From NCBI GenBank assembly GCA_027449125.1, contig DAIDME010000045.1:1-64000 (forward strand): DNA of 64,000 nt, read 5' to 3'. Below are positions 1 through 64,000 of the stretch, piece by piece. Below the pieces are notes generated by a model that did no database searches, was not told the DNA's origin, and saw only the letters and a list, made by a program, of their open reading frames with translations. Each line of letters starts with the position of its first letter. The stretch's first letter is position 1. Made by a program: the position numbers and the translations under genes. This DNA comes from Solirubrobacterales bacterium (GTDB lineage: Bacteria; Actinomycetota; Thermoleophilia; Solirubrobacterales; Solirubrobacteraceae).

Positions 1-2
1 TC

Positions 3-140
3 GAGAGCTACCTCCAGGCCAACAACGACAACCCCCAACCGTTCGTGTGGACCCAAACCGCCGAGCAGATCCTGGAGAAAGTCCGACGCGGTCGCCTCAC
101 CCTCGAACAATCACCAACTAAAACCGAGACACTACACTAG
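3..140 (+). CDS. IS630-family transposase, C-terminal fragment (cut by window edge)
   Basis: The first 45 codons read open from the window edge to a TAG. They contain the phrase PQPFVWTQTAEQILEKV, which resembles the conserved tail of IS630/Tc1-type DDE transposases (PFxWTxTAxxIL). The catalytic DDE residues would lie to the left and are not visible, so it cannot be said whether the copy is intact. Its stop overlaps the stop of the convergent metallopeptidase by two bases, so the element ends directly against that gene. No terminal inverted repeat can be identified from this side alone. Family assignment is by motif recognition. Confidence 0.6.
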   Translation, partial: ESYLQANNDNPQPFVWTQTAEQILEKVRRGRLTLEQSPTKTETLH

Positions 141-826
141 AGGCCGAGCCCGCCGACGCCGCGCTCGTTCCAGCCGAGATGGTGGGCGAGCTCGTGGCGC
201 AGCGTGCGCGTCACCTGCTCGCGCAGCAGCTCGGGGTCGTGACCGAAGTCGCGCATGAGCGTGTCACGGAAGATCACGATGCGGTCGTGGAAGTAGTTCT
301 GCACCACGGTGTCACCCTGGTAGAGGCCGTAGGCGCCGCGGCGTCCCGGTCCGGTGCGCACAGTCGCTCCACCGTCCGAGACGACGATCGCGACGTGCTC
401 CAGGGCGCGATGAAACTCGAGCGGTAGCTCGTCGACCGCCATTCGGACCAGCGCCCGGAAGTCCTCGTCGCTCTCGGTCAGGAGCGCGTCCTGCTCTTCG
501 GTGTCACCGAACTCGAGCGGCTCGTCGTACCCCCACGGGTCCTCTGCAGCCAGCCGTTCGGCACGTTGGACCAGCGCCTCGAAGTCGTCCTCTGAGGCGG
601 GCGACTGCCAGTTGGCGAAGTGCACGAGCGAGAGCACGATCACGCTGGTCACCACAGCCGCTCCGAGCACCACGACCGAGATCATCTCCACGATCCTCAG
701 CAATCCGGTCGCGCGCAGACCGGTGGCCAGCGCGAAGATCCCGAACCCCGACACCAGCGCAGCCAGCGCCGAGAGCAGGATCGCCTTGGCGCTCGCCGGT
801 GTCTGTCGGGTCGGGAGCCGTCGCAT
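137..826 (-). CDS. Membrane-anchored zincin-like metallopeptidase
   Basis: A 229-residue protein with two hydrophobic segments near residues 11-31 and 43-66, an acidic linker, and a C-terminal Zincin_1-type domain. The extended zinc motif HELAHHLGWNERG sits at the very C-terminus (first His about residue 211), with LYGLYQG-like and FHDRIVIFRDTL phrases before it, as in the small actinobacterial zincin family (PF06262). Substrates of that family are unknown. The ATG at 826 is preferred over an upstream GTG at 883 because it begins 4 bases after the acyl-CoA dehydrogenase stop, suggesting coupled translation. The membrane anchor is unusual for a family usually seen as short soluble proteins. 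Confidence 0.75.
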   Translation of the reverse strand: MRRLPTRQTPASAKAILLSALAALVSGFGIFALATGLRATGLLRIVEMISVVVLGAAVVTSVIVLSLVHFANWQSPASEDDFEALVQRAERLAAEDPWGYDEPLEFGDTEEQDALLTESDEDFRALVRMAVDELPLEFHRALEHVAIVVSDGGATVRTGPGRRGAYGLYQGDTVVQNYFHDRIVIFRDTLMRDFGHDPELLREQVTRTLRHELAHHLGWNERGVGGLGL

Positions 827-830
827 CGCT

Positions 831-1985
831 TCAGCGCAGACTGCGCGCCACCACCAGGCGCTGGATCTCGTTGGTGCCCTCATAGATCTGGGTGATCTTG
901 GCGTCTCGCATCATGCGCTCGACCGGGTAATCGTTGACATAGCCGTATCCGCCGAGGATCTGTACCGCCTCGACGGTGACCTCCATGGCCGTGTCGGAGC
1001 AGAACAGCTTCGCCATCGCCGAGTACTTGCCGAGCTCACGGTCGCCGCGGTCGGCACGGCAGCAGGCCTGGTAGAGGAGCTCGCGCCCCGCCGCACACTT
1101 GGTTTCCATGTCCGCCAGCTTGAACTGGATCGCCTGGAAGCTGTTGATCGGCTGGCCGAAGGCGCGGCGCTCGCGAGCGTAGGCGGCGGCGTAGTCGGTG
1201 GCGCCCTGGGCGATGCCCAGCGCCTGCGCCGCCACACCGAGGCGCGAGCGGTCGAGCGTGCCCATCGCCACCTTGAACCCCTGCCCAACCTCGCCAATCA
1301 CGTTCGCCGCCGGCACCCGCACGTCCTCGAACACGGGCGAGCCGGTCGGCGAGGCGCGGATGCCGAGCTTGTGCTCGAGCTTGCCGACTCCGAAGCCCGG
1401 CCGGTCGGCCTCGACGACGAACGCGGTGATCCCGCGCGAGTGGCCTGCGCTGCGGTCTGTTACGGCAAACACACAGTAGAAGTCGGCGATCCCGGTGTTG
1501 GTGATCCAGGCTTTGCTGCCGTTGATCACCCAGTCGTCGCCGTCCCGCGTCGCGGTGGTCAGCATCGCACCCGGATCGGAACCGGCCTCGGCTTCTGAAA
1601 GCGCAAAGGCGGGCGACATCTCGCCGGTGGCGCAGCCCGGCAGCAGTCGTCGCTTCAGCTCCTCCGACCCGTACAGGCGGATCGGCAGCGTGCCGAGGTC
1701 CTGGATCATCAGGATCAACGCCGTCGAGGCGTCGGCCTTGGCGATCTCCTCCACAGCGATGTTGAGCATCAGCGTGCCTGTGCCGGTGCCCCCGTATTCA
1801 GCCTCGAACGGCAGTCCGAGGATGTCCTGCTCGGCCAGAAGGGCCCGCAGGTCGTGCGGGTACTGCGCGTCGCGGTCGATCTCCGGCGCGCGCGGGGCGA
1901 TGCGTTCGCGCGCGATCTGCCGGATCGTGTCACGCAGCTCGACGTGCTCGGGCGGAACGGTGTAGAGATCCGCTAGGGCTGACAC
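831..1985 (-). CDS. Acyl-CoA dehydrogenase
   Basis: A 384-residue flavoenzyme of normal family length, expected to catalyse FAD-dependent alpha,beta-dehydrogenation of acyl-CoA in fatty-acid or branched-chain degradation. Visible signatures are the N-terminal helical domain, the FALSEAEAGSD flavin-contact phrase near residue 150, the middle beta domain (SKAWITNTG), and the C-terminal YEGTNEIQ segment (about 368-375) whose first Glu is the usual catalytic base of short-chain and isovaleryl types. Chain-length specificity cannot be read from the sequence. The downstream peptidase begins almost immediately. A hairpin separates the gene from the NlpC/P60 gene upstream, and a 14-bp palindrome lies just before the start. 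Confidence 0.93.
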   Translation of the reverse strand: MSALADLYTVPPEHVELRDTIRQIARERIAPRAPEIDRDAQYPHDLRALLAEQDILGLPFEAEYGGTGTGTLMLNIAVEEIAKADASTALILMIQDLGTLPIRLYGSEELKRRLLPGCATGEMSPAFALSEAEAGSDPGAMLTTATRDGDDWVINGSKAWITNTGIADFYCVFAVTDRSAGHSRGITAFVVEADRPGFGVGKLEHKLGIRASPTGSPVFEDVRVPAANVIGEVGQGFKVAMGTLDRSRLGVAAQALGIAQGATDYAAAYARERRAFGQPINSFQAIQFKLADMETKCAAGRELLYQACCRADRGDRELGKYSAMAKLFCSDTAMEVTVEAVQILGGYGYVNDYPVERMMRDAKITQIYEGTNEIQRLVVARSLR

Positions 1986-2000
1986 CCCACCAATGCTACC

Positions 2001-2014
2001 CCTCGCGCGCGAGG
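2001..2014. promoter_or_regulatory. Perfect 14-bp palindrome before the acyl-CoA dehydrogenase start
   Basis: CCTCGCGCGCGAGG is a perfect palindrome centred about 22 bases upstream of the start codon at 1985. Its position would suit a repressor operator, for example for a TetR-type fatty-acid regulator. No regulator gene is nearby, and G+C-rich palindromes arise easily in this genome, so this is only a candidate. Confidence 0.25.
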
Positions 2015-2039
2015 CTCACCCGTTTTGACGTGGCGAGCC

Positions 2040-2070
2040 GGTCTCGCGACGGGGCTTTCGTCGCGAGACC
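2040..2070 (-). terminator. Rho-independent-like hairpin after the NlpC/P60 gene
   Basis: GGTCTCGCGAC (2040-2050) pairs perfectly with GTCGCGAGACC (2060-2070) around a 9-base loop, giving an 11-bp stem. It lies between the stop of the wall-hydrolase gene (2107) and the acyl-CoA dehydrogenase start. There is no U-tract on the minus-strand transcript, as is common for terminators in high-G+C bacteria. It likely separates the two transcription units. Confidence 0.6.
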
Positions 2071-2106
2071 GCGCCAGGTGCGCGCCCGCCCGGCCGGCGC
2101 GCGCGC

Positions 2107-3192
2107 TCACAAACCCTGCGGGTGGCGCGCCACGAAGCGCCCGTAACCGGGCTCCGCGATCCGCGTCGGCGACCAGCGGTCGTTGCCGTTGAGCGCCGTC
2201 TGGGCCGCAGTGTCGAACCACAGCCCGTCGATCTCCATGTACGCGTGGGTCGGGCCGTTGGTGTAGATCGTGACCCAGTCACCGCGCCCAGGGAGCCCGT
2301 ACTGCAGGAACTGCTCTGAGTCAAGCGGCGTCGCGAGCAGCCCGCCGGCGTGAAGGACGAAGCTCACAGACCCGGAGCAGTCGTAGCCCGGGGAGCTGAA
2401 CGAGGCATGCCCGCCCCCGTAGATGTAGGGGTCGAACGCGATGCTGTTGGCGGCGTCGAGCATCGTGACGATCGCCTGCGGGGTTCCCGGGGCGGGAACG
2501 GCGAGTCCGTCCACGAGCGACGCTTTGGGCACGCCGGTGCCGGTGGTGGTCGTGGTGCCCGTCGTGCCGGTGCCGGTCGTGCCCAGCCCGACGCCGCCGG
2601 TCAGGCCGGAGTCGCCGGCCGGCAGGGGCTGAGCGGGATCGGTAGCCGTGACGGCGACGCCGTTGGCCAGCTGGCTGGCTGCCTTCTCGCTCTCGGCGAT
2701 GTGAAGCTTGCGGCTCAAGAGGCGCTTGAGCGTGGAGATCGACTGCGGTCCCGCGATGCCGTCCACGATCAGGCCGTAGCGGCGCTGGAACTGCTCCAGG
2801 CGCCGCAGCGTGCGACGGTTGAAGTGGCCGCTGGCCCGAACCTGGAAGCCGAGCGCCGTGAGGTCGTGCTGGAGCACCAGCACATCGGTTCCGGACATGC
2901 CGAGCGAGAGCATGCGGCTGCCCAGCACGCGCGAGAGCAGCGCCCACTGACGGCGCTTCCCGCCTCGCTTGACCGGCGGCTTGGCCGCTGTACCGCTGCT
3001 CGGGCTGCCACCCGCACCGGTGGTGGCGGTCGTGGTCGTGGTGGCGGCTGGCGCCGCGGTGGTGGCCGTTGTGCCCAGTCCGCTACCGCCGGAGCCGCCC
3101 GCGGCCAGTGCCGGTGTGGCGCCGCACGCCAGGCACAGGACCGTTGCTGCTGCGAGGCGGTGTAACCCGGAAACAGCTCTGGAGTACAGCAA
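2107..3192 (-). CDS. Secreted NlpC/P60-like cell-wall hydrolase with peptidoglycan-binding domain
   Basis: A 361-residue exported protein. An N-terminal signal peptide (about residues 1-31, ending ATPALAA) is followed by a Gly/Thr/Ala linker, a PG_binding_1 repeat (about 92-160, with SGTDVLVLQHDLTALGF and VDGIAGPQS phrases), a second Gly/Thr linker, and a C-terminal NlpC/P60-type domain. The likely catalytic Cys is C272 in the YDCSGSVSF motif and the His is H316 in THAYMEIDGLWFD. The expected role is peptidoglycan peptide cleavage outside the cell. The leader carries a cyclic-di-AMP riboswitch, matching the known actinobacterial use of that switch to control wall hydrolases. Confidence 0.88.
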   Translation of the reverse strand: MLYSRAVSGLHRLAAATVLCLACGATPALAAGGSGGSGLGTTATTAAPAATTTTTATTGAGGSPSSGTAAKPPVKRGGKRRQWALLSRVLGSRMLSLGMSGTDVLVLQHDLTALGFQVRASGHFNRRTLRRLEQFQRRYGLIVDGIAGPQSISTLKRLLSRKLHIAESEKAASQLANGVAVTATDPAQPLPAGDSGLTGGVGLGTTGTGTTGTTTTTGTGVPKASLVDGLAVPAPGTPQAIVTMLDAANSIAFDPYIYGGGHASFSSPGYDCSGSVSFVLHAGGLLATPLDSEQFLQYGLPGRGDWVTIYTNGPTHAYMEIDGLWFDTAAQTALNGNDRWSPTRIAEPGYGRFVARHPQGL

Positions 3193-3194
3193 AC

Positions 3195-3360
3195 AGACCC
3201 CTTCTCTTTCTCGCGCCTACGGGGTTAGCTGTCGGGCTCGCGCTGAAAGAGTTTGCGCTACGCCACCGTCCGCGTGGCGATTCGCCCCGAGAGCCGCATC
3301 CGCGGCTCAACAACTGGTTCCCCCGCCCCGTCTCACGCTCGGTGAAACGGATTCGGCTGT
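3195..3360 (-). promoter_or_regulatory. Cyclic-di-AMP riboswitch (ydaO/yuaA type)
   Basis: Read on the minus strand, the leader of the NlpC/P60 gene contains the hallmark conserved blocks in order: CCGAATCC near the 5' side, GGGGGAACCAG, a variable hairpin (GAGCCGC...GCGGCTC), GGGGCGAATCGCC, then GCCCGACAGCTAACCCCGTA followed by GGCGCGAGAAAG. These match the ydaO-yuaA consensus as remembered, including the nearly invariant GACAGCTAAC(C)CCGTAGGCG tail. The switch ends only a few bases before the start codon at 3192, so it could act by transcription termination or by occluding the ribosome site. In known examples c-di-AMP binding turns expression off. Confidence 0.88.
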
Positions 3361-3473
3361 TTGTGCTCGCGGCAGCATAACACTGTGCCAACACGAATTT
3401 CCACCACGCCTAACATCCGCCGTCAGAAGCGGGCAGATGGTGCGGTCCGGGTGCGGGCGCGGGGCCCGCGTGC

Positions 3474-3503
3474 GGGGCGGCCAGCCGTGACGGCGGCCGC
3501 CCC
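3474..3503 (-). terminator. Hairpin terminator downstream of the cold-shock gene
   Basis: GGGGCGGCC (3474-3482) pairs with GGCCGCCCC (3495-3503), and inside it GCCG pairs with CGGC around a TGA loop with one bulged A, giving a 13-bp stem. It begins 11 bases past the cold-shock stop on the minus strand and would insulate that gene from the riboswitch leader downstream. Confidence 0.6.
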
Positions 3504-3514
3504 AACGGACCGGC

Positions 3515-3718
3515 CTACAGCTTCATCACGTTGATGGCCTTCGGGCCCTTCGGCCCGGCCTCCTCCTCGTAGGAGACCTTCGCGCCCTCCGCGAGCGAGC
3601 GGTAGCCGTCCGCGCTGATCGAGCTGTGGTGGACGAAGAGATCACGGCTGCCCTCATCGGGAGTGATGAAGCCAAACCCCTTCTCGTCGCTGAACCACTT
3701 GACTGTTCCTGTTGGCAT
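3515..3718 (-). CDS. csp: Cold-shock domain protein
   Basis: A 67-residue single cold-shock domain that binds single-stranded RNA/DNA and acts as an RNA chaperone. RNP1 (KGFGFI, residues 13-18) and RNP2 (LFVHH, 27-31) are both present, preceded by the typical GTVKWFSDE start. The ATG at 3718 is chosen over longer in-frame alternatives because it restores the canonical N-terminus and has a GGAGG Shine-Dalgarno site a few bases upstream. The gene is monocistronic, with its own hairpin terminator and a divergent neighbour upstream. The leader appears long, as is usual for csp genes. Which paralogue it is cannot be decided. Confidence 0.95.
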
Positions 3719-3914
3719 TTGGGAGATTCCTCCAACTGTTAGTGCTTCTACCGCGAGGACGTCTCTCCCGACCACCGGTGCCTGCACATACTCCGCGCCG
3801 CCGCTTAAGGCGGCCTTACATTTGCGGAAGCTAGCAGGCGGGCGGCGCCGTGACGAGCTAGATACCCCCGGATAACGGGTTGTTCACAACACCTTTGCGC
3901 GGGAGAATGCCCTC

Positions 3915-4289
3915 GTGCGGTGGATCGTCGATGGCATGAACGTGATCGGCACGACGCCCGACGCGTGGTGGCGTGACCGTGATGGCGCAATGCTGAAGCT
4001 CGTGGACGCGCTCGAGCGGTGGGCCGCCAGCGAGGGCGAGGAGGTGACGGTGGTGTTCGAACGCAAGCCCTCGCCGCCGATCCGCTCGACCGTCGTGGAT
4101 GTCAGACACGCGCCCAAGCCCAAGGCCGACGCCGCGGACGATGAGATCGTGCGGCTGCTCCGTGAGGACGCACAACCGCAGGCGATCCGCGTGGTCACCT
4201 CCGACCGGGCGCTCGCCGACCGGGCGCACGCCGCCGGGGCGACCGTCGAGGCCGCGCAATCGTTCCGGCTGCGGATCGAAGCGCGCTGA
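3915..4289 (+). CDS. NYN (YacP-like) PIN-fold ribonuclease-like protein
   Basis: A 124-residue protein starting at GTG with MRWIVDGMNVIG, the characteristic first strand and Asp of NYN/PIN-fold nucleases of the YacP (PF05991) family. Further acidic residues appear in ADDEIVRLLRED and VVTSDRALADRA, which resemble the second and third metal-site segments. The family is linked to RNA processing or ribosome-associated cleavage, but this protein's substrate is unknown. The gene stands alone between the divergent csp gene and ftsH, whose start lies 112 bases downstream. Confidence 0.8.
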   Translation: MRWIVDGMNVIGTTPDAWWRDRDGAMLKLVDALERWAASEGEEVTVVFERKPSPPIRSTVVDVRHAPKPKADAADDEIVRLLREDAQPQAIRVVTSDRALADRAHAAGATVEAAQSFRLRIEAR

Positions 4290-4401
4290 CCTGCCGCGCC
4301 GCCGCGCTCGACACGTGGCACCGGCGCGGCGCGCGCTGCACGCGGCGGCGGCGCGATCGCTGCGCGCGGCGGCTTGCACGGGCTTGCGAGAATGTCTGCA
4401 G

Positions 4402-6513
4402 ATGGCAGACAAGGATCAGCGGCCAAAACCACCTGGCGGCAGGCTCGGCGGGCGCCTGCGACCGAGCGGCAAGCAGCTTGGCGGCCGCCCGCCCGGCAAC
4501 CAGCGCGACCGCCAAGCGGGCGGGCTGAGCGGACCGTCCCGGGCGCCCGGCCGGCGGCCCGGCCAGCCACCGGGTCCGGGTGGTACGGGCAGCAGCATGC
4601 GCGCCGGCGGCCCGCCCAGACCCGGGCCACGCCATCAGTGGGTCGTGCTGCTTGCGATCTTCGCCGTGCTGCTGGCCGTGAATCTGGCGGTCAGCTCGGC
4701 GGCGCTGACACCCGCGCGCGTGCGCATCCCCTACTCGCCCACCTTCATCGCCCAGCTGCGCGATCACAACGTTGCGTCGATCGACTCCACGCAGTACGCC
4801 ATCGACGGGACCTTCCGCAAGGCGGTGCGTTACCCGCCGGGCGACGCCGCCTCGACCCCGACGACGGCATTCTCGACGCAGATTCCGGCATTTGCCAATA
4901 ACTCGACCCTGCAGCAGCTGCTGGCCAAGGACGCCGCCACGATCGACGCGCAGAACCCCAATCAGGGCGCGTCGTTCATCGAAGAGGTCCTGTTCGGCTT
5001 CGGGCCGACCCTGCTCCTGGTGGCACTGCTCATCTTCATCATGCGCCGTGCGGCGTCCGGCGGCGGCGCCGGCGGCCTGATGTCGTTCGGGCGATCACGA
5101 GCTCGCCGGGTCGAGGCCACCGACCAGCCGGTGACCTTCACCGACGTGGCGGGGATCGACGAGGCCAAAGCGGAGCTGTCCGAGATCGTCGACTTCCTGC
5201 GCAGCCCCGACAAGTACCTCGCGTTGGGCGCCAAGATCCCGCGGGGGGTGCTGCTCAGCGGGCCGCCGGGGACCGGCAAGACGCTCCTGGCGCGAGCCGT
5301 GGCCGGCGAGGCCGGCGTGCCTTTCTTCCAGATGTCCGCCTCCGAGTTCGTCGAGATGATCGTCGGCGTCGGCGCGTCGCGCGTGCGCGACCTCTTTGCC
5401 CAGGCCAAGGCGGCGGCGCCGGCGATCATCTTCGTCGACGAGCTGGATGCGATCGGCCGCTCGCGATCGTCCGCGGGACCCAACATCGGTGGTGGTCACG
5501 ACGAGCGCGAGCAGACCCTGAACCAGATCCTGACCGAGATGGACGGCTTCGACGCCCGTACCGGCGTGATCGTGCTCGGCGCCACCAACCGTCCGGAGAT
5601 ACTCGACCAGGCGCTCCTGCGGCCGGGCCGCTTCGACCGGCGCGTCGTGGTGCAACCGCCGGACCGAGTGGGCCGGGAGGCGATCCTGCGCGTGCACACC
5701 CGATCGGTCCCGCTGAGCGAGGAGATCGAACTGGACCAGATCGCAGCCACCACACCCGGCATGGTGGGCGCAGACCTCGCCAACCTGGTGAACGAAGGCG
5801 CGCTGCTGGCGGCCAAGCGCAGCCATCCGTCGGTCACCCAGCAGGACTTCACGGACGCGCTGGAGCGGATCGTGCTGGGCGCCGCGCGCAGCGTCGTGAT
5901 CAGCGACGAGGACCGGCGACGAACGGCCTATCACGAGGCCGGACACGCCGTCGTCGGGATGCTCACCGCTGGGGCGGACCCCGTCCGCAAGGTTTCGATA
6001 ATCCCTCGCGGCCAGGCTCTGGGCGTGACCTTCTCGGCGCCCGATGCCGACCGCTTCAACCTCGACCAGCGCCACCTGCTGGCGCAGATCAAGGTCGCGC
6101 TCGGCGGCCGCTGCGCCGAGGAGATCGTGTTTGGCGACCTGACCACCGGGGCCGAGTCAGACATCCAGCACCTGACACGGATCGCGCGCTTCATGGTCGG
6201 GCGCTGGGGCATGAGCACCGCCATCGGCCCGGTGGCAGTGCTGCCCCAGGAGGGCACGAGCATGCTGCTGCCCGGCGTCTCAGAGACCTCTGAGAAGACC
6301 CAGCAGCTGGTGGATGAAGAGGTCCACAGGATCGTGCAGGACGCCCACCGTGACGTGCTCACGCTGCTGCGCGAGCATCGCGGGCAGCTGGACGACCTCG
6401 TGGCCGAGCTGCTCCTCCACGAGACGCTCGACATGGCCGACGCGTACAGGGCAGCCAGGATCGACGTACCCGGCCAGCAGCGTGAGCAGCAGCCGGCGCT
6501 GGCCGGCGATTAG
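4402..6513 (+). CDS. ftsH: ATP-dependent zinc metalloprotease FtsH
   Basis: A 703-residue membrane AAA+ protease. A Gly/Pro/Arg-rich cytoplasmic N-terminus (1-76) precedes the first membrane span (about 78-98). An extracytoplasmic segment and a second span (about 203-217) follow, then the AAA domain with Walker A GPPGTGKT (287-294), Walker B IIFVDELD (D346, E347) and an arginine-finger region (RPGRFDRR). The peptidase domain has the zinc motif HEAGH (H511-H515). It degrades misassembled membrane proteins and selected cytosolic proteins. The ATG at 4402 is the start that directly precedes the basic N-terminal tail; a longer reading would run through the preceding gene. The extended basic N-terminus is longer than in most FtsH proteins. 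Confidence 0.96.
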
Positions 6514-6548
6514 GGCGCGCGCTGCGAGCCGGTCCGTGTCGGCCGCCC

Positions 6549-6839
6549 TCAGTCGCCGAGGTGGGTCATCCGCGCGAGTGCCTCGTGACACTCGACCACA
6601 CGCTGCTTGACCGGATCGTCGTCTGGCCGGTCGTGCACCAGATCCCAGGTGCGGTCGGCGATCTCCCTGGCCGTCACCGGCGTGGCCAGATCCCATAGGC
6701 GATCCACCAGCCGAAGTTCGAACTGCTCGATCTGGGCGGCGGGGTCGCCGGGCGGCATCTTCGGCAAGGGCTCACCGACGGTCTCGCGCCACATGCCGCT
6801 GGCGACAAGAAGCCTGTTGCGCAGCTGAATCTGATCCAT
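6549..6839 (-). CDS. Small conserved-looking hypothetical protein
   Basis: A 96-residue soluble protein starting MDQIQLRNRLLVASG. It is mostly helical and mixed-charge, with no membrane segment, cysteines or recognisable motif. It is convergent with ftsH (36 bases between stops) and divergent from exonuclease III (96 bases between starts), so it has its own promoter region. Coding is supported by good codon use and by the fact that the longer open frame covering it extends senselessly through xth. Function unknown. Confidence 0.6.
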   Translation of the reverse strand: MDQIQLRNRLLVASGMWRETVGEPLPKMPPGDPAAQIEQFELRLVDRLWDLATPVTAREIADRTWDLVHDRPDDDPVKQRVVECHEALARMTHLGD

Positions 6840-6935
6840 CGTCGTGATCCTAGAGCCGATCTGCCGCGCGTGCAGTCCCGAGGCGACCCATCCGCCGCGC
6901 GCCGCGCAGCGCTCAGCACATAAGCTCTGCCACCG

Positions 6936-7724
6936 GTGCTGTTCGTCACATGGAACGTGAACTCCCTGCGGGCCCGGCTGCCACGGGTGGCGGAGCTGCT
7001 CGCGCGGCACTGTCCCGATGTGGTCGCGCTGCAGGAGACCAAGTGCACGGATGCCAGCTTCCCAGCGAGCGAGCTGGCGGAGCTTGGGTATGAGTCGGTG
7101 CACAATTCCGGCGGGCAGTGGTCGGGGGTCGCCCTGCTCGTGCGCCGGCCGCTGCTGGTCAAGCGGCCCGTGCTGGGCCTCGACGGGGATACGGCGCCCG
7201 CAGAGGCACGCTGGTGCGAGGCGACGGCCGGCGGGATCCGCTTCGTCAGCGCCTACGTGCCCAACGGCCGTTCGCTCGAGAGCCCGGAGTACGACCGCAA
7301 GCTGGCGTTCATGGACGCCGCGGCCAAGCGGGCCGCGGCGATCCGCGGCGCGCATGCAGACCAGGGGCTGGTGATCGCGGGTGACTTCAACGTGGCTCCG
7401 GCCGATTGCGATGTCTACGACCCGCGCCCGCACGTCGGCCTCACGCACGTGAGCGGGGCGGAGCGCGACGCCCTCGCGACAATCCTCGCATCCGGCTCGC
7501 TGATCGACGCCTACAGGCACCTACACCCCGATCAGCAGCAATTCACCTGGTGGGACTACCGGGCGGGCAGCTTCCATAAGGGCATCGGCATGCGCATCGA
7601 CCTGACGCTCGTCGCACGCGAACTGGCGGGCGGGCTGATCGCCTGCGACATCGACCGCGACTTCCGCAAGGGTTTCAAGCCGTCAGACCACGCGCCCCTG
7701 CTGACGTGGCTCGGCGTCGGATAG
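6936..7724 (+). CDS. xthA: Exodeoxyribonuclease III (AP endonuclease family)
   Basis: A 262-residue EEP-fold nuclease expected to cleave DNA at abasic sites and to act as a 3'-5' exonuclease in base-excision repair. The signature residues are visible: TWNVNSLRARL at the N-terminus, the metal-binding Glu in ALQETKC, AYVPNGRS, the catalytic GDFNVAP, and the C-terminal SDHAPLL with its Asp-His pair. Length is normal for the family. The GTG start at 6936 puts the conserved first strand at residue 2. The flavin reductase gene begins 9 bases past the stop, so the two are probably co-transcribed. Confidence 0.93.
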   Translation: MLFVTWNVNSLRARLPRVAELLARHCPDVVALQETKCTDASFPASELAELGYESVHNSGGQWSGVALLVRRPLLVKRPVLGLDGDTAPAEARWCEATAGGIRFVSAYVPNGRSLESPEYDRKLAFMDAAAKRAAAIRGAHADQGLVIAGDFNVAPADCDVYDPRPHVGLTHVSGAERDALATILASGSLIDAYRHLHPDQQQFTWWDYRAGSFHKGIGMRIDLTLVARELAGGLIACDIDRDFRKGFKPSDHAPLLTWLGVG

Positions 7725-7733
7725 GCTGGCCCA

Positions 7734-8231
7734 GTGGCCGACGCATCGGAGCTGACCAAACCACACTCGGAGAACTTCCGCTCCGTGCTCGGGCGGCTAC
7801 CCACAGGCGTCGTGGTCGTCACCGGCGGCACGGGACGCCGGCCATCAGGCCTCGTCGTCGGTTCGTTCATGTCGGTCTCACTGGACCCTCCCCTGGTCGC
7901 GGTCTGCGTGGCCAAGACGTCAACCAGCTGGCCCACGATCGAGGCCGGCGGTCACTTCTGCGCGAACGTCCTGGCAGAGGGGCAGGAAGCGCTGGCACGC
8001 CAGTTTGCGGCCAGCGGCGGTGACAAGTTTGACGGTGTGAGCTGGCGACCGGCGCCGGCCAGCGGAGCACCGCTCCTGGCACAGGTCGCCGCCTGGATCG
8101 ACTGCCGCATCTACAAGCGCTACGAGGCCGGAGACCACTGGCTGGTGCTGGGCGAGGTGCTGGAGCTGAGCGGCATGAGCGACGGTGGCGCGCTGGTCTT
8201 CCACAGTGGCAGCTTTCGGCCACTGATCTGA
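7734..8231 (+). CDS. Flavin reductase-like FMN-binding protein
   Basis: A 165-residue split-barrel flavin reductase-type protein (Flavin_Reduct family). Diagnostic phrases are [39 protein letters not shown], and the C-terminal [12 protein letters not shown] with its conserved His. Such proteins reduce FMN/FAD with NAD(P)H, often to feed two-component monooxygenases, but no monooxygenase gene is near. It follows xthA with 9 bases between them and is read from GTG. The partner and physiological role are unknown. Confidence 0.88.
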
Positions 8232-8248
8232 GCTGCCACGACTTCTTC

Positions 8249-8275
8249 GCAAACGCTCACATGGCAAGCCGATCA
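8249..8275 (+). promoter_or_regulatory. Weak candidate sigma-28-type promoter before the two-component genes
   Basis: GCAAACGC-N11-GCCGATCA has a good -10 and exactly the spacing of the flagellar promoters elsewhere in the window. Its -35 shares only the central CAA with TCAAG. The -10 ends 11 bases before the response-regulator ATG. It is offered as a candidate only. Confidence 0.3.
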
Positions 8276-8286
8276 TCTTTAGGGAC

Positions 8287-8964
8287 ATGGCTCACATCCT
8301 GGTCGTAGACGACGAGCCCGCGGTGCGGCGGGCACTGGAGCGCGCGCTGCGGCTCGAGCAGCACGACGTGGAGCTGGCCGAGAACGGCGAGCAGGCGCTC
8401 GATCAGCTGGCCGAGCGGCCGGTCGACGCGGTCGTGCTGGACGTGATGATGCCCGGCGTGGACGGCCTCGAGGTGTGCCGGCGCATGCGCGCCGGCGGCG
8501 ACAAGACGCCGGTGCTGATGCTCACCGCCCGCGATGCGATCGACGACCGCGTGCTGGGCCTCGACGTCGGTGCCGACGACTATCTCGTCAAGCCCTTCGC
8601 CCTGCGAGAGCTGCAGGCGCGTTTACGAGCGCTGCTGCGCCGGACCGGCGAGGACGGCGGCAGCACCGAGACGCTGCGCTTCGGCGACCTCGTGCTGGAC
8701 CCCGTAGCTCACCAGGTTCACCGCGGCGCGCGCCTGGTGGAGCTTTCAAAGACCGAGTTCCTGCTGCTCGAGCTGTTCATGAAGCACCCGCGCCAGGTGC
8801 TGACACGGTCGACCATCTTCGAGAACGTCTGGGGCTACGACTTCGGCCCGACCTCCAACGCGCTCGGTGTTTACATCGGCTACCTGCGCCGCAAGACCGA
8901 GGAGGGCGGCGAGCCGCGGCTCCTGCACACCGTGCGCGGCATCGGCTACGTGTTGCGGGACTGA
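8287..8964 (+). CDS. OmpR/MprA-type response regulator
   Basis: A 225-residue two-domain regulator. The receiver domain (1-120) has the acidic pair D8-D9, the phosphoacceptor D52 in VVLDVMMPG, the conserved Thr in LMLTARD, and Lys in YLVKPF. The C-terminal winged-helix domain (about 130-225) has [13 protein letters not shown], the recognition region and the final RGIGYVLRD hairpin. It is expected to bind tandem DNA repeats and act with the sensor kinase that starts 11 bases downstream. The sequence most resembles MprA/TcrA-like actinobacterial regulators. Targets are unknown. Confidence 0.93.
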
Positions 8965-8974
8965 GGGTTCACCG

Positions 8975-10429
8975 GTGCTCCTGCGCAGGCGCATAAGCAT
9001 CGTCGCGGCGGTCACCGTGGCAGCCGCGGTGGCCGTGGCGATGGTGGCCAGCTACTTCATCGTCAGGGGCAGGCTGATCGAGCAGCTCGACAGTGAGCTG
9101 GTCGCGCAGGCGCAGCGCTACGAAGCCCTGGGCGTGGCCGCGATCGGCCCGCACACTCGTCTGCCGTCCAACTCCGCCAATGGGGGCGCGAACGCCCCCT
9201 ACGTCCAGCTCGTATACCCCGCGGGCCATACGCAGTCCTACCTCGGCGGGCTCTCGTGGCCCAGCACACCGGCCACCGTCGCGGTGGCCAACGGCACCAG
9301 CAACGGGGTGCTCGAGACCGCGACGACCAGCAACGGCTTCACACTGCGGACCTACGCGTTTCACGCCGTAGCCACGTTAGCCAACGGCTACTCGACGCCG
9401 GTCGCCGTAGTCCTCGCACGGCCGCTCGGGCCGGTACAGAGCGTGCTCACCAGCCTGAGGCTGATCCTCGTGCTCCTGTTCCTGACGGTCGTAGCGCTGG
9501 CAGCGTTGCTCGCCCGCATCGCCACCCGGCGGGTCCTGCGGCCGCTGGCCGAGGTGACCGCGACAGCCCAGCTGATCGGCGAGACCGACGACCTGAGCCG
9601 GCGCCTCGCGGTGGACAAGGACGATGAGGTCGGCCAGCTCGCGGCCCGCTTCAACGAGATGCTGGAGCGCCTGGAGGCGTCGCGCGCGGCGCTTGACGCC
9701 TCAGCGCGCGCTCAGCGCCAGCTGGTCGCCGACGCCTCGCACGAGCTCCGCACCCCCGTGACCAGCCTGCGCACCAACATCGAGGTGCTCCTCTCGGGCG
9801 CCGCGCTCGCTGGGGAGGATCGTGAGCGGCTGCTGCGCGACGTCGTGGAGCAGAGCGAGGAGCTCTCGAACCTTGTCTCGGACCTGATCGAGGTTGCGCG
9901 TGGCGATACGCCACCGGCCGAGCTCGTGGATGTTCGCCTTGACCAGCTCGCCGAGGAGGCACTCGACCGTGCGCGCCGCAACGCGCCTGAAGTCGACTAC
10001 ACCGAGGATCTGGAGCCGGTGCTTGTGCGTGGGGACCCCGACCGGCTGGCGCGCGCGATCAACAACCTGCTGGACAACGCCGCCCTGCACGCCGGACACG
10101 GCGGACCGGTCGAGGTCAGCGTCGACGTCGGTGGCCTGACCGTGCGCGACCACGGCGACGGGATCGCAGCCGAGGATCTGCCGCACATCTTCGACCGCTT
10201 CTACCGCGGCGCCAACTCGCGGGCGCGGCAGGGCAGCGGGCTCGGGCTCGCGATCGTCAGCCAGACGGCTGCACAGCACGGCGGCCGGGCGAGCGCTGAG
10301 AACGCGCGTGACGGCGGAGCGAGCTTCAGGCTGGCGCTCCCCTGCAGGAAGCCAACCGCGCCGGAGACCGAGCAGGCATCGCACCATCACGGTCCACGTC
10401 CGCCCGCCGCTGTCGGCTTCAGCGACTGA
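8975..10429 (+). CDS. Sensor histidine kinase (MprB/BaeS-like)
   Basis: A 484-residue membrane kinase. A first membrane span (about 6-30) and a second (about 155-178) bracket an extracytoplasmic sensor region of about 125 residues without a recognisable PAS/Cache motif. HAMP and HisKA follow, with the phosphoacceptor H256 in DASHELRTP. The ATPase domain has an N-box (NNLLDNAALHA), G1 (DHGDGI), F-box (FDRFYRG) and G2 (GSGLGLAIV). The GTG at 8975 puts basic residues directly before the first span. It pairs with the preceding response regulator. The signal is unknown. Confidence 0.92.
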   Translation: MLLRRRISIVAAVTVAAAVAVAMVASYFIVRGRLIEQLDSELVAQAQRYEALGVAAIGPHTRLPSNSANGGANAPYVQLVYPAGHTQSYLGGLSWPSTPATVAVANGTSNGVLETATTSNGFTLRTYAFHAVATLANGYSTPVAVVLARPLGPVQSVLTSLRLILVLLFLTVVALAALLARIATRRVLRPLAEVTATAQLIGETDDLSRRLAVDKDDEVGQLAARFNEMLERLEASRAALDASARAQRQLVADASHELRTPVTSLRTNIEVLLSGAALAGEDRERLLRDVVEQSEELSNLVSDLIEVARGDTPPAELVDVRLDQLAEEALDRARRNAPEVDYTEDLEPVLVRGDPDRLARAINNLLDNAALHAGHGGPVEVSVDVGGLTVRDHGDGIAAEDLPHIFDRFYRGANSRARQGSGLGLAIVSQTAAQHGGRASAENARDGGASFRLALPCRKPTAPETEQASHHHGPRPPAAVGFSD

Positions 10430-10453
10430 GCCCACGGCCGGCTCCCAGCCGCG

Positions 10454-10687
10454 TCAGCCGGCGCCTTCAGCGAGCCCCTCGGGGAGCACCGGAAGCTCAG
10501 CCGCAGCGCTGGCGGCGGCCTCGTTCTCGCGCTTGATCTCGAGCCAGAGCTCCTCCCGGTAGACGGGCACCGAACGTGGCGCTTCGATCCCCAGGCGCAC
10601 GGTCGCGCCTCGCACCTCCAGCACCTCGATCACAACCTCACCGCCAACGATCACCCGCTCGCCGGCACGGCGCGTCACCCGCAGCAT
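10454..10687 (-). CDS. csrA: Translational regulator CsrA
   Basis: A 77-residue RNA-binding protein starting MLRVTRRAGERVIVG and continuing with VRLGIEAPRSVPVYREELW, both canonical CsrA strands, including the conserved Arg in the first strand and the RSVPVYREE segment that contacts GGA motifs. The C-terminal Ala/Glu tail is longer than in enteric CsrA. It directly follows fliW, whose product binds and inhibits CsrA in Bacillus. By that model CsrA represses flagellin translation until flagellin secretion frees FliW. It is the last gene of the minus-strand flagellar operon. Confidence 0.95.
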   Translation of the reverse strand: MLRVTRRAGERVIVGGEVVIEVLEVRGATVRLGIEAPRSVPVYREELWLEIKRENEAAASAAAELPVLPEGLAEGAG

Positions 10688-10732
10688 GCAGTCAAGCTTA
10701 GAGTCTGGCGCAGCGGGGCGCCCCGGCGAGCC

Positions 10733-11242
10733 TCAGGCCGCGGCGGCGGCGCTGCTGCCAACGGGACCGGGCGGGAAAAGCGGCGTCTTCACGGCCGCCC
10801 CCGGCGCCTGGTTGATGACCTGATAGCCGTGTCCGCCGCGGATCAGGATCGGCGCCCTGAGGTTGACCGTGATCTCGCTCGGGTCCTTCGCCGCGGTGAC
10901 CGTGACGTAGACGTCGGCCGGCTGGCCGTCACTCAGGCCGAGCCGGAGCGCCTCGCCGTCTGCCAGCTCGACGACAAAGTCGGCGAAGAACCTGTGCGGG
11001 TTTGCGATGGGCAGCGCGACAGTGCTGTGATCCAGCGACTGCAGCCAGAGGAATGGGCTGCGTGCGTCGGTGCTGAGCAGCGCGTAACGGCTGCCGCCCA
11101 GCCCGATCAGGCCGTCCGGAAACGCGATGATGCTGTCGTGGACGATCTGGACGAGCCCGAACCTGGAAGTCAGATAAGGCTGCGTCTGCGGCCGCTCGGC
11201 GGTTGCGGCGAGGCCGCTTGGGTATATCGGTGTAGCTTTCAT
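10733..11242 (-). CDS. fliW: Flagellar assembly factor FliW
   Basis: A 169-residue FliW protein, with FGLVQIVHDSIIAFPDGLIGL and the FLWLQSLD phrase typical of the family. It also has an unusual N-terminal extension of about 25 residues and a C-terminal Pro/Ala tail. FliW antagonises CsrA and binds flagellin, forming a homeostatic loop that matches flagellin synthesis to export. The ATG at 11242 overlaps the flgL stop in an ATGA junction, and csrA follows 45 bases downstream, so flgL, fliW and csrA are probably co-translated. Confidence 0.92.
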   Translation of the reverse strand: MKATPIYPSGLAATAERPQTQPYLTSRFGLVQIVHDSIIAFPDGLIGLGGSRYALLSTDARSPFLWLQSLDHSTVALPIANPHRFFADFVVELADGEALRLGLSDGQPADVYVTVTAAKDPSEITVNLRAPILIRGGHGYQVINQAPGAAVKTPLFPPGPVGSSAAAAA

Positions 11243-12222
11243 GCTCCCAGGAAGTTCAGCAGCGAGGTCTGGATGATGTCGGCGGAGGATTGCAGCGCGG
11301 CTTGGTAGCCGGCCTGCTCGGTGGAGAACTGGACCGTGGCCTGCGCCATGTTGGTGTCTTCGACGTTGGCTAGATCGGTCTGAGCGCTGGTGCTCAGCGA
11401 TGTGAGCCTGCTGGAGGCCATCTGCAGGCTGTCCTGGGTAGCACCCACGCTTGCCTGCAAAGACTCGAGCGCACTCATGTTGGTCTGCAGGTTGGTGAGC
11501 TGGTTGCCCAGATCCTGTTGAGTGCCGCCGTTGGTCCCGGTCATGTCGTTGTAGACCGTGCGCAGCGTCGCCAGCAGCCCGCCGGAGCCATCGGACTGAA
11601 GCGCGCCGCCACCGTAGCTGCTGGTGCCTGCCGTGCCGCCGGTGTTGCCGTTGCCGAGCACGCTGTACAGGTTCGCGTTCACCTGGATCTGCGTGGACGG
11701 TCCGATCGCGTAGTTGATGCCGTTAGTGTTCCCGGCGTACTGATCCTGGCCGGTGGGATCGGCGGCCGTCGCCTGCGTGTTCCACGGCTGGGTCTGCACC
11801 GCGTTGCCGGAGAAGATGTAGGAGCCGTCGTACTGAGCGTTGGCCGACTGCTTGATCTGGCTGATGTACTGGAGCACCTCCTGCGCGGAGTCCTTCAGAT
11901 CCGTCGCGTTCATCGTCCCGTTGGCCGCCGCGGTAACGAGTTCCTGCAGGGTCTGGGTCGTCTGCTGGATCGATTGAAGGCTGCTGGAGGCGCTCTCGAC
12001 CCACGCGATCCCCTGGGTCACGTTGGACTGATAGGCGTTGTAGGCGCTGATCTGGCCGTTCAGCGAGATCGCCAGGGCCGCGCCGTACGGGTTGTCGGAC
12101 GGCTGGTTGATCTGGTAGCCGGTCGAAAGCTGCTGCTGGGTCTGGTCGAGCTGGCTCAGGTCAGAGGTGATGGCCGCGATCGTCGTGTTGCCGACCATCT
12201 GCGAGGTTATGCGCTGCGTCAT
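11239..12222 (-). CDS. flgL: Hook-filament junction protein FlgL (HAP3)
   Basis: A 327-residue flagellin-like protein. The N-terminal coiled coil (MTQRITSQMVGNTTIAAITSDLSQLDQTQQQLSTGYQI) and the C-terminal DLANVEDTNMAQATVQFSTEQAGYQAALQSS helix are the D0/D1 elements found in FlgL. The middle is Gly/Thr/Asn-rich. FlgL joins the hook-associated FlgK zone to the filament. It is shorter and simpler than FlgK upstream, and an AGGAG site lies across the flgK stop. Co-location with flgK, flgN and fliW supports the name over a second flagellin. Confidence 0.92.
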   Translation of the reverse strand: MTQRITSQMVGNTTIAAITSDLSQLDQTQQQLSTGYQINQPSDNPYGAALAISLNGQISAYNAYQSNVTQGIAWVESASSSLQSIQQTTQTLQELVTAAANGTMNATDLKDSAQEVLQYISQIKQSANAQYDGSYIFSGNAVQTQPWNTQATAADPTGQDQYAGNTNGINYAIGPSTQIQVNANLYSVLGNGNTGGTAGTSSYGGGALQSDGSGGLLATLRTVYNDMTGTNGGTQQDLGNQLTNLQTNMSALESLQASVGATQDSLQMASSRLTSLSTSAQTDLANVEDTNMAQATVQFSTEQAGYQAALQSSADIIQTSLLNFLGA

Positions 12223-12233
12223 CGTCAGGACTC

Positions 12234-13850
12234 CTACTGCCCGACCACGCTCATCAGCGAGGTCATCACCGTGCTGAACGCCCCCATCACCTTCGCCGAG
12301 GCCTGGTAGGCCTGCTGCTCGTTGATCAGGTTGGCCATCTCCTGCGACAGATCCACGCCCTCGACGCTCGTGCGCTGGTTGGTGATCTGGGTCTGCAGCG
12401 CCGACTGCGTCGTCTCCTGCTGGTTTGCGCCCTGCGCCAACGACCCGACCTGCTGCACGAAGCTCTGGTAGGCGGTATCGGCCGCCCCGCCGGCGTTGGC
12501 CGCCTCGGCCAGGGCTACGTCGTTGTACGTGGCGCCGGCCGCAGTCGGGGCGGTGAACCCCGACGACACCGCGATGTTCGCCGCGGTGATGCCCGTGGTG
12601 CTGGACGTTGAGCCGTTGACGAAGAAGGGAGGATTCAGCGTGTATGTCGTGCCAGTGCCGCTCTGGACCGGGGAGTTCACCTCGCTGGCGAGCTTGGCCG
12701 TGACCTGGTTGAGCGATGCCGTGAGCGTTCCCACGGTGCCTGACTGGGTCGCCGGCGACGGGCTCGGATAGCTCGCCGGCCCAGCGCCGCCCGTGGGAGT
12801 ACCGAGCCCGCCGAATCCGGACGCCGAGTATCCCGCCAAGCCGATCAGCGCGCCAAGCGTGCCGCCAACCGTGTTTGCCAGCGACGCGGCAGACGTACCC
12901 GCAGCGGCCGCAGCCGAGAACTGCTGCTGCCAGGCCGCGACCCAGCCGGTCGCGCTCGTGCCGGACGCCGTGGAGTAGCTTCCGAACTGGTCACCCGGCG
13001 GCAGCGGCCCTCCGGGAGGGATGCCAGCTGGGTCGCTGACCAGCGCCTGACCGGTGACGCCACCGAAGTGCACGGTCACAGACCCGTCGCTGTTGTTCTG
13101 GACCTGCACGTTGCCGAGCTGCGAGAGGTTATCCAGAGCGACATTCCGCTGGTCGATCAGGTTGTTGGCCGTCTGGCCCGAGGCCTGTGCCTGCACGATC
13201 GAATAGTTGAGCGAGGCGATGTTGTAGGCATCGTTGTAAAGCGTGCCCCCGGAGGCCCCGGAGCCGCTCGGACCCTGCATCGCCGCCATGTACTGTGAGT
13301 TGACCTGACCCAATACCGATGCAGCGTTGGCCGGGTCGGTCGGCTGGCCAGGATCAGGTCCGTTGAGCTGGTTGGTGAGCGTGTTGAGCGCCTGCGCCAA
13401 GCTCTGCCCCTGGTTGACGACCACCTGCTGCGCGGCGGAGCTCGTGGGGTTGTCAGCTAGTGCGTTCCAGTCGCTCCAGAAGGTGGCCAGCTGCGAGCTG
13501 ATGCCGCCACCGTTGGGCTCGTTGAGCGCCGACTGGATCTGCTGCGTGTAAGTCTGCGTTGTGCTTGCCGCGTTGGTCGCTGCATTCTGCTGGCGCCAGG
13601 CCGCGTCAAGGTAGGGATCACCGCTGTTGGTCACGCTCGTCGCGTCAACACCGGTGCCAAGCTGCAGGGCGCCGTTGCCGCCGGCGCCTGGGACCGAGAG
13701 CGCGGGTGACTGGACCAGGTTGACGGTCTGCTCCTCGTAACCCGGCGCGTTGGCGTTGGCGATGTTCTGGCCGGTAGTGTCGAGCTGCTCCTGTGCGGCT
13801 TCGACGCCACTCAGGGCCGTGTCGAGCGTCAGATAGCTGGATACATACAC
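12234..13850 (-). CDS. flgK: Hook-filament junction protein FlgK (HAP1)
   Basis: A 538-residue protein with the FlgK N-terminus (SYLTLDTALSGVEAAQEQLDTTGQNIANANAPGYEEQ) and the C-terminal GVDLSQEMANLINEQQAYQASAKVMGAFSTVMTSLM, the standard rod/hook family ends. The long middle is rich in Ala, Ser, Thr and Gly. The GTG at 13850 places the conserved SSYLTL phrase at the N-terminus and lies 8 bases past the flgN stop. A longer reading would run back through flgN. FlgK forms the first junction zone on the hook, and its chaperone FlgN is encoded just upstream. Confidence 0.92.
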   Translation of the reverse strand: MYVSSYLTLDTALSGVEAAQEQLDTTGQNIANANAPGYEEQTVNLVQSPALSVPGAGGNGALQLGTGVDATSVTNSGDPYLDAAWRQQNAATNAASTTQTYTQQIQSALNEPNGGGISSQLATFWSDWNALADNPTSSAAQQVVVNQGQSLAQALNTLTNQLNGPDPGQPTDPANAASVLGQVNSQYMAAMQGPSGSGASGGTLYNDAYNIASLNYSIVQAQASGQTANNLIDQRNVALDNLSQLGNVQVQNNSDGSVTVHFGGVTGQALVSDPAGIPPGGPLPPGDQFGSYSTASGTSATGWVAAWQQQFSAAAAAGTSAASLANTVGGTLGALIGLAGYSASGFGGLGTPTGGAGPASYPSPSPATQSGTVGTLTASLNQVTAKLASEVNSPVQSGTGTTYTLNPPFFVNGSTSSTTGITAANIAVSSGFTAPTAAGATYNDVALAEAANAGGAADTAYQSFVQQVGSLAQGANQQETTQSALQTQITNQRTSVEGVDLSQEMANLINEQQAYQASAKVMGAFSTVMTSLMSVVGQ

Positions 13851-13857
13851 GATGCGC

Positions 13858-14391
13858 TCATGCCTCCAACTCGAACGCCGGTCGTTGCAGCAGCGGTCGC
13901 CGGCGCCGCACCCCGGCACGGTCGCCGCCATCGTCGTAGCCCCCGGCGTTTCCCGCGAGCCGCAACAGGTGATCCAAGAAGGCGAGCTCCTGCTGCATCA
14001 GCGCGCGGTTGGTGGTGTGTTCGCGCTGGATCTCCAGCAACATGCCACGCAGGTGTGCCGTGCGGTCGCGAGCGATGAGCGCTGACTCCTCATCCATCAG
14101 CTCAGCCAGCATCGCGATGCTGACGTCGGCCGGGCTGACGCCGAGCATCGCCCCGGCCCGTTCGAGCAGCCGGAACCGCTCTGCCTCGATCAGCTCCCGG
14201 CGGTGCATCTCGGTCTGCAGGTCCGTGGCGAGCCGGACCACATCTGGCACCGCACGTTGCCGGATCGCCGCGGCCTGGTCGAGCACGACCGCGAGCATGC
14301 GCTTGGCCGACTCGAGCTGAGTGGTGAGATGGCTCAGCACGTCTGCGCTCAAGACGGCATCCGCGCGTCGGTCGTCCGGGACGGCTGACAT
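13858..14391 (-). CDS. flgN: FlgN-family export chaperone
   Basis: A 177-residue, mainly helical protein. Its central helices (HLTTQLESAKRMLAVVLDQAAAIRQR; LMDEESALIARDRTAHLRGMLLEIQREHTTNRALMQQ) resemble FlgN, the type III chaperone for FlgK and FlgL. A basic/Gly C-terminal tail follows. Position directly before flgK is the classical arrangement and carries much of the assignment, since FlgN is weakly conserved. Its start overlaps the flgJ stop by one base. Confidence 0.75.
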   Translation of the reverse strand: MSAVPDDRRADAVLSADVLSHLTTQLESAKRMLAVVLDQAAAIRQRAVPDVVRLATDLQTEMHRRELIEAERFRLLERAGAMLGVSPADVSIAMLAELMDEESALIARDRTAHLRGMLLEIQREHTTNRALMQQELAFLDHLLRLAGNAGGYDDGGDRAGVRRRRPLLQRPAFELEA

Positions 14392-14909
14392 CAGTAGCCG
14401 ACCACCCGCGCACCGCCGGTCCGCGGCGTCGGTTTCACACCGCCCGCAGGCGGTGCCGCGTGCGTGCCGCCACCGGCGGCACCGCTCGCGTCGGACGTAC
14501 CAGCAGCCGGCGCAGACTGACCGAGCAGCGCGGGGTCGAGCTGAGCAGCGAACTGCTCAGCCATGCCCAGGCCGCCGGCGGACATGATGCTTGACGTCAA
14601 CGCCTGTGGGATCAGGCTGGCGTACGCGCTCGCGCCACCCAGCAGGCCGCCGCCCGCGGTGCCACCGCCAGCCGAGCCCGCCCCGGCGGCACCCGTGCCC
14701 GACGCGCTGCCGCCGTACATCGTAGAGGCGAGCTGCTGCGTCATCTCGCTCACCAGCAGGTCCTCGAACGCCAAGCCCTCGCTGTATGCCTGCATCGCCT
14801 GGCTGTTGCCGTTGCGGATGTTGGCAGGGATCGACGCGACGTTGAGATTCGGAATCCCGGCGTCGGGTCCAATCGTGCCAAGCGAGACGTTGGGCGAGCT
14901 GCTCATCAC
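14391..14909 (-). CDS. flgJ: FlgJ-like rod-binding protein (no muramidase domain)
   Basis: A 172-residue protein whose conserved part is the Rod-binding domain: QAMQAYSEGLAFEDLLVSEMTQQLASTMYGG and a later GGLGMAEQFAAQLDPALL. The family motif of an amphipathic helix plus a GGxGxA helix is clear. Gly/Ala/Pro-rich spacers replace the rest. The glucosaminidase domain of enteric FlgJ is absent, as in many Gram-positives, so it is probably only a rod-cap/assembly factor. Starts GTG (14909) or ATG (14906) both overlap the flgG stop, so translation is coupled. Confidence 0.8.
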   Translation of the reverse strand: MMSSSPNVSLGTIGPDAGIPNLNVASIPANIRNGNSQAMQAYSEGLAFEDLLVSEMTQQLASTMYGGSASGTGAAGAGSAGGGTAGGGLLGGASAYASLIPQALTSSIMSAGGLGMAEQFAAQLDPALLGQSAPAAGTSDASGAAGGGTHAAPPAGGVKPTPRTGGARVVGY

Positions 14910-15634
14910 TTCAGCGTGGCCGCGATCTGCCCCAGCTGCGCCTCCATCTGCACGGCGCGGCTGCCCATCTGGTATGCCTGCTGGGCGCTCATCATGTCGG
15001 TGATCTCGGTGTTGAGATCCACGTTTGACTGCTCGAGATAGCCCTGCTGCAGCGTGACTCCCTTCGCTGCCCGCACCGGCCCGCTGGCAGCACTGGCGCT
15101 GAATACGCTGCCGCCCTGTGGCATCAGCTTGTCGGGTGCCGTCACCTGTACGATCCTGATCTGACCGACTTTCGCCTGGCCGACGCTGACTGTGCCGTCT
15201 GAGGCGATCGAGACCTGCGTGGGCTGCGTGCCCTTGGGAAGGGTGATCGGCGGCACGAGCTCCATCCCGAGTGAGGTTGTGATCTGCCCGCGCGCGTTCA
15301 GCTGAAGCGTGCCGTTGCGAGTGAGTCCGACCGTGCCGTTGGCCTGGCGCACCTGTATGTAACCGGGGCCGCTGAGCGCAATGTCCAAGGGGTTGCCGGT
15401 CTGCTGGAGAGACCCTTGAGTCTGGCTGTAACCGAGCGTGGCCGCGGCCGAACCGGCACCCACCAGGGCCGTCGACGGTGCATTGTTGTCGGTGGTGTAG
15501 AGCAGGTTCTGGAATCCGAGGATCTCCGCCTGATATCCGGGCGTGTTCTGGTTGGCGATGTTGTTGGCGACCGTGTCCAGCTGGGTCTGCGCGGTTTCCA
15601 TGCCGGCCGCGGCCGAGTAGAGGCCTTCGAGCAT
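14906..15634 (-). CDS. flgG: Flagellar distal rod protein FlgG
   Basis: A 242-residue rod protein with the N-terminal MLEGLYSAAAGMETAQTQLDTVANNIANQNTPGYQ motif and the C-terminal YLEQSNVDLNTEITDMMSAQQAYQMGSRAVQ motif. Both are diagnostic of the FlgE/F/G axial family, and the central NPLDIALSGPGYIQV matches FlgG. It is closer to FlgG than to FlgF in its C-terminus. Start and stop overlap neighbours on both sides (ATG/TGA junctions), placing it in one operon with flgF, flgJ, flgN, flgK and flgL. Confidence 0.9.
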   Translation of the reverse strand: MLEGLYSAAAGMETAQTQLDTVANNIANQNTPGYQAEILGFQNLLYTTDNNAPSTALVGAGSAAATLGYSQTQGSLQQTGNPLDIALSGPGYIQVRQANGTVGLTRNGTLQLNARGQITTSLGMELVPPITLPKGTQPTQVSIASDGTVSVGQAKVGQIRIVQVTAPDKLMPQGGSVFSASAASGPVRAAKGVTLQQGYLEQSNVDLNTEITDMMSAQQAYQMGSRAVQMEAQLGQIAATLK

Positions 15635-16323
15635 CAGGGCACCTGCGCCACGCTGCTGGCGCTCTCCTGCATCGTCTGGCTGATCGTGCTGATCGTCTGC
15701 TGACCAGCTGTATAAGCGTTCAACGCGGCCTCCATCTGAACCATCGTCTGGATCGGGTCCACCCCGGAGCCCTCCAGTTCACCGGAGGCCACCTGGCCGG
15801 TCGCACGGCCGGCCTGCACCGTCCCCAGGAAGTTGTTGTTCCCGAGCTCAGCCGGGTTCTTGAGGTTGAAGACCCCGAGCGCGGTTGGCGGCACCGTGCC
15901 TGCCGCTCCGACCTTGATCGGCGCACCGGTCTGTGAGAGCACCTCGTCACCGACCTGGTCGACCAGCAGGCCCCGGCTGTTCACCGTGAACTGCCCGTTG
16001 CGCGTGTACTGGGTGCCGCCCGCCGTCTTCACCGCGAAGAAACCCTGGCCCGTGATCGCGAAGTCGAGCGGCCGTCCGGTGGTCTGGATCGGGCCCTGAG
16101 CCATCACCGGCGGGCCCTGGGTGACCTCCACCCCTGCGGCAACCGAGCCTACCGTCTGCCCCGTCGCGGTGTTCTGCAGGAGCAGCGCCCCGAAGCTCTG
16201 CTGGACCGACGAAGCTGCCTTGTAGCCGGGGGTCGACGCATTGGCCAGGTCGTTGGCGATCTGGTCTTCTTGCACCTGCTCGGCGAGCATGCCCGACGCG
16301 GCAATGTTGAGCCCAAGATCCAT
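15634..16323 (-). CDS. flgF: Flagellar rod protein FlgF (FlgF/FlgG paralogue)
   Basis: A 229-residue axial protein, starting MDLGLNIAASGMLAEQVQEDQIANDLANASTPGYK and containing GRPLDFAITGQGFFAVKT, TRNGQFTVNSRGLLVD and a C-terminal GVDPIQTMVQMEAALNAYTAGQQ helix. It is a proximal-rod type paralogue of the neighbouring FlgG. Which of the two is functionally FlgF is an inference from gene order (compare Bacillus flhO/flhP). It is the first gene of the minus-strand operon. A sigma-28-type promoter ends only 10 bases before the start and no Shine-Dalgarno site is visible, suggesting a nearly leaderless mRNA. Confidence 0.85.
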   Translation of the reverse strand: MDLGLNIAASGMLAEQVQEDQIANDLANASTPGYKAASSVQQSFGALLLQNTATGQTVGSVAAGVEVTQGPPVMAQGPIQTTGRPLDFAITGQGFFAVKTAGGTQYTRNGQFTVNSRGLLVDQVGDEVLSQTGAPIKVGAAGTVPPTALGVFNLKNPAELGNNNFLGTVQAGRATGQVASGELEGSGVDPIQTMVQMEAALNAYTAGQQTISTISQTMQESASSVAQVP

Positions 16324-16333
16324 CGCAACAGTT

Positions 16334-16360
16334 AGATCGGCGGCGTCACTGAATCCTTGA
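16334..16360 (-). promoter_or_regulatory. Sigma-28 (FliA)-type promoter for flgF-flgG-flgJ-flgN-flgK-flgL-fliW-csrA
   Basis: On the minus strand the sequence is TCAAGGAT-N11-GCCGATCT, close to the TAAAGTTT-N11-GCCGATAA consensus of flagellar sigma factors, with identical spacing. It lies in the gap between fliA and flgF and would drive the whole minus-strand operon from about 16327. Confidence 0.75.
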
Positions 16361-16406
16361 GCGGAGGCCGGCAGCCGTGCATGCGGGGCGCCGATCCGAC
16401 GGGCGG

Positions 16407-17213
16407 CTACACCACCTCGCGGAACAGCTGCTCGTCTGCGGTCAGCAACTCTCGCAGGCGCTTGCGCAGCTGCCCGTGGATCTGACAGACGCGACTCTCA
16501 GTCACCCCCAGCTGCTCACCGATCTCTCGCAGCGTCAGGTCCTGTAGATAGAGCGCGACCGCGACCTGGCGCTCGCGCTGCGGCAGCTGCTCGAAGGCCG
16601 AGCGGAAACGCACCCTCGCCTGGTCGCGCATTGTCTGCAGCTCGGGATTCACGCAGCCGTCCTCACTGGCGATCGTGTCGATCCGTTCGATCGTGATGTC
16701 CTCGTCAGCCAGAACGGGTATGTTCAGGGAGCCGACATCGGCACGGCTGATGTCGCCGAGCCACCGCTCCAACTCGGTGACGCTGAGATTCACGGCATCA
16801 GCCAACTCTGAGGGCGCAGGCGTACGCCCGTGCAGCGCGCTGAACTGATCACGGGCGCCGTTGATCTCCCGCTCCCATCGTCGCAGGGATCGTGGCGCCC
16901 AGTCGTTGCGCCTCAACTCGTCAAGCACGGCGCCGTGGATCCTGGTCCAGGCGAACTGCTCGAGCGTCGCTCCGCGGGCCGAGTCGTAGCGGTCGATCGA
17001 GCGCATCAGCGCCTCCAGGCCCGCCGAGGTCAGATCCTCCACCTCACAGCGCGCCGGCAACCCACGAGCCTTCTTGTAGACGATGTACTTCACCATCGGC
17101 GCAAGCGTCAGAACGAGGCGTTCGCGAAGTGCGGCATCGCCGGTTGCGCTGTAGCGCTCCCACAGCTCCTGCACAGACTCGGTGCTCATCCGCTGGGTAG
17201 CTACTGCTGACAC
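16407..17213 (-). CDS. fliA: Flagellar sigma factor (FliA/SigD/WhiG class)
   Basis: A 268-residue sigma-70-family group 3 factor. Region 2 contains ARCEVEDLTSAGLEALMRSIDRYDS and the ATLEQFAWTRIHGAVLDELRRNDWAPRSLRR block typical of FliA/WhiG. Region 3 covers about 120-180, and region 4 is the HTH LTLREIGEQLGVTESRVCQIHGQLRKRLRE. The GTG at 17213 follows an AGGAG site at normal spacing, so it is preferred to the long upstream reading or to the internal ATG at 17189. It is the presumed reader of the GCCGATNA promoters in this window. No FlgM anti-sigma gene is seen nearby. Confidence 0.93.
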   Translation of the reverse strand: MSAVATQRMSTESVQELWERYSATGDAALRERLVLTLAPMVKYIVYKKARGLPARCEVEDLTSAGLEALMRSIDRYDSARGATLEQFAWTRIHGAVLDELRRNDWAPRSLRRWEREINGARDQFSALHGRTPAPSELADAVNLSVTELERWLGDISRADVGSLNIPVLADEDITIERIDTIASEDGCVNPELQTMRDQARVRFRSAFEQLPQRERQVAVALYLQDLTLREIGEQLGVTESRVCQIHGQLRKRLRELLTADEQLFREVV

Positions 17214-17262
17214 GCTTGCTCCTGTACCTGCTCGAGGGTGATCCGGCTGAAAGACTCGACCT

Positions 17263-17290
17263 ACATCGGCCGGCACCCGCCACCAGTTGA
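17263..17290 (-). promoter_or_regulatory. Possible sigma-28-type promoter for fliA (autoregulation)
   Basis: On the minus strand the sequence is TCAAC-N15-GCCGATGT, one base longer in spacing than the best promoters here and with a mismatch at each end. It would start a leader of about 43 bases ending at the AGGAG-preceded GTG of fliA. If real, it implies positive autoregulation. Confidence 0.45.
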
Positions 17291-17500
17291 GTCCCGGTGC
17301 CCTACGCACGCCCGCCGGCCGGATCGTGGCCAGCCGGCGCAGCCCGCGGCAGGGCCCATTGACTCCTCCATTTGCGGGAACTCTTCGGCAAACCCGCAGG
17401 GCGGCTGCGGGATTTCCGCACTGTTGCCTGCACCACGCGGACACAGCGCCGCAACCCGGTGCCTGCCGGACTGCCGGTAACGAGAGGTACAGGACGGCGC

Positions 17501-17527
17501 TAAGGGATCCTCGTCAGCTGCCGATCA
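17501..17527 (+). promoter_or_regulatory. Sigma-28-type promoter for the TPR glycosyltransferase
   Basis: TAAGGGAT-N11-GCCGATCA lies 33 bases before the ATG at 17560. Spacing equals that of the flgB and fliC promoters. It suggests this glycosyltransferase is a flagellar late gene. Confidence 0.65.
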
Positions 17528-17559
17528 CTAGGGCGTCCCCGAACCGAAGGGCCGAGCAG

Positions 17560-20055
17560 ATGGCGCTGCGCCTGACCAAGACGACACTCCCGACAGTCGC
17601 CGGCACAGACACCGGCGATGCGAACGCGGTGCATGCACGCGAAGCGGCCCTGGTCCAGGAGCTGGTGCGCCGCTCCGCGGTGGATCTCTCGCACGGCGAC
17701 AGCAACGGCTACCTGCAGCGGTTTGCCGAAGCCAGGACCATCGAAAACCCGCAGCGTGCCTACCAGGCCTGCAAGCTGCTGCTGGAGCAGGGACTCAGCT
17801 CGCTTCCATCCGTCGACGATCGCCGCGCAACCGCGATTCTGCTGGCGATGGCCAGAGGCGTGCTCGCGACGCTCGATGCCCAGCCGTCAGAGCCGGTGCT
17901 GCTCAACTATGCGGGCGTAGTCATGTATGAGCTCTGGGCGCTCGAAGCCGCGCGCGCGCTCTTCCAGGCAGCCAAACGACTGGACCCCGAGCTACCCCAC
18001 CTCGGGCGCAACCTGGTGGAGGTTGAACGGCGCGCCGCTGGCGACCGTGCCGGCAAGCTGGCGCTTCACCCTCTGGTGTCGGACCTAAACCGGCGATCGC
18101 GGCGGGTCGCAAGCCGCGCAAAGCCCGCCAGCGGCATGCGGCTCAGCGTGTGCATGATCGTCCGCGACGAGGAGGAGATGCTGCCGCGGACGCTGGCGGC
18201 GATCGCGCCGGCGGCAGACGAGATCATCGTCGTCGACACAGGCTCCACGGACCAGACGATCGCGATCGCGCGCTCGTTCGGGGCGACGGTCATCCAGCGC
18301 GCCTGGACCGGATCGTTCAGCGAGGCCCGCAACGCCTCGCTGGAAGCCGCCACGGGCGACTGGTTCCTGTACCTCGACGCCGACGAGGTCCTGGTGGCAG
18401 CCGACGTCGAGCAGCTGAAGGCGCTCACAGGCCAGGTTTGGCGGGAGGCGTTCTACCTCCAGGAGACCAACTTCACGGGCACTGAGGAGAGCGGGGCCGC
18501 GATCGTGCACAGCGCCCTGCGGCTCATCCGCAACCGCCCGCACTACCGTTTCAGCGGCCGCCTTCACGAGCAGATCGCCTTCCATCTGCCCGCCTACCTC
18601 CCGGAGCGGCTCGCGCACTCGACCGTGCGCGTGAACCACTATGGCTACCTGGGGGTTGTGCGCGAGTCCAAGGACAAAGCGCGACGCAACCTCGAGCTGC
18701 TCCTCGCGCAGCGGCGCGAGACGCCCGAGCGAGACCTCGGAGGCTTCTTCCACTACAACCTCGGCTCCGAGTACTTCGCGGCCGGGGATGTGGCAAGCGC
18801 CGTGGCAGAGCTGGAGACCGCGATGCAGAAGGTGGAGCGCGCCGACACGTTCTGGCACGAGTACGTGCCGTCGTTGCTGCTGCGCTCGGTGAAGGCACTG
18901 CGAGCCGCGGGGCGCAACGAGGAGGCGCTGGCCCGCGCGGAAGCTGGCCTGCAACGGTTCCCGGACTTCACGGACCTCGTCTTCGAGCAGGGCATGGCGA
19001 ACCTCGCGCTGGATCAGCTGGAGCTCGCAACCGCGTTTCTGGAGCGGGCTATGGCAATGGGCGACGCCCCCAGCCGCTACACGGCGACGGTGGGAGCTGG
19101 GACGTTCATGCCGCGCATCGTCCTGGCCACTCTGCACCTGAACCACCGGCGCTGGGAACGCGCCATAGAGCTGCTCACTTGGTGTGCAGAGCAGCACCCA
19201 GAGAACGTCGGGAACGTCTACCCGCTCGCGACCGCGTTGCTGCAATCCGGCCGCGACCCTGATCTGGTGGTCGCCCAGCTGGAGCGCCTGGACGTCGGGA
19301 CGACGGCGGCGGCGCGCTTCATGCTCGCAACCGCGCTCTACGAGCAGGGCCACGCCGTGGCGGCCGAGCAGCAGTTCCGCAAGGTGCTCGCTAAACACGC
19401 ACAGAGTTGGGCCGCTCGCGCAGCACTCGTGGAGTCCCTGCTCTATCAGCGCCGCTACACCGATGCCGCACAGGAAGCAGCGCTCGTGGCCGACGACGCT
19501 CCGGCAGCCGCCGTCGTGGCAAGGAGCGGTACCTTCGCCTGCATCCTGGCAGACGATCTGCACGGGGCGCAGGTGACACTCGACCGGGCCCGGCGCGTCG
19601 GCGTATCCGACGGTGATTGCGCAGCCCTGGCCGCCTGGCTGGACCTCAAGTCCGGGCGCACGCCGAACCCGCTGCCGGCGCAAGCGCTCAGTCTCACCGC
19701 GTTGATGCTGGAGGCCACGTTGCGTGTGCACGACTTCGCAAACTTCGAGTCTCTCCTCGGGCTGCTCGCGCACCTGCCGATAGCGGAACGCGAGCGTCGT
19801 GAGCTTCTGGCCCAGATGTACCTGCGCCGCGGCTTCCTGCGCTCAGCGGGCCGGGAGTGGCTCGTCGTATGCGAGCGCGAGCCCGACGCCGCGGGACTCG
19901 TCGGCCTGGCCCTGGTGGCGCTCGCGGACGGCCGAGCCGAGACTGCGACGACGTTCGCGTCACACGCGCTGAAACTTGAACCAGACAACGCGACAGCACG
20001 CAAGCTCCTGGAGCGCACCGCCGGAGCCGCCCTCACAACGGCCGCAGCCGCCTGA
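17560..20055 (+). CDS. TPR-flanked family 2 glycosyltransferase, candidate flagellin/hook glycosylation enzyme
   Basis: An 831-residue cytosolic protein. Residues about 30-170 are helical, TPR-like repeats. A GT2 domain follows from about 193 (LSVCMIVRDEEEMLPRTLAAI, VDTGSTDQT), with the metal-binding DxD-like LYLDADEVL near 271. Residues about 390-830 are a long TPR-like superhelix (NLGSEYFAAGDVASAVAELETA and similar repeats). The GT2-TPR arrangement recalls SunS-like and other protein O/S-glycosyltransferases with TPR acceptor-binding regions. It sits between fliA and fliD behind a sigma-28-type promoter, so a flagellar protein is the likely acceptor (inference). Donor sugar unknown. ATG 17560 is chosen because it lies downstream of that promoter. 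Confidence 0.8.
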   Translation: MALRLTKTTLPTVAGTDTGDANAVHAREAALVQELVRRSAVDLSHGDSNGYLQRFAEARTIENPQRAYQACKLLLEQGLSSLPSVDDRRATAILLAMARGVLATLDAQPSEPVLLNYAGVVMYELWALEAARALFQAAKRLDPELPHLGRNLVEVERRAAGDRAGKLALHPLVSDLNRRSRRVASRAKPASGMRLSVCMIVRDEEEMLPRTLAAIAPAADEIIVVDTGSTDQTIAIARSFGATVIQRAWTGSFSEARNASLEAATGDWFLYLDADEVLVAADVEQLKALTGQVWREAFYLQETNFTGTEESGAAIVHSALRLIRNRPHYRFSGRLHEQIAFHLPAYLPERLAHSTVRVNHYGYLGVVRESKDKARRNLELLLAQRRETPERDLGGFFHYNLGSEYFAAGDVASAVAELETAMQKVERADTFWHEYVPSLLLRSVKALRAAGRNEEALARAEAGLQRFPDFTDLVFEQGMANLALDQLELATAFLERAMAMGDAPSRYTATVGAGTFMPRIVLATLHLNHRRWERAIELLTWCAEQHPENVGNVYPLATALLQSGRDPDLVVAQLERLDVGTTAAARFMLATALYEQGHAVAAEQQFRKVLAKHAQSWAARAALVESLLYQRRYTDAAQEAALVADDAPAAAVVARSGTFACILADDLHGAQVTLDRARRVGVSDGDCAALAAWLDLKSGRTPNPLPAQALSLTALMLEATLRVHDFANFESLLGLLAHLPIAERERRELLAQMYLRRGFLRSAGREWLVVCEREPDAAGLVGLALVALADGRAETATTFASHALKLEPDNATARKLLERTAGAALTTAAAA

Positions 20056-20373
20056 ACCATGAGCCTTACGCACGAATCCACCGCCAACGAACGTCCACCG
20101 GGAGCACACGCCCTCAAGTCAGCGCAGGTCCTGCCGATCTAGCTTCACGAGCACCGCTCGGGCTGACGGCCAGCGGGCTCCACCCGATCGCAAGAGGAAC
20201 GCCCCAGATGCCGCACGCCAAACAGCCACTGTGTGAACCATCTCCGCGGATCGAGCGGTTCGCCACCCTCGCCGTGCACGCGTCCGGGACGCTGCCCCGC
20301 GCCAGCGGAACTGCCGCCTCGGGCTGCGGCGTTGGCTCCGCTCGAGCGACCGCGACGGAGGGGGCGTAGCGCT
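20056..20373 (+). other. fliD upstream region: promoter and long leader
   Basis: This 318-bp gap holds the fliD sigma-28-type promoter (20114-20140) and, if the TTG at 20374 is the true start, a leader of roughly 230 bases. An in-frame GTG at 20233 could add 47 Arg/Pro/Gly-rich residues. No riboswitch or terminator family is recognised in the leader. Confidence 0.4.
20114..20140 (+). promoter_or_regulatory. Sigma-28-type promoter for fliD
   Basis: TCAAGTCA-N11-GCCGATCT matches the window consensus in the -35 core, the spacing and seven of eight -10 positions of the canonical GCCGATAA (allowing T for one A). It is the only promoter-like element between the glycosyltransferase stop and fliD. 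Confidence 0.7.
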
Positions 20374-21900
20374 TTGTCAACTTCTGGAATCTCATCTTCT
20401 GGCAGCGGCATCATCACGTCGCCGACGATCAACACCTCTGGTGGCCTGACGTCCGGCTCGACGCTCACCAACAGTGGCGCCGGGGGGCAGTTGCAGATCA
20501 CCGGTCTCGCCTCTGGCATCAACACCAACCAGCTCATCCAAGCGGAACTCGCCATGTACGAGATGCCGCTGACCAACATCCAGGACACGATCAACGCGCT
20601 GAACGCGAAGAACTCGCAACTCAGCTCGATCCAGGGCTCGCTCCAGAACGTGTCGTTCGACGCGCTGACCTTGGGTGAGCCATCGCTCTTCTTCCAGTCA
20701 CAGACCGTGACGTCGAGCAACTCCGCACTAGTCAGCGCCGCCACCACGCAGAACGTCGGGGCACCGATCGGGTCCACGACCGTCGCCGTATCCGCCTTGG
20801 CCAGCGCCTCGCAGGCGACCTTCAGCTACACCGCTCCAACCAGCGGCAGCGACACGTTGACGATCGGCAATGACAGCGGCACCCAAACCGTGACCGTTAC
20901 CGCCGGCGAGACCAACGCTCAGATCGCAAGCGCCATCAACAGCGACAGCAGCGGAGTCGCATATGCCACCGTACTGAGCAACGGCGATCTCGCGCTGTCG
21001 TCGACGACGACCGGCGATGGCAACTCGTCCGGTACCGGTAACGGCAACCCGATCACACTGTCATCCGCGGTGTCGGGAGCGCTCACACCCGTGAGCACGC
21101 AAGCCGGCCAAGATGCCGAGGTCTACCTCAACGGCAGCACGACGCCCACCTACTCCCAGACCGACACGCTCAGCGGCATAGTGCCAGGGCTCACGTTGAC
21201 GCTGAACGGCGTCACACCGGCAAGCGCTCCGGTGACGATCACCACGAGCGCACCTGCCGCAAACACGAGCTCCATCGTGCAGGCCGTACAGCAGTTCGTC
21301 AGCGACTACAACAGCGCCATTTCGGGCATCGAGAGCGCCATCAACACGGCGCCGCCCAGTGAGAGCAACTCCTCCTACGCCAGCCCCTACACCGGTTCGC
21401 TCTTTGGCGACCCGCAGCTGGAAAACCTCCTGAGCAGCATCCGCTCATCGATTTATACGTCTGATCCGACGCTGACGTCCGGTTACCAGTCCCTGCAGGA
21501 CATCGGCATCTCCACAGGAGCATCCACCGGGTCAGCCACGGCAAACTCGACCAACGGGCTACTGACCGTCAACACCGCCACGCTGACCGCCGCGATCCAG
21601 GCCAACCCGAACGCCGTCGAGGCCGACCTCCAGTCCTTCGCCGGTCAGTTCCAGACGCTGGTCAACGGAGCTGCCGGCCCTGGCGGGTCACTGGCCGCCC
21701 GGATCACCGGCAACAACACCGAGATCTCCGGGCTCAGCGGTCAGCTGACCACGGCCCAGCAGATGTACAACCAAGAAGAGGCGAACCTGCAGGAGCAGTG
21801 GGCGCACGTGGAGGCGACGCTGGCGACACTGGACAGCCAGAAGACTTCGCTGAGCGCCTTCTCGAGCTCGTCATCCTCGTCCTCCTCGACCGGCGGTTGA
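20374..21900 (+). CDS. fliD: Flagellar filament cap protein FliD (HAP2)
   Basis: A 508-residue cap protein. The N-terminal domain has LQITGLASGINTNQLIQAELAMYEMPLTNIQ, the FliD_N signature, and the C-terminal domain ends in coiled coils (LTTAQQMYNQEEANLQEQWAHVEATLATLDSQ) with a Ser-rich tail. FliD caps the growing filament and inserts flagellin subunits. The TTG at 20374 is preferred because GGAGGGGG lies 9 bases upstream and the Ser/Thr/Gly N-terminus is family-like. The alternative GTG at 20233 adds an Arg/Pro-rich extension unlike FliD. fliS follows under its own promoter. Confidence 0.9.
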   Translation: MSTSGISSSGSGIITSPTINTSGGLTSGSTLTNSGAGGQLQITGLASGINTNQLIQAELAMYEMPLTNIQDTINALNAKNSQLSSIQGSLQNVSFDALTLGEPSLFFQSQTVTSSNSALVSAATTQNVGAPIGSTTVAVSALASASQATFSYTAPTSGSDTLTIGNDSGTQTVTVTAGETNAQIASAINSDSSGVAYATVLSNGDLALSSTTTGDGNSSGTGNGNPITLSSAVSGALTPVSTQAGQDAEVYLNGSTTPTYSQTDTLSGIVPGLTLTLNGVTPASAPVTITTSAPAANTSSIVQAVQQFVSDYNSAISGIESAINTAPPSESNSSYASPYTGSLFGDPQLENLLSSIRSSIYTSDPTLTSGYQSLQDIGISTGASTGSATANSTNGLLTVNTATLTAAIQANPNAVEADLQSFAGQFQTLVNGAAGPGGSLAARITGNNTEISGLSGQLTTAQQMYNQEEANLQEQWAHVEATLATLDSQKTSLSAFSSSSSSSSSTGG

Positions 21901-21946
21901 GCACCCGGCAACTGAACGAGCGGCGCAGAGGCAGATGGGGTTCGAC

Positions 21947-21973
21947 TCAATCTGGCCACGCCCCGGCCGATTA
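21947..21973 (+). promoter_or_regulatory. Sigma-28-type promoter for fliS
   Basis: TCAATCTG-N11-GCCGATTA lies 16 bases before the fliS ATG. The -10 differs from GCCGATAA by one base and the spacing is exact. Confidence 0.65.
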
Positions 21974-21989
21974 CCGGTATAGAGCGCTG

Positions 21990-22367
21990 ATGACCACCAA
22001 CTACACCGCTTCGCGCGTCGCCTACCAAAGGGCGGCCATCATGACGGCTTCGCAGGGCCAGTTGATCGTGATGCTCTACGACGGTGCCGGCCGGTTTCTC
22101 GCGCAGGCGAGCAGCGCAATGTCGCTGCGTGAGATCGAAGATGCGCACAACAAGCTGCGGCGGGCCGAGATGATCATCAACCACCTCAGCGCGTCACTTG
22201 ACTACGAGCGCGGCGGCGAGCTCTCCGGCCACCTCGCCGCCATCTACTCGTTCTGCCTGCGCCACCTGAACCAGGCGCGCCTGCATGCAGACCCCGAGAA
22301 GATCGACCAGGTGCGCGAGCTGATGGGCAAGCTGCGCGACGCGTGGGCGCAGATCACGAGCGAGTGA
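21990..22367 (+). CDS. fliS: Flagellin export chaperone FliS
   Basis: A 125-residue four-helix protein. It has the FliS signatures VAYQRAAIMTASQGQLIVMLYDGAGRFLAQA, LRRAEMIINHLSASLDYERGGELSGHLAAIYSF and the terminal RELMGKLRDAWAQI. FliS binds the C-terminus of flagellin and keeps it unpolymerised before export. In Bacillus and Campylobacter it also works alongside FliW. The ATG at 21990 is fixed by its position just downstream of the promoter. The next gene overlaps by a GTGA junction. Confidence 0.94.
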   Translation: MTTNYTASRVAYQRAAIMTASQGQLIVMLYDGAGRFLAQASSAMSLREIEDAHNKLRRAEMIINHLSASLDYERGGELSGHLAAIYSFCLRHLNQARLHADPEKIDQVRELMGKLRDAWAQITSE

Positions 22368-22690
22368 GCGCGATGGAACGGGCGCCCTTCGAGCACCTCG
22401 TCAAGCTCGTGGAGCACGAACTCGAGCTTGCGGCACAGGGCAAGGTCAGCGAGCTCAACGAGGCGGTGCGGCAAACCGGCGCCTACATGGCGACACTCCC
22501 GAACCCCGCCCCCGACGCCGCCCAGCCGTTGGTACTACGCGCATCGGCGCTCAGGGGCCGCCTGACGATCGAGGTCAGGCGTCTGCGCGACGAGCTGGCG
22601 ACGTCGCGCGCAACCATGCGCCGTGCACGCCAGATGACTCAGCACTACCGGAAGGGTCCGGCGCCTGGCAGGTACTCGACCAGCGCCTGA
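22364..22690 (+). CDS. FliT-like small helical flagellar protein
   Basis: A 108-residue, all-helical protein (HLVKLVEHELELAAQGKVSELNEAVRQ; LTIEVRRLRDELATSRATMRRARQ) that starts in a GTGA overlap with fliS, or at ATG 22373. Its size, heptad-like helices and place after fliD and fliS match FliT, the FliD chaperone. FliT is poorly conserved and no decisive motif is visible. A generic FlgN/FliT-type chaperone is equally possible. Confidence 0.55.
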   Translation: MSAMERAPFEHLVKLVEHELELAAQGKVSELNEAVRQTGAYMATLPNPAPDAAQPLVLRASALRGRLTIEVRRLRDELATSRATMRRARQMTQHYRKGPAPGRYSTSA

Positions 22691-22740
22691 TCGGAACCGG
22701 CTCCCGCGCGGCTGTAACCAGGCGCGGCAGCCGCTACCGC

Positions 22741-22768
22741 TCAAGTCCGCCCGCTGGCCGGCCGAGAT
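22741..22768 (+). promoter_or_regulatory. Sigma-28-like promoter for the HD-GYP gene
   Basis: TCAAG-N15-GCCGAGAT has a perfect -35 core and six of eight -10 bases, with spacing one base longer than the other sites. The -10 ends 9 bases before the ATG at 22778, which would give a nearly leaderless mRNA. Confidence 0.5.
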
Positions 22769-22777
22769 ACTGAAGTA

Positions 22778-23923
22778 ATGCGCCTCATATCGCTAGCCCG
22801 CGCGCAAGACGGATCCGAGCTTGGGCGTGACGTCTTGGTCGGCCGCGCGGATGGCGTGCCGCTGCTGCGCGCGGGGGTGAGACTCACACCACGGTACCGG
22901 GAACTTCTGGATCGTTCCGGCATCTCCGCCGTGTACGTGGAGGACGAGGCCAGCGAGGGCATCGTGGTCGAGCCGGCGATCGACGACCACACGCGTGCGG
23001 TGGCGACCCGTGCGGTTGCCGGCGCCTATGGCAGCGTGAGGGATTCTCTGAGCCACGGACGCCGACTGACGCCGGAGGCGGTACAGGGGCTGGAGGATGT
23101 CGTCGCGCGGATACTCGACCAGATCACGTGCTCTGGCGGGGCGGCGCTCGCGCTCGCCGACCTCTCGTCAGCGGACGGCTACACCTTCCAACACTCGATC
23201 GACGTGACGGCGGTGGGACTCCTGTTGGGCATGCGCTACTACGCCCGACACGGCTGGACCGACTTCCGCGGAGAGCGGCGCTTCGACAGGCTCGAGGAGC
23301 GCATGTCGATTCTCGGGCTCGGCCTGCTCCTACACGACATCGGCAAGCTCGCTGTACCTCTGGGGATCCTCAACAAGCCCGGACGGCTGACGCCCGAGGA
23401 GTGGGCCATCATGAGGACCCACCCGCGGGCCGGTGTCGACATGCTGGACGGCAGCCGCTGGAGCCCCCTCGTCAAGGCGGTGGTGCTGCGACACCATGAA
23501 CGCTGGAACGGCTCCGGATACCCCGACGGTCGCGCCGGCGACGACATCCACCAGATGGCCCGCATTGCGGCGGTCGCCGACGTGTACGACGCGATCACAT
23601 CCGACCGGCTGTACGCGCCGGCACGCCCGGCGCACTCGGGAGTCACTGCAATCGTCGAGGGCTCCGGCACACTCTTCGACCCTGATGTCGTGGATGTCTT
23701 CCGCCAAGTGGTCGCCCCGTTCCCAGCAGGGACCGAGGTCGAATTGTGCGATGGGCGCAGAGCGCTGGTGGTCAGCGTGAACGAGGAGGCGCTGGACCGG
23801 CCCCGTGTTCGCATCCTGGGCAGGCCCGGCGAGGCCGAGGAGGTCTCGCTGCTCGATGACCCGACGCTGGCGATCCGCGGTTGGACGCATCAGCCGGCCG
23901 CGACTCAACCCGTGGCAATCTGA
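22778..23923 (+). CDS. HD-GYP domain protein, probable c-di-GMP phosphodiesterase
   Basis: A 381-residue protein. Residues about 1-60 form an N-terminal module (DVLVGRADGVPLLRAGVRLTPRYRELLDRSG) common in front of HD-GYP domains. The catalytic domain covers about 110-320. Metal ligands are visible in FQHSIDVTAVG, LHDIGKLAVPLGIL (H186, D187), the downstream HP and HHERWNGSGYP, the last being the GYP signature, plus VADVYDAITSDR. The C-terminal 50 residues form a small beta-rich tail. Active-site residues look intact, so hydrolysis of c-di-GMP is expected. A sigma-28-like promoter directly upstream suggests co-expression with late flagellar genes. Confidence 0.9.
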   Translation: MRLISLARAQDGSELGRDVLVGRADGVPLLRAGVRLTPRYRELLDRSGISAVYVEDEASEGIVVEPAIDDHTRAVATRAVAGAYGSVRDSLSHGRRLTPEAVQGLEDVVARILDQITCSGGAALALADLSSADGYTFQHSIDVTAVGLLLGMRYYARHGWTDFRGERRFDRLEERMSILGLGLLLHDIGKLAVPLGILNKPGRLTPEEWAIMRTHPRAGVDMLDGSRWSPLVKAVVLRHHERWNGSGYPDGRAGDDIHQMARIAAVADVYDAITSDRLYAPARPAHSGVTAIVEGSGTLFDPDVVDVFRQVVAPFPAGTEVELCDGRRALVVSVNEEALDRPRVRILGRPGEAEEVSLLDDPTLAIRGWTHQPAATQPVAI

Positions 23924-23963
23924 GGTCGCCGGCCGCGGGGAGGTGGGCACCGGCATGTGCGCC

Positions 23964-23990
23964 TCAAGCTTCCCGCCTCCCCGCCGATAA
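23964..23990 (+). promoter_or_regulatory. Sigma-28-type promoter for the flgB-led operon
   Basis: TCAAGCTT-N11-GCCGATAA has a perfect -10 and near-consensus -35. It lies 79 bases before flgB and is the likely main promoter of the long hook-basal-body and chemotaxis operon. It is unusual for hook-basal-body genes to depend on the late sigma factor in enterics, but this occurs in other hierarchies. Confidence 0.75.
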
Positions 23991-24069
23991 AGACGTGTGA
24001 CCGCCATGGAGCGCGGTCTTGGATGAGAGCCCAAGGAGGGCTGCACACCCGTACCAGTCAGGTACCAGC

Positions 24070-24432
24070 ATGTCCCTCCTTGACAACACCCAGCTCGCGC
24101 TCGAGTCCGCCATGAACGGGGCCATGCTCAGGCAGTCGCTCCTTGCCAACGACCTCGCAAACGCGGCGACGCCCGGCTTCAAGCCAGAGGACGTCAACTT
24201 TCAGCAGACCCTGGCCAGCGCCATGGCCTCTGGACAGTCTCCCACATCCGTGACGTTCACCCCCTACGTCCAGAACGTCACAAACGCTCAGAACGGCAAC
24301 GGCGTGAACCCTGCCGTGATCAATTCCGACATCGCAGAAAACGGGTTGCTGTACTCCGAGCTGACGCAGATCGCCACTACCCGTGAGAACATCCTGCTGA
24401 CCGCGATCGGCAGTCCGCCGGCGGTGCCATGA
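24070..24432 (+). CDS. flgB: Flagellar proximal rod protein FlgB
   Basis: A 120-residue rod protein: LALESAMNGAMLRQSLLANDLANAATPGFKPEDVNFQ at the N-terminus and LLYSELTQIATTRENILLTAIG at the C-terminus are the FlgB ends. It joins FlgC, FlgF and FlgG to build the rod. The ATG at 24070 is chosen over an upstream in-frame start because it gives the family N-terminus. The stop overlaps the flgC start (ATGA). Confidence 0.93.
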   Translation: MSLLDNTQLALESAMNGAMLRQSLLANDLANAATPGFKPEDVNFQQTLASAMASGQSPTSVTFTPYVQNVTNAQNGNGVNPAVINSDIAENGLLYSELTQIATTRENILLTAIGSPPAVP

Positions 24433-24869
24433 GCTTCTTCGACGCCATCAACATCTCGGCATCGGGGCTCACGGCGGAGCGTCTGCAGATGGACGTCACG
24501 GCGGAAAACCTGGCCAACGCGCAGTCCACGAACAACGGCAACCCCTATAAGCCGCAGGCAGTGGAGCTCCAAGCCGTCGGGTCGGGCAACAGCTTCCAAG
24601 CCCAGCTCAGCTCTGCGCTCGGAGGCCAGGCACCCGCGCCCGGCGGCGTGCAGGTCACTGGCATCGTCAATGAGAACGTACCCGCGCAGCTCGTCTATGA
24701 CCCGGGCAACCCGCAGGCCAATGCTCAAGGCTACGTCAAAGAGCCGAACATCCAACCCGTCACGGAGATGACGAACCTGATCGCCGAGTCAGACGATTAC
24801 CAAGCCGACGTCACAGCGATGAGTACAACCAAGCAAATGTACCAAGACACGATCCAGTTACTGACATGA
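24429..24869 (+). CDS. flgC: Flagellar proximal rod protein FlgC
   Basis: A 146-residue protein with FFDAINISASGLTAERLQMDVTAENLANAQST and the terminal VKEPNIQPVTEMTNLIAESDDYQADVTAMSTTKQMYQDTIQ, the diagnostic FlgC ends (the NIQPVTEM block equals the NVDIVEEM of other species). Length is normal. It overlaps flgB and fliE by 4 bases at each side, so translation is coupled. Confidence 0.94.
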   Translation: MSFFDAINISASGLTAERLQMDVTAENLANAQSTNNGNPYKPQAVELQAVGSGNSFQAQLSSALGGQAPAPGGVQVTGIVNENVPAQLVYDPGNPQANAQGYVKEPNIQPVTEMTNLIAESDDYQADVTAMSTTKQMYQDTIQLLT

Positions 24870-25210
24870 CAATTCCCCCAATCGGCATCGGGCCGCTGGG
24901 CGCCGGCCAATGGAGCGTCGGCGGCCTGGGCACGAGTGTACCCTCAGTCACCGCCACGGCAAACGGCGCCAGCTCAACACCAGGTGGCGCCCACAGCTTC
25001 GGCGCCGCCCTCTCCAACGCGATCAGTGCACTGGAGAGCTCACAGGCAGCCGGCAGTCAGGCGGCCGAGCAGCTGGCGACCGGCCAGGCTACGAACCCGA
25101 CGACGGCGGTCACCGCTGTCGAGAACGCGAGCTTGGCGATGACCTACGCGGCGCAGATCCGCAGCCAGATCGACAACGTCGCGACCACCCTGTTCCAGAC
25201 CCAGGTATGA
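24866..25210 (+). CDS. fliE: Flagellar hook-basal body protein FliE
   Basis: A 114-residue small protein. The C-terminal half (HSFGAALSNAISALESSQAAGSQAAEQLATG; LAMTYAAQIRSQIDNVATTLFQTQV) matches FliE, which links the MS ring to the rod and is an early export substrate. The N-terminal Gly/Thr/Ala stretch is variable. It is placed between flgC and fliF as in most bacteria. Confidence 0.9.
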   Translation: MTIPPIGIGPLGAGQWSVGGLGTSVPSVTATANGASSTPGGAHSFGAALSNAISALESSQAAGSQAAEQLATGQATNPTTAVTAVENASLAMTYAAQIRSQIDNVATTLFQTQV

Positions 25211-25229
25211 GCCACCAGCTCCAGGCACG

Positions 25230-26771
25230 ATGAACCCGAACGTCCGCGACATCACGAGCAAGCTGTCGACCCGAGGCTGGCTCACATTCGGTGGCGCCGC
25301 GCTGCTCGGCGTCGTATTCGTCTACGCGCTCCTGAGCCTTGCGTCCTCGCCGAGCTACACGACGCTGGTCGCCGGGCAGAGCCCAGCTCAGACGGAGAAG
25401 ATCACAGCCGCATTGTCGACGGGAGGCATCGCCTACAAGCTTTCCAACAGCGGCACCGCTGTTGAGGTCAACCCGACGAGCGTCGGCGAGGCCCGAGACC
25501 TGCTCGACAGCCAAGGCCTGTTGAGCGGTGGCTCAGGCAGCCTGGAATCCTACCTCGGCACGACCAGCCTCGGCGAGAGCACCTTCCAACAGCAGGAGCA
25601 GTCGACGTCGGCTCTGGAGCAGCAGCTCGATCAGACGATCACGGGGATGAACGGGATCAACCAGGCGCAGGTGCAGCTGGCGATACCGAACCAGGCCGCG
25701 AACCTGTTCACCGGCACCAACACGCAACCGACGGCGTCAGTTCTGCTGAATACCAACGGAGCGCTCAGCGGCAGCGCCGTCAAGGCCATCGCGGGCCTGT
25801 TGACGGGCGACGTGACCGGTCTGAGCGCCAGCAAGGTCACGATCACCGACCAGAACGGCGACCTGCTCTGGCCGGCTTCCGCGAGCCAGAGCCTCAACAG
25901 CTCACTCACCGCCAAGCAGTCAGCTGAGAACGCCTATGACAGCCAGATGGCAGACCAGGTGGACGCGATGCTGGCGGCCACACTCGGCCAGGGCAAGGCG
26001 GTCGTTCACATCAACGCCGACCTGAATGCCAACCAGCAGAAGATCGCGTCAGTCACCTACGCCAAGAAGGGCACGCCCTACCAGACCAGCCTGACGACCA
26101 CCTCGCTCAAGGGGACGGGAACGACTCCCGGGGGCGCCGCTGGGACCAGCTCGACGAACATCGCGAGCTACGCGGCCACGACCGGTGGCAACTCAAACTA
26201 CAAGAGCAAAACCGGCCAGACTGACTCGTACGTGAACAAGACCGTCTCGCAATCTGTGATCGCACCGGGCGCGGTGAATCACCAGAGCATATCGGTGCTC
26301 GTCAACAGCTCCGTCCCGGCGAGCGAGCTACCAACGATCCGCGCGGCCGTGGAGAACGCGGCTGGCTACAACGCGAAGCGGGGCGACACGATCTCCATCG
26401 GAGCACTGCCATTTGCGAAGCTCAGTGCTCCAGCGGCGGCCGCCAGCTCCCCTGCCAGCATGCTCGGCGACGCCAAGTACGTTGTGGTGGGGCTGGGCGG
26501 TTTGCTCTTCCTCTTCTTCATGACCCGGCTGCTGCGTCGCCGCGAAGGCGAGCAGTTCACCGGACAGCCCACGTGGCTCCGTGAACTGGAGACGCCGAGG
26601 TCGCTAGCCGAACTGGAGTCGCAGAGCAGGGTCACCGACCTGGAGCCGCCGACGGTCGTCGCGCGCCTGCGCCCGCCCGTAAATGTGCCCCGCCAGCAGG
26701 TCGAGGACCTCGTCGACCGCGACCCCGAGCGTGTCGCCTCACAGATCCGCCAGTGGATGACTGAGGACTGA
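25230..26771 (+). CDS. fliF: Flagellar MS-ring protein FliF
   Basis: A 513-residue membrane ring protein. The first span is at about 20-40 (LTFGGAALLGVVFVYALLSLA). YscJ/FliF-type ring-building motifs follow (YTTLVAGQSPAQTEKITAALSTGGIAYKLSNSG), then a Gly/Thr/Ser-rich linker and the second span at about 415-435 (VVVGLGGLLFLFFMTRLLRRR). The C-terminal FliG-binding tail ends in DPERVASQIRQWMTED, very similar to known FliF tails. It shares one base with the fliG start. Confidence 0.95.
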   Translation: MNPNVRDITSKLSTRGWLTFGGAALLGVVFVYALLSLASSPSYTTLVAGQSPAQTEKITAALSTGGIAYKLSNSGTAVEVNPTSVGEARDLLDSQGLLSGGSGSLESYLGTTSLGESTFQQQEQSTSALEQQLDQTITGMNGINQAQVQLAIPNQAANLFTGTNTQPTASVLLNTNGALSGSAVKAIAGLLTGDVTGLSASKVTITDQNGDLLWPASASQSLNSSLTAKQSAENAYDSQMADQVDAMLAATLGQGKAVVHINADLNANQQKIASVTYAKKGTPYQTSLTTTSLKGTGTTPGGAAGTSSTNIASYAATTGGNSNYKSKTGQTDSYVNKTVSQSVIAPGAVNHQSISVLVNSSVPASELPTIRAAVENAAGYNAKRGDTISIGALPFAKLSAPAAAASSPASMLGDAKYVVVGLGGLLFLFFMTRLLRRREGEQFTGQPTWLRELETPRSLAELESQSRVTDLEPPTVVARLRPPVNVPRQQVEDLVDRDPERVASQIRQWMTED

Positions 26772-27835
26772 TGGCGGTCGAGCTGTACCAGCAGCCGCAG
26801 GCGCCCACGCCAACCGGCACCGGCAGCCGGTCGGCGGGAGCCAAAGTGAACGGTCGCAAAAAGGCCGCGGTGCTGCTCGTCGCGCTGGGCCCCGAGCGAG
26901 CATCCGAGGTCTTCAAGCATCTCCACTACGACGAGATCGAGTCACTCTCGCTGGAGATGGCGAAGATGCAGCACGTGGAGCCCTCCATAACCACAACGGT
27001 GATGGAGGAGCTGGCGGCGACCGTTCAGGCCTACGACTCGATCGCCGCCGGCGGAGTCGACTACGCGCGCGAGGTCCTCGAGCGAGCCATCGGCAGCGAC
27101 CGCGCGGCGGAGATCATCGGGCGCCTCTCGTCGGTCATCGAGATGCGCCCGTTCGAGTTCCTGCGCCGGACTGCGCCTGAACAGATCGTCGCGTTTCTCC
27201 GCAACGAGGCCCCCCAGACGGTCGCGCTGGTTGTCGCCAACCTCCACACGACGCTCGCGGCTCAGGTGCTCGCCAGCCTGCCCGAGGAAGAGCAGGCTGA
27301 GATCGCGCTTCGCATCGCTCGGATGGGCGAGACCAGCCCGGAGGTCGTCAAGCAGGTGGAAGAGGTGATGCGCACGAAACTCGCGACCCTGGTCCAGAAC
27401 GAGTACACGGCGACCGGGGGCGTCAAATCTCTGGCCGAGATCCTCAACCACACCGACCGCCCGACCGAACGCAATGTGCTCGACTCCCTCACTGAGACCG
27501 ACGAGGAACTCGCGGCCGAGGTCAGGCGCCTGCTGTTCGTCTTCGAGGACATCGTCAAGCTCGACGATCGCTCGATCCAGCTCGTGCTGCGCGAGGCGGA
27601 CCAGAAGGATCTGGCGCTCGCTCTGCGAGGCGTGAGCGACGAGGTGAAGACCCGGGTGCTCAACAACATGTCGGAGCGCGGCGCGCAGATGCTGCTCGAG
27701 GAGATGGAGTACCAACCCCCACAACGCAAGCGTGTGGTTGAGGAGGCGCAGGGACGGATCGTCGCGATCGTCCGGCGGCTCGAGGAGGCGGGCGCGCTGG
27801 TGCTGTCCCGCAGCGACGCAGACGTGATGTTCTGA
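26771..27835 (+). CDS. fliG: Flagellar motor switch protein FliG
   Basis: A 354-residue switch protein. FliG_N (about 30-130, GRKKAAVLLVALGPERASEVFKHL), the middle domain (about 145-215, with the EAPQTVALVVANL version of the EHPQ motif) and the C-terminal torque domain (FVFEDIVKLDDRSIQLVLREADQKDLALAL) are all present. The C-domain keeps the charged residues that face the stator. It begins inside the fliF stop. The C-terminal tail ends DADVMF. Confidence 0.96.
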   Translation: MAVELYQQPQAPTPTGTGSRSAGAKVNGRKKAAVLLVALGPERASEVFKHLHYDEIESLSLEMAKMQHVEPSITTTVMEELAATVQAYDSIAAGGVDYAREVLERAIGSDRAAEIIGRLSSVIEMRPFEFLRRTAPEQIVAFLRNEAPQTVALVVANLHTTLAAQVLASLPEEEQAEIALRIARMGETSPEVVKQVEEVMRTKLATLVQNEYTATGGVKSLAEILNHTDRPTERNVLDSLTETDEELAAEVRRLLFVFEDIVKLDDRSIQLVLREADQKDLALALRGVSDEVKTRVLNNMSERGAQMLLEEMEYQPPQRKRVVEEAQGRIVAIVRRLEEAGALVLSRSDADVMF

Positions 27836-27854
27836 GCCATCGACGCGATCCGGC

Positions 27855-28526
27855 ATGCCCTCCCACACCGCCCAGAACTACAGCTTCAAGCAGCTGGAGC
27901 GCTCCCTCCTCGAGGACTCGAGTCCCGCGACGCTGCTTGCCAGTGCGCACGCAGACGCGGCTGACATCCGCGAGCGCGCACGAAGTGAAGGCTATGCGGC
28001 CGGATACGAGGACGGGCTCACCCATGCCCGTGAGGAGGCAGCGGCGGGGCTGAGCGCGCTGATTGAAGCCAACACCGCCTTACGGGCCACACAGAGTGAG
28101 CTGGCGGACGGTCTCAGCATCCAGGCAGGTGAACTGGCGCTGATCGCGGCGGAACAGATCGTCGCGGGCGCGATCACAGTGCAACCGCAGCGAGTGGTCG
28201 ATGTGGTGAGGGGAGCGCTGCGGCGCCTCAGCGAACGCACCCGCGTGACGCTGGTGGTGCACCCGTCGCTGCTTGACCTCCTCCACGGTGCGACCGCCGA
28301 CCTGCGAGCTGAGCTCGGCGGCATCGACCACCTCGAGCTGCAAGCGGACCGCCGCGTGGCGCCGGGCGGGGCGATCGCGCGCACCGACCAAGGAGAGGTT
28401 GACGCCAGCATTGCGGCGCAGCTGCAGAGCGCCCGCGACATCGTGGCCGCGGCGCTCCGTCAAGAAGGCGCCGGCGCCGACGCGAAGCGGACGGTTGACG
28501 AACCCAGACCGGCAGATGGCGGCTGA
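27855..28526 (+). CDS. fliH: Flagellar export ATPase regulator FliH
   Basis: A 223-residue protein with the FliH layout. An N-terminal segment includes YAAGYEDGLTHAREEAAAGLSALIEAN, containing GxxxG-like repeats. The C-terminal FliH/V-ATPase-E-like domain has LIAAEQIVAGAITVQPQRVVDVVRGALRR, VHPSLLDLL and the DRRVAPGGAIARTDQGEVDASIAAQL phrase typical of the family. FliH holds FliI near the export gate and inhibits it. Its last 11 bases overlap fliI. Confidence 0.9.
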   Translation: MPSHTAQNYSFKQLERSLLEDSSPATLLASAHADAADIRERARSEGYAAGYEDGLTHAREEAAAGLSALIEANTALRATQSELADGLSIQAGELALIAAEQIVAGAITVQPQRVVDVVRGALRRLSERTRVTLVVHPSLLDLLHGATADLRAELGGIDHLELQADRRVAPGGAIARTDQGEVDASIAAQLQSARDIVAAALRQEGAGADAKRTVDEPRPADGG

Positions 28527-29940
28527 GGCGGGGGGGCTGCTGCGCGCCACGGCGGCCATCCGCGCAGCGGACTTGGCCAGGCGGCGCGGGCGGGTCGGCG
28601 ACCTCATCGGCCTGATCATCGAGGCGACCGGAATCGAAGCCCAGATCGGCGAACTGTGCATGGTCGGTGACGGCCGGCGTGACGAGCCGGTGCCCACCGA
28701 GGTGGTCGGCTTCCGCGGCGGCAGGACGTTGCTGATGCCGCTCGGCGAGCTGGGCGGCATCGGTCCTGGCACACCGGTGGTGCCAACCGGCTCACCGTTT
28801 CGAGTCTCAGTCGGCGCCGAGCTCCTGGGACGCGTGATAGACGGGCTGGGACGACCGCTGGATGGCGCGCCCGCTCCCGCCGGAAGCGAGCTCCGCTCCA
28901 CCACGGCCTCTCCCCCAGACGCGTTCACGCGGCCACGCATCCGAGAGCGCGTCGGGCTCGGCGTCCGCGCATTGGACACGCTCGTACCCTGCGGGCGGGG
29001 ACAGCGCCTTGGCATCTTCGCCGGCTCAGGAGTCGGTAAGTCCTCGCTGATGGGCATGATCGCCCGTTCCACATCCGCACAGGTCAACGTCATCGGCCTG
29101 GTCGGCGAGCGCGGACGTGAAGTGCGGGAGTTCATCGAACGCGACCTGGGAGAAGCTCTGTCACGATCGGTCGTGGTCGTGGCAACCTCCGACCAGCCGG
29201 CACTGGTGCGAATCCGTGCTGCGTTCACGGCGACCGCGATCGCCGAGTACTTTCGAGATCAGGGCAACGACGTCATGCTGATGATGGACTCCGTGACGCG
29301 CTTCGCCATGGCCCAGAGGGAGGTTGGGCTGGCGATCGGCGAACCACCGGCCACGCGGGGCTACACGCCAAGCGTGTTCGCGTTGCTTCCCAGGCTCCTG
29401 GAACGTGCTGGCACCAGCCCGGAGGGCTCCATCACCGGGCTCTACACGGTGCTGGTCGACGGGGACGACATGAACGAACCGATCGCCGACGCCGTGCGCT
29501 CGATTCTGGACGGCCACATCGTGCTGACGCGCTCCCTGGCCCACGCCGGCCACTACCCGGCGATCGACGTTCTGCAGAGCGTCTCGCGGCTCGTGACCGA
29601 GATCATCCCGGCCGATGTGCAAGGGGCGGGGCAGCGTCTGCGATCCGCCCTGGCCGCCTACCGCGAGAAGGAGGACCTGATCTCGATCGGCGCCTACCAG
29701 CGAGGCAGCGATCCGCTGGTTGACGTTGCGATCGAGCAGCGCCAGGCGATCAACGACTTCCTGCGCCAGCGGGTGGACGACCCGACCGTGCCTGACGCGG
29801 CGGACGAGCGCCTGCTCGAGATCGGGGCGACCATCGCGCCGGATGTCTCCGCGCTGTCCAGCGAAACGGCGCCGCCCGCCGTGCAGACGGTCTCGCCGGC
29901 TGGCGGGCCCAGCGCGATCCCGTCGCTGCAGCTGGCCTGA
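28516..29940 (+). CDS. fliI: Flagellum-specific ATPase FliI
   Basis: A 474-residue F1-beta-like hexameric ATPase powering type III export. Walker A GSGVGKSS appears in GIFAGSGVGKSSLMG, and Walker B is the MLMMDSVTRFAMAQREVGLAIGEPPATRGYTPS block with the catalytic Glu nearby. The C-terminal helical domain has YREKEDLISIGAYQRGSDPLVD. The ATG at 28516 gives the expected N-terminus and overlaps fliH by 11 bases; a longer frame would run through fliH. The C-terminus extends about 25 residues beyond the usual end as a Pro/Ser tail. Confidence 0.95.
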   Translation: MAAEAGGLLRATAAIRAADLARRRGRVGDLIGLIIEATGIEAQIGELCMVGDGRRDEPVPTEVVGFRGGRTLLMPLGELGGIGPGTPVVPTGSPFRVSVGAELLGRVIDGLGRPLDGAPAPAGSELRSTTASPPDAFTRPRIRERVGLGVRALDTLVPCGRGQRLGIFAGSGVGKSSLMGMIARSTSAQVNVIGLVGERGREVREFIERDLGEALSRSVVVVATSDQPALVRIRAAFTATAIAEYFRDQGNDVMLMMDSVTRFAMAQREVGLAIGEPPATRGYTPSVFALLPRLLERAGTSPEGSITGLYTVLVDGDDMNEPIADAVRSILDGHIVLTRSLAHAGHYPAIDVLQSVSRLVTEIIPADVQGAGQRLRSALAAYREKEDLISIGAYQRGSDPLVDVAIEQRQAINDFLRQRVDDPTVPDAADERLLEIGATIAPDVSALSSETAPPAVQTVSPAGGPSAIPSLQLA

Positions 29941-29990
29941 ACCTGCTCGCCACGCTCAAGTTCCTGAGCCTGCTGCCGATCACCGAGAGC

Positions 29991-30428
29991 ATGAACGGTC
30001 CCTCGTACCGATTCCGACTGGAGCGTGTGCGAGCGCTGCGCGAGCGGCGCGAAGAGCAGGCCAAGCAGGACTTCGCGGCGGCCCTGGTGGCGCGTGAGCA
30101 TGCTCGCGAAGAGCGGGACAAGCTGACACAGCGGATCGTCGCCGCCCATCAAGCGCAGCTGGCGGCCGCGGCCGGCGAGCTGGCCCAACACCAGTCGTAC
30201 GTGGAGCGCCTGGAACGCACCCAGGAGCTCGCAACGCAGGAGCTCGCGCGGCACGAAGCCGAGCTCACACGTCGCCGAGCCGCCCTCACGCGCGCCTCGC
30301 AGGACCGCGAATCGCTGGAGCGGCTGAAGGAGCGGGGCCTGGCCGAGCACAACCGCGAGCAGGCCAGAGTCGAACAGAGCATGCTCGACGAGATTGCCGG
30401 CAACAGCCACTGGAGGCAAGCCGCATGA
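29991..30428 (+). CDS. fliJ: Flagellar export protein FliJ
   Basis: A 145-residue two-helix coiled-coil protein beginning MNGPSYRFRLERVRALRERREEQAKQDFAAAL, the FliJ N-terminal signature, followed by long heptads rich in Glu/Arg/Gln. FliJ sits in the FliI ring like the F1 gamma subunit and activates the export gate. It is located between fliI and fliK as usual, and its stop overlaps the fliK start (ATGA). Confidence 0.88.
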   Translation: MNGPSYRFRLERVRALRERREEQAKQDFAAALVAREHAREERDKLTQRIVAAHQAQLAAAAGELAQHQSYVERLERTQELATQELARHEAELTRRRAALTRASQDRESLERLKERGLAEHNREQARVEQSMLDEIAGNSHWRQAA

Positions 30429-31960
30429 GTCCACCTACAGCTGTGACAGCACCCGCTCCGGTCGGCTTGCCGCAAGGCGCAGCGCCACCGGGCGCGGGAT
30501 CCACGAGCAGTCCGGCCAGCACCGCCGGAATGTTCGGCACGATCTTGGATTCGGCCCGGACCGCACCTGCGGAAGGCCACCAAACAGGAGCCACTCCCCC
30601 AGGGCGCAGCAAAGCGCTGCCGGCGCCGGTTCGGACGCAGCGACGCCAGCCGCAGACGCCCGGCACTTCTAACCTGCTCACCGCGGCTGTTGCGTTCTTG
30701 ACCGGCCAGCCGGCGCCTGGCGCGGCAGCGTCTCCAACCACAAGCGGCTCATCCAAGCCGACCCCCGTCGCCCGCGGCACCGTCGCCGGCCAGACCGGAA
30801 CCACGGCCTGCGCGACGACTGCCGTGGCCGTCGCCGAGCATGCCGCCAGCGCAGAGCCCAGTCCTGTACCAGCAGACGCGGGTCAATCCGAAGCGGCCGG
30901 CCGCCGGCCGGCAGCCGCACCTGCCGCGTCCACGGCCTCGGTCCCCAGCAGCGAGCGTGGGAGCAAGCCCGCCACAGCCTCAACCTCACAGCCGGCCGTG
31001 GGCGCCGTCGGCGCCGAGGCCGTGCGTGCCAGGACGACGCGCGGGAGCCTCGGTGCCGAACCACTGGCGACCGGCGGCTCGCCCAGCTCCGTCGCAGCGC
31101 CGCCGAGCAGTCAGGCATCAGCCAAGGCGCCCGCCGCGACGGCAGAGCGACCCCGGGCTGGCGTGGCTGCCCCAGGTCTCGCCGAGACCCTGAGCCCGCA
31201 GGCCGCCGCGGCGCCCCACGAGCCGACGCCTGGTTCGCGTGCACCTGCGGAGGCGAACGCGAGCCGCCCTGGCGAGATGCCGAGCCGAGCCGGCGCCGCT
31301 AGCCAGGGAGCCGGAGCGCACGATCCTGGTAACAGGCAGCAGAGCAGCTCAGACCGTCACCTCGGCACGCCCTGGCGAGCTCCCGCAGGCAGCCCCAGCG
31401 CGTCCGTACGCGACAGCACCGGCCAAGTCGCGACCGCCGCCAGGTCCGGGCTCGCGCAGGCCCCAGCCAATGTCAACGGCCCCCAGACCGCGGGCCTTGC
31501 GAAGGCCGGCTTCGGAGTCGCTCGGAGCTCGGTGACGCTGCAGGAGGCGGTCGACTCGGTTCGAGCAACCTTCATCGCGGCCAACCAGGCCGGCGTGAGC
31601 TCCGCCCGGATAACACTCTCGCCAGCCGCGCTCGGTGGGATCAAGATCGCTCTGTCACAGACGCCAGACGGACTGATCGCCCGCGTCATCGCGGACCATC
31701 CCGAGGCGGTCCAGACCCTGGCGCAGAGCGTTGACGAGCTCAGGAGCTCGCTCACGCAGAGCGGCCTTCACGTGCTGTCGCTGGAGATCAGCAGCTCGGG
31801 CCAGCAGAGCGCCAGCGGCTTTAACCGCCAGCAGGGATACGGCACCGGGGCTCCCAACAGCCACGTCTCCGCTCCCGGCCCAGACGAAGAGCAGTCACAA
31901 CCCGCAACCGAACTGACAGTACGGCTCCCGAGCGGCTCGCTGATCAGCGTGCTTGCCTGA
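30425..31960 (+). CDS. fliK: Flagellar hook-length control protein FliK
   Basis: A 511-residue protein. Residues 1-370 are an unstructured Ala/Pro/Ser/Gly-rich ruler. The C-terminal Flg_hook domain (about 380-470) has ARITLSPAALGGIKIALSQTPDGLIARVIADHPEAVQTLAQSVDELRSSL, where LxPxxLGxxxV-type motifs and the LxxLRxxL helix identify FliK. It measures hook length and switches export specificity through FlhB. Low-complexity composition explains the many spurious antisense frames here. Confidence 0.88.
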   Translation: MSPPTAVTAPAPVGLPQGAAPPGAGSTSSPASTAGMFGTILDSARTAPAEGHQTGATPPGRSKALPAPVRTQRRQPQTPGTSNLLTAAVAFLTGQPAPGAAASPTTSGSSKPTPVARGTVAGQTGTTACATTAVAVAEHAASAEPSPVPADAGQSEAAGRRPAAAPAASTASVPSSERGSKPATASTSQPAVGAVGAEAVRARTTRGSLGAEPLATGGSPSSVAAPPSSQASAKAPAATAERPRAGVAAPGLAETLSPQAAAAPHEPTPGSRAPAEANASRPGEMPSRAGAASQGAGAHDPGNRQQSSSDRHLGTPWRAPAGSPSASVRDSTGQVATAARSGLAQAPANVNGPQTAGLAKAGFGVARSSVTLQEAVDSVRATFIAANQAGVSSARITLSPAALGGIKIALSQTPDGLIARVIADHPEAVQTLAQSVDELRSSLTQSGLHVLSLEISSSGQQSASGFNRQQGYGTGAPNSHVSAPGPDEEQSQPATELTVRLPSGSLISVLA

Positions 31961-31977
31961 ACGGAAGAGGAACAGCA

Positions 31978-32529
31978 ATGAGCATCACCACCCCACCGCT
32001 CGCCACCAACTCAGCCGGCCAAGCTCAACAGGGCACGGCAGGCTCGTCGATCGCCAACAGCAGTGCGACCAGCCTCTCGACCAACGAGTTCCTGCAGCTG
32101 ATGATGGACGAGCTGCAGAATCAGAATCCGCTCAACCCCTCATCGAGCAGTCCCACCCAGTATCTGACCGAGCTGGCGCAGATGACCGCGGTGGAGCAAC
32201 AGACCAACACCGCCCAGAACACCCAGGCCGCAGCCCAGACTCAGGCCGTGAGTCAAGCTGTGAGCCTGATCGGCGACTCCGTGACCTACATCGACCAGAC
32301 GACAGGAGCGAAGGTCACCGGCACCGTCAACAGCGTGCAGATCACGAGCTCGGGCCCAACGCTGACGGTTGGAGGTGTATCCGCAATCCCGCTTTCCATC
32401 ATCACCAACGTCGCGGGCGCCGGTTCCGGCTCAGCCTCCGGCGGTGCGGGCACCACGGGCACGAGCTCGTCCACCGGCACCACCGTGGCGAGCTCGCCAA
32501 CGACCGCGAGCAGCGGAGTGGCCGCGTGA
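31978..32529 (+). CDS. flgD: Flagellar hook capping protein FlgD
   Basis: A 183-residue scaffold for hook polymerisation. LSTNEFLQLMMDELQNQNPLNPSSSSPTQYLTELAQMTAVEQQTN is the classical FlgD N-terminal motif. AVSLIGDSVTYIDQTTGAKVTGTVNSVQ is the following beta region, and a Gly/Ser/Thr tail ends the protein. It is shorter than enteric FlgD, lacking most of the Tudor/Fn domain. RBS-like GAGGAA precedes the ATG. The next gene overlaps by GTGA. Confidence 0.93.
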   Translation: MSITTPPLATNSAGQAQQGTAGSSIANSSATSLSTNEFLQLMMDELQNQNPLNPSSSSPTQYLTELAQMTAVEQQTNTAQNTQAAAQTQAVSQAVSLIGDSVTYIDQTTGAKVTGTVNSVQITSSGPTLTVGGVSAIPLSIITNVAGAGSGSASGGAGTTGTSSSTGTTVASSPTTASSGVAA

Positions 32530-32942
32530 GCGATCTGCTCAACAACGCCGCGCTGCTGCCGCCGCTCGGTGGCCCGGGGCCGCTGAGTGCCGGCGCGACC
32601 AAGGGCGCGCCCGCGTCGCCGGCCGAGGCACCCGTGGGCACCGGTCCATCGTTTGCGAGCGTGCTCGCAGACAAGGCCGCCGCGGGTAGCGGGCCGACGT
32701 TCTCCAAGCACGCCCTGGAGCGGCTGTCGCGACGCGGGGTCACCATGGACGGCCAGACCCTGGGGCGGCTGACCGAAGGGATCCAGCGCGCGGCCGGAAA
32801 GGGTTCACGCAACTCCGTCGTCTTTGTCAACGGCACAGCGTTCGTCGCCTCCGTGCAGAACAACACTGTGATCACCGCGGTGACGCCGGAGGCGATGAAC
32901 TCGCATGTCTTCACCAACATCGACAGCGCCGTGATCGCGTGA
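32526..32942 (+). CDS. Flagellar operon protein (TIGR02530-like)
   Basis: A 138-residue protein. Its second half (FSKHALERLSRRGVTMDGQTLGRLTEGIQRAAGKGSRNSVVFVNGTAFVASVQNNTVITAV) matches, from memory, the small flagellar operon protein family found between flgD and flgE in many Gram-positive flagellar loci. Its function is not established, though a hook-assembly role is suspected from position. The first half is a Pro/Ala/Gly linker. The GTG start overlaps the flgD stop by 4 bases. Confidence 0.8.
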   Translation: MSDLLNNAALLPPLGGPGPLSAGATKGAPASPAEAPVGTGPSFASVLADKAAAGSGPTFSKHALERLSRRGVTMDGQTLGRLTEGIQRAAGKGSRNSVVFVNGTAFVASVQNNTVITAVTPEAMNSHVFTNIDSAVIA

Positions 32943-33024
32943 GCGTGATCGCGCAAGTGCCAATCCACGCAAACAACTGCGGCCGGACCTCCTCGAGGAA
33001 GCCGCGAAAGGAAGTGATGTAAAG

Positions 33025-34059
33025 ATGATGCCGGCAATGTACGCCGCGATCAGCGGCCTCGAGGCTCACCAGATGATGTTGAACGTGACGGCCAACAACC
33101 TGGCCAACGTCGACACGATCGGATACGACGCGCAACGTACGACCTTCGTCTCAGAGCTTGCGACGCTGCTGTCCGGCGGCTCTGGCCAGACCACCTCCAA
33201 CGGCGGCACAAACCCCGAGCAGTACGGGTTGGGCGTGGCGGTCGGGTCGATCGACAACATCATGACCGCGGGCTCGATGGAGAGCACCGGCAACGCCCTG
33301 GACGTGGCGATCCAGGGCTCCGGGTTCCTGGTCGTCGGAACCAGCAACGCCACGGTTGCGCCGCCGACGGCCGCGACGAGCACTGCCAACTACGCAAACT
33401 CCTACCAGCCGGCGGTGGCCGACCCCACCACGGGAGTGGCAAGCGCAGTTCCGATCAACGCCACGAGCAACGGCAACTCAGGAACCGGTGCCGGCACCGG
33501 CACGTCACTGCCCACCTCAGTGCAGTACACGCAGGCGGGCAATCTGACCACCGACGCTCAGGGCTTCCTGACCACCGCAAGCGGTCAGTACGTCGTCGGC
33601 TTCACCGCGCCCCAGAGCGCGAGCAGCACCACGGCGCCGTCAGCCAACAACCAGGCGACCTACATCTACATCCCACCGGGCTCAACGAACATCTCGATCG
33701 GTGCAAGTGGCGCGATCACCTACACGGACGAAAACCCCAACGACAAGACCTACGGCCAGACCTGCATTGCCGGCTACCTGGCACTCGCCTCGTTCCCCAA
33801 CCAGGCGGGCCTCTCCCGAGACGCTGGGACCCAATGGTCCGCGTCCTCGAACTCAGGCCCCGCAAGCTACGGAACGCCGGACTCGGGCGCCTTCACGAGC
33901 ACGCAGACGATCTCCGGCGAGCTCCAGCAGTCAAACGTCGACATGGCCACGGAGTTCACCAACATGATCGAGGCCGAGCGCGGCTATCAGGCCAACTCGA
34001 GCGTGATCACCACCGCCGACAACATGGTGCAAACGCTCATTCAGATGGCCGGTGCCTAG
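33025..34059 (+). CDS. flgE: Flagellar hook protein FlgE
   Basis: A 344-residue axial protein with MYAAISGLEAHQMMLNVTANNLANVDTIGYDAQRTTF at the N-terminus, NALDVAIQGSGFLVVG in the middle and the C-terminal ISGELQQSNVDMATEFTNMIEAERGYQANSSVITTADNMVQTLIQMA. These are hook/rod family ends, and the position after flgD and before flbD-motA identifies it as the hook. It is on the short side for a hook protein. Two adjacent ATG codons (33025, 33028) could start it. Confidence 0.88.
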   Translation: MMPAMYAAISGLEAHQMMLNVTANNLANVDTIGYDAQRTTFVSELATLLSGGSGQTTSNGGTNPEQYGLGVAVGSIDNIMTAGSMESTGNALDVAIQGSGFLVVGTSNATVAPPTAATSTANYANSYQPAVADPTTGVASAVPINATSNGNSGTGAGTGTSLPTSVQYTQAGNLTTDAQGFLTTASGQYVVGFTAPQSASSTTAPSANNQATYIYIPPGSTNISIGASGAITYTDENPNDKTYGQTCIAGYLALASFPNQAGLSRDAGTQWSASSNSGPASYGTPDSGAFTSTQTISGELQQSNVDMATEFTNMIEAERGYQANSSVITTADNMVQTLIQMAGA

Positions 34060-34084
34060 ACCTGACGCCCATCGCCGGTCATCA

Positions 34085-34123
34085 TCAGTGGGGTGGCGCC
34101 GCGCATCGGCGCCGCCCCACTGA
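34085..34123 (+). terminator. Strong hairpin between flgE and flbD
   Basis: TCAGTGGGG (34085-34093) pairs with CCCCACTGA (34115-34123); after one T-G wobble, GGCGCCG pairs with CGGCGCC around a CGCAT loop, giving a stem of 17 pairs. No U-tract follows. It may terminate or attenuate transcription after the hook gene, or stabilise the upstream mRNA. Confidence 0.5.
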
Positions 34124-34156
34124 GTCGCGCCAACGCAAAAGGAGAGTGGACGCGAG

Positions 34157-34495
34157 ATGATCGCGCTGCACCGTCTGGGCCACCAGGCCGAGGAATTCCA
34201 TCTCAACCCGGACCTGATCTTGACCGTAGAGGCCAACCCGGACACCGTGATCACGCTCACCACGGGCACCAAGGTTGTCGTCGCCGAACCGCCGGAACGC
34301 GTCGTCCAGCAGATCCGTGCCTACCGTGTGGACATCCTCTCCGGTGCCCTCAACCGCCGCCGCCAAGCAGACGCGCAGCCACACGGAATCCACGCCCGGC
34401 GCGCGGCTCAGGGAATGCTGATTTCGCTCGAGCGCGGCGATCCGGACGAGGAGCTCGAACCTGAGCCGCCCGCGACCCCGCCGAACGTGGTCTGA
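34157..34495 (+). CDS. flbD: FlbD/SwrD-family flagellar protein
   Basis: A 112-residue protein whose first 65 residues are the FlbD domain: MIALHRLGHQAEEFHLNPDLILTVEANPDTVITLTTGTKVVVAEPPERVVQQIRAY. In Bacillus the homologue SwrD, also encoded beside hook genes, raises motor torque and swarming. The C-terminal 45 residues are an Arg/Glu/Pro tail specific to this protein. It precedes motA, fitting a stator-related role. Preceded by an AAAGGAGA ribosome site. Confidence 0.88.
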   Translation: MIALHRLGHQAEEFHLNPDLILTVEANPDTVITLTTGTKVVVAEPPERVVQQIRAYRVDILSGALNRRRQADAQPHGIHARRAAQGMLISLERGDPDEELEPEPPATPPNVV

Positions 34496-34547
34496 GCCGG
34501 GAGCGCTCGTGGCGCACGCCACCGCGACCGGCACGGTCCAGTCGCAC

Positions 34548-34575
34548 TGTAGTTAGGCGCTGCACCAGCCGATGT
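34548..34575 (+). promoter_or_regulatory. Weak sigma-28-like site before motA
   Basis: TGTAG-N15-GCCGATGT ends 7 bases before the motA ATG. The -10 is good and the -35 is poor (three of five core bases). Together with the hairpin upstream of flbD it raises the possibility of an internal promoter for the stator genes. Confidence 0.25.
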
Positions 34576-34582
34576 AGAGCCC

Positions 34583-35401
34583 ATGAAGCTCTCCACCGGC
34601 GCCGCTATCGGCATGGCCTTCGGCGGGATCCTGATGGGCGCCCTGATGGGCGGCACGAGTCCTGCGTCGTTCATCGCCATTCCCGCCCTGCTGATCATCT
34701 TTCTCGGGACCGCGGGTGCGACCGGCGCGAGCGTCGGACCGGAGACGATGAGCAAGATCGTGCCGCTCTACAAAATCGCGCTGAAGAGCAAGACCCCTGA
34801 CGTGGGTGAGCGCGTCACGCTGCTGGTGTCACTCGCAGAGCAGGCCCGGCGGGAGGGCCTGCTGGCCCTGGACGAGCGCGTCAACCAGATCGACGACCAG
34901 TTCACGCGCAAGGGCTTGCAACTGGTGGTCGACGGTATCGACCCGGACCTGGTGCGCGACGTGCTGGAGGCCGAGATCGACGGCATGATCGCCCGCCACC
35001 ACCTCGGCTCCGCGATGTTCACCAAGGCGGGCGGCTTTGCGCCGACAATGGGCATCATCGGGACGGTGATGGGGCTGGTCCACGTGCTGCAGAACCTCTC
35101 CGCGCCATCCACCCTCGGGCCGTCGATCTCCAGCGCCTTCGTGGCAACGCTGCTCGGGATCGGCTCCGCGAACGTCATCTATCTACCGGTCGCAAGCCGA
35201 CTAGAGGGCCTGTCCAAGGCTGAGGTGGAGCTGCGCACGCTGACACTCGACGGCATCCTCGCCGTCCAGGCCGGCGACAACCCGCGCGTGGTCGCGGAGA
35301 AGCTGAACTCCTACATCGCGCCGATCGACCGCTTCGGCGCAGATGAAAAGCCACAATCCGCCGAGGCGGGAGGGCAGCGTGAGCGCGCGGAGGCGGCCTG
35401 A
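34583..35401 (+). CDS. motA: Flagellar motor stator protein MotA
   Basis: A 272-residue stator protein with four membrane segments: two near the N-terminus (about 5-25, 33-53) and two in the second half (APTMGIIGTVMGLVHVLQNL and FVATLLGIGSANVIYLPVASRL). The cytoplasmic loop has ARREGLLALDERV, containing the charged residues that contact FliG, and the conserved Pro of the third span is present. With MotB it forms the ion channel. Its stop shares a base with the motB ATG. Confidence 0.95.
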   Translation: MKLSTGAAIGMAFGGILMGALMGGTSPASFIAIPALLIIFLGTAGATGASVGPETMSKIVPLYKIALKSKTPDVGERVTLLVSLAEQARREGLLALDERVNQIDDQFTRKGLQLVVDGIDPDLVRDVLEAEIDGMIARHHLGSAMFTKAGGFAPTMGIIGTVMGLVHVLQNLSAPSTLGPSISSAFVATLLGIGSANVIYLPVASRLEGLSKAEVELRTLTLDGILAVQAGDNPRVVAEKLNSYIAPIDRFGADEKPQSAEAGGQRERAEAA

Positions 35402-36270
35402 TGGCTCACGGATCCCGACGCCGCGGCCACGGCGATGCCGGCGGGCACGAGAGCAACGAGCGCTGGCTGCTGACCTACTCGGACATGATCACGCTGCTGC
35501 TGGCGCTGTTCGTCGTGCTCTTCTCGATCTCCTCGGTGAACGTCTCGAAGTTCGTGAGCCTGCAGCAGTCTCTGAAGGCCGCCTTCTCGGGATCGATCCT
35601 GAACGGCGGCAGCTCGATCCTGAACGCCGGCGCCGACTCGACCGCGAAGAATTCGCCGGACAACACGGCGATACCCGCGATCGTGCCGCTCACGCCGACG
35701 ATTCCCAAACCGACCGACCAAGGCGCTTACGCGTCGCAGGCACAGGTCAACGCCCTGCTCAGGGAGGCTCAGAACGCTTCTCAGGAGAACAGCCAGTTCC
35801 TCGCGCTCGAGCAACGGCTGAATGCCTATGCCAAGGCCCACGGATGGGCGAACCAGGTGAAGGCCCAGATCCAGCAGCAGGGACTGGTGGTCACTGTGCT
35901 CACCGACAACCTCCTGTTCGCCTCGGGCTCCGACACGCTGGAGACCGCGAGCTACCCACTGCTGAACGAGATCGCGACGCTGATCCAGCTCGACACCGCC
36001 AGGCACCCCGTGGTGGTGCAGGGCTACACCGACGACGTGCCGATCTCCACGCCCCAGTTTCCGAGCAACTGGTGGCTGTCGAGCGGGCGGGCGAACATGG
36101 TGCTGCAGTACCTGTTGAACCGCGGCGTGCCGGCCTCGCGAATGAGCTCGCAGGGCTACGGGCAGGAGCACCCGGTCGCATCCAACGCCACCGCGGCGGG
36201 GCGCTCGCAGAACCGCCGTGTGGAGATCGTCTTCGAACGTAAGTACCCAACCCCTAACCCGGGCGCATAG
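35401..36270 (+). CDS. motB: Flagellar motor stator protein MotB
   Basis: A 289-residue protein: a short basic N-terminus, one membrane span with the ion-binding Asp D28 (LLTYSDMITLLLALFVVLFS), a linker/plug, and an OmpA-like peptidoglycan-binding domain (about 180-285, with YTDDVPISTPQFPSNWWLSSGRANMVLQYL and NRRVEIVFER). Sequence around D28 does not by itself settle whether it uses protons or sodium. It anchors the stator to the wall. fliL follows 3 bases after the stop. Confidence 0.95.
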   Translation: MAHGSRRRGHGDAGGHESNERWLLTYSDMITLLLALFVVLFSISSVNVSKFVSLQQSLKAAFSGSILNGGSSILNAGADSTAKNSPDNTAIPAIVPLTPTIPKPTDQGAYASQAQVNALLREAQNASQENSQFLALEQRLNAYAKAHGWANQVKAQIQQQGLVVTVLTDNLLFASGSDTLETASYPLLNEIATLIQLDTARHPVVVQGYTDDVPISTPQFPSNWWLSSGRANMVLQYLLNRGVPASRMSSQGYGQEHPVASNATAAGRSQNRRVEIVFERKYPTPNPGA

Positions 36271-36272
36271 CA

Positions 36273-36707
36273 ATGAAAAAGAAACTCCTCATCCCCATCA
36301 TCGCCGTGGTCGTGCTGCTCGGTGGCTTCGCCGGCTACAGCTTCGCGCTGCCCAAGAAGCACGTCAAGCCGAAGATCAACGGCACGATCTACATACTCCA
36401 GAAGCAGTTCACGCTCAACCTCAGCGGGGGCCAGTACGCGACGCTGACCGTCGCCCTGCTCTTGGCCCCGGGCCAGAGCGTCGGCGTGACCAGCCCCAGC
36501 AACCCGCCACCGACCGGATTCGGCTCGCTCCCCGAAGAGGCGGTGATCCGCGCGATCATCACCAATGACGTGACCGACCAGCCCGCAAGCTCCCTGATCA
36601 CGCGCGGCGGCCGTCAGCGCCTGGAGTCGGAGATCCTCGCCAACATCCGCTCACAGACCGACACCAAGGTCAACGCAATCTACTTCACGGATCTCGCCGT
36701 CCAGTAG
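36273..36707 (+). CDS. fliL: Flagellar basal body-associated protein FliL
   Basis: A 144-residue protein with a Lys-rich start, one membrane span (LLIPIIAVVVLLGGFAGYSFAL) and an extracytoplasmic domain containing YILQKQFTLNLSGGQYATLTVALLL and RGGRQRLESEILANIRSQTDTKVNAIYFTDLAVQ. The last phrase is the typical FliL end. FliL forms rings around stator units and modulates torque. Placement between motB and fliN is standard. Confidence 0.92.
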   Translation: MKKKLLIPIIAVVVLLGGFAGYSFALPKKHVKPKINGTIYILQKQFTLNLSGGQYATLTVALLLAPGQSVGVTSPSNPPPTGFGSLPEEAVIRAIITNDVTDQPASSLITRGGRQRLESEILANIRSQTDTKVNAIYFTDLAVQ

Positions 36708-36725
36708 AACGGCTATGGTCCCGGC

Positions 36726-37082
36726 ATGTCCGACGAACCGGCGCAGCTATCGCAACTGACCGATGCAGGCAGCATTCCGGATCCGCCCGGCCTGGCCGAC
36801 CTCAAGCGACTCAGCGACGTCCCGATCGACCTGACTGTCGAGATCGGACGCACCCGGCTGACGGTGGGTGAGACGCTCGAACTGCGGCAGGGCTCGATCC
36901 TCACCCTCAACCGCATGGCCGGCGAGCCCGTCGACCTGCTCGTCAACGGCACGCCGATCGCCAGGGGCGAGGTAGTCGTGATCGACGAACAGTTCGGCGT
37001 GCGGATCACCGACATAGTCGGCCAGGCGCCGACCTCGCCAACGCCGCCAACCGAGGCACCAGCCGCTCCCGATCAGGTCTAG
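36726..37082 (+). CDS. fliN: Stand-alone motor switch protein FliN
   Basis: A 118-residue protein that is essentially one SpoA/FliN domain: LSDVPIDLTVEIGRTRLTVGETLELRQGSILTLNRMAGEPVDLLVNGTPIARGEVVVIDEQFGVRITDIV is textbook FliN. FliN rings form the bottom of the C-ring with FliM. A second SpoA protein, the CheC-fused FliY (43746), is encoded in the same locus, so this bacterium seems to have both forms. The C-terminal Pro/Thr tail is extra. Confidence 0.93.
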   Translation: MSDEPAQLSQLTDAGSIPDPPGLADLKRLSDVPIDLTVEIGRTRLTVGETLELRQGSILTLNRMAGEPVDLLVNGTPIARGEVVVIDEQFGVRITDIVGQAPTSPTPPTEAPAAPDQV

Positions 37083-37202
37083 CTGAACGCACGTGGCCGT
37101 CAGTCGGCGACGGCTAAAGCTACGCCGCCGCAGGCCGAAGAACCAGATACGGGCCGGCGCGTGCAGCGCTTGCCCGGTTCGACGACCACCAGGAGAACCA
37201 AG

Positions 37203-37649
37203 ATGTCTGAAGAGAGCCATGCGCGGCAGCTTGTGGTGTTCACGCTCGGCACCGAGCAGTACGCGCTGCCGATCGAGCACGTCCACGAGATCATCCGCTA
37301 CGACGAGCCGCGCTCGGTGGCTTCACCGGTCCCCTGGGTCCGTGGCGTCATCAGCCTGCGCGGCCGGATCGTGCCCATCTATGACCTGTCCGCCCGGCTC
37401 GGCCTGCAGGCCCAGCACGGCGAGGCAACCAAGATCGTGATCGTCGAAGCCGACAGCGAGACGGTGGGCGTAGTCGTTGATGAGGTGGAGGAGGTCCTGA
37501 CCGTCGCCGACACCGACTTCGAGGACGTACCCGGCGCCGACTCGGAGATGATCGAAGCGATCGTCAAGCTCGGAGAGCGACTGGTCGTCCTGCTCAAGTC
37601 CAACACGATCTTCGCTGGCATCAACGACACGGTCGGCCAGCCCGCCTAG
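37203..37649 (+). CDS. cheW: Chemotaxis coupling protein CheW
   Basis: A 148-residue CheW domain: RQLVVFTLGTEQYALPIEHVHEIIRY, the GVISLRGRIVPIYDLSARLGL block, VIVEADSETVGVVVDEVEEVL and the terminal LLKSNTIFAG region. It couples chemoreceptors to CheA. The ATG at 37203 follows AGGAGAACC at good spacing. It starts the chemotaxis block (cheW-cheB-cheR-cheA-cheC-cheD) inside the flagellar run. No receptor gene is present in the window. Confidence 0.95.
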   Translation: MSEESHARQLVVFTLGTEQYALPIEHVHEIIRYDEPRSVASPVPWVRGVISLRGRIVPIYDLSARLGLQAQHGEATKIVIVEADSETVGVVVDEVEEVLTVADTDFEDVPGADSEMIEAIVKLGERLVVLLKSNTIFAGINDTVGQPA

Positions 37650-37672
37650 GCTCGAAGACAGGCTACGCGGCG

Positions 37673-38704
37673 ATGGTCAGCGAACCCCCAACGCGCGTCG
37701 TGGTGGCGGATGACAGCGCGCTGATGCGCCGCATAATCAGCTCTGCGCTCGCGCGCGCCGGTGTCGATGTCGTGGCGGAGGCAGCCGACGGTGACGAGGC
37801 ATTGGCCGCCTGCGAGCACCACCGGCCCGACGCCCTGATGCTCGACCTGTCGATGCCGGGCCTGGACGGGATCGGGGTCCTGCGCGCACTGCGCCGGGCC
37901 GGTGGGCGGCCACTCCCCGTCATCGTCGTCTCCGCCTTCTCACCCGCGCAGGGCGCGCGCGCGGTTGACGCCCTGGCCGAGGGTGCCTTCGACCTGGTCG
38001 CCAAGCCGCGCATCGGTGAGAGCCTCGACGGCTTCGCCGAGACACTGGTGCGCAAGCTGCGGGCAGCGACCGACGCAGGCCCGAACACTGCTAAGCCGAC
38101 GCCGCCCGTCGCGCCGGCAAGCCGGGCGATCCGCTCGAGCGTGACCCGCGCCGTGTTGATCGCAACCTCGACCGGCGGGCCAAAGGCGCTGGCCGCAGTG
38201 CTGCCCAAGCTGCCCAGCCGTCTCGGACTCGGAACGCTGATCGTGCAACACATGCCGCCGGGCTTCACACGCTCGCTGGCGGCACGCCTGGACCAGTCTT
38301 CGCAGCTGACGGTTCGCGAGGCCAGCGGCGGCGAGATGCTCGACCCAAGCGTTGCCCTGCTCGCGCCCGGTGGCCGGCACCTGCGGCTGGCGGCTGGCGG
38401 CAGAGTGACTCTCAGCGACGAGCCAGAGGTCGGCGCGCTGCGCCCACGGGCCGACCTCATGATCCGTGACGCGGCCCAGGTATATGGCGAGCGCACGCTG
38501 CTGGTGGTCATGACCGGAATGGGCAACGACGGGCTGGACGGCGCGGCCGAGATCAAACGCCGCGGCGGCAGGATCCTGGTCGAAGCGCAGTCAACCTGCA
38601 CCGTCTACGGGATGCCCCGGGCGGTGCAGGAAGCGGCCCTGGCGGACGCGGCGGTGCCGCTGAACGAGCTCCCGGAGGCGATCGCCGCGGAGGCTGCCGC
38701 ATGA
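37673..38704 (+). CDS. cheB: Chemotaxis methylesterase/deamidase CheB
   Basis: A 343-residue two-domain protein. The receiver domain (1-125) has D13-D14, phosphoacceptor D58 (LMLDLSMPG) and the Lys in LVAKP. The CheB methylesterase domain (about 155-335) has the catalytic Ser in ATSTGGPKAL, His in QHMPPGF and Asp in MTGMGNDG. It removes methyl groups from, or deamidates, receptor glutamates. Overlaps cheR by 4 bases (ATGA). Confidence 0.95.
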   Translation: MVSEPPTRVVVADDSALMRRIISSALARAGVDVVAEAADGDEALAACEHHRPDALMLDLSMPGLDGIGVLRALRRAGGRPLPVIVVSAFSPAQGARAVDALAEGAFDLVAKPRIGESLDGFAETLVRKLRAATDAGPNTAKPTPPVAPASRAIRSSVTRAVLIATSTGGPKALAAVLPKLPSRLGLGTLIVQHMPPGFTRSLAARLDQSSQLTVREASGGEMLDPSVALLAPGGRHLRLAAGGRVTLSDEPEVGALRPRADLMIRDAAQVYGERTLLVVMTGMGNDGLDGAAEIKRRGGRILVEAQSTCTVYGMPRAVQEAALADAAVPLNELPEAIAAEAAA

Positions 38705-39486
38705 CCGTCACGACAGCCGACGACTACGTCGAGTTCTGCGCCTACCTGCGCTCGTTGACAGGCATTGACCTGCTGCAGTACAAGCGACCGCAGATGGAGC
38801 GCAGGCTGCGCACCTTCTACGCTAGCCAGGGCGTGCACAGCCTGAGCGGCGCCGTGGAACACCTTCGTATCCAGCCGCAGTCGCTCGAGCAGCTGCTGGA
38901 CCGGATCACGATCAACGTCTCACAGCTCTGGCGCAACCCGGAGCTGTGGGAACTGGTCGCCGCGGAGCTGCTGCCCGCGCTGGCCCGGCAAGGGCAGATA
39001 CGCGCCTGGAGCGCTGGCTGCTCCTACGGCGCCGAAGCCTACACGCTGGCGACGATCTGCCGTCAGGCGGTCCCGGCAGCCCGAGCCACGATCCTCGGCA
39101 CCGACATCGACAAGCGCATGGTCGCGCGTGCACGGCTCGGATTCTTCAGCGACGAGGACGCGCGCTCGGCGCCACCGCGTTTGCTGTCGGCCGGGTTCGA
39201 GCGCGTTCAGGACGGCTGGCGCGCGAAGCTCGAGCTCCGCGCGATGACACGATTCGACCAGGGCGACCTGCTCCGGACTCAGCCCCGCCCGCGCTCCTAC
39301 GACCTGATCCTCTGCCGCAACACGGTCATCTACTTTGCCGAACCGATCAGGGACGAGCTGCACCGCCGCCTGGCCGAGGCGGTTCGCCCGGGTGGCTTCC
39401 TGGTGATCGGCTCGACGGAGCGGGTGTCGAACCCGGCCGGGCTGGGCCTCTCGCTCCAGCACCCGTTCATATACCGAAAGGCGTGA
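38701..39486 (+). CDS. cheR: Chemotaxis methyltransferase CheR
   Basis: A 261-residue SAM-dependent receptor methyltransferase. The N-terminal helical domain (YVEFCAYLRSLTGIDLLQYKRPQMERRLR) precedes the Rossmann domain with RAWSAGCSYGAEAYTLA (SAM-binding glycine loop), ILGTDID, YDLILCRNTVIYF and GGFLVIGSTE. All residues expected for the family are visible. It shares a base with the cheA start. With CheB, CheC and CheD it forms the adaptation system. Confidence 0.95.
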   Translation: MTVTTADDYVEFCAYLRSLTGIDLLQYKRPQMERRLRTFYASQGVHSLSGAVEHLRIQPQSLEQLLDRITINVSQLWRNPELWELVAAELLPALARQGQIRAWSAGCSYGAEAYTLATICRQAVPAARATILGTDIDKRMVARARLGFFSDEDARSAPPRLLSAGFERVQDGWRAKLELRAMTRFDQGDLLRTQPRPRSYDLILCRNTVIYFAEPIRDELHRRLAEAVRPGGFLVIGSTERVSNPAGLGLSLQHPFIYRKA

Positions 39487-41570
39487 TGGACACCTCCGAG
39501 TACATGCCCATGTTTCTGGCCGAGGCGCAGGAGCACCTGCAGGAGTTGAACCTCGCCGTGGTGGCGCTGGAGGACGACCCCGCAAACCAGGAGACGGTGG
39601 ACGGGATCTTCCGCATCGCGCACTCGCTGAAGGGGATGAGCGCAACCATGGGGTTCACTGCGATCGCCGAACTCACGCACGTGATGGAGGACGTGTTCGA
39701 GCTCCTGCGCCAGCGCTCCGGTGGCCTGCAGAAGGAGGCGATCACCACCGTGCTCGCCTGCCTGGATGCGCTGGAGAGCGCCGTGGGCTCGATCGAGCAG
39801 ACGGGGGTCGAGGACCTCGACCCCCAGCCATTGATCGCGGCGCTGCGAGAGCTGATCCGCGAACGCTCACCGGAGCAGGAGATCGCGCGCGCCGGCGGCG
39901 CGCAGATCCCCGACGCAGCGCTGCTGGCGGCCGTCAGAGATGCGGGCGGACGCATCTTGCACGTCCGCGTGCAGCTCCACGCCGACGTGCTGATGCCTGC
40001 GGTTCGCGCGCACATGGTCTTCAGTGCGCTCAACGTCCACGGCGAGACGATCGGCAGCGTCCCGACACCCGATGAGATCGAGAACTTCGACGGTCACGAG
40101 CTTCAAGCCTGGATCGTCTCCGAGCACGAGGAGGCGGAGCTGGCAAGGACCGCGAGCGGCGTCTCCGACGTCAGTGCAGTCGAGGTGCGAGAGCTGGCGG
40201 TGAACGGCAGCGAGAGCGATCTGCCGCCAAGCTCATCCGGAGAGCCCCCGCTTGCTGGCAGCCTCGCCCAAGGGCAGGCGCAGCCCAACACGATCTCAGC
40301 GCGTGAGCTGGCGAGCGCGCCAGCTCACGCGGGTGCCCCTACGACGACGGCGGGTCAGCATTCGGCCCGGACCGTCCGCGTAGACGCGGAGCGCCTGGAC
40401 ACGCTGATGCATCTGATGGGCGAGCTCGTCATCCACCGGACAGCCGTTGAGGCGCTCACGGCTTCGATTGACTCCCAGGAGCTGCAGCACGCCGTACAGA
40501 ACCTCACCCGCAGCTCCCAGGCGCTCCAGTCGATGGTCATGCAGGTGCGGATGATCCCCGTTGACGTCGTCTTCATGCGCTTCCCGAGACTCGTACGTGA
40601 CCTGTCGACCAAGCTCGGAAAGGAGATCGAGCTGGAACTCGTCGGTCGTGAGACGGAGCTGGATCGCACGGTCGTGGACTCGCTCGGAGACCCGCTCGTG
40701 CACCTCGTCCGTAACTCTCTGGACCACGGGATCGAGGCGCCAGACGTGCGGGTTGCCGCCGGCAAACCGCCTACGGGCAAGCTCACGATCGCCGCTCGGC
40801 ACGCCGGCGGCAGCGTCGTCATCGAGGTGCGCGACGACGGGCGTGGGGTCGACCCGGAAGCGATCGCGCTCAAGGCGCTCGAGCGCGGATTGATCGATGC
40901 GGAAGCGGCACGGCACGTCGACGCAAGGGCAGCCGTCGAGCTGCTATTCACCCCCGGCTTCTCGACCGCGGAGGTGACCAGCGACATCTCGGGCCGCGGC
41001 GTCGGCATGGACGCGGTCCGCACCAAGATCCGCGAGCTTGGCGGCGAGGTGCTGATGGAGTCGGAGCAGGGACGCGGCACCAGCGCCCAGATCCGGCTGC
41101 CGCTGACGCTGGCGATCGTGTCCGCGCTTCAGGTGGATGTCGCGGGGGCACCGTTCGCGATCCCGATCGATCGTGTCGAGCGGACGCTGCGCCTGGACGA
41201 ACACACCGTTCACCGGGTCGCGGGCCGACGCGTGCTGTCGCTCGACGATGGCGTGATCCCGCTGCTCGAGGGCGCAGCGACCTTTGGCCGCGCGGCCGCG
41301 GGCGCCCACGACCTGGTGGTGATCGTGCGCGGTCAGGACAAGCGCATCGGGCTGACGGTGGATGACCTCGTCGGCCAGCGGGAATTGGTTACCCGTCCGC
41401 TGCCCGAGGTGGTCTCCGCCGGCCAGCCGGTATCCGGTGGCGCCGTCCTGGCTGACGCGCAGATCGCGCTCATCGTCGACTGCGACGCGCTGGCCGGCGG
41501 TCTGATCGCGCGCGCCGCGAGGGCCGACGCCCACGAGCGCCGAGAGCCCATTGTGAGCTCGGGTCGCTGA
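39486..41570 (+). CDS. cheA: Chemotaxis histidine kinase CheA
   Basis: A 694-residue class II kinase. P1 Hpt has the phosphoacceptor H46 (FRIAHSLKGMSATMG). A P2-like domain occupies about 130-230 (RILHVRVQLHADVLMPAVRAHMVFSAL; HELQAWIVSEH). P3 dimerisation starts near 300 (VRVDAERLDTLMHLMGELV). P4 ATPase follows with HLVRNSLDHGIE, VRDDGRGVD and SDISGRGVGMD, then P5 CheW-like (PFAIPIDRVERTLR). The ATG at 39486 abuts cheR. The domain order is complete, so CheY, CheB and receptor coupling through CheW are expected. Confidence 0.96.
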   Translation: MDTSEYMPMFLAEAQEHLQELNLAVVALEDDPANQETVDGIFRIAHSLKGMSATMGFTAIAELTHVMEDVFELLRQRSGGLQKEAITTVLACLDALESAVGSIEQTGVEDLDPQPLIAALRELIRERSPEQEIARAGGAQIPDAALLAAVRDAGGRILHVRVQLHADVLMPAVRAHMVFSALNVHGETIGSVPTPDEIENFDGHELQAWIVSEHEEAELARTASGVSDVSAVEVRELAVNGSESDLPPSSSGEPPLAGSLAQGQAQPNTISARELASAPAHAGAPTTTAGQHSARTVRVDAERLDTLMHLMGELVIHRTAVEALTASIDSQELQHAVQNLTRSSQALQSMVMQVRMIPVDVVFMRFPRLVRDLSTKLGKEIELELVGRETELDRTVVDSLGDPLVHLVRNSLDHGIEAPDVRVAAGKPPTGKLTIAARHAGGSVVIEVRDDGRGVDPEAIALKALERGLIDAEAARHVDARAAVELLFTPGFSTAEVTSDISGRGVGMDAVRTKIRELGGEVLMESEQGRGTSAQIRLPLTLAIVSALQVDVAGAPFAIPIDRVERTLRLDEHTVHRVAGRRVLSLDDGVIPLLEGAATFGRAAAGAHDLVVIVRGQDKRIGLTVDDLVGQRELVTRPLPEVVSAGQPVSGGAVLADAQIALIVDCDALAGGLIARAARADAHERREPIVSSGR

Positions 41571-41614
41571 GCCACGATAGGCAAACCCGCAACCAGAGAT
41601 ACGAGTCACAGCCG

Positions 41615-42250
41615 ATGCCCGACACCCACGCTACCGAGGAGCCCCCAGTGACCACGCCACTCGACGACATGCAGCTGGATGCGCTGCGTGAACTGGCCAA
41701 CATCGCCTCCGGGACGGCTGCCACGTCGCTGTCTCAGATGCTTGGCCGCGCCGTGGATCTCAACGTGCCGAGCGCCCGTGCGCTGTCGCTGGCCGATGCG
41801 GTTGACGCCGCCGGGGACCCAACGCAGACGGTCACCGGCATCGCGCTCGGCGTCGAGGGCGACCTCGCCGGCGCCGTGCTGCTGCTGGTGCCACCAGCCC
41901 ACGCCGCGACGCTGTGCGAGCTGCTCGGCGTGGAGCCGGGCAGCGAGGTCGGTGACTCCGCACTCGGCGAGATCGGCAACATCCTCGGCGCCGCGTACCT
42001 GATGGCGCTCGGGTCGATGACCGGACTGACGCTGCTGCCCACATCGCCCGAGGTCTTCACCGACCTGCTGGGCGCGATCGTGGCTAGCGTGATCGCTGGG
42101 GCCATCGGACACGGTGACACCGCGCTCGTGCTCGACTCCGAGCTCGACATCACCGGCGAGTCGTGCGCGATCTCCTTCATGCTGCTGCCGGAGTCAGGCG
42201 GCGTCCACCGGATGCTCGCGCCGCTGGGGCTGGCCGAGTTGCAGTCCTAA
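41615..42250 (+). CDS. cheC: CheY-P phosphatase CheC
   Basis: A 211-residue CheC protein with two phosphatase-type helices, LRELANIASGTAATSLSQMLGR and LGEIGNILGAAYLMALGSMT. Each carries the E-x2-N pair that defines active CheC/FliY/CheX enzymes. It should dephosphorylate CheY-P and interact with CheD, encoded next. Starts at ATG 41615 or GTG 41648 are both possible; the second would remove a non-conserved 11-residue N-terminus. Confidence 0.93.
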   Translation: MPDTHATEEPPVTTPLDDMQLDALRELANIASGTAATSLSQMLGRAVDLNVPSARALSLADAVDAAGDPTQTVTGIALGVEGDLAGAVLLLVPPAHAATLCELLGVEPGSEVGDSALGEIGNILGAAYLMALGSMTGLTLLPTSPEVFTDLLGAIVASVIAGAIGHGDTALVLDSELDITGESCAISFMLLPESGGVHRMLAPLGLAELQS

Positions 42251-42268
42251 GGACCGGTCCGGCAGCCG

Positions 42269-42781
42269 ATGGAGAATGTGCGCATGGGTGAACTCGCCGT
42301 TTCCGCGACGGCCGGTGACGAGCTGGTGGCCATCGGCCTTGGTTCGTGCATTGGCCTGGCGATCGTGGACCGCAGCGTCGGGGTCGCTGGCCTCGCGCAT
42401 ATCGTCCTGCCCGAGTCGCTGGGCAAGGTCGAGCCAAAGGCAAAGTTCGCGGACCTGGCGGTGCCCGAGCTGATCAGGCGGATGCTCAACGCCGGTGGCG
42501 TCAAGCGCCGGCTGGAGGCCGTCGTGATCGGTGGCGCGCGCATGTTCAGCGTCGGCGCCAGCCTGGACATCGGCGCACGCAACGCCGAGGCTGTCCGAGT
42601 CGCACTCGAGCGGGAAGGCGTTCCAGTCCGGGCCGAGGAGACGGGCGGCAACCGCGGACGCACGGCGCGGGTGATCGTCGGCGCCGAGGTCAGCTCGCAG
42701 CTCGCCGGCGGATCCCGCACGACGCTGATCGCGCTTCCGCACGCAGCGCGCTCGATCACCAAGGCGGGGGCTGGCCGATGA
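42269..42781 (+). CDS. cheD: Chemoreceptor glutamine deamidase CheD
   Basis: A 170-residue CheD with catalytic Cys in LGSCIGLAIVD, His in LAHIVLPES and the later GGARMF strand that completes the family pattern. CheD deamidates receptor glutamines and activates CheC as its partner. It lies directly after cheC as in Bacillus- and Thermotoga-type systems, and overlaps fliM by 4 bases. Confidence 0.94.
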   Translation: MENVRMGELAVSATAGDELVAIGLGSCIGLAIVDRSVGVAGLAHIVLPESLGKVEPKAKFADLAVPELIRRMLNAGGVKRRLEAVVIGGARMFSVGASLDIGARNAEAVRVALEREGVPVRAEETGGNRGRTARVIVGAEVSSQLAGGSRTTLIALPHAARSITKAGAGR

Positions 42782-43746
42782 GCGACATCCTCAACGAGGA
42801 CCGGATCGCGGCGCTGTTCGAAGCGGCCAAGGCGGGCGAGTTGCCAGACTCCAGCCCGGCCCCGGCGAGGCGCCAGCAACGCATGCGCGCAGTTGACTTC
42901 TCGCGGCCCACGAAGTTCACGAGCGACCATCAACGCCGGATCACGCGCGCCGTCGAGACGTTCTGTCTCGGCGCCGCCACACGCCTGACCGCCGAACTGC
43001 GCGCGGCTGTCGAGTTCGAGACGCTGAACACCACACAGGTGACGTGGGCGGGAGCCCAGGCGCTGCTGCCGGCCAACTCCGTGGCGGTGACGATCGTGCT
43101 CGAGCCACTGGCGACGCGTGCCCTGATGACGGTGGAGTCGCAGTTCGCGCTGACCGCGATCGAAGGTCTCCTCGGCGGGCACACCGACCGCGCCCCCAAA
43201 CCGCGGCGGTTCACAGAGATCGACTGGACGCTGACAAGGCGCCTGGTCGAGTCACTCGTACACCAGCTCTCAGCCGCATTTCACGACCTCGGCGGCAACG
43301 TCAGCCTGGTGGTCGACGATATCGCCCAGCAGACCGATGCCACGTCGATCGCATCGGTCAGCGAGCCCACGTTCGTGGTCATGGTCGAGGCCCGCCTGGC
43401 GGGCCACTCGTCCGCCATCGCGCTGCTACTGCCGTGGACCGCGATCGACCCCATAGCGGACCAGGTCGCGGGCCGCGACGAACACCCCGACAACGCAGCC
43501 GCAGACTCCGGCATCGGTCGCGCGGTTGCCGCCGCACCGCTGACCATCCGTGCCGAGGTGGCTGCGCTCGAGCTACCGGTGACCGACGTCCTCGCGCTCG
43601 CCCCCGGTAGCGTCGTGCGACTTGGAGCCGCCGCCGGCGACGGGATCTCCGTCTTCGCCGAGAACGTGCGGATCGCGCGCGCACAGCCCGGCGCCAACGG
43701 CCTGCGTCGCGCGATCCAGGTGATCGCACAGGAAGTGGACGACTAG
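42778..43746 (+). CDS. fliM: Flagellar motor switch protein FliM
   Basis: A 322-residue switch protein. The N-terminal CheY-P docking motif is present as ILNEDRIAALFEAAKAG (compare LSQDEIDALL). A CheC-like middle domain contains RRFTEIDWTLTRRLVESLVHQLSAAFHDL. The C-terminal SpoA domain (about 240-320) has LELPVTDVLALAPGSVVRLGAAAGDGISVFAENVRIARAQPG. ATG 42778 overlaps the cheD stop and begins with the docking motif. The fliY start overlaps its stop by one base. Confidence 0.93.
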   Translation: MSDILNEDRIAALFEAAKAGELPDSSPAPARRQQRMRAVDFSRPTKFTSDHQRRITRAVETFCLGAATRLTAELRAAVEFETLNTTQVTWAGAQALLPANSVAVTIVLEPLATRALMTVESQFALTAIEGLLGGHTDRAPKPRRFTEIDWTLTRRLVESLVHQLSAAFHDLGGNVSLVVDDIAQQTDATSIASVSEPTFVVMVEARLAGHSSAIALLLPWTAIDPIADQVAGRDEHPDNAAADSGIGRAVAAAPLTIRAEVAALELPVTDVLALAPGSVVRLGAAAGDGISVFAENVRIARAQPGANGLRRAIQVIAQEVDD

Positions 43747-44702
43747 TGCCCACGGACGCCACCCAGCACGAAGCCCTCGTTCACCTCGGAGCATCCACCG
43801 CCGAGGCGGTGGCCCGTGTCCTCGACACTTTCGTGCCAGACGGCGTGATCCGCGGCGAGGCGAGCGTCATCTCCGACGGACAGAGCCCGTTTGCAAACCT
43901 GCCGCCCGGCGGCGTCGCAGCGTCGGTGCGCTACGTCAACGGAGTGACCGGCGCAAACGTGTTCCTGATGACCCCGCGCTGTGCGCGTGCCCTTGCACAG
44001 GCCATGGGGGTGCCCGACGCCGACGACGACGAGCTCGGCGAGCTCGAGATGTCCGCTGTCGGCGAGGCCTCGAACCAGATGCTCGCGACTGCCGCAGCCG
44101 CGATCAGTGTGGTGATCGGCCAGGAGATTGACATCGCGCCGCCGGACGTGCGGCTGCTGACTCCAGACACCGACCCAGACGAAGCGTGGGGCACGGCACC
44201 GCACGCCTGCTCAACCTCGTTTACGATCGCCGGCGAACCGTGTCGGCTCGTGCAGCTGGTGCCCAACGCGTTCGTGGTACGCATGGCGCGGGCACTCGAC
44301 GAACTCGCCGTGGAGCACACCCCGGTCGTCCACGACGCTGACGCCGGCGAGGACCCGGGTGCGGGCGCGGCAAGCAGCGCCGTACCGATCACTCAGAAGC
44401 TGAGCGACATGAAGCTTCGCTTCTGGGCTGAGCTCGGTCGCACCGAGCTGCCGATCGGCGTCGCGCTGGAGCTGCCCGGTGGCGCTGTAGTCGACCTCGA
44501 TCGCACCGCCGACGCGCCGGTCGACCTGTTCGTGAACGGCCTCTGCTTCGGCCACGGCAAGCTGCTCGTCACCGCGGACGGCGAGTGGGCGATTGAGGTC
44601 GTGGCGCTGACCCGCCCGACGATCCGCAGGCCGGCACTGGTCGGCGGCGCCGGCCTGGTCCCGGCTCACGACCGCATCGAAACCCAGAAAGGAAGCAACT
44701 GA
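43746..44702 (+). CDS. fliY: FliY: CheC-like phosphatase fused to a FliN (SpoA) domain
   Basis: A 318-residue protein. The first 200 residues are CheC-like, with a clear second phosphatase helix (ELEMSAVGEASNQMLATAAAAIS, E-x2-N) but a degenerate first helix (HEALVHLGASTAEAVARVL, no E-x2-N). The C-terminal SpoA domain (about 215-295) has LGRTELPIGVALELPGGAVVDLDRTADAPVDLFVNGLCFGHGKLLV. FliY in Bacillus is a C-ring phosphatase for CheY-P. Here it may have a single active site. It lacks an obvious N-terminal CheY-binding peptide. A separate FliN exists at 36726. Confidence 0.9.
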   Translation: MPTDATQHEALVHLGASTAEAVARVLDTFVPDGVIRGEASVISDGQSPFANLPPGGVAASVRYVNGVTGANVFLMTPRCARALAQAMGVPDADDDELGELEMSAVGEASNQMLATAAAAISVVIGQEIDIAPPDVRLLTPDTDPDEAWGTAPHACSTSFTIAGEPCRLVQLVPNAFVVRMARALDELAVEHTPVVHDADAGEDPGAGAASSAVPITQKLSDMKLRFWAELGRTELPIGVALELPGGAVVDLDRTADAPVDLFVNGLCFGHGKLLVTADGEWAIEVVALTRPTIRRPALVGGAGLVPAHDRIETQKGSN

Positions 44703-44703
44703 A

Positions 44704-45063
44704 ATGGCCCGTGTACTCATCGTCGACGACGCAGCCTTCATGCGCAAGCTGCTCAACGACGCGCTCACAAACGGTGGTCACGAGGTCGTCGGCGAAGCCG
44801 CCAACGGCAACGAGGCGGTGGCCCGCTGGCAGGAGCTCCATCCAGAGCTGACGACGCTCGACATCACCATGCCGGACAAGGACGGCCTGACGGCGCTGTC
44901 GGAGATCATGGCGATCGACCCGTCAGCGAAGGTGATCATGTGCTCAGCGCTCGGCCAGGAGGGCAAGGTCCTGGAGGCTGTCAAGCTCGGCGCAAAGGAC
45001 TTCGTGGTCAAGCCGTTCCAGCCCCCGCGGGTGCTGGAGGCCGTCGAGAAGGCGCTCGCCTGA
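44704..45063 (+). CDS. cheY: Chemotaxis response regulator CheY
   Basis: A 119-residue single receiver domain with D8-D9, the phosphoacceptor D53 (TLDITMPDKDG), Ser/Ala in IMCSALGQ and Lys in FVVKPF. The MARVLIVDDAAFMRKLL start is typical of Bacillus/Thermotoga CheY. It is directly downstream of fliY, whose product would dephosphorylate it. A 147-base gap with a candidate promoter separates it from fliO. Confidence 0.95.
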   Translation: MARVLIVDDAAFMRKLLNDALTNGGHEVVGEAANGNEAVARWQELHPELTTLDITMPDKDGLTALSEIMAIDPSAKVIMCSALGQEGKVLEAVKLGAKDFVVKPFQPPRVLEAVEKALA

Positions 45064-45149
45064 ACCCAGCCGGCGCACCGCCCGGCGCTCGCGCTCGAGT
45101 GGGATCGCCGCGCAGGCCGCCCTGCCGGGCCCGGAATCCCTGCCAGCCC

Positions 45150-45177
45150 TAAAGCTGGACGGCCCATCGGTCGATTA
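45150..45177 (+). promoter_or_regulatory. Candidate sigma-28-like promoter for the fliO-P-Q-R-flhB-A-F genes
   Basis: TAAAG-N15-GTCGATTA lies in the cheY-fliO gap, 33 bases before the fliO ATG. The -35 equals the enteric TAAAG core, the -10 has two mismatches to GCCGATAA, and spacing is one base longer than the best sites. Plausible but weaker than the main set. Confidence 0.4.
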
Positions 45178-45210
45178 CCTGGGTGACCTCATTGCCGTAG
45201 GTCTCCCTCG

Positions 45211-45759
45211 ATGAAACGCTTCACGTGCTCACGTGGCGTGCGCCTGACGTGCGCCGCCACAACCATCTCGTGCCTTTCCGTCATCTGGCAGGCCTCACCA
45301 GCGCTGGCCGCGACCGACGCGGCTCGCTTCGGCGCTAACCGCCCACTGCACCTGTCAAGCGCGGCGGCGCCGCACGCGGTGACCAGCGGTCTCAGTGGCA
45401 CGATCGTCCGCACCGTGGTGGCGCTGTTGATTGTGATCGCCGTGATCTACGGGCTGACGTGGCTCCTCAAGCAGTCGCGCGCCACACGCAACCCCACCAT
45501 GGGTGAGGGGCTTGCGCAGATCGCATCGCTCCCACTCGGGCCGAACCGCTCGGTGACGCTGGTCCGAGTCGGCGCCGAGCTGCACCTGCTGGGCGTCGCC
45601 GACCACTCGATCAGCCCGATCAGAGTCTTCAACGAGGAGGAGGCCTACGAGCTCGGCATCCCGTTCGACCCTGAAGACGTCCCATCGCACGCACCAGCCA
45701 CCGGCGCGCAGACGGCGTACCGGCTCGTCGACGCGCTACGTCGCCTGACCGTCCGTTAG
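45211..45759 (+). CDS. fliO: Flagellar biosynthetic protein FliO
   Basis: A 182-residue protein. It starts with a signal-peptide-like segment (VRLTCAATTISCLSVIWQASPALAA), then a membrane span (IVRTVVALLIVIAVIYGLTWLLKQS, about 70-92) and a cytoplasmic FliO domain with LAQIASLPLGPNRSVTLVRVGAELHLLGVADHSISPI. FliO assists FliP assembly in the export gate. The cleavable-looking N-terminus suggests a short extracytoplasmic segment. fliP follows 9 bases downstream. Confidence 0.85.
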   Translation: MKRFTCSRGVRLTCAATTISCLSVIWQASPALAATDAARFGANRPLHLSSAAAPHAVTSGLSGTIVRTVVALLIVIAVIYGLTWLLKQSRATRNPTMGEGLAQIASLPLGPNRSVTLVRVGAELHLLGVADHSISPIRVFNEEEAYELGIPFDPEDVPSHAPATGAQTAYRLVDALRRLTVR

Positions 45760-45768
45760 GACCAGCCA

Positions 45769-46404
45769 GTGAAGATCGACACCTCCAACGCCGTTCAGAT
45801 CCTGCTGCTCGTCGGCGGCCTCTCGCTGGTCCCCGCGCTGCTCTTCGTGGTCACCGGCTTCAGTCGGATCCTGATCGTTCTGGGCTTCATCCGCACCGCC
45901 ATTGGGACGTCCACCACACCCCCCAATCAGGTCCTCGTCGGGATCGCACTGTTCCTCACCCTGTTCGTCATGATGCCCACGATCAACGCGATCAAGAAGA
46001 CCGCGTGGGACCCACTACAGCACCACCAGATCAGCGACACACAGGCCCTCACACGAGCTGAGCAGCCACTGCGTCAATTCATGTTCCAGCAGACTGGCGC
46101 CAACGAGCTCTCACTCTTCGTGAACCTCTCGAAGATTGCGACGCCGCACACCGAGGGCCAGGTTCCGACCTACGTTCTCATCCCTGCCTTCATCATGAGT
46201 GAGATGAAGACGGCCTTCGAGATCGGCTTCCTGATCTTCCTCCCCTTCCTGATCATCGACTTGATCGTGAGCTCGACACTGATGAGCATGGGCATGGTGA
46301 TGTTGCCGCCGACATTCATCTCCATGCCGTTCAAGATCCTGCTCTTCGTCCTCGTCGACGGCTGGGACCTGGTCGCTCGCGCGCTCGTTTCGAGCTTCCA
46401 CTGA
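45769..46404 (+). CDS. fliP: Flagellar export gate protein FliP
   Basis: A 211-residue gate protein. Conserved blocks include LVPALLFVVTGFSRILIVLGFIRTAIGTSTTPPNQVLVGIALFLT, QPLRQFMFQQTGANELSLF, LIPAFIMSEMKTAFEIGFLIFLPFLIIDLIVSSTLMSMGM and FKILLFVLVDGWDL. FliP with FliQ and FliR forms the export channel. Most FliP proteins begin with a cleaved signal peptide; here the GTG start leaves the mature-type N-terminus only, while FliO carries a signal-like segment instead. Confidence 0.95.
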   Translation: MKIDTSNAVQILLLVGGLSLVPALLFVVTGFSRILIVLGFIRTAIGTSTTPPNQVLVGIALFLTLFVMMPTINAIKKTAWDPLQHHQISDTQALTRAEQPLRQFMFQQTGANELSLFVNLSKIATPHTEGQVPTYVLIPAFIMSEMKTAFEIGFLIFLPFLIIDLIVSSTLMSMGMVMLPPTFISMPFKILLFVLVDGWDLVARALVSSFH

Positions 46405-46430
46405 TGCTCGGGACGAGGTGAAGACAGCCG

Positions 46431-46703
46431 ATGAGCCAGGATATCGTTGTCAATCTGGCCACACAGGCGATGACCTTGGCCTTTGAGGTGGCTGGGCCGA
46501 TCCTGCTGGTAGGTCTCGTCATCGGTCTCGCCGTGAGCCTCTTCCAGGCTGTGACCCAGATCCAAGAGCAGTCACTGTCGTTCATCCCGAAGATTGTCGG
46601 CATGGCCGTCCTCATCGTAGTTCTCGGTCCGTGGATGATGGACAGGCTCATCAACTACGTGACAAACCTCTACGTGGCGATTCCCTCTCTCTTGGGCCGA
46701 TGA
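46431..46703 (+). CDS. fliQ: Flagellar export gate protein FliQ
   Basis: A 90-residue, two-span protein. VVNLATQAMTLAFEVAGPILLVGLVIGLAVSLFQAVTQIQEQSLSFIPKIVGMAVLIVVLGPWMMDRLINYV matches FliQ throughout, including the conserved TQIQEQSLSFIPK loop. Four copies wrap around FliP/FliR. Overlaps fliR by 4 bases. Confidence 0.96.
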   Translation: MSQDIVVNLATQAMTLAFEVAGPILLVGLVIGLAVSLFQAVTQIQEQSLSFIPKIVGMAVLIVVLGPWMMDRLINYVTNLYVAIPSLLGR

Positions 46704-47494
46704 CCACAGCGCAGCTGACACAGCTACTGTCGGGCATCGGCGCCAGAAATGTGTTTGCGTTCTTCCTGGTGTTCGCCCGGATCACGCCTCTCTTCATCGT
46801 GGCGCCCGCATTCTCATCACAGATGCTGCTCCCGACGGTGCGCACAGTACTGGCACTCGCCCTCACGTTCGGCCTGGCGCCGCTGGCGATGCACGGTCAG
46901 TCGATCCCGGAGAGCGTCCTGCCGGTCGCAGGTCTGCTGGTCGAGAACTTCCTGGTGGGGCTCGGCCTGGCTTACACGATCGCCTGCATATTCGGAGCCA
47001 TCCAGGCAGCTGGTGTGCTGGCCGACGCCTTTGGCGGCTTCTCGTTCGGCGCCACCGTGGACCCGCTCGACGGCAACCCGGGTGGGACGCTCACGAACCT
47101 CTACACGATGATCGGGCTCGCAACGTTCCTCGTGATAGGCGGGGATGCCTGGACCGTGCGCGGCCTCAGCGCCACCTTCAGAGCCGTCCCGCTGACCGCG
47201 GACGTGGCCGTCAGACCCCTCGTGGGCGCTGTTGAAACCGCATCGGCCTCGCTGCTCGTTGGGGCTGTCGAAATTTCTGCGCCGGTGATGCTGGCCCTGC
47301 TCATCACTGACATTGCCCTGGGCGTCATGTCAAAGGTCGTACCGCAGCTGAACGTGTACGCCGTGGGCTTCACTGTCAAAGTCGGCGTCACTCTGCTGAT
47401 CGTGGGCGTGTCCCTGCCATTCATCGGCGGCTGGCTGACGAACGCGCTCGAAGGCTCGCTCTACGGCACGCTGCAGAGTCTCAAAATCGGCTGA
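46700..47494 (+). CDS. fliR: Flagellar export gate protein FliR
   Basis: A 264-residue multi-span protein. The FARITPLFIVAPAFSSQMLLPTVRTVLALALTFGLAP start, ENFLVGLGLAYTIACIFGAIQAAGVLADAFGGFSF and PQLNVYAVGFTVKVGVTLLIVGVSLP blocks identify FliR. The ATG at 46700 in the fliQ stop overlap is chosen over the longer frame running back through fliQ. flhB follows 3 bases later as a separate gene rather than the fliR-flhB fusion seen in some clostridia. Confidence 0.95.
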   Translation: MTTAQLTQLLSGIGARNVFAFFLVFARITPLFIVAPAFSSQMLLPTVRTVLALALTFGLAPLAMHGQSIPESVLPVAGLLVENFLVGLGLAYTIACIFGAIQAAGVLADAFGGFSFGATVDPLDGNPGGTLTNLYTMIGLATFLVIGGDAWTVRGLSATFRAVPLTADVAVRPLVGAVETASASLLVGAVEISAPVMLALLITDIALGVMSKVVPQLNVYAVGFTVKVGVTLLIVGVSLPFIGGWLTNALEGSLYGTLQSLKIG

Positions 47495-47497
47495 GAG

Positions 47498-48571
47498 ATG
47501 GCACAGAAGGACGACAGGACTGAGAAGGCCACGGCAAAGCGTCGTGGCGATGCGCGCTCAAAGGGGCAGGTCGCGCGCAGCACCGACATGACGAGCGCGG
47601 CCGTGCTGATGGCCGGCCTGGCGGGCGTGGCCCTTGTCGGGCCGACCGTCATGCACGCGACGGCCGGCGCGATGATCGACATCTTCGGGCAGGTCGCGAG
47701 GCCGCAGAACGCCTACTCAGGGGCTGGCCTGCATGGATTGCTGGGCCTCACGGAGAACACCTTGCTGCGGACGGTCGCCCCGATAGGTGGTCTGTGCGTG
47801 CTTGCCGCGGTGCTCGTCAATCTCCTGCAGGTGGGCTTGCGCTTCACGCCCACTGCCTTGCGACCAAGCTTCGCCGGCCTGAATCCCATCAACGGATTCC
47901 GGAACCTCTTCAGCCTCAAGTCGACGTTCAAACTCGGCAAGGACCTCGTCAAGATCGCGATCATCGGAGGCCTTGTGGCACTGGTCCTGGTCCCGGACCT
48001 GACGAGGATGGCCGCTGGCGTCGGCACGAGCCCTTATGGAGTCGGCATGCTGATGCAGTCCGGAGCGAAGTCCATCGCGCTGCGCGCGGCGGTCGCCTAC
48101 CTCGTCATCGGCATAGTCGACCTGGTATGGCAGCGCCGACGCTTCGAGAAGGGGCTGCGCATGACCAAGCAGGAGGTCAAAGACGAGAACAAGCAGCACG
48201 ACCTGCCGCCTGAGGTGAAGCGTGCGATCCGGCGTAGGCAGTTTCAGCGTGCGCGCGCCCGCATGATGGCCGCCGTGCCGCGGGCCGACGTCGTGGTCAC
48301 CAACCCCACGCACTACGCGGTGGCGCTGGAATACAGCGGTCAGCATCCGGCCCCGCTCGTTGTCGCCAAGGGCCGTGACCACGTGGCCGCCCAGATTCGC
48401 AGGATCGCCGAGGAGCACGGCGTGCCGGTCGTTCCCGACCCGCCACTCGCGCGCGAGTTGTATCGGGTCGTGGACGTTGACCAGATGATCCCCGCCGACC
48501 TCTATGCCGCAGTGGCACAGGTACTCGCGTTCGTCTATCGAATGGCCGCACGCAAGCGAGCGGGCGTATGA
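47498..48571 (+). CDS. flhB: Flagellar export switch protein FlhB
   Basis: A 357-residue protein: the DDRTEKATAKRRGDARSKGQVARSTD cytoplasmic start, four membrane segments, and the autoproteolytic NPTH site at about residues 269-272 in VVVTNPTHYAVALEY. The conserved downstream PPLARELYRVVDVDQMIPADLYAAVAQVLAFVY is also present. Cleavage between Asn and Pro switches export from hook to filament substrates in response to FliK. Complete and normal in length. Confidence 0.96.
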   Translation: MAQKDDRTEKATAKRRGDARSKGQVARSTDMTSAAVLMAGLAGVALVGPTVMHATAGAMIDIFGQVARPQNAYSGAGLHGLLGLTENTLLRTVAPIGGLCVLAAVLVNLLQVGLRFTPTALRPSFAGLNPINGFRNLFSLKSTFKLGKDLVKIAIIGGLVALVLVPDLTRMAAGVGTSPYGVGMLMQSGAKSIALRAAVAYLVIGIVDLVWQRRRFEKGLRMTKQEVKDENKQHDLPPEVKRAIRRRQFQRARARMMAAVPRADVVVTNPTHYAVALEYSGQHPAPLVVAKGRDHVAAQIRRIAEEHGVPVVPDPPLARELYRVVDVDQMIPADLYAAVAQVLAFVYRMAARKRAGV

Positions 48572-48605
48572 CCACACCTACGCGGCCCCGGGCCGGGAGG
48601 CGCTG

Positions 48606-50687
48606 ATGGCTGAATCCGGTAGCAACCCATTGATCGATCGCATCCTCGGTCGCACGGACCTCATGGCGGCCGTGGCGATCGTGACCGTGGTCACGATGCT
48701 GATCATCCCGCTGCCGCCAACGGTGCTGGACTTCATGATCACGCTGAACATCTCCGGCGGGCTGATGGTCGTTGTGGCTGCCATGTATCTGCAGTCGCCG
48801 CTGGAGTTTTCGGCGTTCCCGAGCCTCCTCCTGATGACGACGATGTTCCGCCTGGCCATCAACGTGTCGGTCACCAGGCAGATCCTGTCGACCGGCAATG
48901 CGGGCTCGGTGGTCAAGGCATTTGGACAGTTCGTGGTCCGCGGTGACGTGATCATCGGCCTCGTCATCTTCCTCGTTCTCGTCGTGATCCAGTTCGTCGT
49001 CGTTACCAACGGCGCTGGCCGAGTCGCGGAGGTAGCGGCCCGATTCACGCTGGACGCAATGCCAGGCAAGCAGATGGCGATCGACGCCGACCTCAATGCC
49101 GGCATGATCACCGACACGGAGGCACGCAAGCGCCGGTCGGAGATCGCTCGTGAGGCTGACTTCTATGGAGCCATGGACGGCGCATCGAAGTTCGTTCGAG
49201 GCGACGCCACGGCAGCTGTGCTGATAACGATGATCAACCTCATCGGCGGCATCATCGTTGGCCTGCTCGACCGGCACCTGACCTTCAGCCAGACGATCAA
49301 CACGTACTCCACGCTTACGGTCGGCGATGGCCTCGCGGCCCAGATACCTGCGTTGCTCATCTCCGTTGCGACCGGCATCATCGTCACGCGAAACGCATCC
49401 GAGCGGGACCTCGGTTCCGAGATCGCGAAGCAGATCCTCTCTCAGCAGAAGGCGACACTCGTCACCGGATCGGTGATCAGCGCCTTCGCGCTGATCCCGG
49501 GACTGCCGAAGCTGCCATTTCTGGTGGTGGGCGGCGCGCTGCTGCTGGTCGGCCGGCGCGTTCGGAATGGGCTGCCAGCCTCACTGATGACGCCCGACCC
49601 GACACCTGAGCTGCCCACCCCACCGCCCGCTGACAGCGCCTCACGCGACACCGTGCTGAAAGAGCTGCCGATCGACGCGCTGGAACTGGGCGTCGGCTTT
49701 GGGCTGGTGCCGCTGGTGGACCGTCGTGCCGGTGGCAACCTCGCCCAGCGAGTGTCGATGATTCGTCGCCAGATCGCAGGTGACCTCGGCATCGTCATCC
49801 CGCGCGTACGCATCCATGACGAGGTTGACTTGGACTCCCACGAGTACGTGTTCAAGGTACGCGGAGGGGAGGTCGCACGCGGCAAACTGATGGCCGGCCA
49901 TCTCCTGGCTATGGATCCCGGCGACGCGACCGGCACGCTTCAGGGGATTCCAACGACCGAGCCCGCTTTTGGTCTGCCGGCGGTCTGGATCCACCAGAGC
50001 ATGCACGCGGAGGCGGAGGCGCTTGGCTACACCGTGGTAGACGGTGAGTCTGTGATCGTCACGCACCTCACCGAGACGATCCGCTCAAACGCCGCCCAGC
50101 TACTGACCAGACAGGATGTGAGGCAGCTCCTGGACCAGCTAAAGACGACGAACGAGGCGGTGGTGAGCGAGGTGGTGCCGGACGTGCTCACGCTCGGAGA
50201 GATCCAGCGCGTACTGCAGGCGCTGCTGGCGGAAGGCGTTTCGATCAGAGACCTCGGCGCGATAGTCGAAGCGGTCGGCGACAAGGCGCGCCTGACACGC
50301 GATCCGGTGCTGCTCGCGGAGTATGCCCGTCAGGCGCTGGGTCGCACGATCACTGCGCCGTACCTGGACGAAACCCGCACGCTGTTTGCGATAACGCTCG
50401 ACCCGACGGTCGAGCACGAGGTCGTCGCAGCCATAACCCAGACAACTGAGGGCGAGTACCTGGCGATGGAGCCGGCACGCGCACAGGCTGTATTGACGGC
50501 GCTGCGCACGCAGTCCGACGAGGCCGCCGCAAAGGGCAGCCTGCGTCCGGTGCTGCTCTGCTCGGCCCGCGTTCGCAGACACCTTCGCAGGCTGGTTGAG
50601 CATACGCTGCCGCACCTGGCCGTATGCTCCTACAACGAGATCACCGCCGGCATCAGCGTGGAGACGGTCGGAGTAGTCAGCACATGA
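48606..50687 (+). CDS. flhA: Flagellar export gate protein FlhA
   Basis: A 693-residue export-gate protein. Eight membrane segments fill the first 330 residues, with the FHIPEP-type signatures LEFSAFPSLLLMTTMFRLAINVSVTRQIL and AARFTLDAMPGKQMAIDADLNAG. The cytoplasmic domain (about 360-690) binds chaperone-substrate complexes and has FGLPAVWI, YTVVDGESVIVTHLTE and LLRRxDVRxLLD-like segments. The ATG at 48606 yields the family N-terminus. Confidence 0.96.
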   Translation: MAESGSNPLIDRILGRTDLMAAVAIVTVVTMLIIPLPPTVLDFMITLNISGGLMVVVAAMYLQSPLEFSAFPSLLLMTTMFRLAINVSVTRQILSTGNAGSVVKAFGQFVVRGDVIIGLVIFLVLVVIQFVVVTNGAGRVAEVAARFTLDAMPGKQMAIDADLNAGMITDTEARKRRSEIAREADFYGAMDGASKFVRGDATAAVLITMINLIGGIIVGLLDRHLTFSQTINTYSTLTVGDGLAAQIPALLISVATGIIVTRNASERDLGSEIAKQILSQQKATLVTGSVISAFALIPGLPKLPFLVVGGALLLVGRRVRNGLPASLMTPDPTPELPTPPPADSASRDTVLKELPIDALELGVGFGLVPLVDRRAGGNLAQRVSMIRRQIAGDLGIVIPRVRIHDEVDLDSHEYVFKVRGGEVARGKLMAGHLLAMDPGDATGTLQGIPTTEPAFGLPAVWIHQSMHAEAEALGYTVVDGESVIVTHLTETIRSNAAQLLTRQDVRQLLDQLKTTNEAVVSEVVPDVLTLGEIQRVLQALLAEGVSIRDLGAIVEAVGDKARLTRDPVLLAEYARQALGRTITAPYLDETRTLFAITLDPTVEHEVVAAITQTTEGEYLAMEPARAQAVLTALRTQSDEAAAKGSLRPVLLCSARVRRHLRRLVEHTLPHLAVCSYNEITAGISVETVGVVST

Positions 50688-50702
50688 GTGGGTCCGTGAG
50701 AG

Positions 50703-52523
50703 ATGGCCACTGAAAGCAAAGCCAGCTCCGAGCCAGAGGTGCGTACCTACCGAGGTCGCACGCTGGAGGAGATTCTGCCTCGAATCAGGGCAGAGCTGGG
50801 CGCGGACGCGATCATCGTGCGCGAGCGCGAGGGCCTGGTGGGCGGCGTCGGCGGCTTCTTTGCGCAGCGCTTCATAGAGGTGGACGCACACGGTGGAGCA
50901 GACGTGCCCGACTCCTCCGCGCGAACCCTCGGGGACGGACACGCCATCGACATCTACGACGACTCCGTCGAGGACCTATTCGACGCGCTTCTCGGAGACC
51001 CAGATCGCGACCACCGCGACGCAACAGGCAACGCGGGTGACGCGATCACGGCCGAGGAGCAGCGGCCGGAGCACCCGCTGCGCGGCTTCAGAGCCAGCCG
51101 GCGCGAAGGCGCCTGGGATGCTGAGCGCGAACCGGAGACACAACCACATCTGCCTCCGATCGGCGACGGCGAACGGATCATCCCCAAGCAACCCGAGGTC
51201 CAGACGCCCAGCAGGCGCAGCCTCGAGACCAGCGTCTTCCTCGAGCGGTTGCGAGCCGCGTCCGAGGCGCTACCGGACGAGGCGCTACCGGACGAGGCTG
51301 GCCAGGCGGAGGACGCAACCGCGCGCGCAGGGCAGTCCGGCGAGACGGCAGCCGCAGAGAGCACTGCGGTTGAAGTCGGTCCCGAAGCCCAGCCTGAGCG
51401 TCAGCGCCCGCGGGTGCCGCGCGGCGCGACACCGGATGCGAGTGCGACCAGCGGGCGGACACGCCCGGCGATAGCCGCTGCGGCCGCGCCGCAGGGCGGA
51501 ACACCCGCCCGCCGGCGCCCTCCCTCGCTGCGAGACGGACTCGCGACCGGTGACCCCAGCGTCGCACCCGCAACATACAAGCGGCGCTCGCCGATCCCGT
51601 CCGATGCTGGCGGCATCGCCCGGGCGCCATCCGGTGATGCGACGCCCGCGACACTCGCTCTGCGCGGCGAGGAGTATGGGCTAGCCGGACTCCGTGGTCT
51701 CATCACCCGGCTGATGGGCGGCAGGCTGGGACGCCGCACGCTGCCCAGACCCTCCCCCCCACACGCGCTCGACCAAGCCGCTGTGGCGGCTTTGATCACG
51801 GCACTGACCGCCCGTGGCGCCAGCCTGCGTTGGGCACAGGAGCTGGTGAGTGCGGCCGGCGCCCATTGCATGCCGTTCAGCGACGACCTGAGAGCCGCGG
51901 TGCAGGCTGAGCTGGCCGGTCGCGTGCTCACCGCCTCCTCGCCACCGGCGCAGGGAGCAGTGGTGGCCTTCGTCGGCTCGGGTGGAGCCGGCAAGACAAG
52001 CTGCACCGCAGCTTTGGCGAGCGTCTACAGTCGCGGCAGCAGCCTTGGCGTGACGGTGGTGACCATCGACCAGCCAGACGGCGCCAGAGAGCTCCGCCGT
52101 GTCCTCGGCGCAGATGGAGTGCCTGTGCTGTCACTCAGCCATCAGCGGGCGCCAAGCGTCATCCATACGGCTCGCCAGAGCGGGTTCGTGATCGTTGACA
52201 CACCCACCACGACGCCGACCGACGCAGCCGCGCTGGCGGCCACGTCAGGAAGGCTCGGGGAGCTCGCGCCGGATGCTGTCCTGATCGCACTGCCGGCGAC
52301 GCTGAGCCCGCCAGCGGCCGCGCGCGCGCTCGACGGGTTCCAGCAGGTCGGGCCTGCGGCGATCGCCATCACGCACGCGGACGAGACCGACCAGCTCGCG
52401 GTCGCGGTCGAGCTGTCGGTGACACGGCGGACACCGCTCGCCTACCTGCACGCTGGCCGCGACCACCGCAGCGCGCTACACGCGGTGCAAGCGAGCTCGC
52501 TGGCGGCAAGACTACTTGCGTGA
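50703..52523 (+). CDS. flhF: FlhF-like SRP-type GTPase with degenerate G motifs
   Basis: A 606-residue protein. The N-terminal B domain (EVRTYRGRTLEEILPRIRAELGADAIIVREREG...FFAQRFIEV) is typical of FlhF. A long acidic/Pro/Arg linker (about 70-330) separates it from the N domain (ITRLMGGRLG...LITALTARGASLRWAQELV) and the GTPase domain with P-loop GSGGAGKTS (K431). The G3 motif, normally DTAGR, reads VDTPTTTP near residue 500, and the usual TKLD of G4 appears only as THADETD. GTP hydrolysis may therefore be altered. FlhF normally controls flagellar number and placement with FlhG, but no flhG follows; a PilZ gene does. Confidence 0.85.
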   Translation: MATESKASSEPEVRTYRGRTLEEILPRIRAELGADAIIVREREGLVGGVGGFFAQRFIEVDAHGGADVPDSSARTLGDGHAIDIYDDSVEDLFDALLGDPDRDHRDATGNAGDAITAEEQRPEHPLRGFRASRREGAWDAEREPETQPHLPPIGDGERIIPKQPEVQTPSRRSLETSVFLERLRAASEALPDEALPDEAGQAEDATARAGQSGETAAAESTAVEVGPEAQPERQRPRVPRGATPDASATSGRTRPAIAAAAAPQGGTPARRRPPSLRDGLATGDPSVAPATYKRRSPIPSDAGGIARAPSGDATPATLALRGEEYGLAGLRGLITRLMGGRLGRRTLPRPSPPHALDQAAVAALITALTARGASLRWAQELVSAAGAHCMPFSDDLRAAVQAELAGRVLTASSPPAQGAVVAFVGSGGAGKTSCTAALASVYSRGSSLGVTVVTIDQPDGARELRRVLGADGVPVLSLSHQRAPSVIHTARQSGFVIVDTPTTTPTDAAALAATSGRLGELAPDAVLIALPATLSPPAAARALDGFQQVGPAAIAITHADETDQLAVAVELSVTRRTPLAYLHAGRDHRSALHAVQASSLAARLLA

Positions 52524-53167
52524 TGCGACCGGCACACCAGAGCCACACACGCAGCAAGCACGGCCCAACCGGGACCCTGTTCACGTCCGAGACGGCGCCG
52601 GTGCCGGTTGGCATCAGCACTCACGGAGACGACCTGCTGCTCGTCGTCCTGGACAGCGCCGACACCCCACCCGCCGAGATGCCAGCGCCGTGCTTCCTCG
52701 AGTCCACGGGGAGCCGCGGCGTTGTGCGCACCCAAGGGCATGCGGAGCGCGTCGCCGGAAACCTGCTGCGCTTCGTCGTCGACGACGACCTGAAGGTGGT
52801 TCAACGCCGCGAGTTCGTCCGCGTGACGGCGGCCAAACGGGTCGTCCTCGAGGATGGCGAGGGAGAGCTCATAGCCGATGCGCTGACGGTCGATCTGAGC
52901 GGTGGCGGGATGTTGGTGCAGCTACCTCGCAAAGCTGTGTTGCCGGCGGCGGATACCGTCTACTTCTCGCTGTACCTCGGTACCGGTGGCGCCGGTGGCG
53001 CCGGTGGCGAGATCCGCGGGTCGGCGCATGTGGTGCGCAGGCGCGAGGACAACCGGGTGGCGCTTGCGTTCGACCACATTTCCCACAATGATCAGGAGCG
53101 CTTGATCAGGTATGTCTTCGAACGTCAGCGGGTCGCGCTGAGAGTGACGCGCGGCGACGGCATCTGA
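52523..53167 (+). CDS. YcgR-like PilZ domain protein (c-di-GMP receptor)
   Basis: A 214-residue protein. The N-terminal beta domain (about 15-90) resembles YcgR_2/YcgR, and the C-terminal PilZ domain carries both c-di-GMP signatures: the RxxxR box in QRREFVRV and the DxSxxG box in VDLSGGGM. A Gly/Ala repeat (GTGGAGGAGGE) interrupts the barrel. YcgR proteins brake the motor when c-di-GMP is high. It is translationally coupled to flhF (the ATG overlaps the stop; GTG 52520 is an alternative), and an HD-GYP enzyme is encoded in the same locus. Confidence 0.88.
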   Translation: MRPAHQSHTRSKHGPTGTLFTSETAPVPVGISTHGDDLLLVVLDSADTPPAEMPAPCFLESTGSRGVVRTQGHAERVAGNLLRFVVDDDLKVVQRREFVRVTAAKRVVLEDGEGELIADALTVDLSGGGMLVQLPRKAVLPAADTVYFSLYLGTGGAGGAGGEIRGSAHVVRRREDNRVALAFDHISHNDQERLIRYVFERQRVALRVTRGDGI

Positions 53168-53178
53168 CCGACATTGAA

Positions 53179-53607
53179 ATGGCCAAGAAAGTCAAGACAT
53201 CCGCGGCGGACGGCGAGCGCGAAGCCAAGAAGGCCAAGAAGGGCAAGAAGGGTGCAGCGCCCGACGCCGAGGCGGCCGGGGCGAGCATCGCTGGACATCC
53301 GCGTGCACGCAGCTCGATTCGTCGCGCCAAAGGCTGGGGCGGCCTGGGCTGCTTCATCGTCGGAGCGTTGCTCTCCCTCGAAGCCTCGGTGCCGCCGCTG
53401 CAGGCGGGCGAGCGTGCGCTCGTCGCGGGAATTGCCGGCTACCTCGTCGCATGGTGGATCGGCATCGTGGTCTGGCGCCACATCGTCATCGCCGAGGCGA
53501 ACGCTGCGCTCGCGAGGCTCGACGAGCGGCGTGGCAGCGCTGCGGAGGCACGGCGGGCCGAACCCGTCGAGCAGCAGCCAGTCGACACCCAACCCTCCGC
53601 TGGCTGA
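53179..53607 (+). CDS. Hypothetical two-span membrane protein of the flagellar locus
   Basis: A 142-residue protein. A Lys-rich N-terminus (KKVKTS...KKAKKGKKG) is followed by two hydrophobic segments at about 55-72 (GGLGCFIVGALLSLEASV) and 78-98 (ALVAGIAGYLVAWWIGIVVW), then a helical Glu/Arg tail. It begins 12 bases after the pilZ gene, so it is likely part of the same transcript. No family is recognised. The basic-tail, hairpin-membrane layout could suit a small accessory of the export gate or of receptors, but no function is proposed. Confidence 0.7.
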   Translation: MAKKVKTSAADGEREAKKAKKGKKGAAPDAEAAGASIAGHPRARSSIRRAKGWGGLGCFIVGALLSLEASVPPLQAGERALVAGIAGYLVAWWIGIVVWRHIVIAEANAALARLDERRGSAAEARRAEPVEQQPVDTQPSAG

Positions 53608-53656
53608 ACGCAGGAGCGCAGACCCCAACGGCGAATGACCTTGGGCAGAGACCGCC

Positions 53657-54034
53657 ATGGACCCATTCCACCCGCTGCTGCCGATCGAGCCAGCACCACT
53701 CGGGCCACCCGATTACGCGCGTGTGGAACGGGTCGCGCGTGAGCAACAGCGGGAGGCCGCGCCCGACTGGGGACAATCTGACGCTGACGCCGAGGACGGC
53801 GAGGCCGCGAGCGAGGGCTTCGACGACGCGTACGAAGAAGGTTGGACGGACCCGACCAGCGCGGCTGCTGGTTACCAGGCGGATGGGCACGTCGTCCAGC
53901 CCCCCACTACCCGACCGCCGGACCCAGAGTGGGATCCGGCTCGAGACGGCGAGCGCCGTCACCGTCAGGGTGGTTCAGGGGACCGCGGCTCGGACGACGG
54001 CGAAGCCGGTAAGCACATAGACATCCGAGCCTGA
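53657..54034 (+). CDS. Hypothetical acidic protein before the flagellin gene
   Basis: A 125-residue, strongly acidic protein (runs such as DADAEDGEAASEGFDDAYEEGW) without membrane segments or cysteines, starting MDPFHPLLPIEPAPLGPP. It appears intrinsically disordered. It follows the two-span protein gene by 49 bases and is separated from fliC by the fliC promoter. Size and position could suit an anti-sigma factor of FlgM type, but no FlgM motif is visible, so it is left unnamed. Coding is supported by position and composition only. Confidence 0.55.
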   Translation: MDPFHPLLPIEPAPLGPPDYARVERVAREQQREAAPDWGQSDADAEDGEAASEGFDDAYEEGWTDPTSAAAGYQADGHVVQPPTTRPPDPEWDPARDGERRHRQGGSGDRGSDDGEAGKHIDIRA

Positions 54035-54100
54035 GCCAGCATCGCTCCGGCGGCGGGCAGACGCGCGTTCGCGTGGCGACGATGCGTCGCGACCGGGCGC

Positions 54101-54127
54101 TCAAGTATCTCCGCGAGACGCCGATAA
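54101..54127 (+). promoter_or_regulatory. Sigma-28-type promoter for flagellin
   Basis: TCAAGTAT-N11-GCCGATAA matches TAAAGTTT-N11-GCCGATAA at 6 of 8 and 8 of 8 positions with exact spacing. It is the best promoter in the window and lies 64 bases before the flagellin ATG, consistent with flagellin being the strongest late gene. Confidence 0.85.
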
Positions 54128-54191
54128 GAGCGGTAAGGCCGACATGGAGTCGGTCGGGACGACCAACCAACAAGCCATCAAGGAGATCGGC

Positions 54192-55061
54192 ATGTCCCTC
54201 ATCATCAACACCAATATCGAAGCGCTGATCGCGCAGAACAGTCTCACTAACACTGAGAACTCCCTGAACACCGCGATGACGGACCTGTCCTCCGGTCTGA
54301 GCATCAACACCGCGGCAGACAACGCGGCGGGTTACGCGATCACCCAGGACCTGACCGCTCAGGTCAACGGCCTGAACCAGGCCAACTCCAACGCGCAGGA
54401 CGCAACCTCGCTCGTTCAGACCGCTGCCGGCGCGCTGAACGACGTCGGTCAGATGCTGCAGCGCGTCCGCGAGCTTGCCGTGCAGTACCAGGGCGGCACA
54501 CTCGACGCGACCGACCAGAACGCGATCGTCTCTGAGGTCCAGCAGCTCGCCAGCCAGATCGAGCAGATCGGTCAGCAGGCACAGTTCAACGGCATCTCGC
54601 TGTTCGCCCCGACCGGAGCCAACGGCACCGGCAACCTGACCTTCCAGGTCGGCGCCAACGACGGCGAGGTGATCGCGATCACGCTGCAGGCACTGGTCGG
54701 GTCAAACGGCGTGATCAGCCTGATCGACACCGTGACGGCGGGCATCGGCACGGCCGGTAGCGCGAGCCTCCTGAGCCTCGGCGCGAACGGCGTGCTGGCA
54801 ACGCTGAGCAACATGATCGATGCGGTCTCGACGCTGGCGTCGGAGTTCGGTGCGGTCCAGAACCGTCTGAGCTACACCATGTCCAACCTGTCCACGTACT
54901 CGGAGAACCTGACTGCGGCACAGTCGACCATCCAGGACGTGAACATGGCATCCGAGATGACGCTCTTCACTCAGGATCAGATCCTGCAGCAGTCGGGCAT
55001 CTCGATGCTGTCGCAGGCGCAGCAGAACCCGCAGGCCGTTCTGAAGCTCCTCGGCGCTTAG
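54192..55061 (+). CDS. fliC: Flagellin
   Basis: A 289-residue filament protein. The N-terminal D0/D1 (LIINTNIEALIAQNSLTNTENSLNTAMTDLSSGLSINTAADNAAGYAITQDL) and C-terminal D1/D0 (LSYTMSNLSTYSENLTAAQSTIQDVNMASEMTLFTQDQILQQSGISMLSQAQQNPQAVLKLL) are canonical. The central variable region is short (about 145-205), so this is a minimal flagellin, with Ser/Thr residues that could be glycosylated. It starts at ATG 54192 behind AAGGAGATC. It has its own promoter and a strong terminator. A GGA-containing leader could be a CsrA target. Confidence 0.97.
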   Translation: MSLIINTNIEALIAQNSLTNTENSLNTAMTDLSSGLSINTAADNAAGYAITQDLTAQVNGLNQANSNAQDATSLVQTAAGALNDVGQMLQRVRELAVQYQGGTLDATDQNAIVSEVQQLASQIEQIGQQAQFNGISLFAPTGANGTGNLTFQVGANDGEVIAITLQALVGSNGVISLIDTVTAGIGTAGSASLLSLGANGVLATLSNMIDAVSTLASEFGAVQNRLSYTMSNLSTYSENLTAAQSTIQDVNMASEMTLFTQDQILQQSGISMLSQAQQNPQAVLKLLGA

Positions 55062-55076
55062 TGAAGCACTTCGCCT

Positions 55077-55108
55077 GACCGGGGCGGCGCTCCAGCGCCG
55101 TCCCGGTC
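55077..55108 (+). terminator. Flagellin transcription terminator
   Basis: GACCGGGGCGGCGCT (55077-55091) pairs with AGCGCCGTCCCGGTC (55094-55108) with a single G-U pair, a 15-bp stem beginning 16 bases after the flagellin stop. No U-tract, but the stem is strong and the position is right. Confidence 0.7.
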
Positions 55109-55227
55109 GGACGTCCACCTCTCGGCTGACGCGTACGGCAATTCGGCGTCAGCTGGGCCCATACCTCGCCCACTCATCCAGGCGAGCCCATATCCATCTC
55201 CGATCCATCGAGGGAACCGGAACGCAT

Positions 55228-55251
55228 GGGGCGAGGCTTCGGCCTCGCCCC
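55228..55251 (+). terminator. UUCG-capped hairpin before the glycosyltransferase island
   Basis: GGGGCGAGGC and GCCTCGCCCC form a perfect 10-bp stem closed by a TTCG tetraloop. It lies 6 bases before the -35 of the next promoter. It probably acts as a second terminator insulating flagellin transcription from the glycosyltransferase genes. Confidence 0.6.
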
Positions 55252-55257
55252 TGTGGT

Positions 55258-55284
55258 TTAAGCTGGGCGCCCGCCCGCCGACAA
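55258..55284 (+). promoter_or_regulatory. Sigma-28-type promoter for the glycosyltransferase island
   Basis: TTAAGCTG-N11-GCCGACAA has the window's exact spacing, a four-of-five -35 core and a seven-of-eight -10. It ends 9 bases before the GTG at 55294, predicting a nearly leaderless mRNA. Confidence 0.6.
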
Positions 55285-55293
55285 TCCCTAGAA

Positions 55294-58200
55294 GTGGCAG
55301 ACATCGATTCACCGCGCGTCACCATCGGAATCGCCACCTACAACCGCGACGCCTACCTGGCAGAGGCGATCGAGAGCTGCCTGAGCCAGGACTACGAGTC
55401 GTTCGAGGTACTGGTGGTGGCGGACGGCTCCACCAACGCGGAGATTGATGACGTGCTCGCCAGCTTCGCAGACGCCCCCGCACTGCGGGTGGTTCGCCAT
55501 GCGCGCAACCTGGGGATAGCCGCCGCCTACAACACGTTCGTCAGCAGCGGCAGGGGCGAGCTGATCGCCATGCTCGGCGACGATGACCTGGCGCTTCCGA
55601 GCCGTATCCGCCGACAGGTGGAGATCTTCGACCGCCATCCGGACACCGGCGTCGTTCACGGTGACGGCGCGATCATCGACGCATCCGGGCGGCAGGTCGG
55701 TCTCTGGAACAGCAGAGACTTCTCCCCCACGGAGCTGATCCGCGCCTTCTTCTTCAGCCACAACCACCTGGTCGACCCCACGCGCATGGTTCACAGGCGC
55801 GTATATGAGCGCGTCGGCGGCTACGACGCGCGCTACCCAGTGGCGAACGATATGGACTTCTGGCTACGCGCGGCGCCGCTGTTTCGCTTCCGTCACTGCC
55901 CAGGCGGCCCACTCTGCGCGATCCGCAGGCATGGCGCAAACGCCTCCGACGAGCTGGCCGGACGCGAGGCCGAGACCGCCGACGTCGAGGCGATCCTGCG
56001 CGCCGCGCTCGAGCGCCTGCCGTTGCGCCAGTTGGTGCCTGAGCTCGACTGGGCGACGCTGGACCCGCACGCGGCCGAGCGCACGGCGCTCATGCGGATC
56101 GCCGACGGGCTCGAGCGGCGCGCGCTCGCACTCCCGCACCTGGCCGCGGAGCTGCGGGCCCGTGCCGACACACTGCCCGCACCCACCCGCCCGGTTTCAC
56201 GCCAGGCTCGCGGCAGGCGACCGGCGAAGCTCATGATCACTGCGTTTGGCTGGAATGACCCAGGCGGCGGCACGACCGTCCCGAGGCTAACCGCCAAGGA
56301 GCTTGCCAGGCGCGGCTGGGAGGTCACCGTCTTTCACGCCGCCGTCAAGCCCAGCGCAAGCAGGGTCCCGTACGAGCAGGTCGAATGGGAGGAGGACGGC
56401 GTCCGTCTGATCGGGATCCATAACCGACCGCACGCGCTGTTCGACCTCGGCAACCCGTGGCGTGAGCTGAGCGATCCGCCGATCACGGCCGCCTTCGCGC
56501 AGGCGCTCGACCGTCTCAAACCAGACGTCGTGCATTTCCACAACCTGCACAACCTCGGAGCCGAGCTGATCGCCACCGCGGCGGTGCGAGGGATACCGGC
56601 CTTCTTCACCACCCACAACTACTGGCTGATCTGTCCGCGCGCATACCTGATGAACGGCACAGGCGAGATCTGCCCAGGCCCGGGCGACGGCAGCCGGTGC
56701 GCGACCTGCGTACAGAGCAGCGACGTGAGTGGCCACCAGCACCGGCTTGCCGCGCTTCGCAGCCGGGCGCAGAGCGGGCTGACCAGGGTGCTGGCCGTCT
56801 CCGACGCTGTCCGCGCGACCCTGATCGGAGCCGGCTACCCACCGAGTCTGATCGACACGGTTCGTCAGGCCATGCCGCACGAACTGGAGATCTGGGACGC
56901 TGTCGGGCGCGACCGCAGGCCAGGTCGGCTGACTGACGCGTTGACGGTCGCGTTTCTGGGTTCCGCCTACCCTCACAAGGGGCCGCAGCTGCTCGTGCAG
57001 GCGGCGCAGCTCATGCGCGCGCGGGCGCGCGTACGCATCATCGGTGAGATCCAGCCCGCCTTCGCCGAGCGTCTGCGGGCATTGGACACGCACGGCATCG
57101 TCGAGCTGAGCGGGTCGTTCGCACCCTCGGAGCTGGGCGGGCTGCTATCCGCGGTTGATGTCGCAGTACTACCGTCGGCTTGGTGGGACTGCGCGCCTCT
57201 CGCCGCAGCGGAGTGTTCAGCAGCCCGCGTACCACTGGTCGTGCCGAGGCTGGGCGGCCTACCCGAGAGCATCCGGGACGAGCACACGGGCCTCACGTTC
57301 GCGGCGCTTGATGCGACCGACCTCGCTCGCCAACTGGACCGCCTGGCAGACGAGCCAGGCCTGCTCGAACGGTTGCAGGCAAACATAGGCGCACCTCGCC
57401 GCTTCAGTGATTACGTCGACCAGCTCGAGGCGTATTACGACGGTTCAGGTCGCGAGGCCGAGCCGGCCACCGCCGAGCGAGCCACCGAGCCCAGCGTGCG
57501 CTGGAAGGGTGATCACGGGCTGCCCACGAGCCTCTCGATCATCAATGACGAGGTCACCGCCTGTCTCACGGCGGCGGTACAGCGCGTGGACCGAGACGGC
57601 CACGCCGTCGACCCGCCGCTCCTGCACGCGGCCGACGTCGAGGTGCGCCACCAGTGGCCCCCAGACTTCAGCGTCCCGCCCTCAGGGCGTCTGGCGACGA
57701 TCGTACCTTGGGAGTTCGGCGCTGTGCCCGACAGATGGGTCGAGGCGATAGAGGCCAACGTCGACGAGCTCTGGGTGCCGAGCGCCTACGTGCGCAACAT
57801 GTACGTCGAGTGCGGCGTGGACCCGGGGCGCGTCCATGTGATCCCGAACGGCGTTGACCTGAGGTGCTTCCACCCGGCTGACAGCGTGCCACCGAGTGTT
57901 GACGCCGACGATCCCTTGCGATTTCTGTTTGTCGGTGGCATCACACCGCGCAAGGGCATCGATCTCTTGCTGGAGGCCTGGGACGCGGCGCTCGCCGGAC
58001 GTTCAGACGTCACCTTGGTGGTCAAGGCAGCGATGGCCGCCGGCGCCTACGGTGGCCCCAGTACCGAGCTCCGCGAACGTGCGTCGTCGGGCAGACTGCC
58101 GCGCGTCGAGCTGATCGAGGACGACCTCGACTCCCAGACGCTCGCCGACCTCTACAGGAGCTGCGACGTCTTCGTGCTTCCCTACAGGGGCGAGGGGTTC

Positions 58201-58992
58201 GCAATGCCCGTGCTCGAGGCGATGGCATGCGGATTGCCGGTGATCGTCACTGCTGGCGGGCCGACCGACGAGTTCTGTCCGGCTGGGGCCGGCTGGCGTA
58301 TCAGCTCGACGCGCAAGGCGATGCCCCGAGCCGCCCTGGGTGAATTGACACCGAGCAGAGGCGCCTGGATGCTAGAACCCGACCACCGTGAGCTCGTGCA
58401 GGTGCTGATAGAGGTTGCCGGCACCGGCCGCGAGCAGCTGGCCGTACGGGGTCACCTCGCTCGCGCTGCGGCGGAGTCCTACCCGTGGACCGCCGTCGCG
58501 CGACGCTATGACGAACGCATCGCCGCGCTGGCGCACAACCCGATCCGTCGCACAGCCCGCGCCGCGGCGCCGTTTCCGCTGGACCAGGAGGTGAGGCTTC
58601 GGGTGCTTGCGACACCGGCCTGGCGTGGCAGCGACCGGATCGGCGAACTGCTGGATGCTTGGGCCCATTGCACCCACAGCGAGACGAGCGCCCGCCTCTA
58701 CCTTCTGGCCGACCCCGACACAGCCGGAGCTGCCGAGGACACCGAGGCCCACATCCTCGACGCGGCCCGCCGCTCGGGCGTGGATCTGGACGCCTGCGCC
58801 GACATCGAGATCCTGTTCGAGCCCTTTCGCCCCGACCGAGACGCGCGGCTGCACGCGGCGACGGACGTGTTCGTGCCACTGCACCCCGGCTGCGCCGGCC
58901 AGACACGCCAGGCAACGGCTGCTGGCAGTAGGGTCGTGGAGCCGGTCAGGGATCAGCTAGCGAGCGCATTGGCGGATTCGGGGCTGGCGTGA
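55294..58992 (+). CDS. Giant multidomain glycosyltransferase (GT2 + GT4 + GT4-like)
   Basis: A 1232-residue protein with at least three catalytic units. A GT2 domain (about 5-240) has VTIGIATYNRDAYLAEAIESCL and the metal-site LGDDDLALPSR. A GT-B unit (about 310-705) opens with GWNDPGGGTTVPRLTAKEL and has a Rossmann half with FLGSAYPHKGPQLLVQAA. A second GT-B unit (about 745-1090) has GGITPRKGIDLLLEAW and the nucleotide-sugar E-x7-E region GEGFAMPVLEAMACGLPVIV. The last 130 residues resemble another incomplete unit. No signal or membrane segment is seen, so it is cytoplasmic. A sigma-28-type promoter and adjacency to fliC suggest flagellin glycosylation. Linked start/stop with the next gene. 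Confidence 0.85.
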   Translation: MADIDSPRVTIGIATYNRDAYLAEAIESCLSQDYESFEVLVVADGSTNAEIDDVLASFADAPALRVVRHARNLGIAAAYNTFVSSGRGELIAMLGDDDLALPSRIRRQVEIFDRHPDTGVVHGDGAIIDASGRQVGLWNSRDFSPTELIRAFFFSHNHLVDPTRMVHRRVYERVGGYDARYPVANDMDFWLRAAPLFRFRHCPGGPLCAIRRHGANASDELAGREAETADVEAILRAALERLPLRQLVPELDWATLDPHAAERTALMRIADGLERRALALPHLAAELRARADTLPAPTRPVSRQARGRRPAKLMITAFGWNDPGGGTTVPRLTAKELARRGWEVTVFHAAVKPSASRVPYEQVEWEEDGVRLIGIHNRPHALFDLGNPWRELSDPPITAAFAQALDRLKPDVVHFHNLHNLGAELIATAAVRGIPAFFTTHNYWLICPRAYLMNGTGEICPGPGDGSRCATCVQSSDVSGHQHRLAALRSRAQSGLTRVLAVSDAVRATLIGAGYPPSLIDTVRQAMPHELEIWDAVGRDRRPGRLTDALTVAFLGSAYPHKGPQLLVQAAQLMRARARVRIIGEIQPAFAERLRALDTHGIVELSGSFAPSELGGLLSAVDVAVLPSAWWDCAPLAAAECSAARVPLVVPRLGGLPESIRDEHTGLTFAALDATDLARQLDRLADEPGLLERLQANIGAPRRFSDYVDQLEAYYDGSGREAEPATAERATEPSVRWKGDHGLPTSLSIINDEVTACLTAAVQRVDRDGHAVDPPLLHAADVEVRHQWPPDFSVPPSGRLATIVPWEFGAVPDRWVEAIEANVDELWVPSAYVRNMYVECGVDPGRVHVIPNGVDLRCFHPADSVPPSVDADDPLRFLFVGGITPRKGIDLLLEAWDAALAGRSDVTLVVKAAMAAGAYGGPSTELRERASSGRLPRVELIEDDLDSQTLADLYRSCDVFVLPYRGEGFAMPVLEAMACGLPVIVTAGGPTDEFCPAGAGWRISSTRKAMPRAALGELTPSRGAWMLEPDHRELVQVLIEVAGTGREQLAVRGHLARAAAESYPWTAVARRYDERIAALAHNPIRRTARAAAPFPLDQEVRLRVLATPAWRGSDRIGELLDAWAHCTHSETSARLYLLADPDTAGAAEDTEAHILDAARRSGVDLDACADIEILFEPFRPDRDARLHAATDVFVPLHPGCAGQTRQATAAGSRVVEPVRDQLASALADSGLA

Positions 58993-60800
58993 CGGAGACT
59001 TCGATCATCATCGTCACCTACGGCCAGTGGAGCGCCACCGAGCGTTGCCTGCGCTCGCTCGACGCCGCGATCGGTGAAGAGCTTGGCAAGGGCTGGGAGG
59101 TAGTCGTCGTTGACAACAACTCACCGGATGAGACTCCGGCGCGGTTGGCTGAGTGGTCTGACCGTATCCGCGTCGACCTGCAGCCAGCGAACCTCAACTT
59201 CGCAGGTGGCTGCAACCGAGGAGTCGCGCTGTCAAGTGGCGACTCGCTGGTCTTCCTCAACAACGACACAGAGGTGCCGCCAGGAGCTCTGCAAACCTTG
59301 GCGGAACAGCTCAGCGAGCCAGGGGTCGGCGCCGCCGGCTGCCGGTTGCTGTTTCCCAACGGCACGATTCAGCATGCCGGCGTTGCGTTCATAGCCGGCT
59401 TCGCCTTGGGCGGAGTGCCGATGCCGCAGCACATCTTGCATCACCAGGACGGGGCTCTCAGCGCCTCGTTCGGCGTCTACGACGTGGACTGCGTGACCGC
59501 CGCCTGTGTCGCCGTGCGTCGTGAGCAGTTCCTCGCGGTCGGAGGTTTTGACGAGGAGTACCGCAACGGCCTCGAGGATGTCGACCTGTGCCTAAAACTG
59601 CGCAGCGCGGGCCAGCGCATCGTCTACCGCGGCGACCTCACCGTGGTCCACCACGAGGGTGGGTCGCGCGGGGCAGGCGCTGCGCTGTGGGCTACTCCCG
59701 AGAAGGGTGCCGCCATGGCGCACAACGACCTGACGTTCGTGCGCCGCTGGGCAGCGAAACTAGAGGGTGACACCGAGCTCGCCAACCGAGTCTGGGATGG
59801 CGAACTGCGTGATGGGCGAGTCGCCACAACGGACCCGCGGGCAGGCGCGAGCGTGGTGATCGGACAGCCGAGTGGCGTCGGCGCGGGCGCCGACGAAGCC
59901 CGGGCGATGGTCATGGCCCTCACGCACGTGGGTGCCGATCCATGCGCGATAGACCTGCCCAATCCGAATTTGGTTGCGCGGCTGGACGAGCCGGACCGTT
60001 CGGCGCTCGCGGCCGCGCTTCGGCGCGGGCCGCGAGATGACCCCCGGATCTTCTATGTACCGGCCGGCCCGGCGGACGAGCTATACCATCCGGCCGGGAT
60101 GCTCGTTCCCGAGCAGGGCTCCGTGGTCCGACTGGGCTGGCCGAGGACGGCACTCGCGCTCGAGCAGGTCGCCACCGTACTGGCTCCGTCTCGAGCGACC
60201 GTCGCCCAACTGGTCCAGGCTGGCATAGATGCAGCCCAGGTGACCTGGATGCCACCACTGATCCGGGAGCTCCCTCTGGGGGCCGGAGGCGGCGGCGTCG
60301 TCCTGCTGCTCCCAGCCGACGACTGGTCGCGCACCGTCTCGCTGCTATCGGTGGCCGCCGAGCTATCCGCGCGCTGGCAGGTCAGCATGCTGCCGGCGGT
60401 CTTCAGCAGCAGACTCACCGCGGCAGCTGGAAGCATCGCGCCTCAGGCGTCGTTGCTGGCACCCTGTTCGGCCGAGTCGCGGTATGCCGAGACCGTCTCC
60501 ACGGCCGACCTGGTCCTTAGCGCCGACCTGCTCGATCCCTACGACCGGCGGGCGCTGGTAGCCGCTGCCGTCGGCACAAACGTGCTCACGACCAACGCGG
60601 CGGGGCCGGTTGGAGACGTCCTGGGTGCAGGCCACCTGGCCGGTCGCGCACCACTCATCGCCGAAGTCACCCGTGCGCTGAAGACGCCAACCGACCGCGC
60701 CGAGCTGCAAGCGACCATCCGCCGCACGTGCGCGCTGAGCCTCATCGCTGATCACCTCGACCCGCCGGCCGGAAGTTCGCGTCCGGGCCACGGCAGCTGA
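58989..60800 (+). CDS. Family 2 glycosyltransferase with C-terminal extension
   Basis: A 603-residue protein. The GT2 domain (1-250) has SIIIVTYGQWSATERCLRSLDAA, VVDNNSPD, the DxD-type FLNNDTEVPPGAL and the ED-x-D region LEDVDLCLKLRSAG, resembling rhamnosyl/WbbL-like transferases. Residues about 290-600 form a second, GT-B-like half without a clear catalytic motif (VVLLLPADDWSRTVSLLSVAAEL). GTG 58989 overlaps the preceding stop by 4 bases, so the two glycosyltransferases are made together. Sugar specificity unknown. Confidence 0.85.
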   Translation: MTETSIIIVTYGQWSATERCLRSLDAAIGEELGKGWEVVVVDNNSPDETPARLAEWSDRIRVDLQPANLNFAGGCNRGVALSSGDSLVFLNNDTEVPPGALQTLAEQLSEPGVGAAGCRLLFPNGTIQHAGVAFIAGFALGGVPMPQHILHHQDGALSASFGVYDVDCVTAACVAVRREQFLAVGGFDEEYRNGLEDVDLCLKLRSAGQRIVYRGDLTVVHHEGGSRGAGAALWATPEKGAAMAHNDLTFVRRWAAKLEGDTELANRVWDGELRDGRVATTDPRAGASVVIGQPSGVGAGADEARAMVMALTHVGADPCAIDLPNPNLVARLDEPDRSALAAALRRGPRDDPRIFYVPAGPADELYHPAGMLVPEQGSVVRLGWPRTALALEQVATVLAPSRATVAQLVQAGIDAAQVTWMPPLIRELPLGAGGGGVVLLLPADDWSRTVSLLSVAAELSARWQVSMLPAVFSSRLTAAAGSIAPQASLLAPCSAESRYAETVSTADLVLSADLLDPYDRRALVAAAVGTNVLTTNAAGPVGDVLGAGHLAGRAPLIAEVTRALKTPTDRAELQATIRRTCALSLIADHLDPPAGSSRPGHGS

Positions 60801-61161
60801 CACCGGTGATAGTTCCTGGCTTGAGGCATGCGCAGTTACGGCCGAGCGCAGTCGTGAGCGTGCCAGCGCGCCCGCATCAGGGCCGTCCGACACAGATCGG
60901 CGTCGCCGACCACGGTCGGTGCACTGGCCCGCTGCGACGCTCGGCGCCACAGCGATCGAATCGGTCCGGGCGGGTCATCCGACTCCGATCCGTCAGAGAC
61001 GCGTCACACCGGCCGGCAATCGCTGCTCGCGACCTGAAGGGGGTGGCCCGGGCCAACTGCCACCGTCACGCCGACGCTGGCCGTGTGGATCAGGGAGAGC
61101 CCCCGTTAGCATGTGGCCCACGCCAAGGTCGTGCGGACGGACAACGACCGCAAGCAGAGCG
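60801..61161. other. Intergenic region in the glycosyltransferase island
   Basis: A 361-bp stretch with no convincing gene; the frames crossing it are Arg/Pro-rich and lack family resemblance. A short inverted repeat (GGTGGC...GCCACC, near 61040-61065) is the only structure noticed, and no sigma-28-type promoter was found. It presumably carries a housekeeping promoter for the next gene. Confidence 0.4.
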
Positions 61162-63063
61162 ATGAAAGCAGCTGTCCAGCCAACACCGAGCGACCAGCCA
61201 CCAACCTCACGACGGACGGTGCTCTGCTCCATCGGCACCGGATCGCACGTGCGATTGCTCGAGCTCGCGAGGCCGTCGTTTGAGCGTCTCGCAGCACGGC
61301 ACGGGTGGCGATTGTCCCTGCAGACCGGCCCACTCCAACTGGACCGGCCCCCAGCCTGGGACAAGGTCATCGCCATCCGCGACCTCCTGACGAGCTTCGA
61401 CACGGTTGTCTGGATCGACGCGGACGCTCTGGTGGTCGATCCCGAGCCAGACCTGACCGCGCTCGCGACGCCCGACCGCATGCTCTGGATCGTCAGCCAC
61501 CACTACGACGGCGCCGATCAGCCCAACACAGGCATCATGGTGATGCACAGCGGTCAAGCCGCACGTGACTTTCTGGACGCCGTCTGGGAGACCGAGCACC
61601 TCATAGACCACCCCTGGTGGGAGCAGGCGGCGATGCTCGAGCTGATGGGTTACGACGTGACTTCGGAGATCGGCGTCGCGCGGATGGTCAACCCGACCCA
61701 CTGGTACGCGCAGGTCGGCTGGCTCGACAAGCGGTGGAACTCGATTTCACTTGACCCCCATCCCGCTCCATACATAAGGCACTACGCCGGCCTGTCAAAC
61801 GGCGAGCGGCTGGCACGGATGTCCCAAGCGCGGAGAACCCTCGGACCTGATCGGGATGCTGAGACCGGTACGCCGTCGGTCTCCGTCATTTATCCGCTTC
61901 AAAGCGGAAGCGTCGAAACCGCCGTGGCGAGTCTGGCGAGCCTGTTGGCTGCCGGCACTGACTTTCGGCTGATCCTCGTGGACGACGCCTCAGAGCTGGA
62001 CGGCGTGGCCGCGGCGCTCGGCCCGGGAGTCAGCGTCGTTAAGCATCCTAGACCGTTCGGCTTGGCGACCAGCTGGGCCTCGGGGATCGAGCTGGCGACC
62101 AGCCAGATCGTCGTCCTTCTGGCGGCGCCCGCGAGGCTCGCGCCCGGTGCAATCGACGCCATGATCGCCGCCTTGGAGTCCGGAGCGGTAGCCGCGACCA
62201 CGACCTCCGTTGATGATGCCCTGCTGTCACCTCATCGGGCCATATGCCTGGCAGCAGCGGGTCCAACCCTGAGCAAGGTGACCGTCCCCCGCTCCGCTGC
62301 TGACGCCGACGCACTCGCCGATCTGGTGCTCGCGCTCGCCCGCCACGGCCGCGTAGTGCCCGTCGCCTGCGCGGTTGCCGAACCGCCGCTGAACCTTCCG
62401 GCGACGCCCCCGTTCCCCGCCGGCGTGCCCGACTGGAATATCCGGATGCGCAGAGCCCGTTACCGCGAGGACCTCTCGAGACTGATCAGCCGTGACGAGT
62501 TGCCGTGGCTGCTTCGAGCCCGTGGCCTGTACGGCACCGGGGCCGAGATTGGCGTCCAGGTGGGTCTGTTCTCGCACCACTTGTTGACCTACTGGCCAGG
62601 CCAGAAGCTCCTGTCCGTTGACGCGTGGGAGCATTTCCCAGCCGAGACCTATGAGGACATCGCCAACGTCACGCAAGAGGAGCAGGACAGGCGGTGGGCG
62701 ACCACACGTCAGCGGCTGGCTGTGTTCGGGACTCGCAGCGAGGTCTGGCGGTTGCGCTCCGTCGATGCGGCGAAGCAGGTCGTGGACGGCGGCTTGGACT
62801 TCGTGTACATAGACGCCCGTCACGACCTCGAGGGAGTTCTGGAAGACCTCGTCGCCTGGGTGCCGAAGGTCAGGCCGGGCGGCATCATCGCCGGCCACGA
62901 TTACCGCGACGGCCTCTTGCCTGAGGGCAGGTTTGAGGTCAAGCAGGCAGTGGACACGTTCTTTGCGGCGTACGACAGAACGGTTCACGCCACGCTCGAC
63001 CAGCCCTGGGTCTCATGGATCATCGACGTGCCGATGGAGGGCTGGCGCGCCCATACCGAGTGA
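61162..63063 (+). CDS. Trifunctional fusion: GT34-like + GT2-like glycosyltransferase + SAM methyltransferase
   Basis: A 633-residue protein with three parts. Residues about 15-225 resemble GMA12/MNN10-type (GT34) transferases, with LCSIGTGSHVRLLELARPSFERLAARHGW, RPPAWDKVIAIRDLL and the DxD WIDADALVVDP (D86, D88). Residues about 238-400 look like a reduced GT2 fold (PSVSVIYPLQSGSVETAVASLASL, LVDDASELDG). Residues about 455-633 are a Methyltransf_24-type domain (GTGAEIGVQVGLFSHHLL, LSVDAWEHF, FVYIDARHDLEGVLEDL, GGIIAGHDY). The fusion suggests addition of a sugar and its methylation. ATG 61162 is chosen before the conserved region; ATG 61111 is possible. Confidence 0.75.
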   Translation: MKAAVQPTPSDQPPTSRRTVLCSIGTGSHVRLLELARPSFERLAARHGWRLSLQTGPLQLDRPPAWDKVIAIRDLLTSFDTVVWIDADALVVDPEPDLTALATPDRMLWIVSHHYDGADQPNTGIMVMHSGQAARDFLDAVWETEHLIDHPWWEQAAMLELMGYDVTSEIGVARMVNPTHWYAQVGWLDKRWNSISLDPHPAPYIRHYAGLSNGERLARMSQARRTLGPDRDAETGTPSVSVIYPLQSGSVETAVASLASLLAAGTDFRLILVDDASELDGVAAALGPGVSVVKHPRPFGLATSWASGIELATSQIVVLLAAPARLAPGAIDAMIAALESGAVAATTTSVDDALLSPHRAICLAAAGPTLSKVTVPRSAADADALADLVLALARHGRVVPVACAVAEPPLNLPATPPFPAGVPDWNIRMRRARYREDLSRLISRDELPWLLRARGLYGTGAEIGVQVGLFSHHLLTYWPGQKLLSVDAWEHFPAETYEDIANVTQEEQDRRWATTRQRLAVFGTRSEVWRLRSVDAAKQVVDGGLDFVYIDARHDLEGVLEDLVAWVPKVRPGGIIAGHDYRDGLLPEGRFEVKQAVDTFFAAYDRTVHATLDQPWVSWIIDVPMEGWRAHTE

Positions 63064-63143
63064 CGACTGTGCCTGAGCGCGAACCTCGGCGGCCGGGCGG
63101 TCAGCGGCCAATCTGACTCCCGGCGGTCGCACTGATCGCTATG

Positions 63144-63193
63144 CCGCGTCGACAACAGTGACCACCTTGTGGTGGTCACTGTTGTCGACGCGG
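63144..63193 (+). terminator. Very long perfect hairpin (23-bp stem, TTGT loop)
   Basis: The left arm 63144-63166 (CCGCGTCGACAACAGTGACC and three more bases) is perfectly complementary to 63171-63193 around a TTGT loop. It lies 80 bases after the trifunctional glycosyltransferase stop. It could be a bidirectional terminator. The perfect match, mixed base composition and length are unusual for a plain terminator here. Confidence 0.5.
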
Positions 63194-63309
63194 GCTCCTT
63201 GTAGAGACCAGCTGGGCTGTGATCCGCCATGGCCTGCCGTTGATTCCAGCGCGGTCCGCGCGACAACATAACGCCGCCGGCCTGACGACGGCGCTCCGGG
63301 CACGCGCCG

Positions 63310-64000
63310 GTGCGTCCAATAGACTCGTCGCTGAGCTTGACGGACCTGACCGCCACGAATACGACACCCGCCGAGTTCGGCGTCAACGTCATCGGCTTCA
63401 CGACAGCGAGCCTGGGACTCGGCGTGGCCGCCCGGGCGACGATTGCGAACCTGCTCGCCGCTCGCGTGCCGGTCGCGATTGCCGAGGTGAGCCTTCCGGA
63501 CGGGCGGTCGGGCGCCGACAACACCTATGCGTACCTGCAGATCACGGACGCCAACAGGGAACGGCTCCCGCATCCGCTGACGCTCGTGGCTGTCAACCCT
63601 GATGAGGCGGCGGCCGTGTGGCGCCAGTACGCGCGCTGGTTCGCCCAAACCTACAACTGCATCATGCCGTTCTGGGAACTCCCGGTGATCCCAGATCAGT
63701 GGGTCCCGCACCTCGCCGGATACGACGCGGTGCTCGCCGCCACCGAGCACATAGCCGGAGCGGTCAAGAACGTCGTCAGCACCGCCGTGCGCAGGTTTCC
63801 GCTCTGTGCGAATGTCACGGACGTGGCCGACTTACGCCGAAGCGACTTCGGCATTCCCGGGGACAGGTTCGCGCTCGCCGCCACCTGGGACACCAACAGC
63901 GGTTTGGGACGCAAGAACTCGCTCGGCGTGTTGCGCGCGTTCTCCGCCGCGCTGGAGCTGGGCTCTGATTCCGTCTTGGTCCTGAAGACCAACGGGGAGA
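63310..64000 (+). CDS. Glycosyltransferase (GT4-like), N-terminal part, runs off window
   Basis: At least 230 residues, open to the window edge. The start GVNVIGFTTASLGLGVAARATIANLLAARVPVAI matches the VNxxGY...GLGEAAR opening of a GT-B family seen in cell-surface polysaccharide and glycoprotein clusters. Later come MPFWELPVIPDQW, YDAVLAATEHIAGAV and the second Rossmann half WDTNSGLGRKNSLGVLRAF...VLVLKTNG. The GTG at 63310 is the first possible start after an in-frame stop at 63283, and TTG 63337 is an alternative. It extends the glycosyltransferase island beyond the window. Confidence 0.75.
   Translation, partial: MRPIDSSLSLTDLTATNTTPAEFGVNVIGFTTASLGLGVAARATIANLLAARVPVAIAEVSLPDGRSGADNTYAYLQITDANRERLPHPLTLVAVNPDEAAAVWRQYARWFAQTYNCIMPFWELPVIPDQWVPHLAGYDAVLAATEHIAGAVKNVVSTAVRRFPLCANVTDVADLRRSDFGIPGDRFALAATWDTNSGLGRKNSLGVLRAFSAALELGSDSVLVLKTNGE

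Follow-up and report, generated by a model that had tools for sequence, protein, structure and literature searches.

In enteric bacteria the flagellar sigma factor FliA recognizes promoters of the consensus TAAAGTTT-N11-GCCGATAA. For actinobacteria, a review regards WhiG as the FliA orthologue and raises the control of motility by WhiG orthologues for motile species; the sections drawn upon here state that no FlgM-like protein was found in the genomes of these species (PMC4255298). In Actinoplanes missouriensis, flagellar genes are directed by WhiG-like sigma factors of the FliA family, and Actinoplanes is given as lacking RsiG in the part of the source used here (PMC8325347). In Pseudomonas putida, FliA controls the c-di-GMP phosphodiesterase BifA, again according to a part of the source (PMC5300878). 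The literature searched yielded no description of a FliA regulon for the Thermoleophilia, as judged from listings and from excerpts of PMC8325347 and PMC4255298; the original publications on Actinoplanes lie outside this literature.

Here we describe a set of sigma-28-class promoter sites in a 64,000 nt contig region, henceforth the window. Its host is indeed an actinobacterium, as the preliminary description had supposed, and belongs to the Solirubrobacterales, in the same genus as Conexibacter sp. DBS9H8.

Promoter sites in the window

Eight sites had been proposed, seven with a spacer of 14 nucleotides (N14) and one, at 22741-22768, with 15 (N15). All of them are present at these coordinates and strands, and further sites were found. 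The features of the window are as follows (distances are to the start codon).

10733..16323, minus: flgF-flgG-orf-flgN-flgK-flgL-fliW, downstream of the flgF site (Pfam/NCBIfam)
16334..16360, minus: site before flgF, N14, 10 nt to ATG
16407..17213, minus: fliA, flagellar sigma-28 of the FliA/WhiG family (TIGR02479; sigma70 regions 2, 3 and 4)
17263..17290, minus: weak variant site upstream of fliA, TCAAC-N15-GCCGATGT, tentative, by relaxed criteria
17501..17527, plus: site before the GT2-TPR glycosyltransferase gene, N14, 32 nt to ATG
17560..20055, plus: GT2 and TPR protein (Pfam Glycos_transf_2, TPR)
20114..20140, plus: site before fliD, N14, 233 nt leader
20374..21900, plus: fliD (Pfam FliD_N, FliD_C)
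21947..21973, plus: site before fliS, N14, 16 nt to ATG
21990..22690, plus: fliS (Pfam FliS) and a 105-aa chaperone-like ORF (22373-22690) that has no Pfam/NCBIfam family match
22741..22768, plus: site before the HD-GYP gene, N15, -10 GCCGAGAT, two mismatches, 9 nt to ATG
22778..23923, plus: HD-GYP protein, predicted c-di-GMP phosphodiesterase (Pfam HD_5, HD; HD and GYP motifs)
23964..23990, plus: site preceding flgB and the genes for basal body and export, N14, 79 nt to ATG
24070..29940, plus: flgB-flgC-fliE-fliF-fliG-fliH-fliI (flgC, fliF and fliI by Pfam; fliE, fliG and fliH by position; flgB scores 51.4 bits to TIGR01396, below the cutoff of 59)
29956..29982, plus: site before fliJ, N14, no mismatches, 8 nt to ATG; newly found
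37115..37141, plus: site before cheW, N14, 61 nt to start; newly found
45150..45177, plus: weaker site before fliO, TAAAG-N15-GTCGATTA; newly found
54101..54127, plus: site before the flagellin gene, N14, 64 nt to start
54192..55061, plus: flagellin (Pfam Flagellin_N, Flagellin_C)
55258..55284, plus: site before a 1232-aa glycosyltransferase gene, N14, 9 nt to GTG
55294..63063, plus: glycosyltransferase genes downstream of flagellin (Pfam GT2, GT4)

Start codons were assigned by homology and with a home-made gene caller. The -35 elements are TCAAG-like overall, as first described, apart from the site at 17501, where the -35 reads TAAGG, or CTAAG if the spacer is N15. The flagellin (fliC) site had been singled out as the best match to the enteric consensus; it holds this place together with the flgB site, both agreeing at 14/16 positions.

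When up to one mismatch is allowed, the pattern TNAAG-N14-GCCGATNA has 9 matches on the two strands of the 64 kb window, which comprise seven of the sites originally proposed and two extra ones. Each of the 9 lies between genes, upstream of a gene start. The eighth proposed site is the N15 one, with two mismatches. The preliminary description would have been contradicted by an equal motif frequency in shuffled intergenic DNA; the 9 sites compare with a mean of 0.025 and a maximum of 1 in 400 rounds of dinucleotide shuffling. A 400 kb background sample of this genome contained 12 N14 sites at the same threshold, none of which was both intergenic and upstream of a start. The twelve other spacers (8-13 and 15-20) gave 0-2 upstream sites each in the window. 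The N15 sites taken alone are weakly enriched, since 2 upstream sites in the window stand against 4 in a background of intergenic DNA ten times larger.

Genome-wide, the pattern with at most one mismatch gave 130 matches versus 44 for the reversed pattern. Ten of these are exact: six lie upstream of a start (contigs C14 and C106, and four on C45), three within called genes (C46, C62 and C89:216238) and the tenth on C96. The one-mismatch matches (120) were inspected where they fell in the window, the background stretches or the fetched flanks. One such match lies 5' of a GDSL-lipase gene on contig C7.

Conservation of the sites in related genomes

Eighty loci were retrieved, of which 18 actinobacterial ones were used and 62 others (L027-L088) dropped. 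These named relatives overlap with the genome comparison (L009-L013 and L015 are G006, G013, G016, G008, G004 and G019). Upstream of five site genes, an N14 site with at most two mismatches was found in 44/51 regions of the named relatives, compared to 0.3 in shuffled sequences, which places the sites in the sigma-28 class by position and conservation. Twelve comparison genes had such a site in 14 of 107 regions (1.3 in shuffles), namely flgG (8/15), fliE (3/7), fliA (2/18) and fliW (1/3). Related Solirubrobacterales keep the sites, and the distance of each to its start codon is similar, while the spacers diverge.

For the individual genes, the site was present in all 14 usable relatives for flgF, where the -10 ends 7-11 nt 5' of the start, in 11/11 for fliS, in 11/12 for flgB (one without) and in 7/9 for the GT2-TPR gene (two without). 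Both relatives inspected had the site for fliJ, and both had it for cheW; two out of three had it for the 1232-aa glycosyltransferase gene, the third being without. An exact N14 site lies near an uncertain fliO start in L204, the sole relative reaching that far. Flagellin has its site at -54 to -80 in 15/20 rows, which correspond to 13/18 distinct upstream regions, our own included; the remaining five rows, which include one partial match, are without it. In relatives, an ORF that by eye resembles FlaG sits between the site and fliD.

Since flgB, fliJ and cheW have sites, the set extends beyond the late genes, and the conserved sites at flgB and fliJ rule out a late-gene-only set of the enteric kind. 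Several promoters end 7-16 nt 5' of the start codon, therefore leaderless or nearly leaderless mRNAs are predicted, and we infer leaderless translation for several flagellar genes.

The HD-GYP gene occurs in 9/41 genomes, all nine of which have this FliA. Seven of the nine carry the site (at most two mismatches) at -7 to -10, and two do not. The window protein has both the HD and the HHExxxGxGYP motifs, so that phosphodiesterase activity is predicted; among the nine genomes the GYP motif is present in all and HD[IVL]GK in seven. Outside the window, an MCP gene on contig C14 has an exact site. This gene is found in 5/41 genomes, all with FliA, and its site in three of six loci (own, G006 and G004), two having none. 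The other MCP gene of the genome (C62) has no site with up to one mismatch. Statistics, conservation, the adjoining fliA and the co-occurrence of HD-GYP with FliA together support the original proposal that the sites form a coherent set of the sigma-28 type, with HD-GYP and glycosyltransferase genes among its members.

The sigma factors FliA and WhiG, RsiG and FlgM

The product of 16407-17213 scores 191 bits against the FliA/WhiG family model TIGR02479 (cutoff 189.6), 176.8 against the FliA subfamily model PRK06986 (below its cutoff of 201) and 205 against the WhiG equivalog PRK06288 (below 343). We call it FliA because of its family, its flagellar neighbours and the contrast with a second sigma factor on contig C27, which scores 304 bits to Streptomyces WhiG versus 156 for the window protein. 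FliA orthologues, 54-75% identical, are present in 16/40 relatives; the GT2-TPR gene, a candidate flagellin glycosyltransferase, adjoins fliA in 15 of the 18 named relatives. Exact-motif counts in genomes of the same genus (49 in 12 with FliA, 26 in 13 others) are a weak test of FliA, because most matches in relatives have no position check.

RsiG is found in 36/41 genomes. Our own, on contig C34, has 97 aa, a score of 71 bits and a single c-di-GMP motif with His for Gln; binding is predicted, and its presence would suit a switch by which c-di-GMP controls the C27 WhiG. The RsiG motif was not found in the window, in loci L093-L103 or in 20 background stretches, and no site with up to two mismatches was seen upstream of whiG or rsiG. 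The WhiG residues in contact with c-di-GMP are K57, G61 and R62. K-G-R is kept in our own WhiG and in that of G012. In the FliA alignment, from which L026 was left out as partial, K57 is kept and position 62 is K or R, whereas Gly61 is Tyr in 18/18 sequences, the window FliA included. This replacement suggests that FliA escapes RsiG; judging from the residue, FliA is probably insensitive to it, and RsiG control of FliA is thought unlikely.

No FlgM was found among the flagellar genes, where a FlgM checkpoint would place it. The ORF at 14391-14909, in a plausible position for FlgM, has no Pfam/NCBIfam match and by eye is unlike FlgM. Genome-wide, FlgM has a single match, to a short FlgM-like ORF of contig C110 (27.4 bits, Pfam cutoff 25), and similar ORFs occur in G012 and G021, where FliA was not found.

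Proposed mechanism and alternatives

We consider, with a probability of about 85%, that the sites are sigma-28-class promoters read mainly by the window FliA, with WhiG sharing the class at GGDEF-EAL genes. The promoters would have the form TCAAG-N14-GCCGATNA, sometimes N15. From about 11 scattered promoters, RNA polymerase with FliA would transcribe almost all of the cluster of flagellar and chemotaxis genes, early basal-body genes included, in part as leaderless or nearly leaderless mRNAs. Further targets would be the GT2-TPR enzyme, the glycosyltransferases beside flagellin, the C14 MCP and the HD-GYP gene, whose product is predicted to reduce c-di-GMP while the flagellar programme is active. 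Two GGDEF-EAL genes are probably transcribed from the same promoter class by WhiG, the partner of the c-di-GMP-bound anti-sigma RsiG, because both retain the site in G012 and G021, in which no flagellar FliA was found. The absence of FliA from these genomes is not absolute, as they are 93% and 69% complete, respectively; RsiG was not found in G021.

The alternative that survives best, albeit an unlikely one, connects the two sigma factors in series: a fall in c-di-GMP would free WhiG from RsiG, WhiG would transcribe fliA from its variant site, and FliA would then drive the flagellar set. By relaxed criteria, variant sites lie 5' of fliA in 12/19 loci, nine of them N15 and most with a -10 of GCCGATGT or NCCGATAC, versus a mean of 4.65 and a maximum of 11 in 100 rounds of shuffling; few relatives retain a site there when the stricter N14 rule is applied (see above). 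An exact GCCGAT occurs in the last 130 nt in 8/19 loci, compared to 1.16 in shuffles. The wide distribution of WhiG and RsiG and the missing Gly of FliA fit this order of events, but autoregulation by FliA would look identical; the site at 17263-17290 (minus) is tentatively a possible input of either kind. An extension to Solirubrobacterales as a group is more speculative still: in such a relay of two sigma factors that share a promoter class, RsiG and c-di-GMP would hold WhiG, a drop in c-di-GMP would let WhiG start fliA and the GGDEF-EAL genes, and FliA, freed by its Tyr, would turn on the flagellar genes and HD-GYP, lowering c-di-GMP further and locking the motile state with no FlgM among the flagellar genes.

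It is improbable that WhiG alone, gated by RsiG and c-di-GMP, reads the whole set of flagellar and c-di-GMP genes while FliA has another job. WhiG and RsiG are both in the genome, the recognition regions of FliA and WhiG appear too alike for the motif alone to assign sites to one sigma factor, the GGDEF-EAL sites persist where FliA was not found, and in Rubrobacter promoters of the same class, mapped by transcription start sites, precede pilus and DGC/PDE genes in the part of the paper used here (PMC8325347). Against this, flagellar genes flank FliA in 16/18 named relatives, HD-GYP was found in FliA-bearing genomes only, and a WhiG-like sigma factor (37-42% match) is present in 38/41 genomes versus flagellin in 12/41. 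Chance or coding coincidence in GC-rich DNA would agree with the background matches out of promoter position and with the genome-wide counts (130 versus 44 for the reversed pattern), but is ruled out for practical purposes by the directed intergenic position of 9/9 window sites, the shuffle counts and the conservation amid diverging spacers.

If our preferred reading, FliA with WhiG sharing the class, is true, two sigma factors share one promoter class, the first gated by c-di-GMP and the second flagellar and ungated. The division of a regulon between sigma paralogues, and the coupling of swimming to c-di-GMP in an early actinobacterial lineage, would thereby become testable, and the conserved short gaps predict leaderless flagellar mRNAs.

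Comparison with known systems

The sites resemble the enteric FliA class III promoters in having the same -10, a nearly identical -35 and equal spacing (TCAAG-N14 corresponds to TAAAG-N14), and the set likewise includes flagellin, fliD, fliS and chemotaxis genes. It differs in that sites also precede flgB and fliJ, the -35 is mostly TCAAG, several promoters lie 7-16 nt from the start codon and the flagellar genes include no recognizable FlgM. As with BifA in P. putida, a flagellar sigma factor is predicted to drive a c-di-GMP phosphodiesterase; that case concerns a proteobacterium and another enzyme, whereas here an HD-GYP gene lies inside an actinobacterial flagellar cluster (PMC5300878, in the part used). 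In contrast to the review cited above (PMC4255298), as far as its sections used here go, this genome has separate genes for FliA and WhiG and encodes a FlgM-like protein that passes the Pfam cutoff. Unlike Actinoplanes, given as lacking RsiG, this genome combines WhiG, RsiG and FliA (PMC8325347, in part). With the WhiG/RsiG system of the same paper, in the portion considered, it shares WhiG, a single-motif RsiG, the promoter class and c-di-GMP turnover genes that carry the site, but where that paper reports pili, a second sigma factor, FliA, in which Tyr replaces the Gly that contacts c-di-GMP, would here serve flagella (PMC8325347).

Sigma-28-type sites in the flagellar and chemotaxis cluster

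The window holds a flagellar and chemotaxis gene cluster from a Solirubrobacterales genome of the same genus as G016, one of the related genomes compared. The eight promoter sites claimed in the preliminary description were each found where it had placed them. Searching both strands for TNAAG-N14-GCCGATNA with at most one mismatch gave nine sites in the window, seven of them described before, and all nine are intergenic and directed at a start codon no more than 350 nt away. The following features are needed below; the last three are sites absent from the preliminary description.

16407-17213 (-), fliA, which passes the FliA_WhiG subfamily cutoff and does not reach the WhiG and FliA-specific cutoffs
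29956-29982, N14 site before fliJ
37115-37141, N14 site before cheW
45150-45177, weaker N15 site before fliO

The motif is indeed rarer in shuffled intergenic DNA: over 400 rounds, dinucleotide shuffles of the window's 27 intergenic segments averaged 0.025 sites and never held more than one, versus the nine observed. The background, 400 kb in 20 stretches of the same genome, contained 12 N14 sites, none of them both intergenic and upstream of a start, and 12 alternative spacers gave at most two upstream sites each in the window. Upstream N15 sites numbered 2 in the window versus 4 in the background, for 4.8 and 46.7 kb of intergenic DNA, respectively. The best match to the enteric consensus had been assigned to flagellin; fliC does score highest, in a tie with flgB (14/16 each). 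Start codons were assigned by homology and genes were called with a home-made gene caller on draft genomes.

Two further elements of the window are a PilZ domain gene (52523-53167), situated between an flhF-like SRP54-type GTPase gene and flagellin, whose product is a possible c-di-GMP receptor, and a c-di-AMP (ydaO/yuaA) riboswitch (3199-3368, minus strand, 76.9 bits).

Conservation of the sites

In 18 named relatives (L009-L026) we searched the 130 nt 5' of orthologous starts, if the alignment reached the N terminus, for N14 sites, allowing up to two mismatches; the genome sets of the comparisons overlap. Sites were present upstream of flgF in 14/14, fliS in 11/11, flgB in 11/12, GT2-TPR in 7/9 and HD-GYP in 1/5 relatives, i.e. 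in 44 of 51 regions versus 0.3 in shuffles. Twelve comparison genes gave 14/107 versus 1.3 in shuffles, comprising flgG (8/15), fliE (3/7), fliA (2/18) and fliW (1/3); the flgG motifs are probably additional true sites. The N15 spacer is frequent at the HD-GYP promoter, and seven of the nine gene-bearing genomes, our own included, carry a site that has no more than two mismatches and stops 7-10 nt short of the start. Of 20 flagellin rows (own included), 15 have a site between -54 and -80, which corresponds to 13 of 18 distinct upstream regions because two row pairs share an identical one. The fliJ and cheW sites were each seen in both relatives inspected, that of the 1232-aa glycosyltransferase in two of three.

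The fliD sites are more variable among relatives, in which a FlaG-like ORF (named by eye) separates the site from fliD. At the corresponding position in the window (20140-20374) only a 53-aa ORF was seen, with no FlaG-like resemblance by eye. Just beyond the window, C45:64684-65391 (L094 2684-3391) encodes a 235-288 aa protein with a conserved C-terminal domain and no Pfam family; the gene has an exact sigma-28 site in 4/4 genomes.

In the window, 8-10 nt separate the -10 end from the start codon at flgF, fliJ, the 1232-aa glycosyltransferase gene and HD-GYP, whereas fliS has 16 nt; at flgF the distance is 7-11 nt in 14/14 relatives. If transcription starts 5-8 nt after the -10, as the preliminary description had it, these five mRNAs would have nearly no leader.

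We propose that FliA would transcribe the flagellar set, early genes included, together with HD-GYP, which should lower c-di-GMP. HD-GYP is found in 9 of 41 genomes, every one among the 17 with FliA. At 49 nt 5' of fliA itself there is a weak N15 site. Under relaxed criteria, 12 of the 19 loci have a site before fliA, and 9 of these sites are N15 (shuffle mean 4.65, maximum 11, 100 rounds), a pattern compatible with autoregulation or with control by WhiG, a second sigma of the same family.

WhiG, RsiG and sites outside the cluster

C27:21461-22207, whiG, 304 bits to Streptomyces WhiG 6pfj
C34, own RsiG (c-di-GMP-binding anti-sigma), 97 aa, single-motif

The window FliA reaches at most 156 bits against solved WhiG (6pfv). 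WhiG-like matches (37-42%) occur in 38/41 genomes, WhiG identity having been assessed for two copies only, our own against solved WhiG and that of G012 by alignment. RsiG (PF22802) is present in 36/41 genomes, both FliA-bearing and others; in this search it was not found in G021. K57, G61 and R62 of WhiG contact c-di-GMP (PMC8325347), and the three residues are retained in our own and the G012 copy. Position 61 is Tyr in 18/18 flagellar FliA proteins (window and 17 relatives; the partial L026 excluded), from which we infer that FliA probably escapes RsiG.

Among the genome-wide matches examined, sites with 0-1 mismatch precede an MCP gene (C14), a PAS-GGDEF-EAL gene (C106) and a GGDEF-EAL gene (C89). 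The MCP gene was found in 5/41 genomes, each FliA-bearing; its site is present at three of six loci and absent at two, one locus not being usable. For the two GGDEF-EAL genes, the own, G012 and G021 copies are at least 77% identical, and the site offsets (-55 to -57 and -7) are constant despite differing spacers. Searches of G012 (a single contig, 93% complete) and G021 (69% complete) turned up no FliA orthologue and no flagellin, so these sites are probably read by another sigma there; both genomes have a WhiG-like one. The other, more distant rows (17 of 20 and 9 of 12) had no site at those positions; they include L118 and L171, which lack usable upstream DNA.

A short FlgM-like ORF was seen at L100 2510-2677 (own genome, C110) and in L207, L208, L209 and L210. 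FlgM matches occur in 25/61 genomes, 19 above the cutoff, and two N15 sites with two mismatches each lie upstream of our own ORF. Since similar ORFs occur in FliA-bearing genomes and also in two where FliA was not found, the protein is possibly a partner of WhiG.

Comparison with known systems

In the part of PMC4255298 consulted, a FlgM-like protein was not found in WhiG-bearing motile actinobacteria. Two neighbouring RsiG matches occur in five genomes (G033, G027, G030, G036, G039) of one family within the Solirubrobacterales, and in G033 (C7; L203 1075-1644) both lie within one 189-aa ORF. The consulted part of PMC8325347 mentions Thermoleophilia RsiG only as single-motif, that of Conexibacter woesei included. 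The same part reports that, of 20 such promoters predicted in Rubrobacter, 12 have mapped starts, five of them before DGC/PDE genes. A precedent for a phosphodiesterase driven by FliA is BifA of Pseudomonas putida (PMC5300878).
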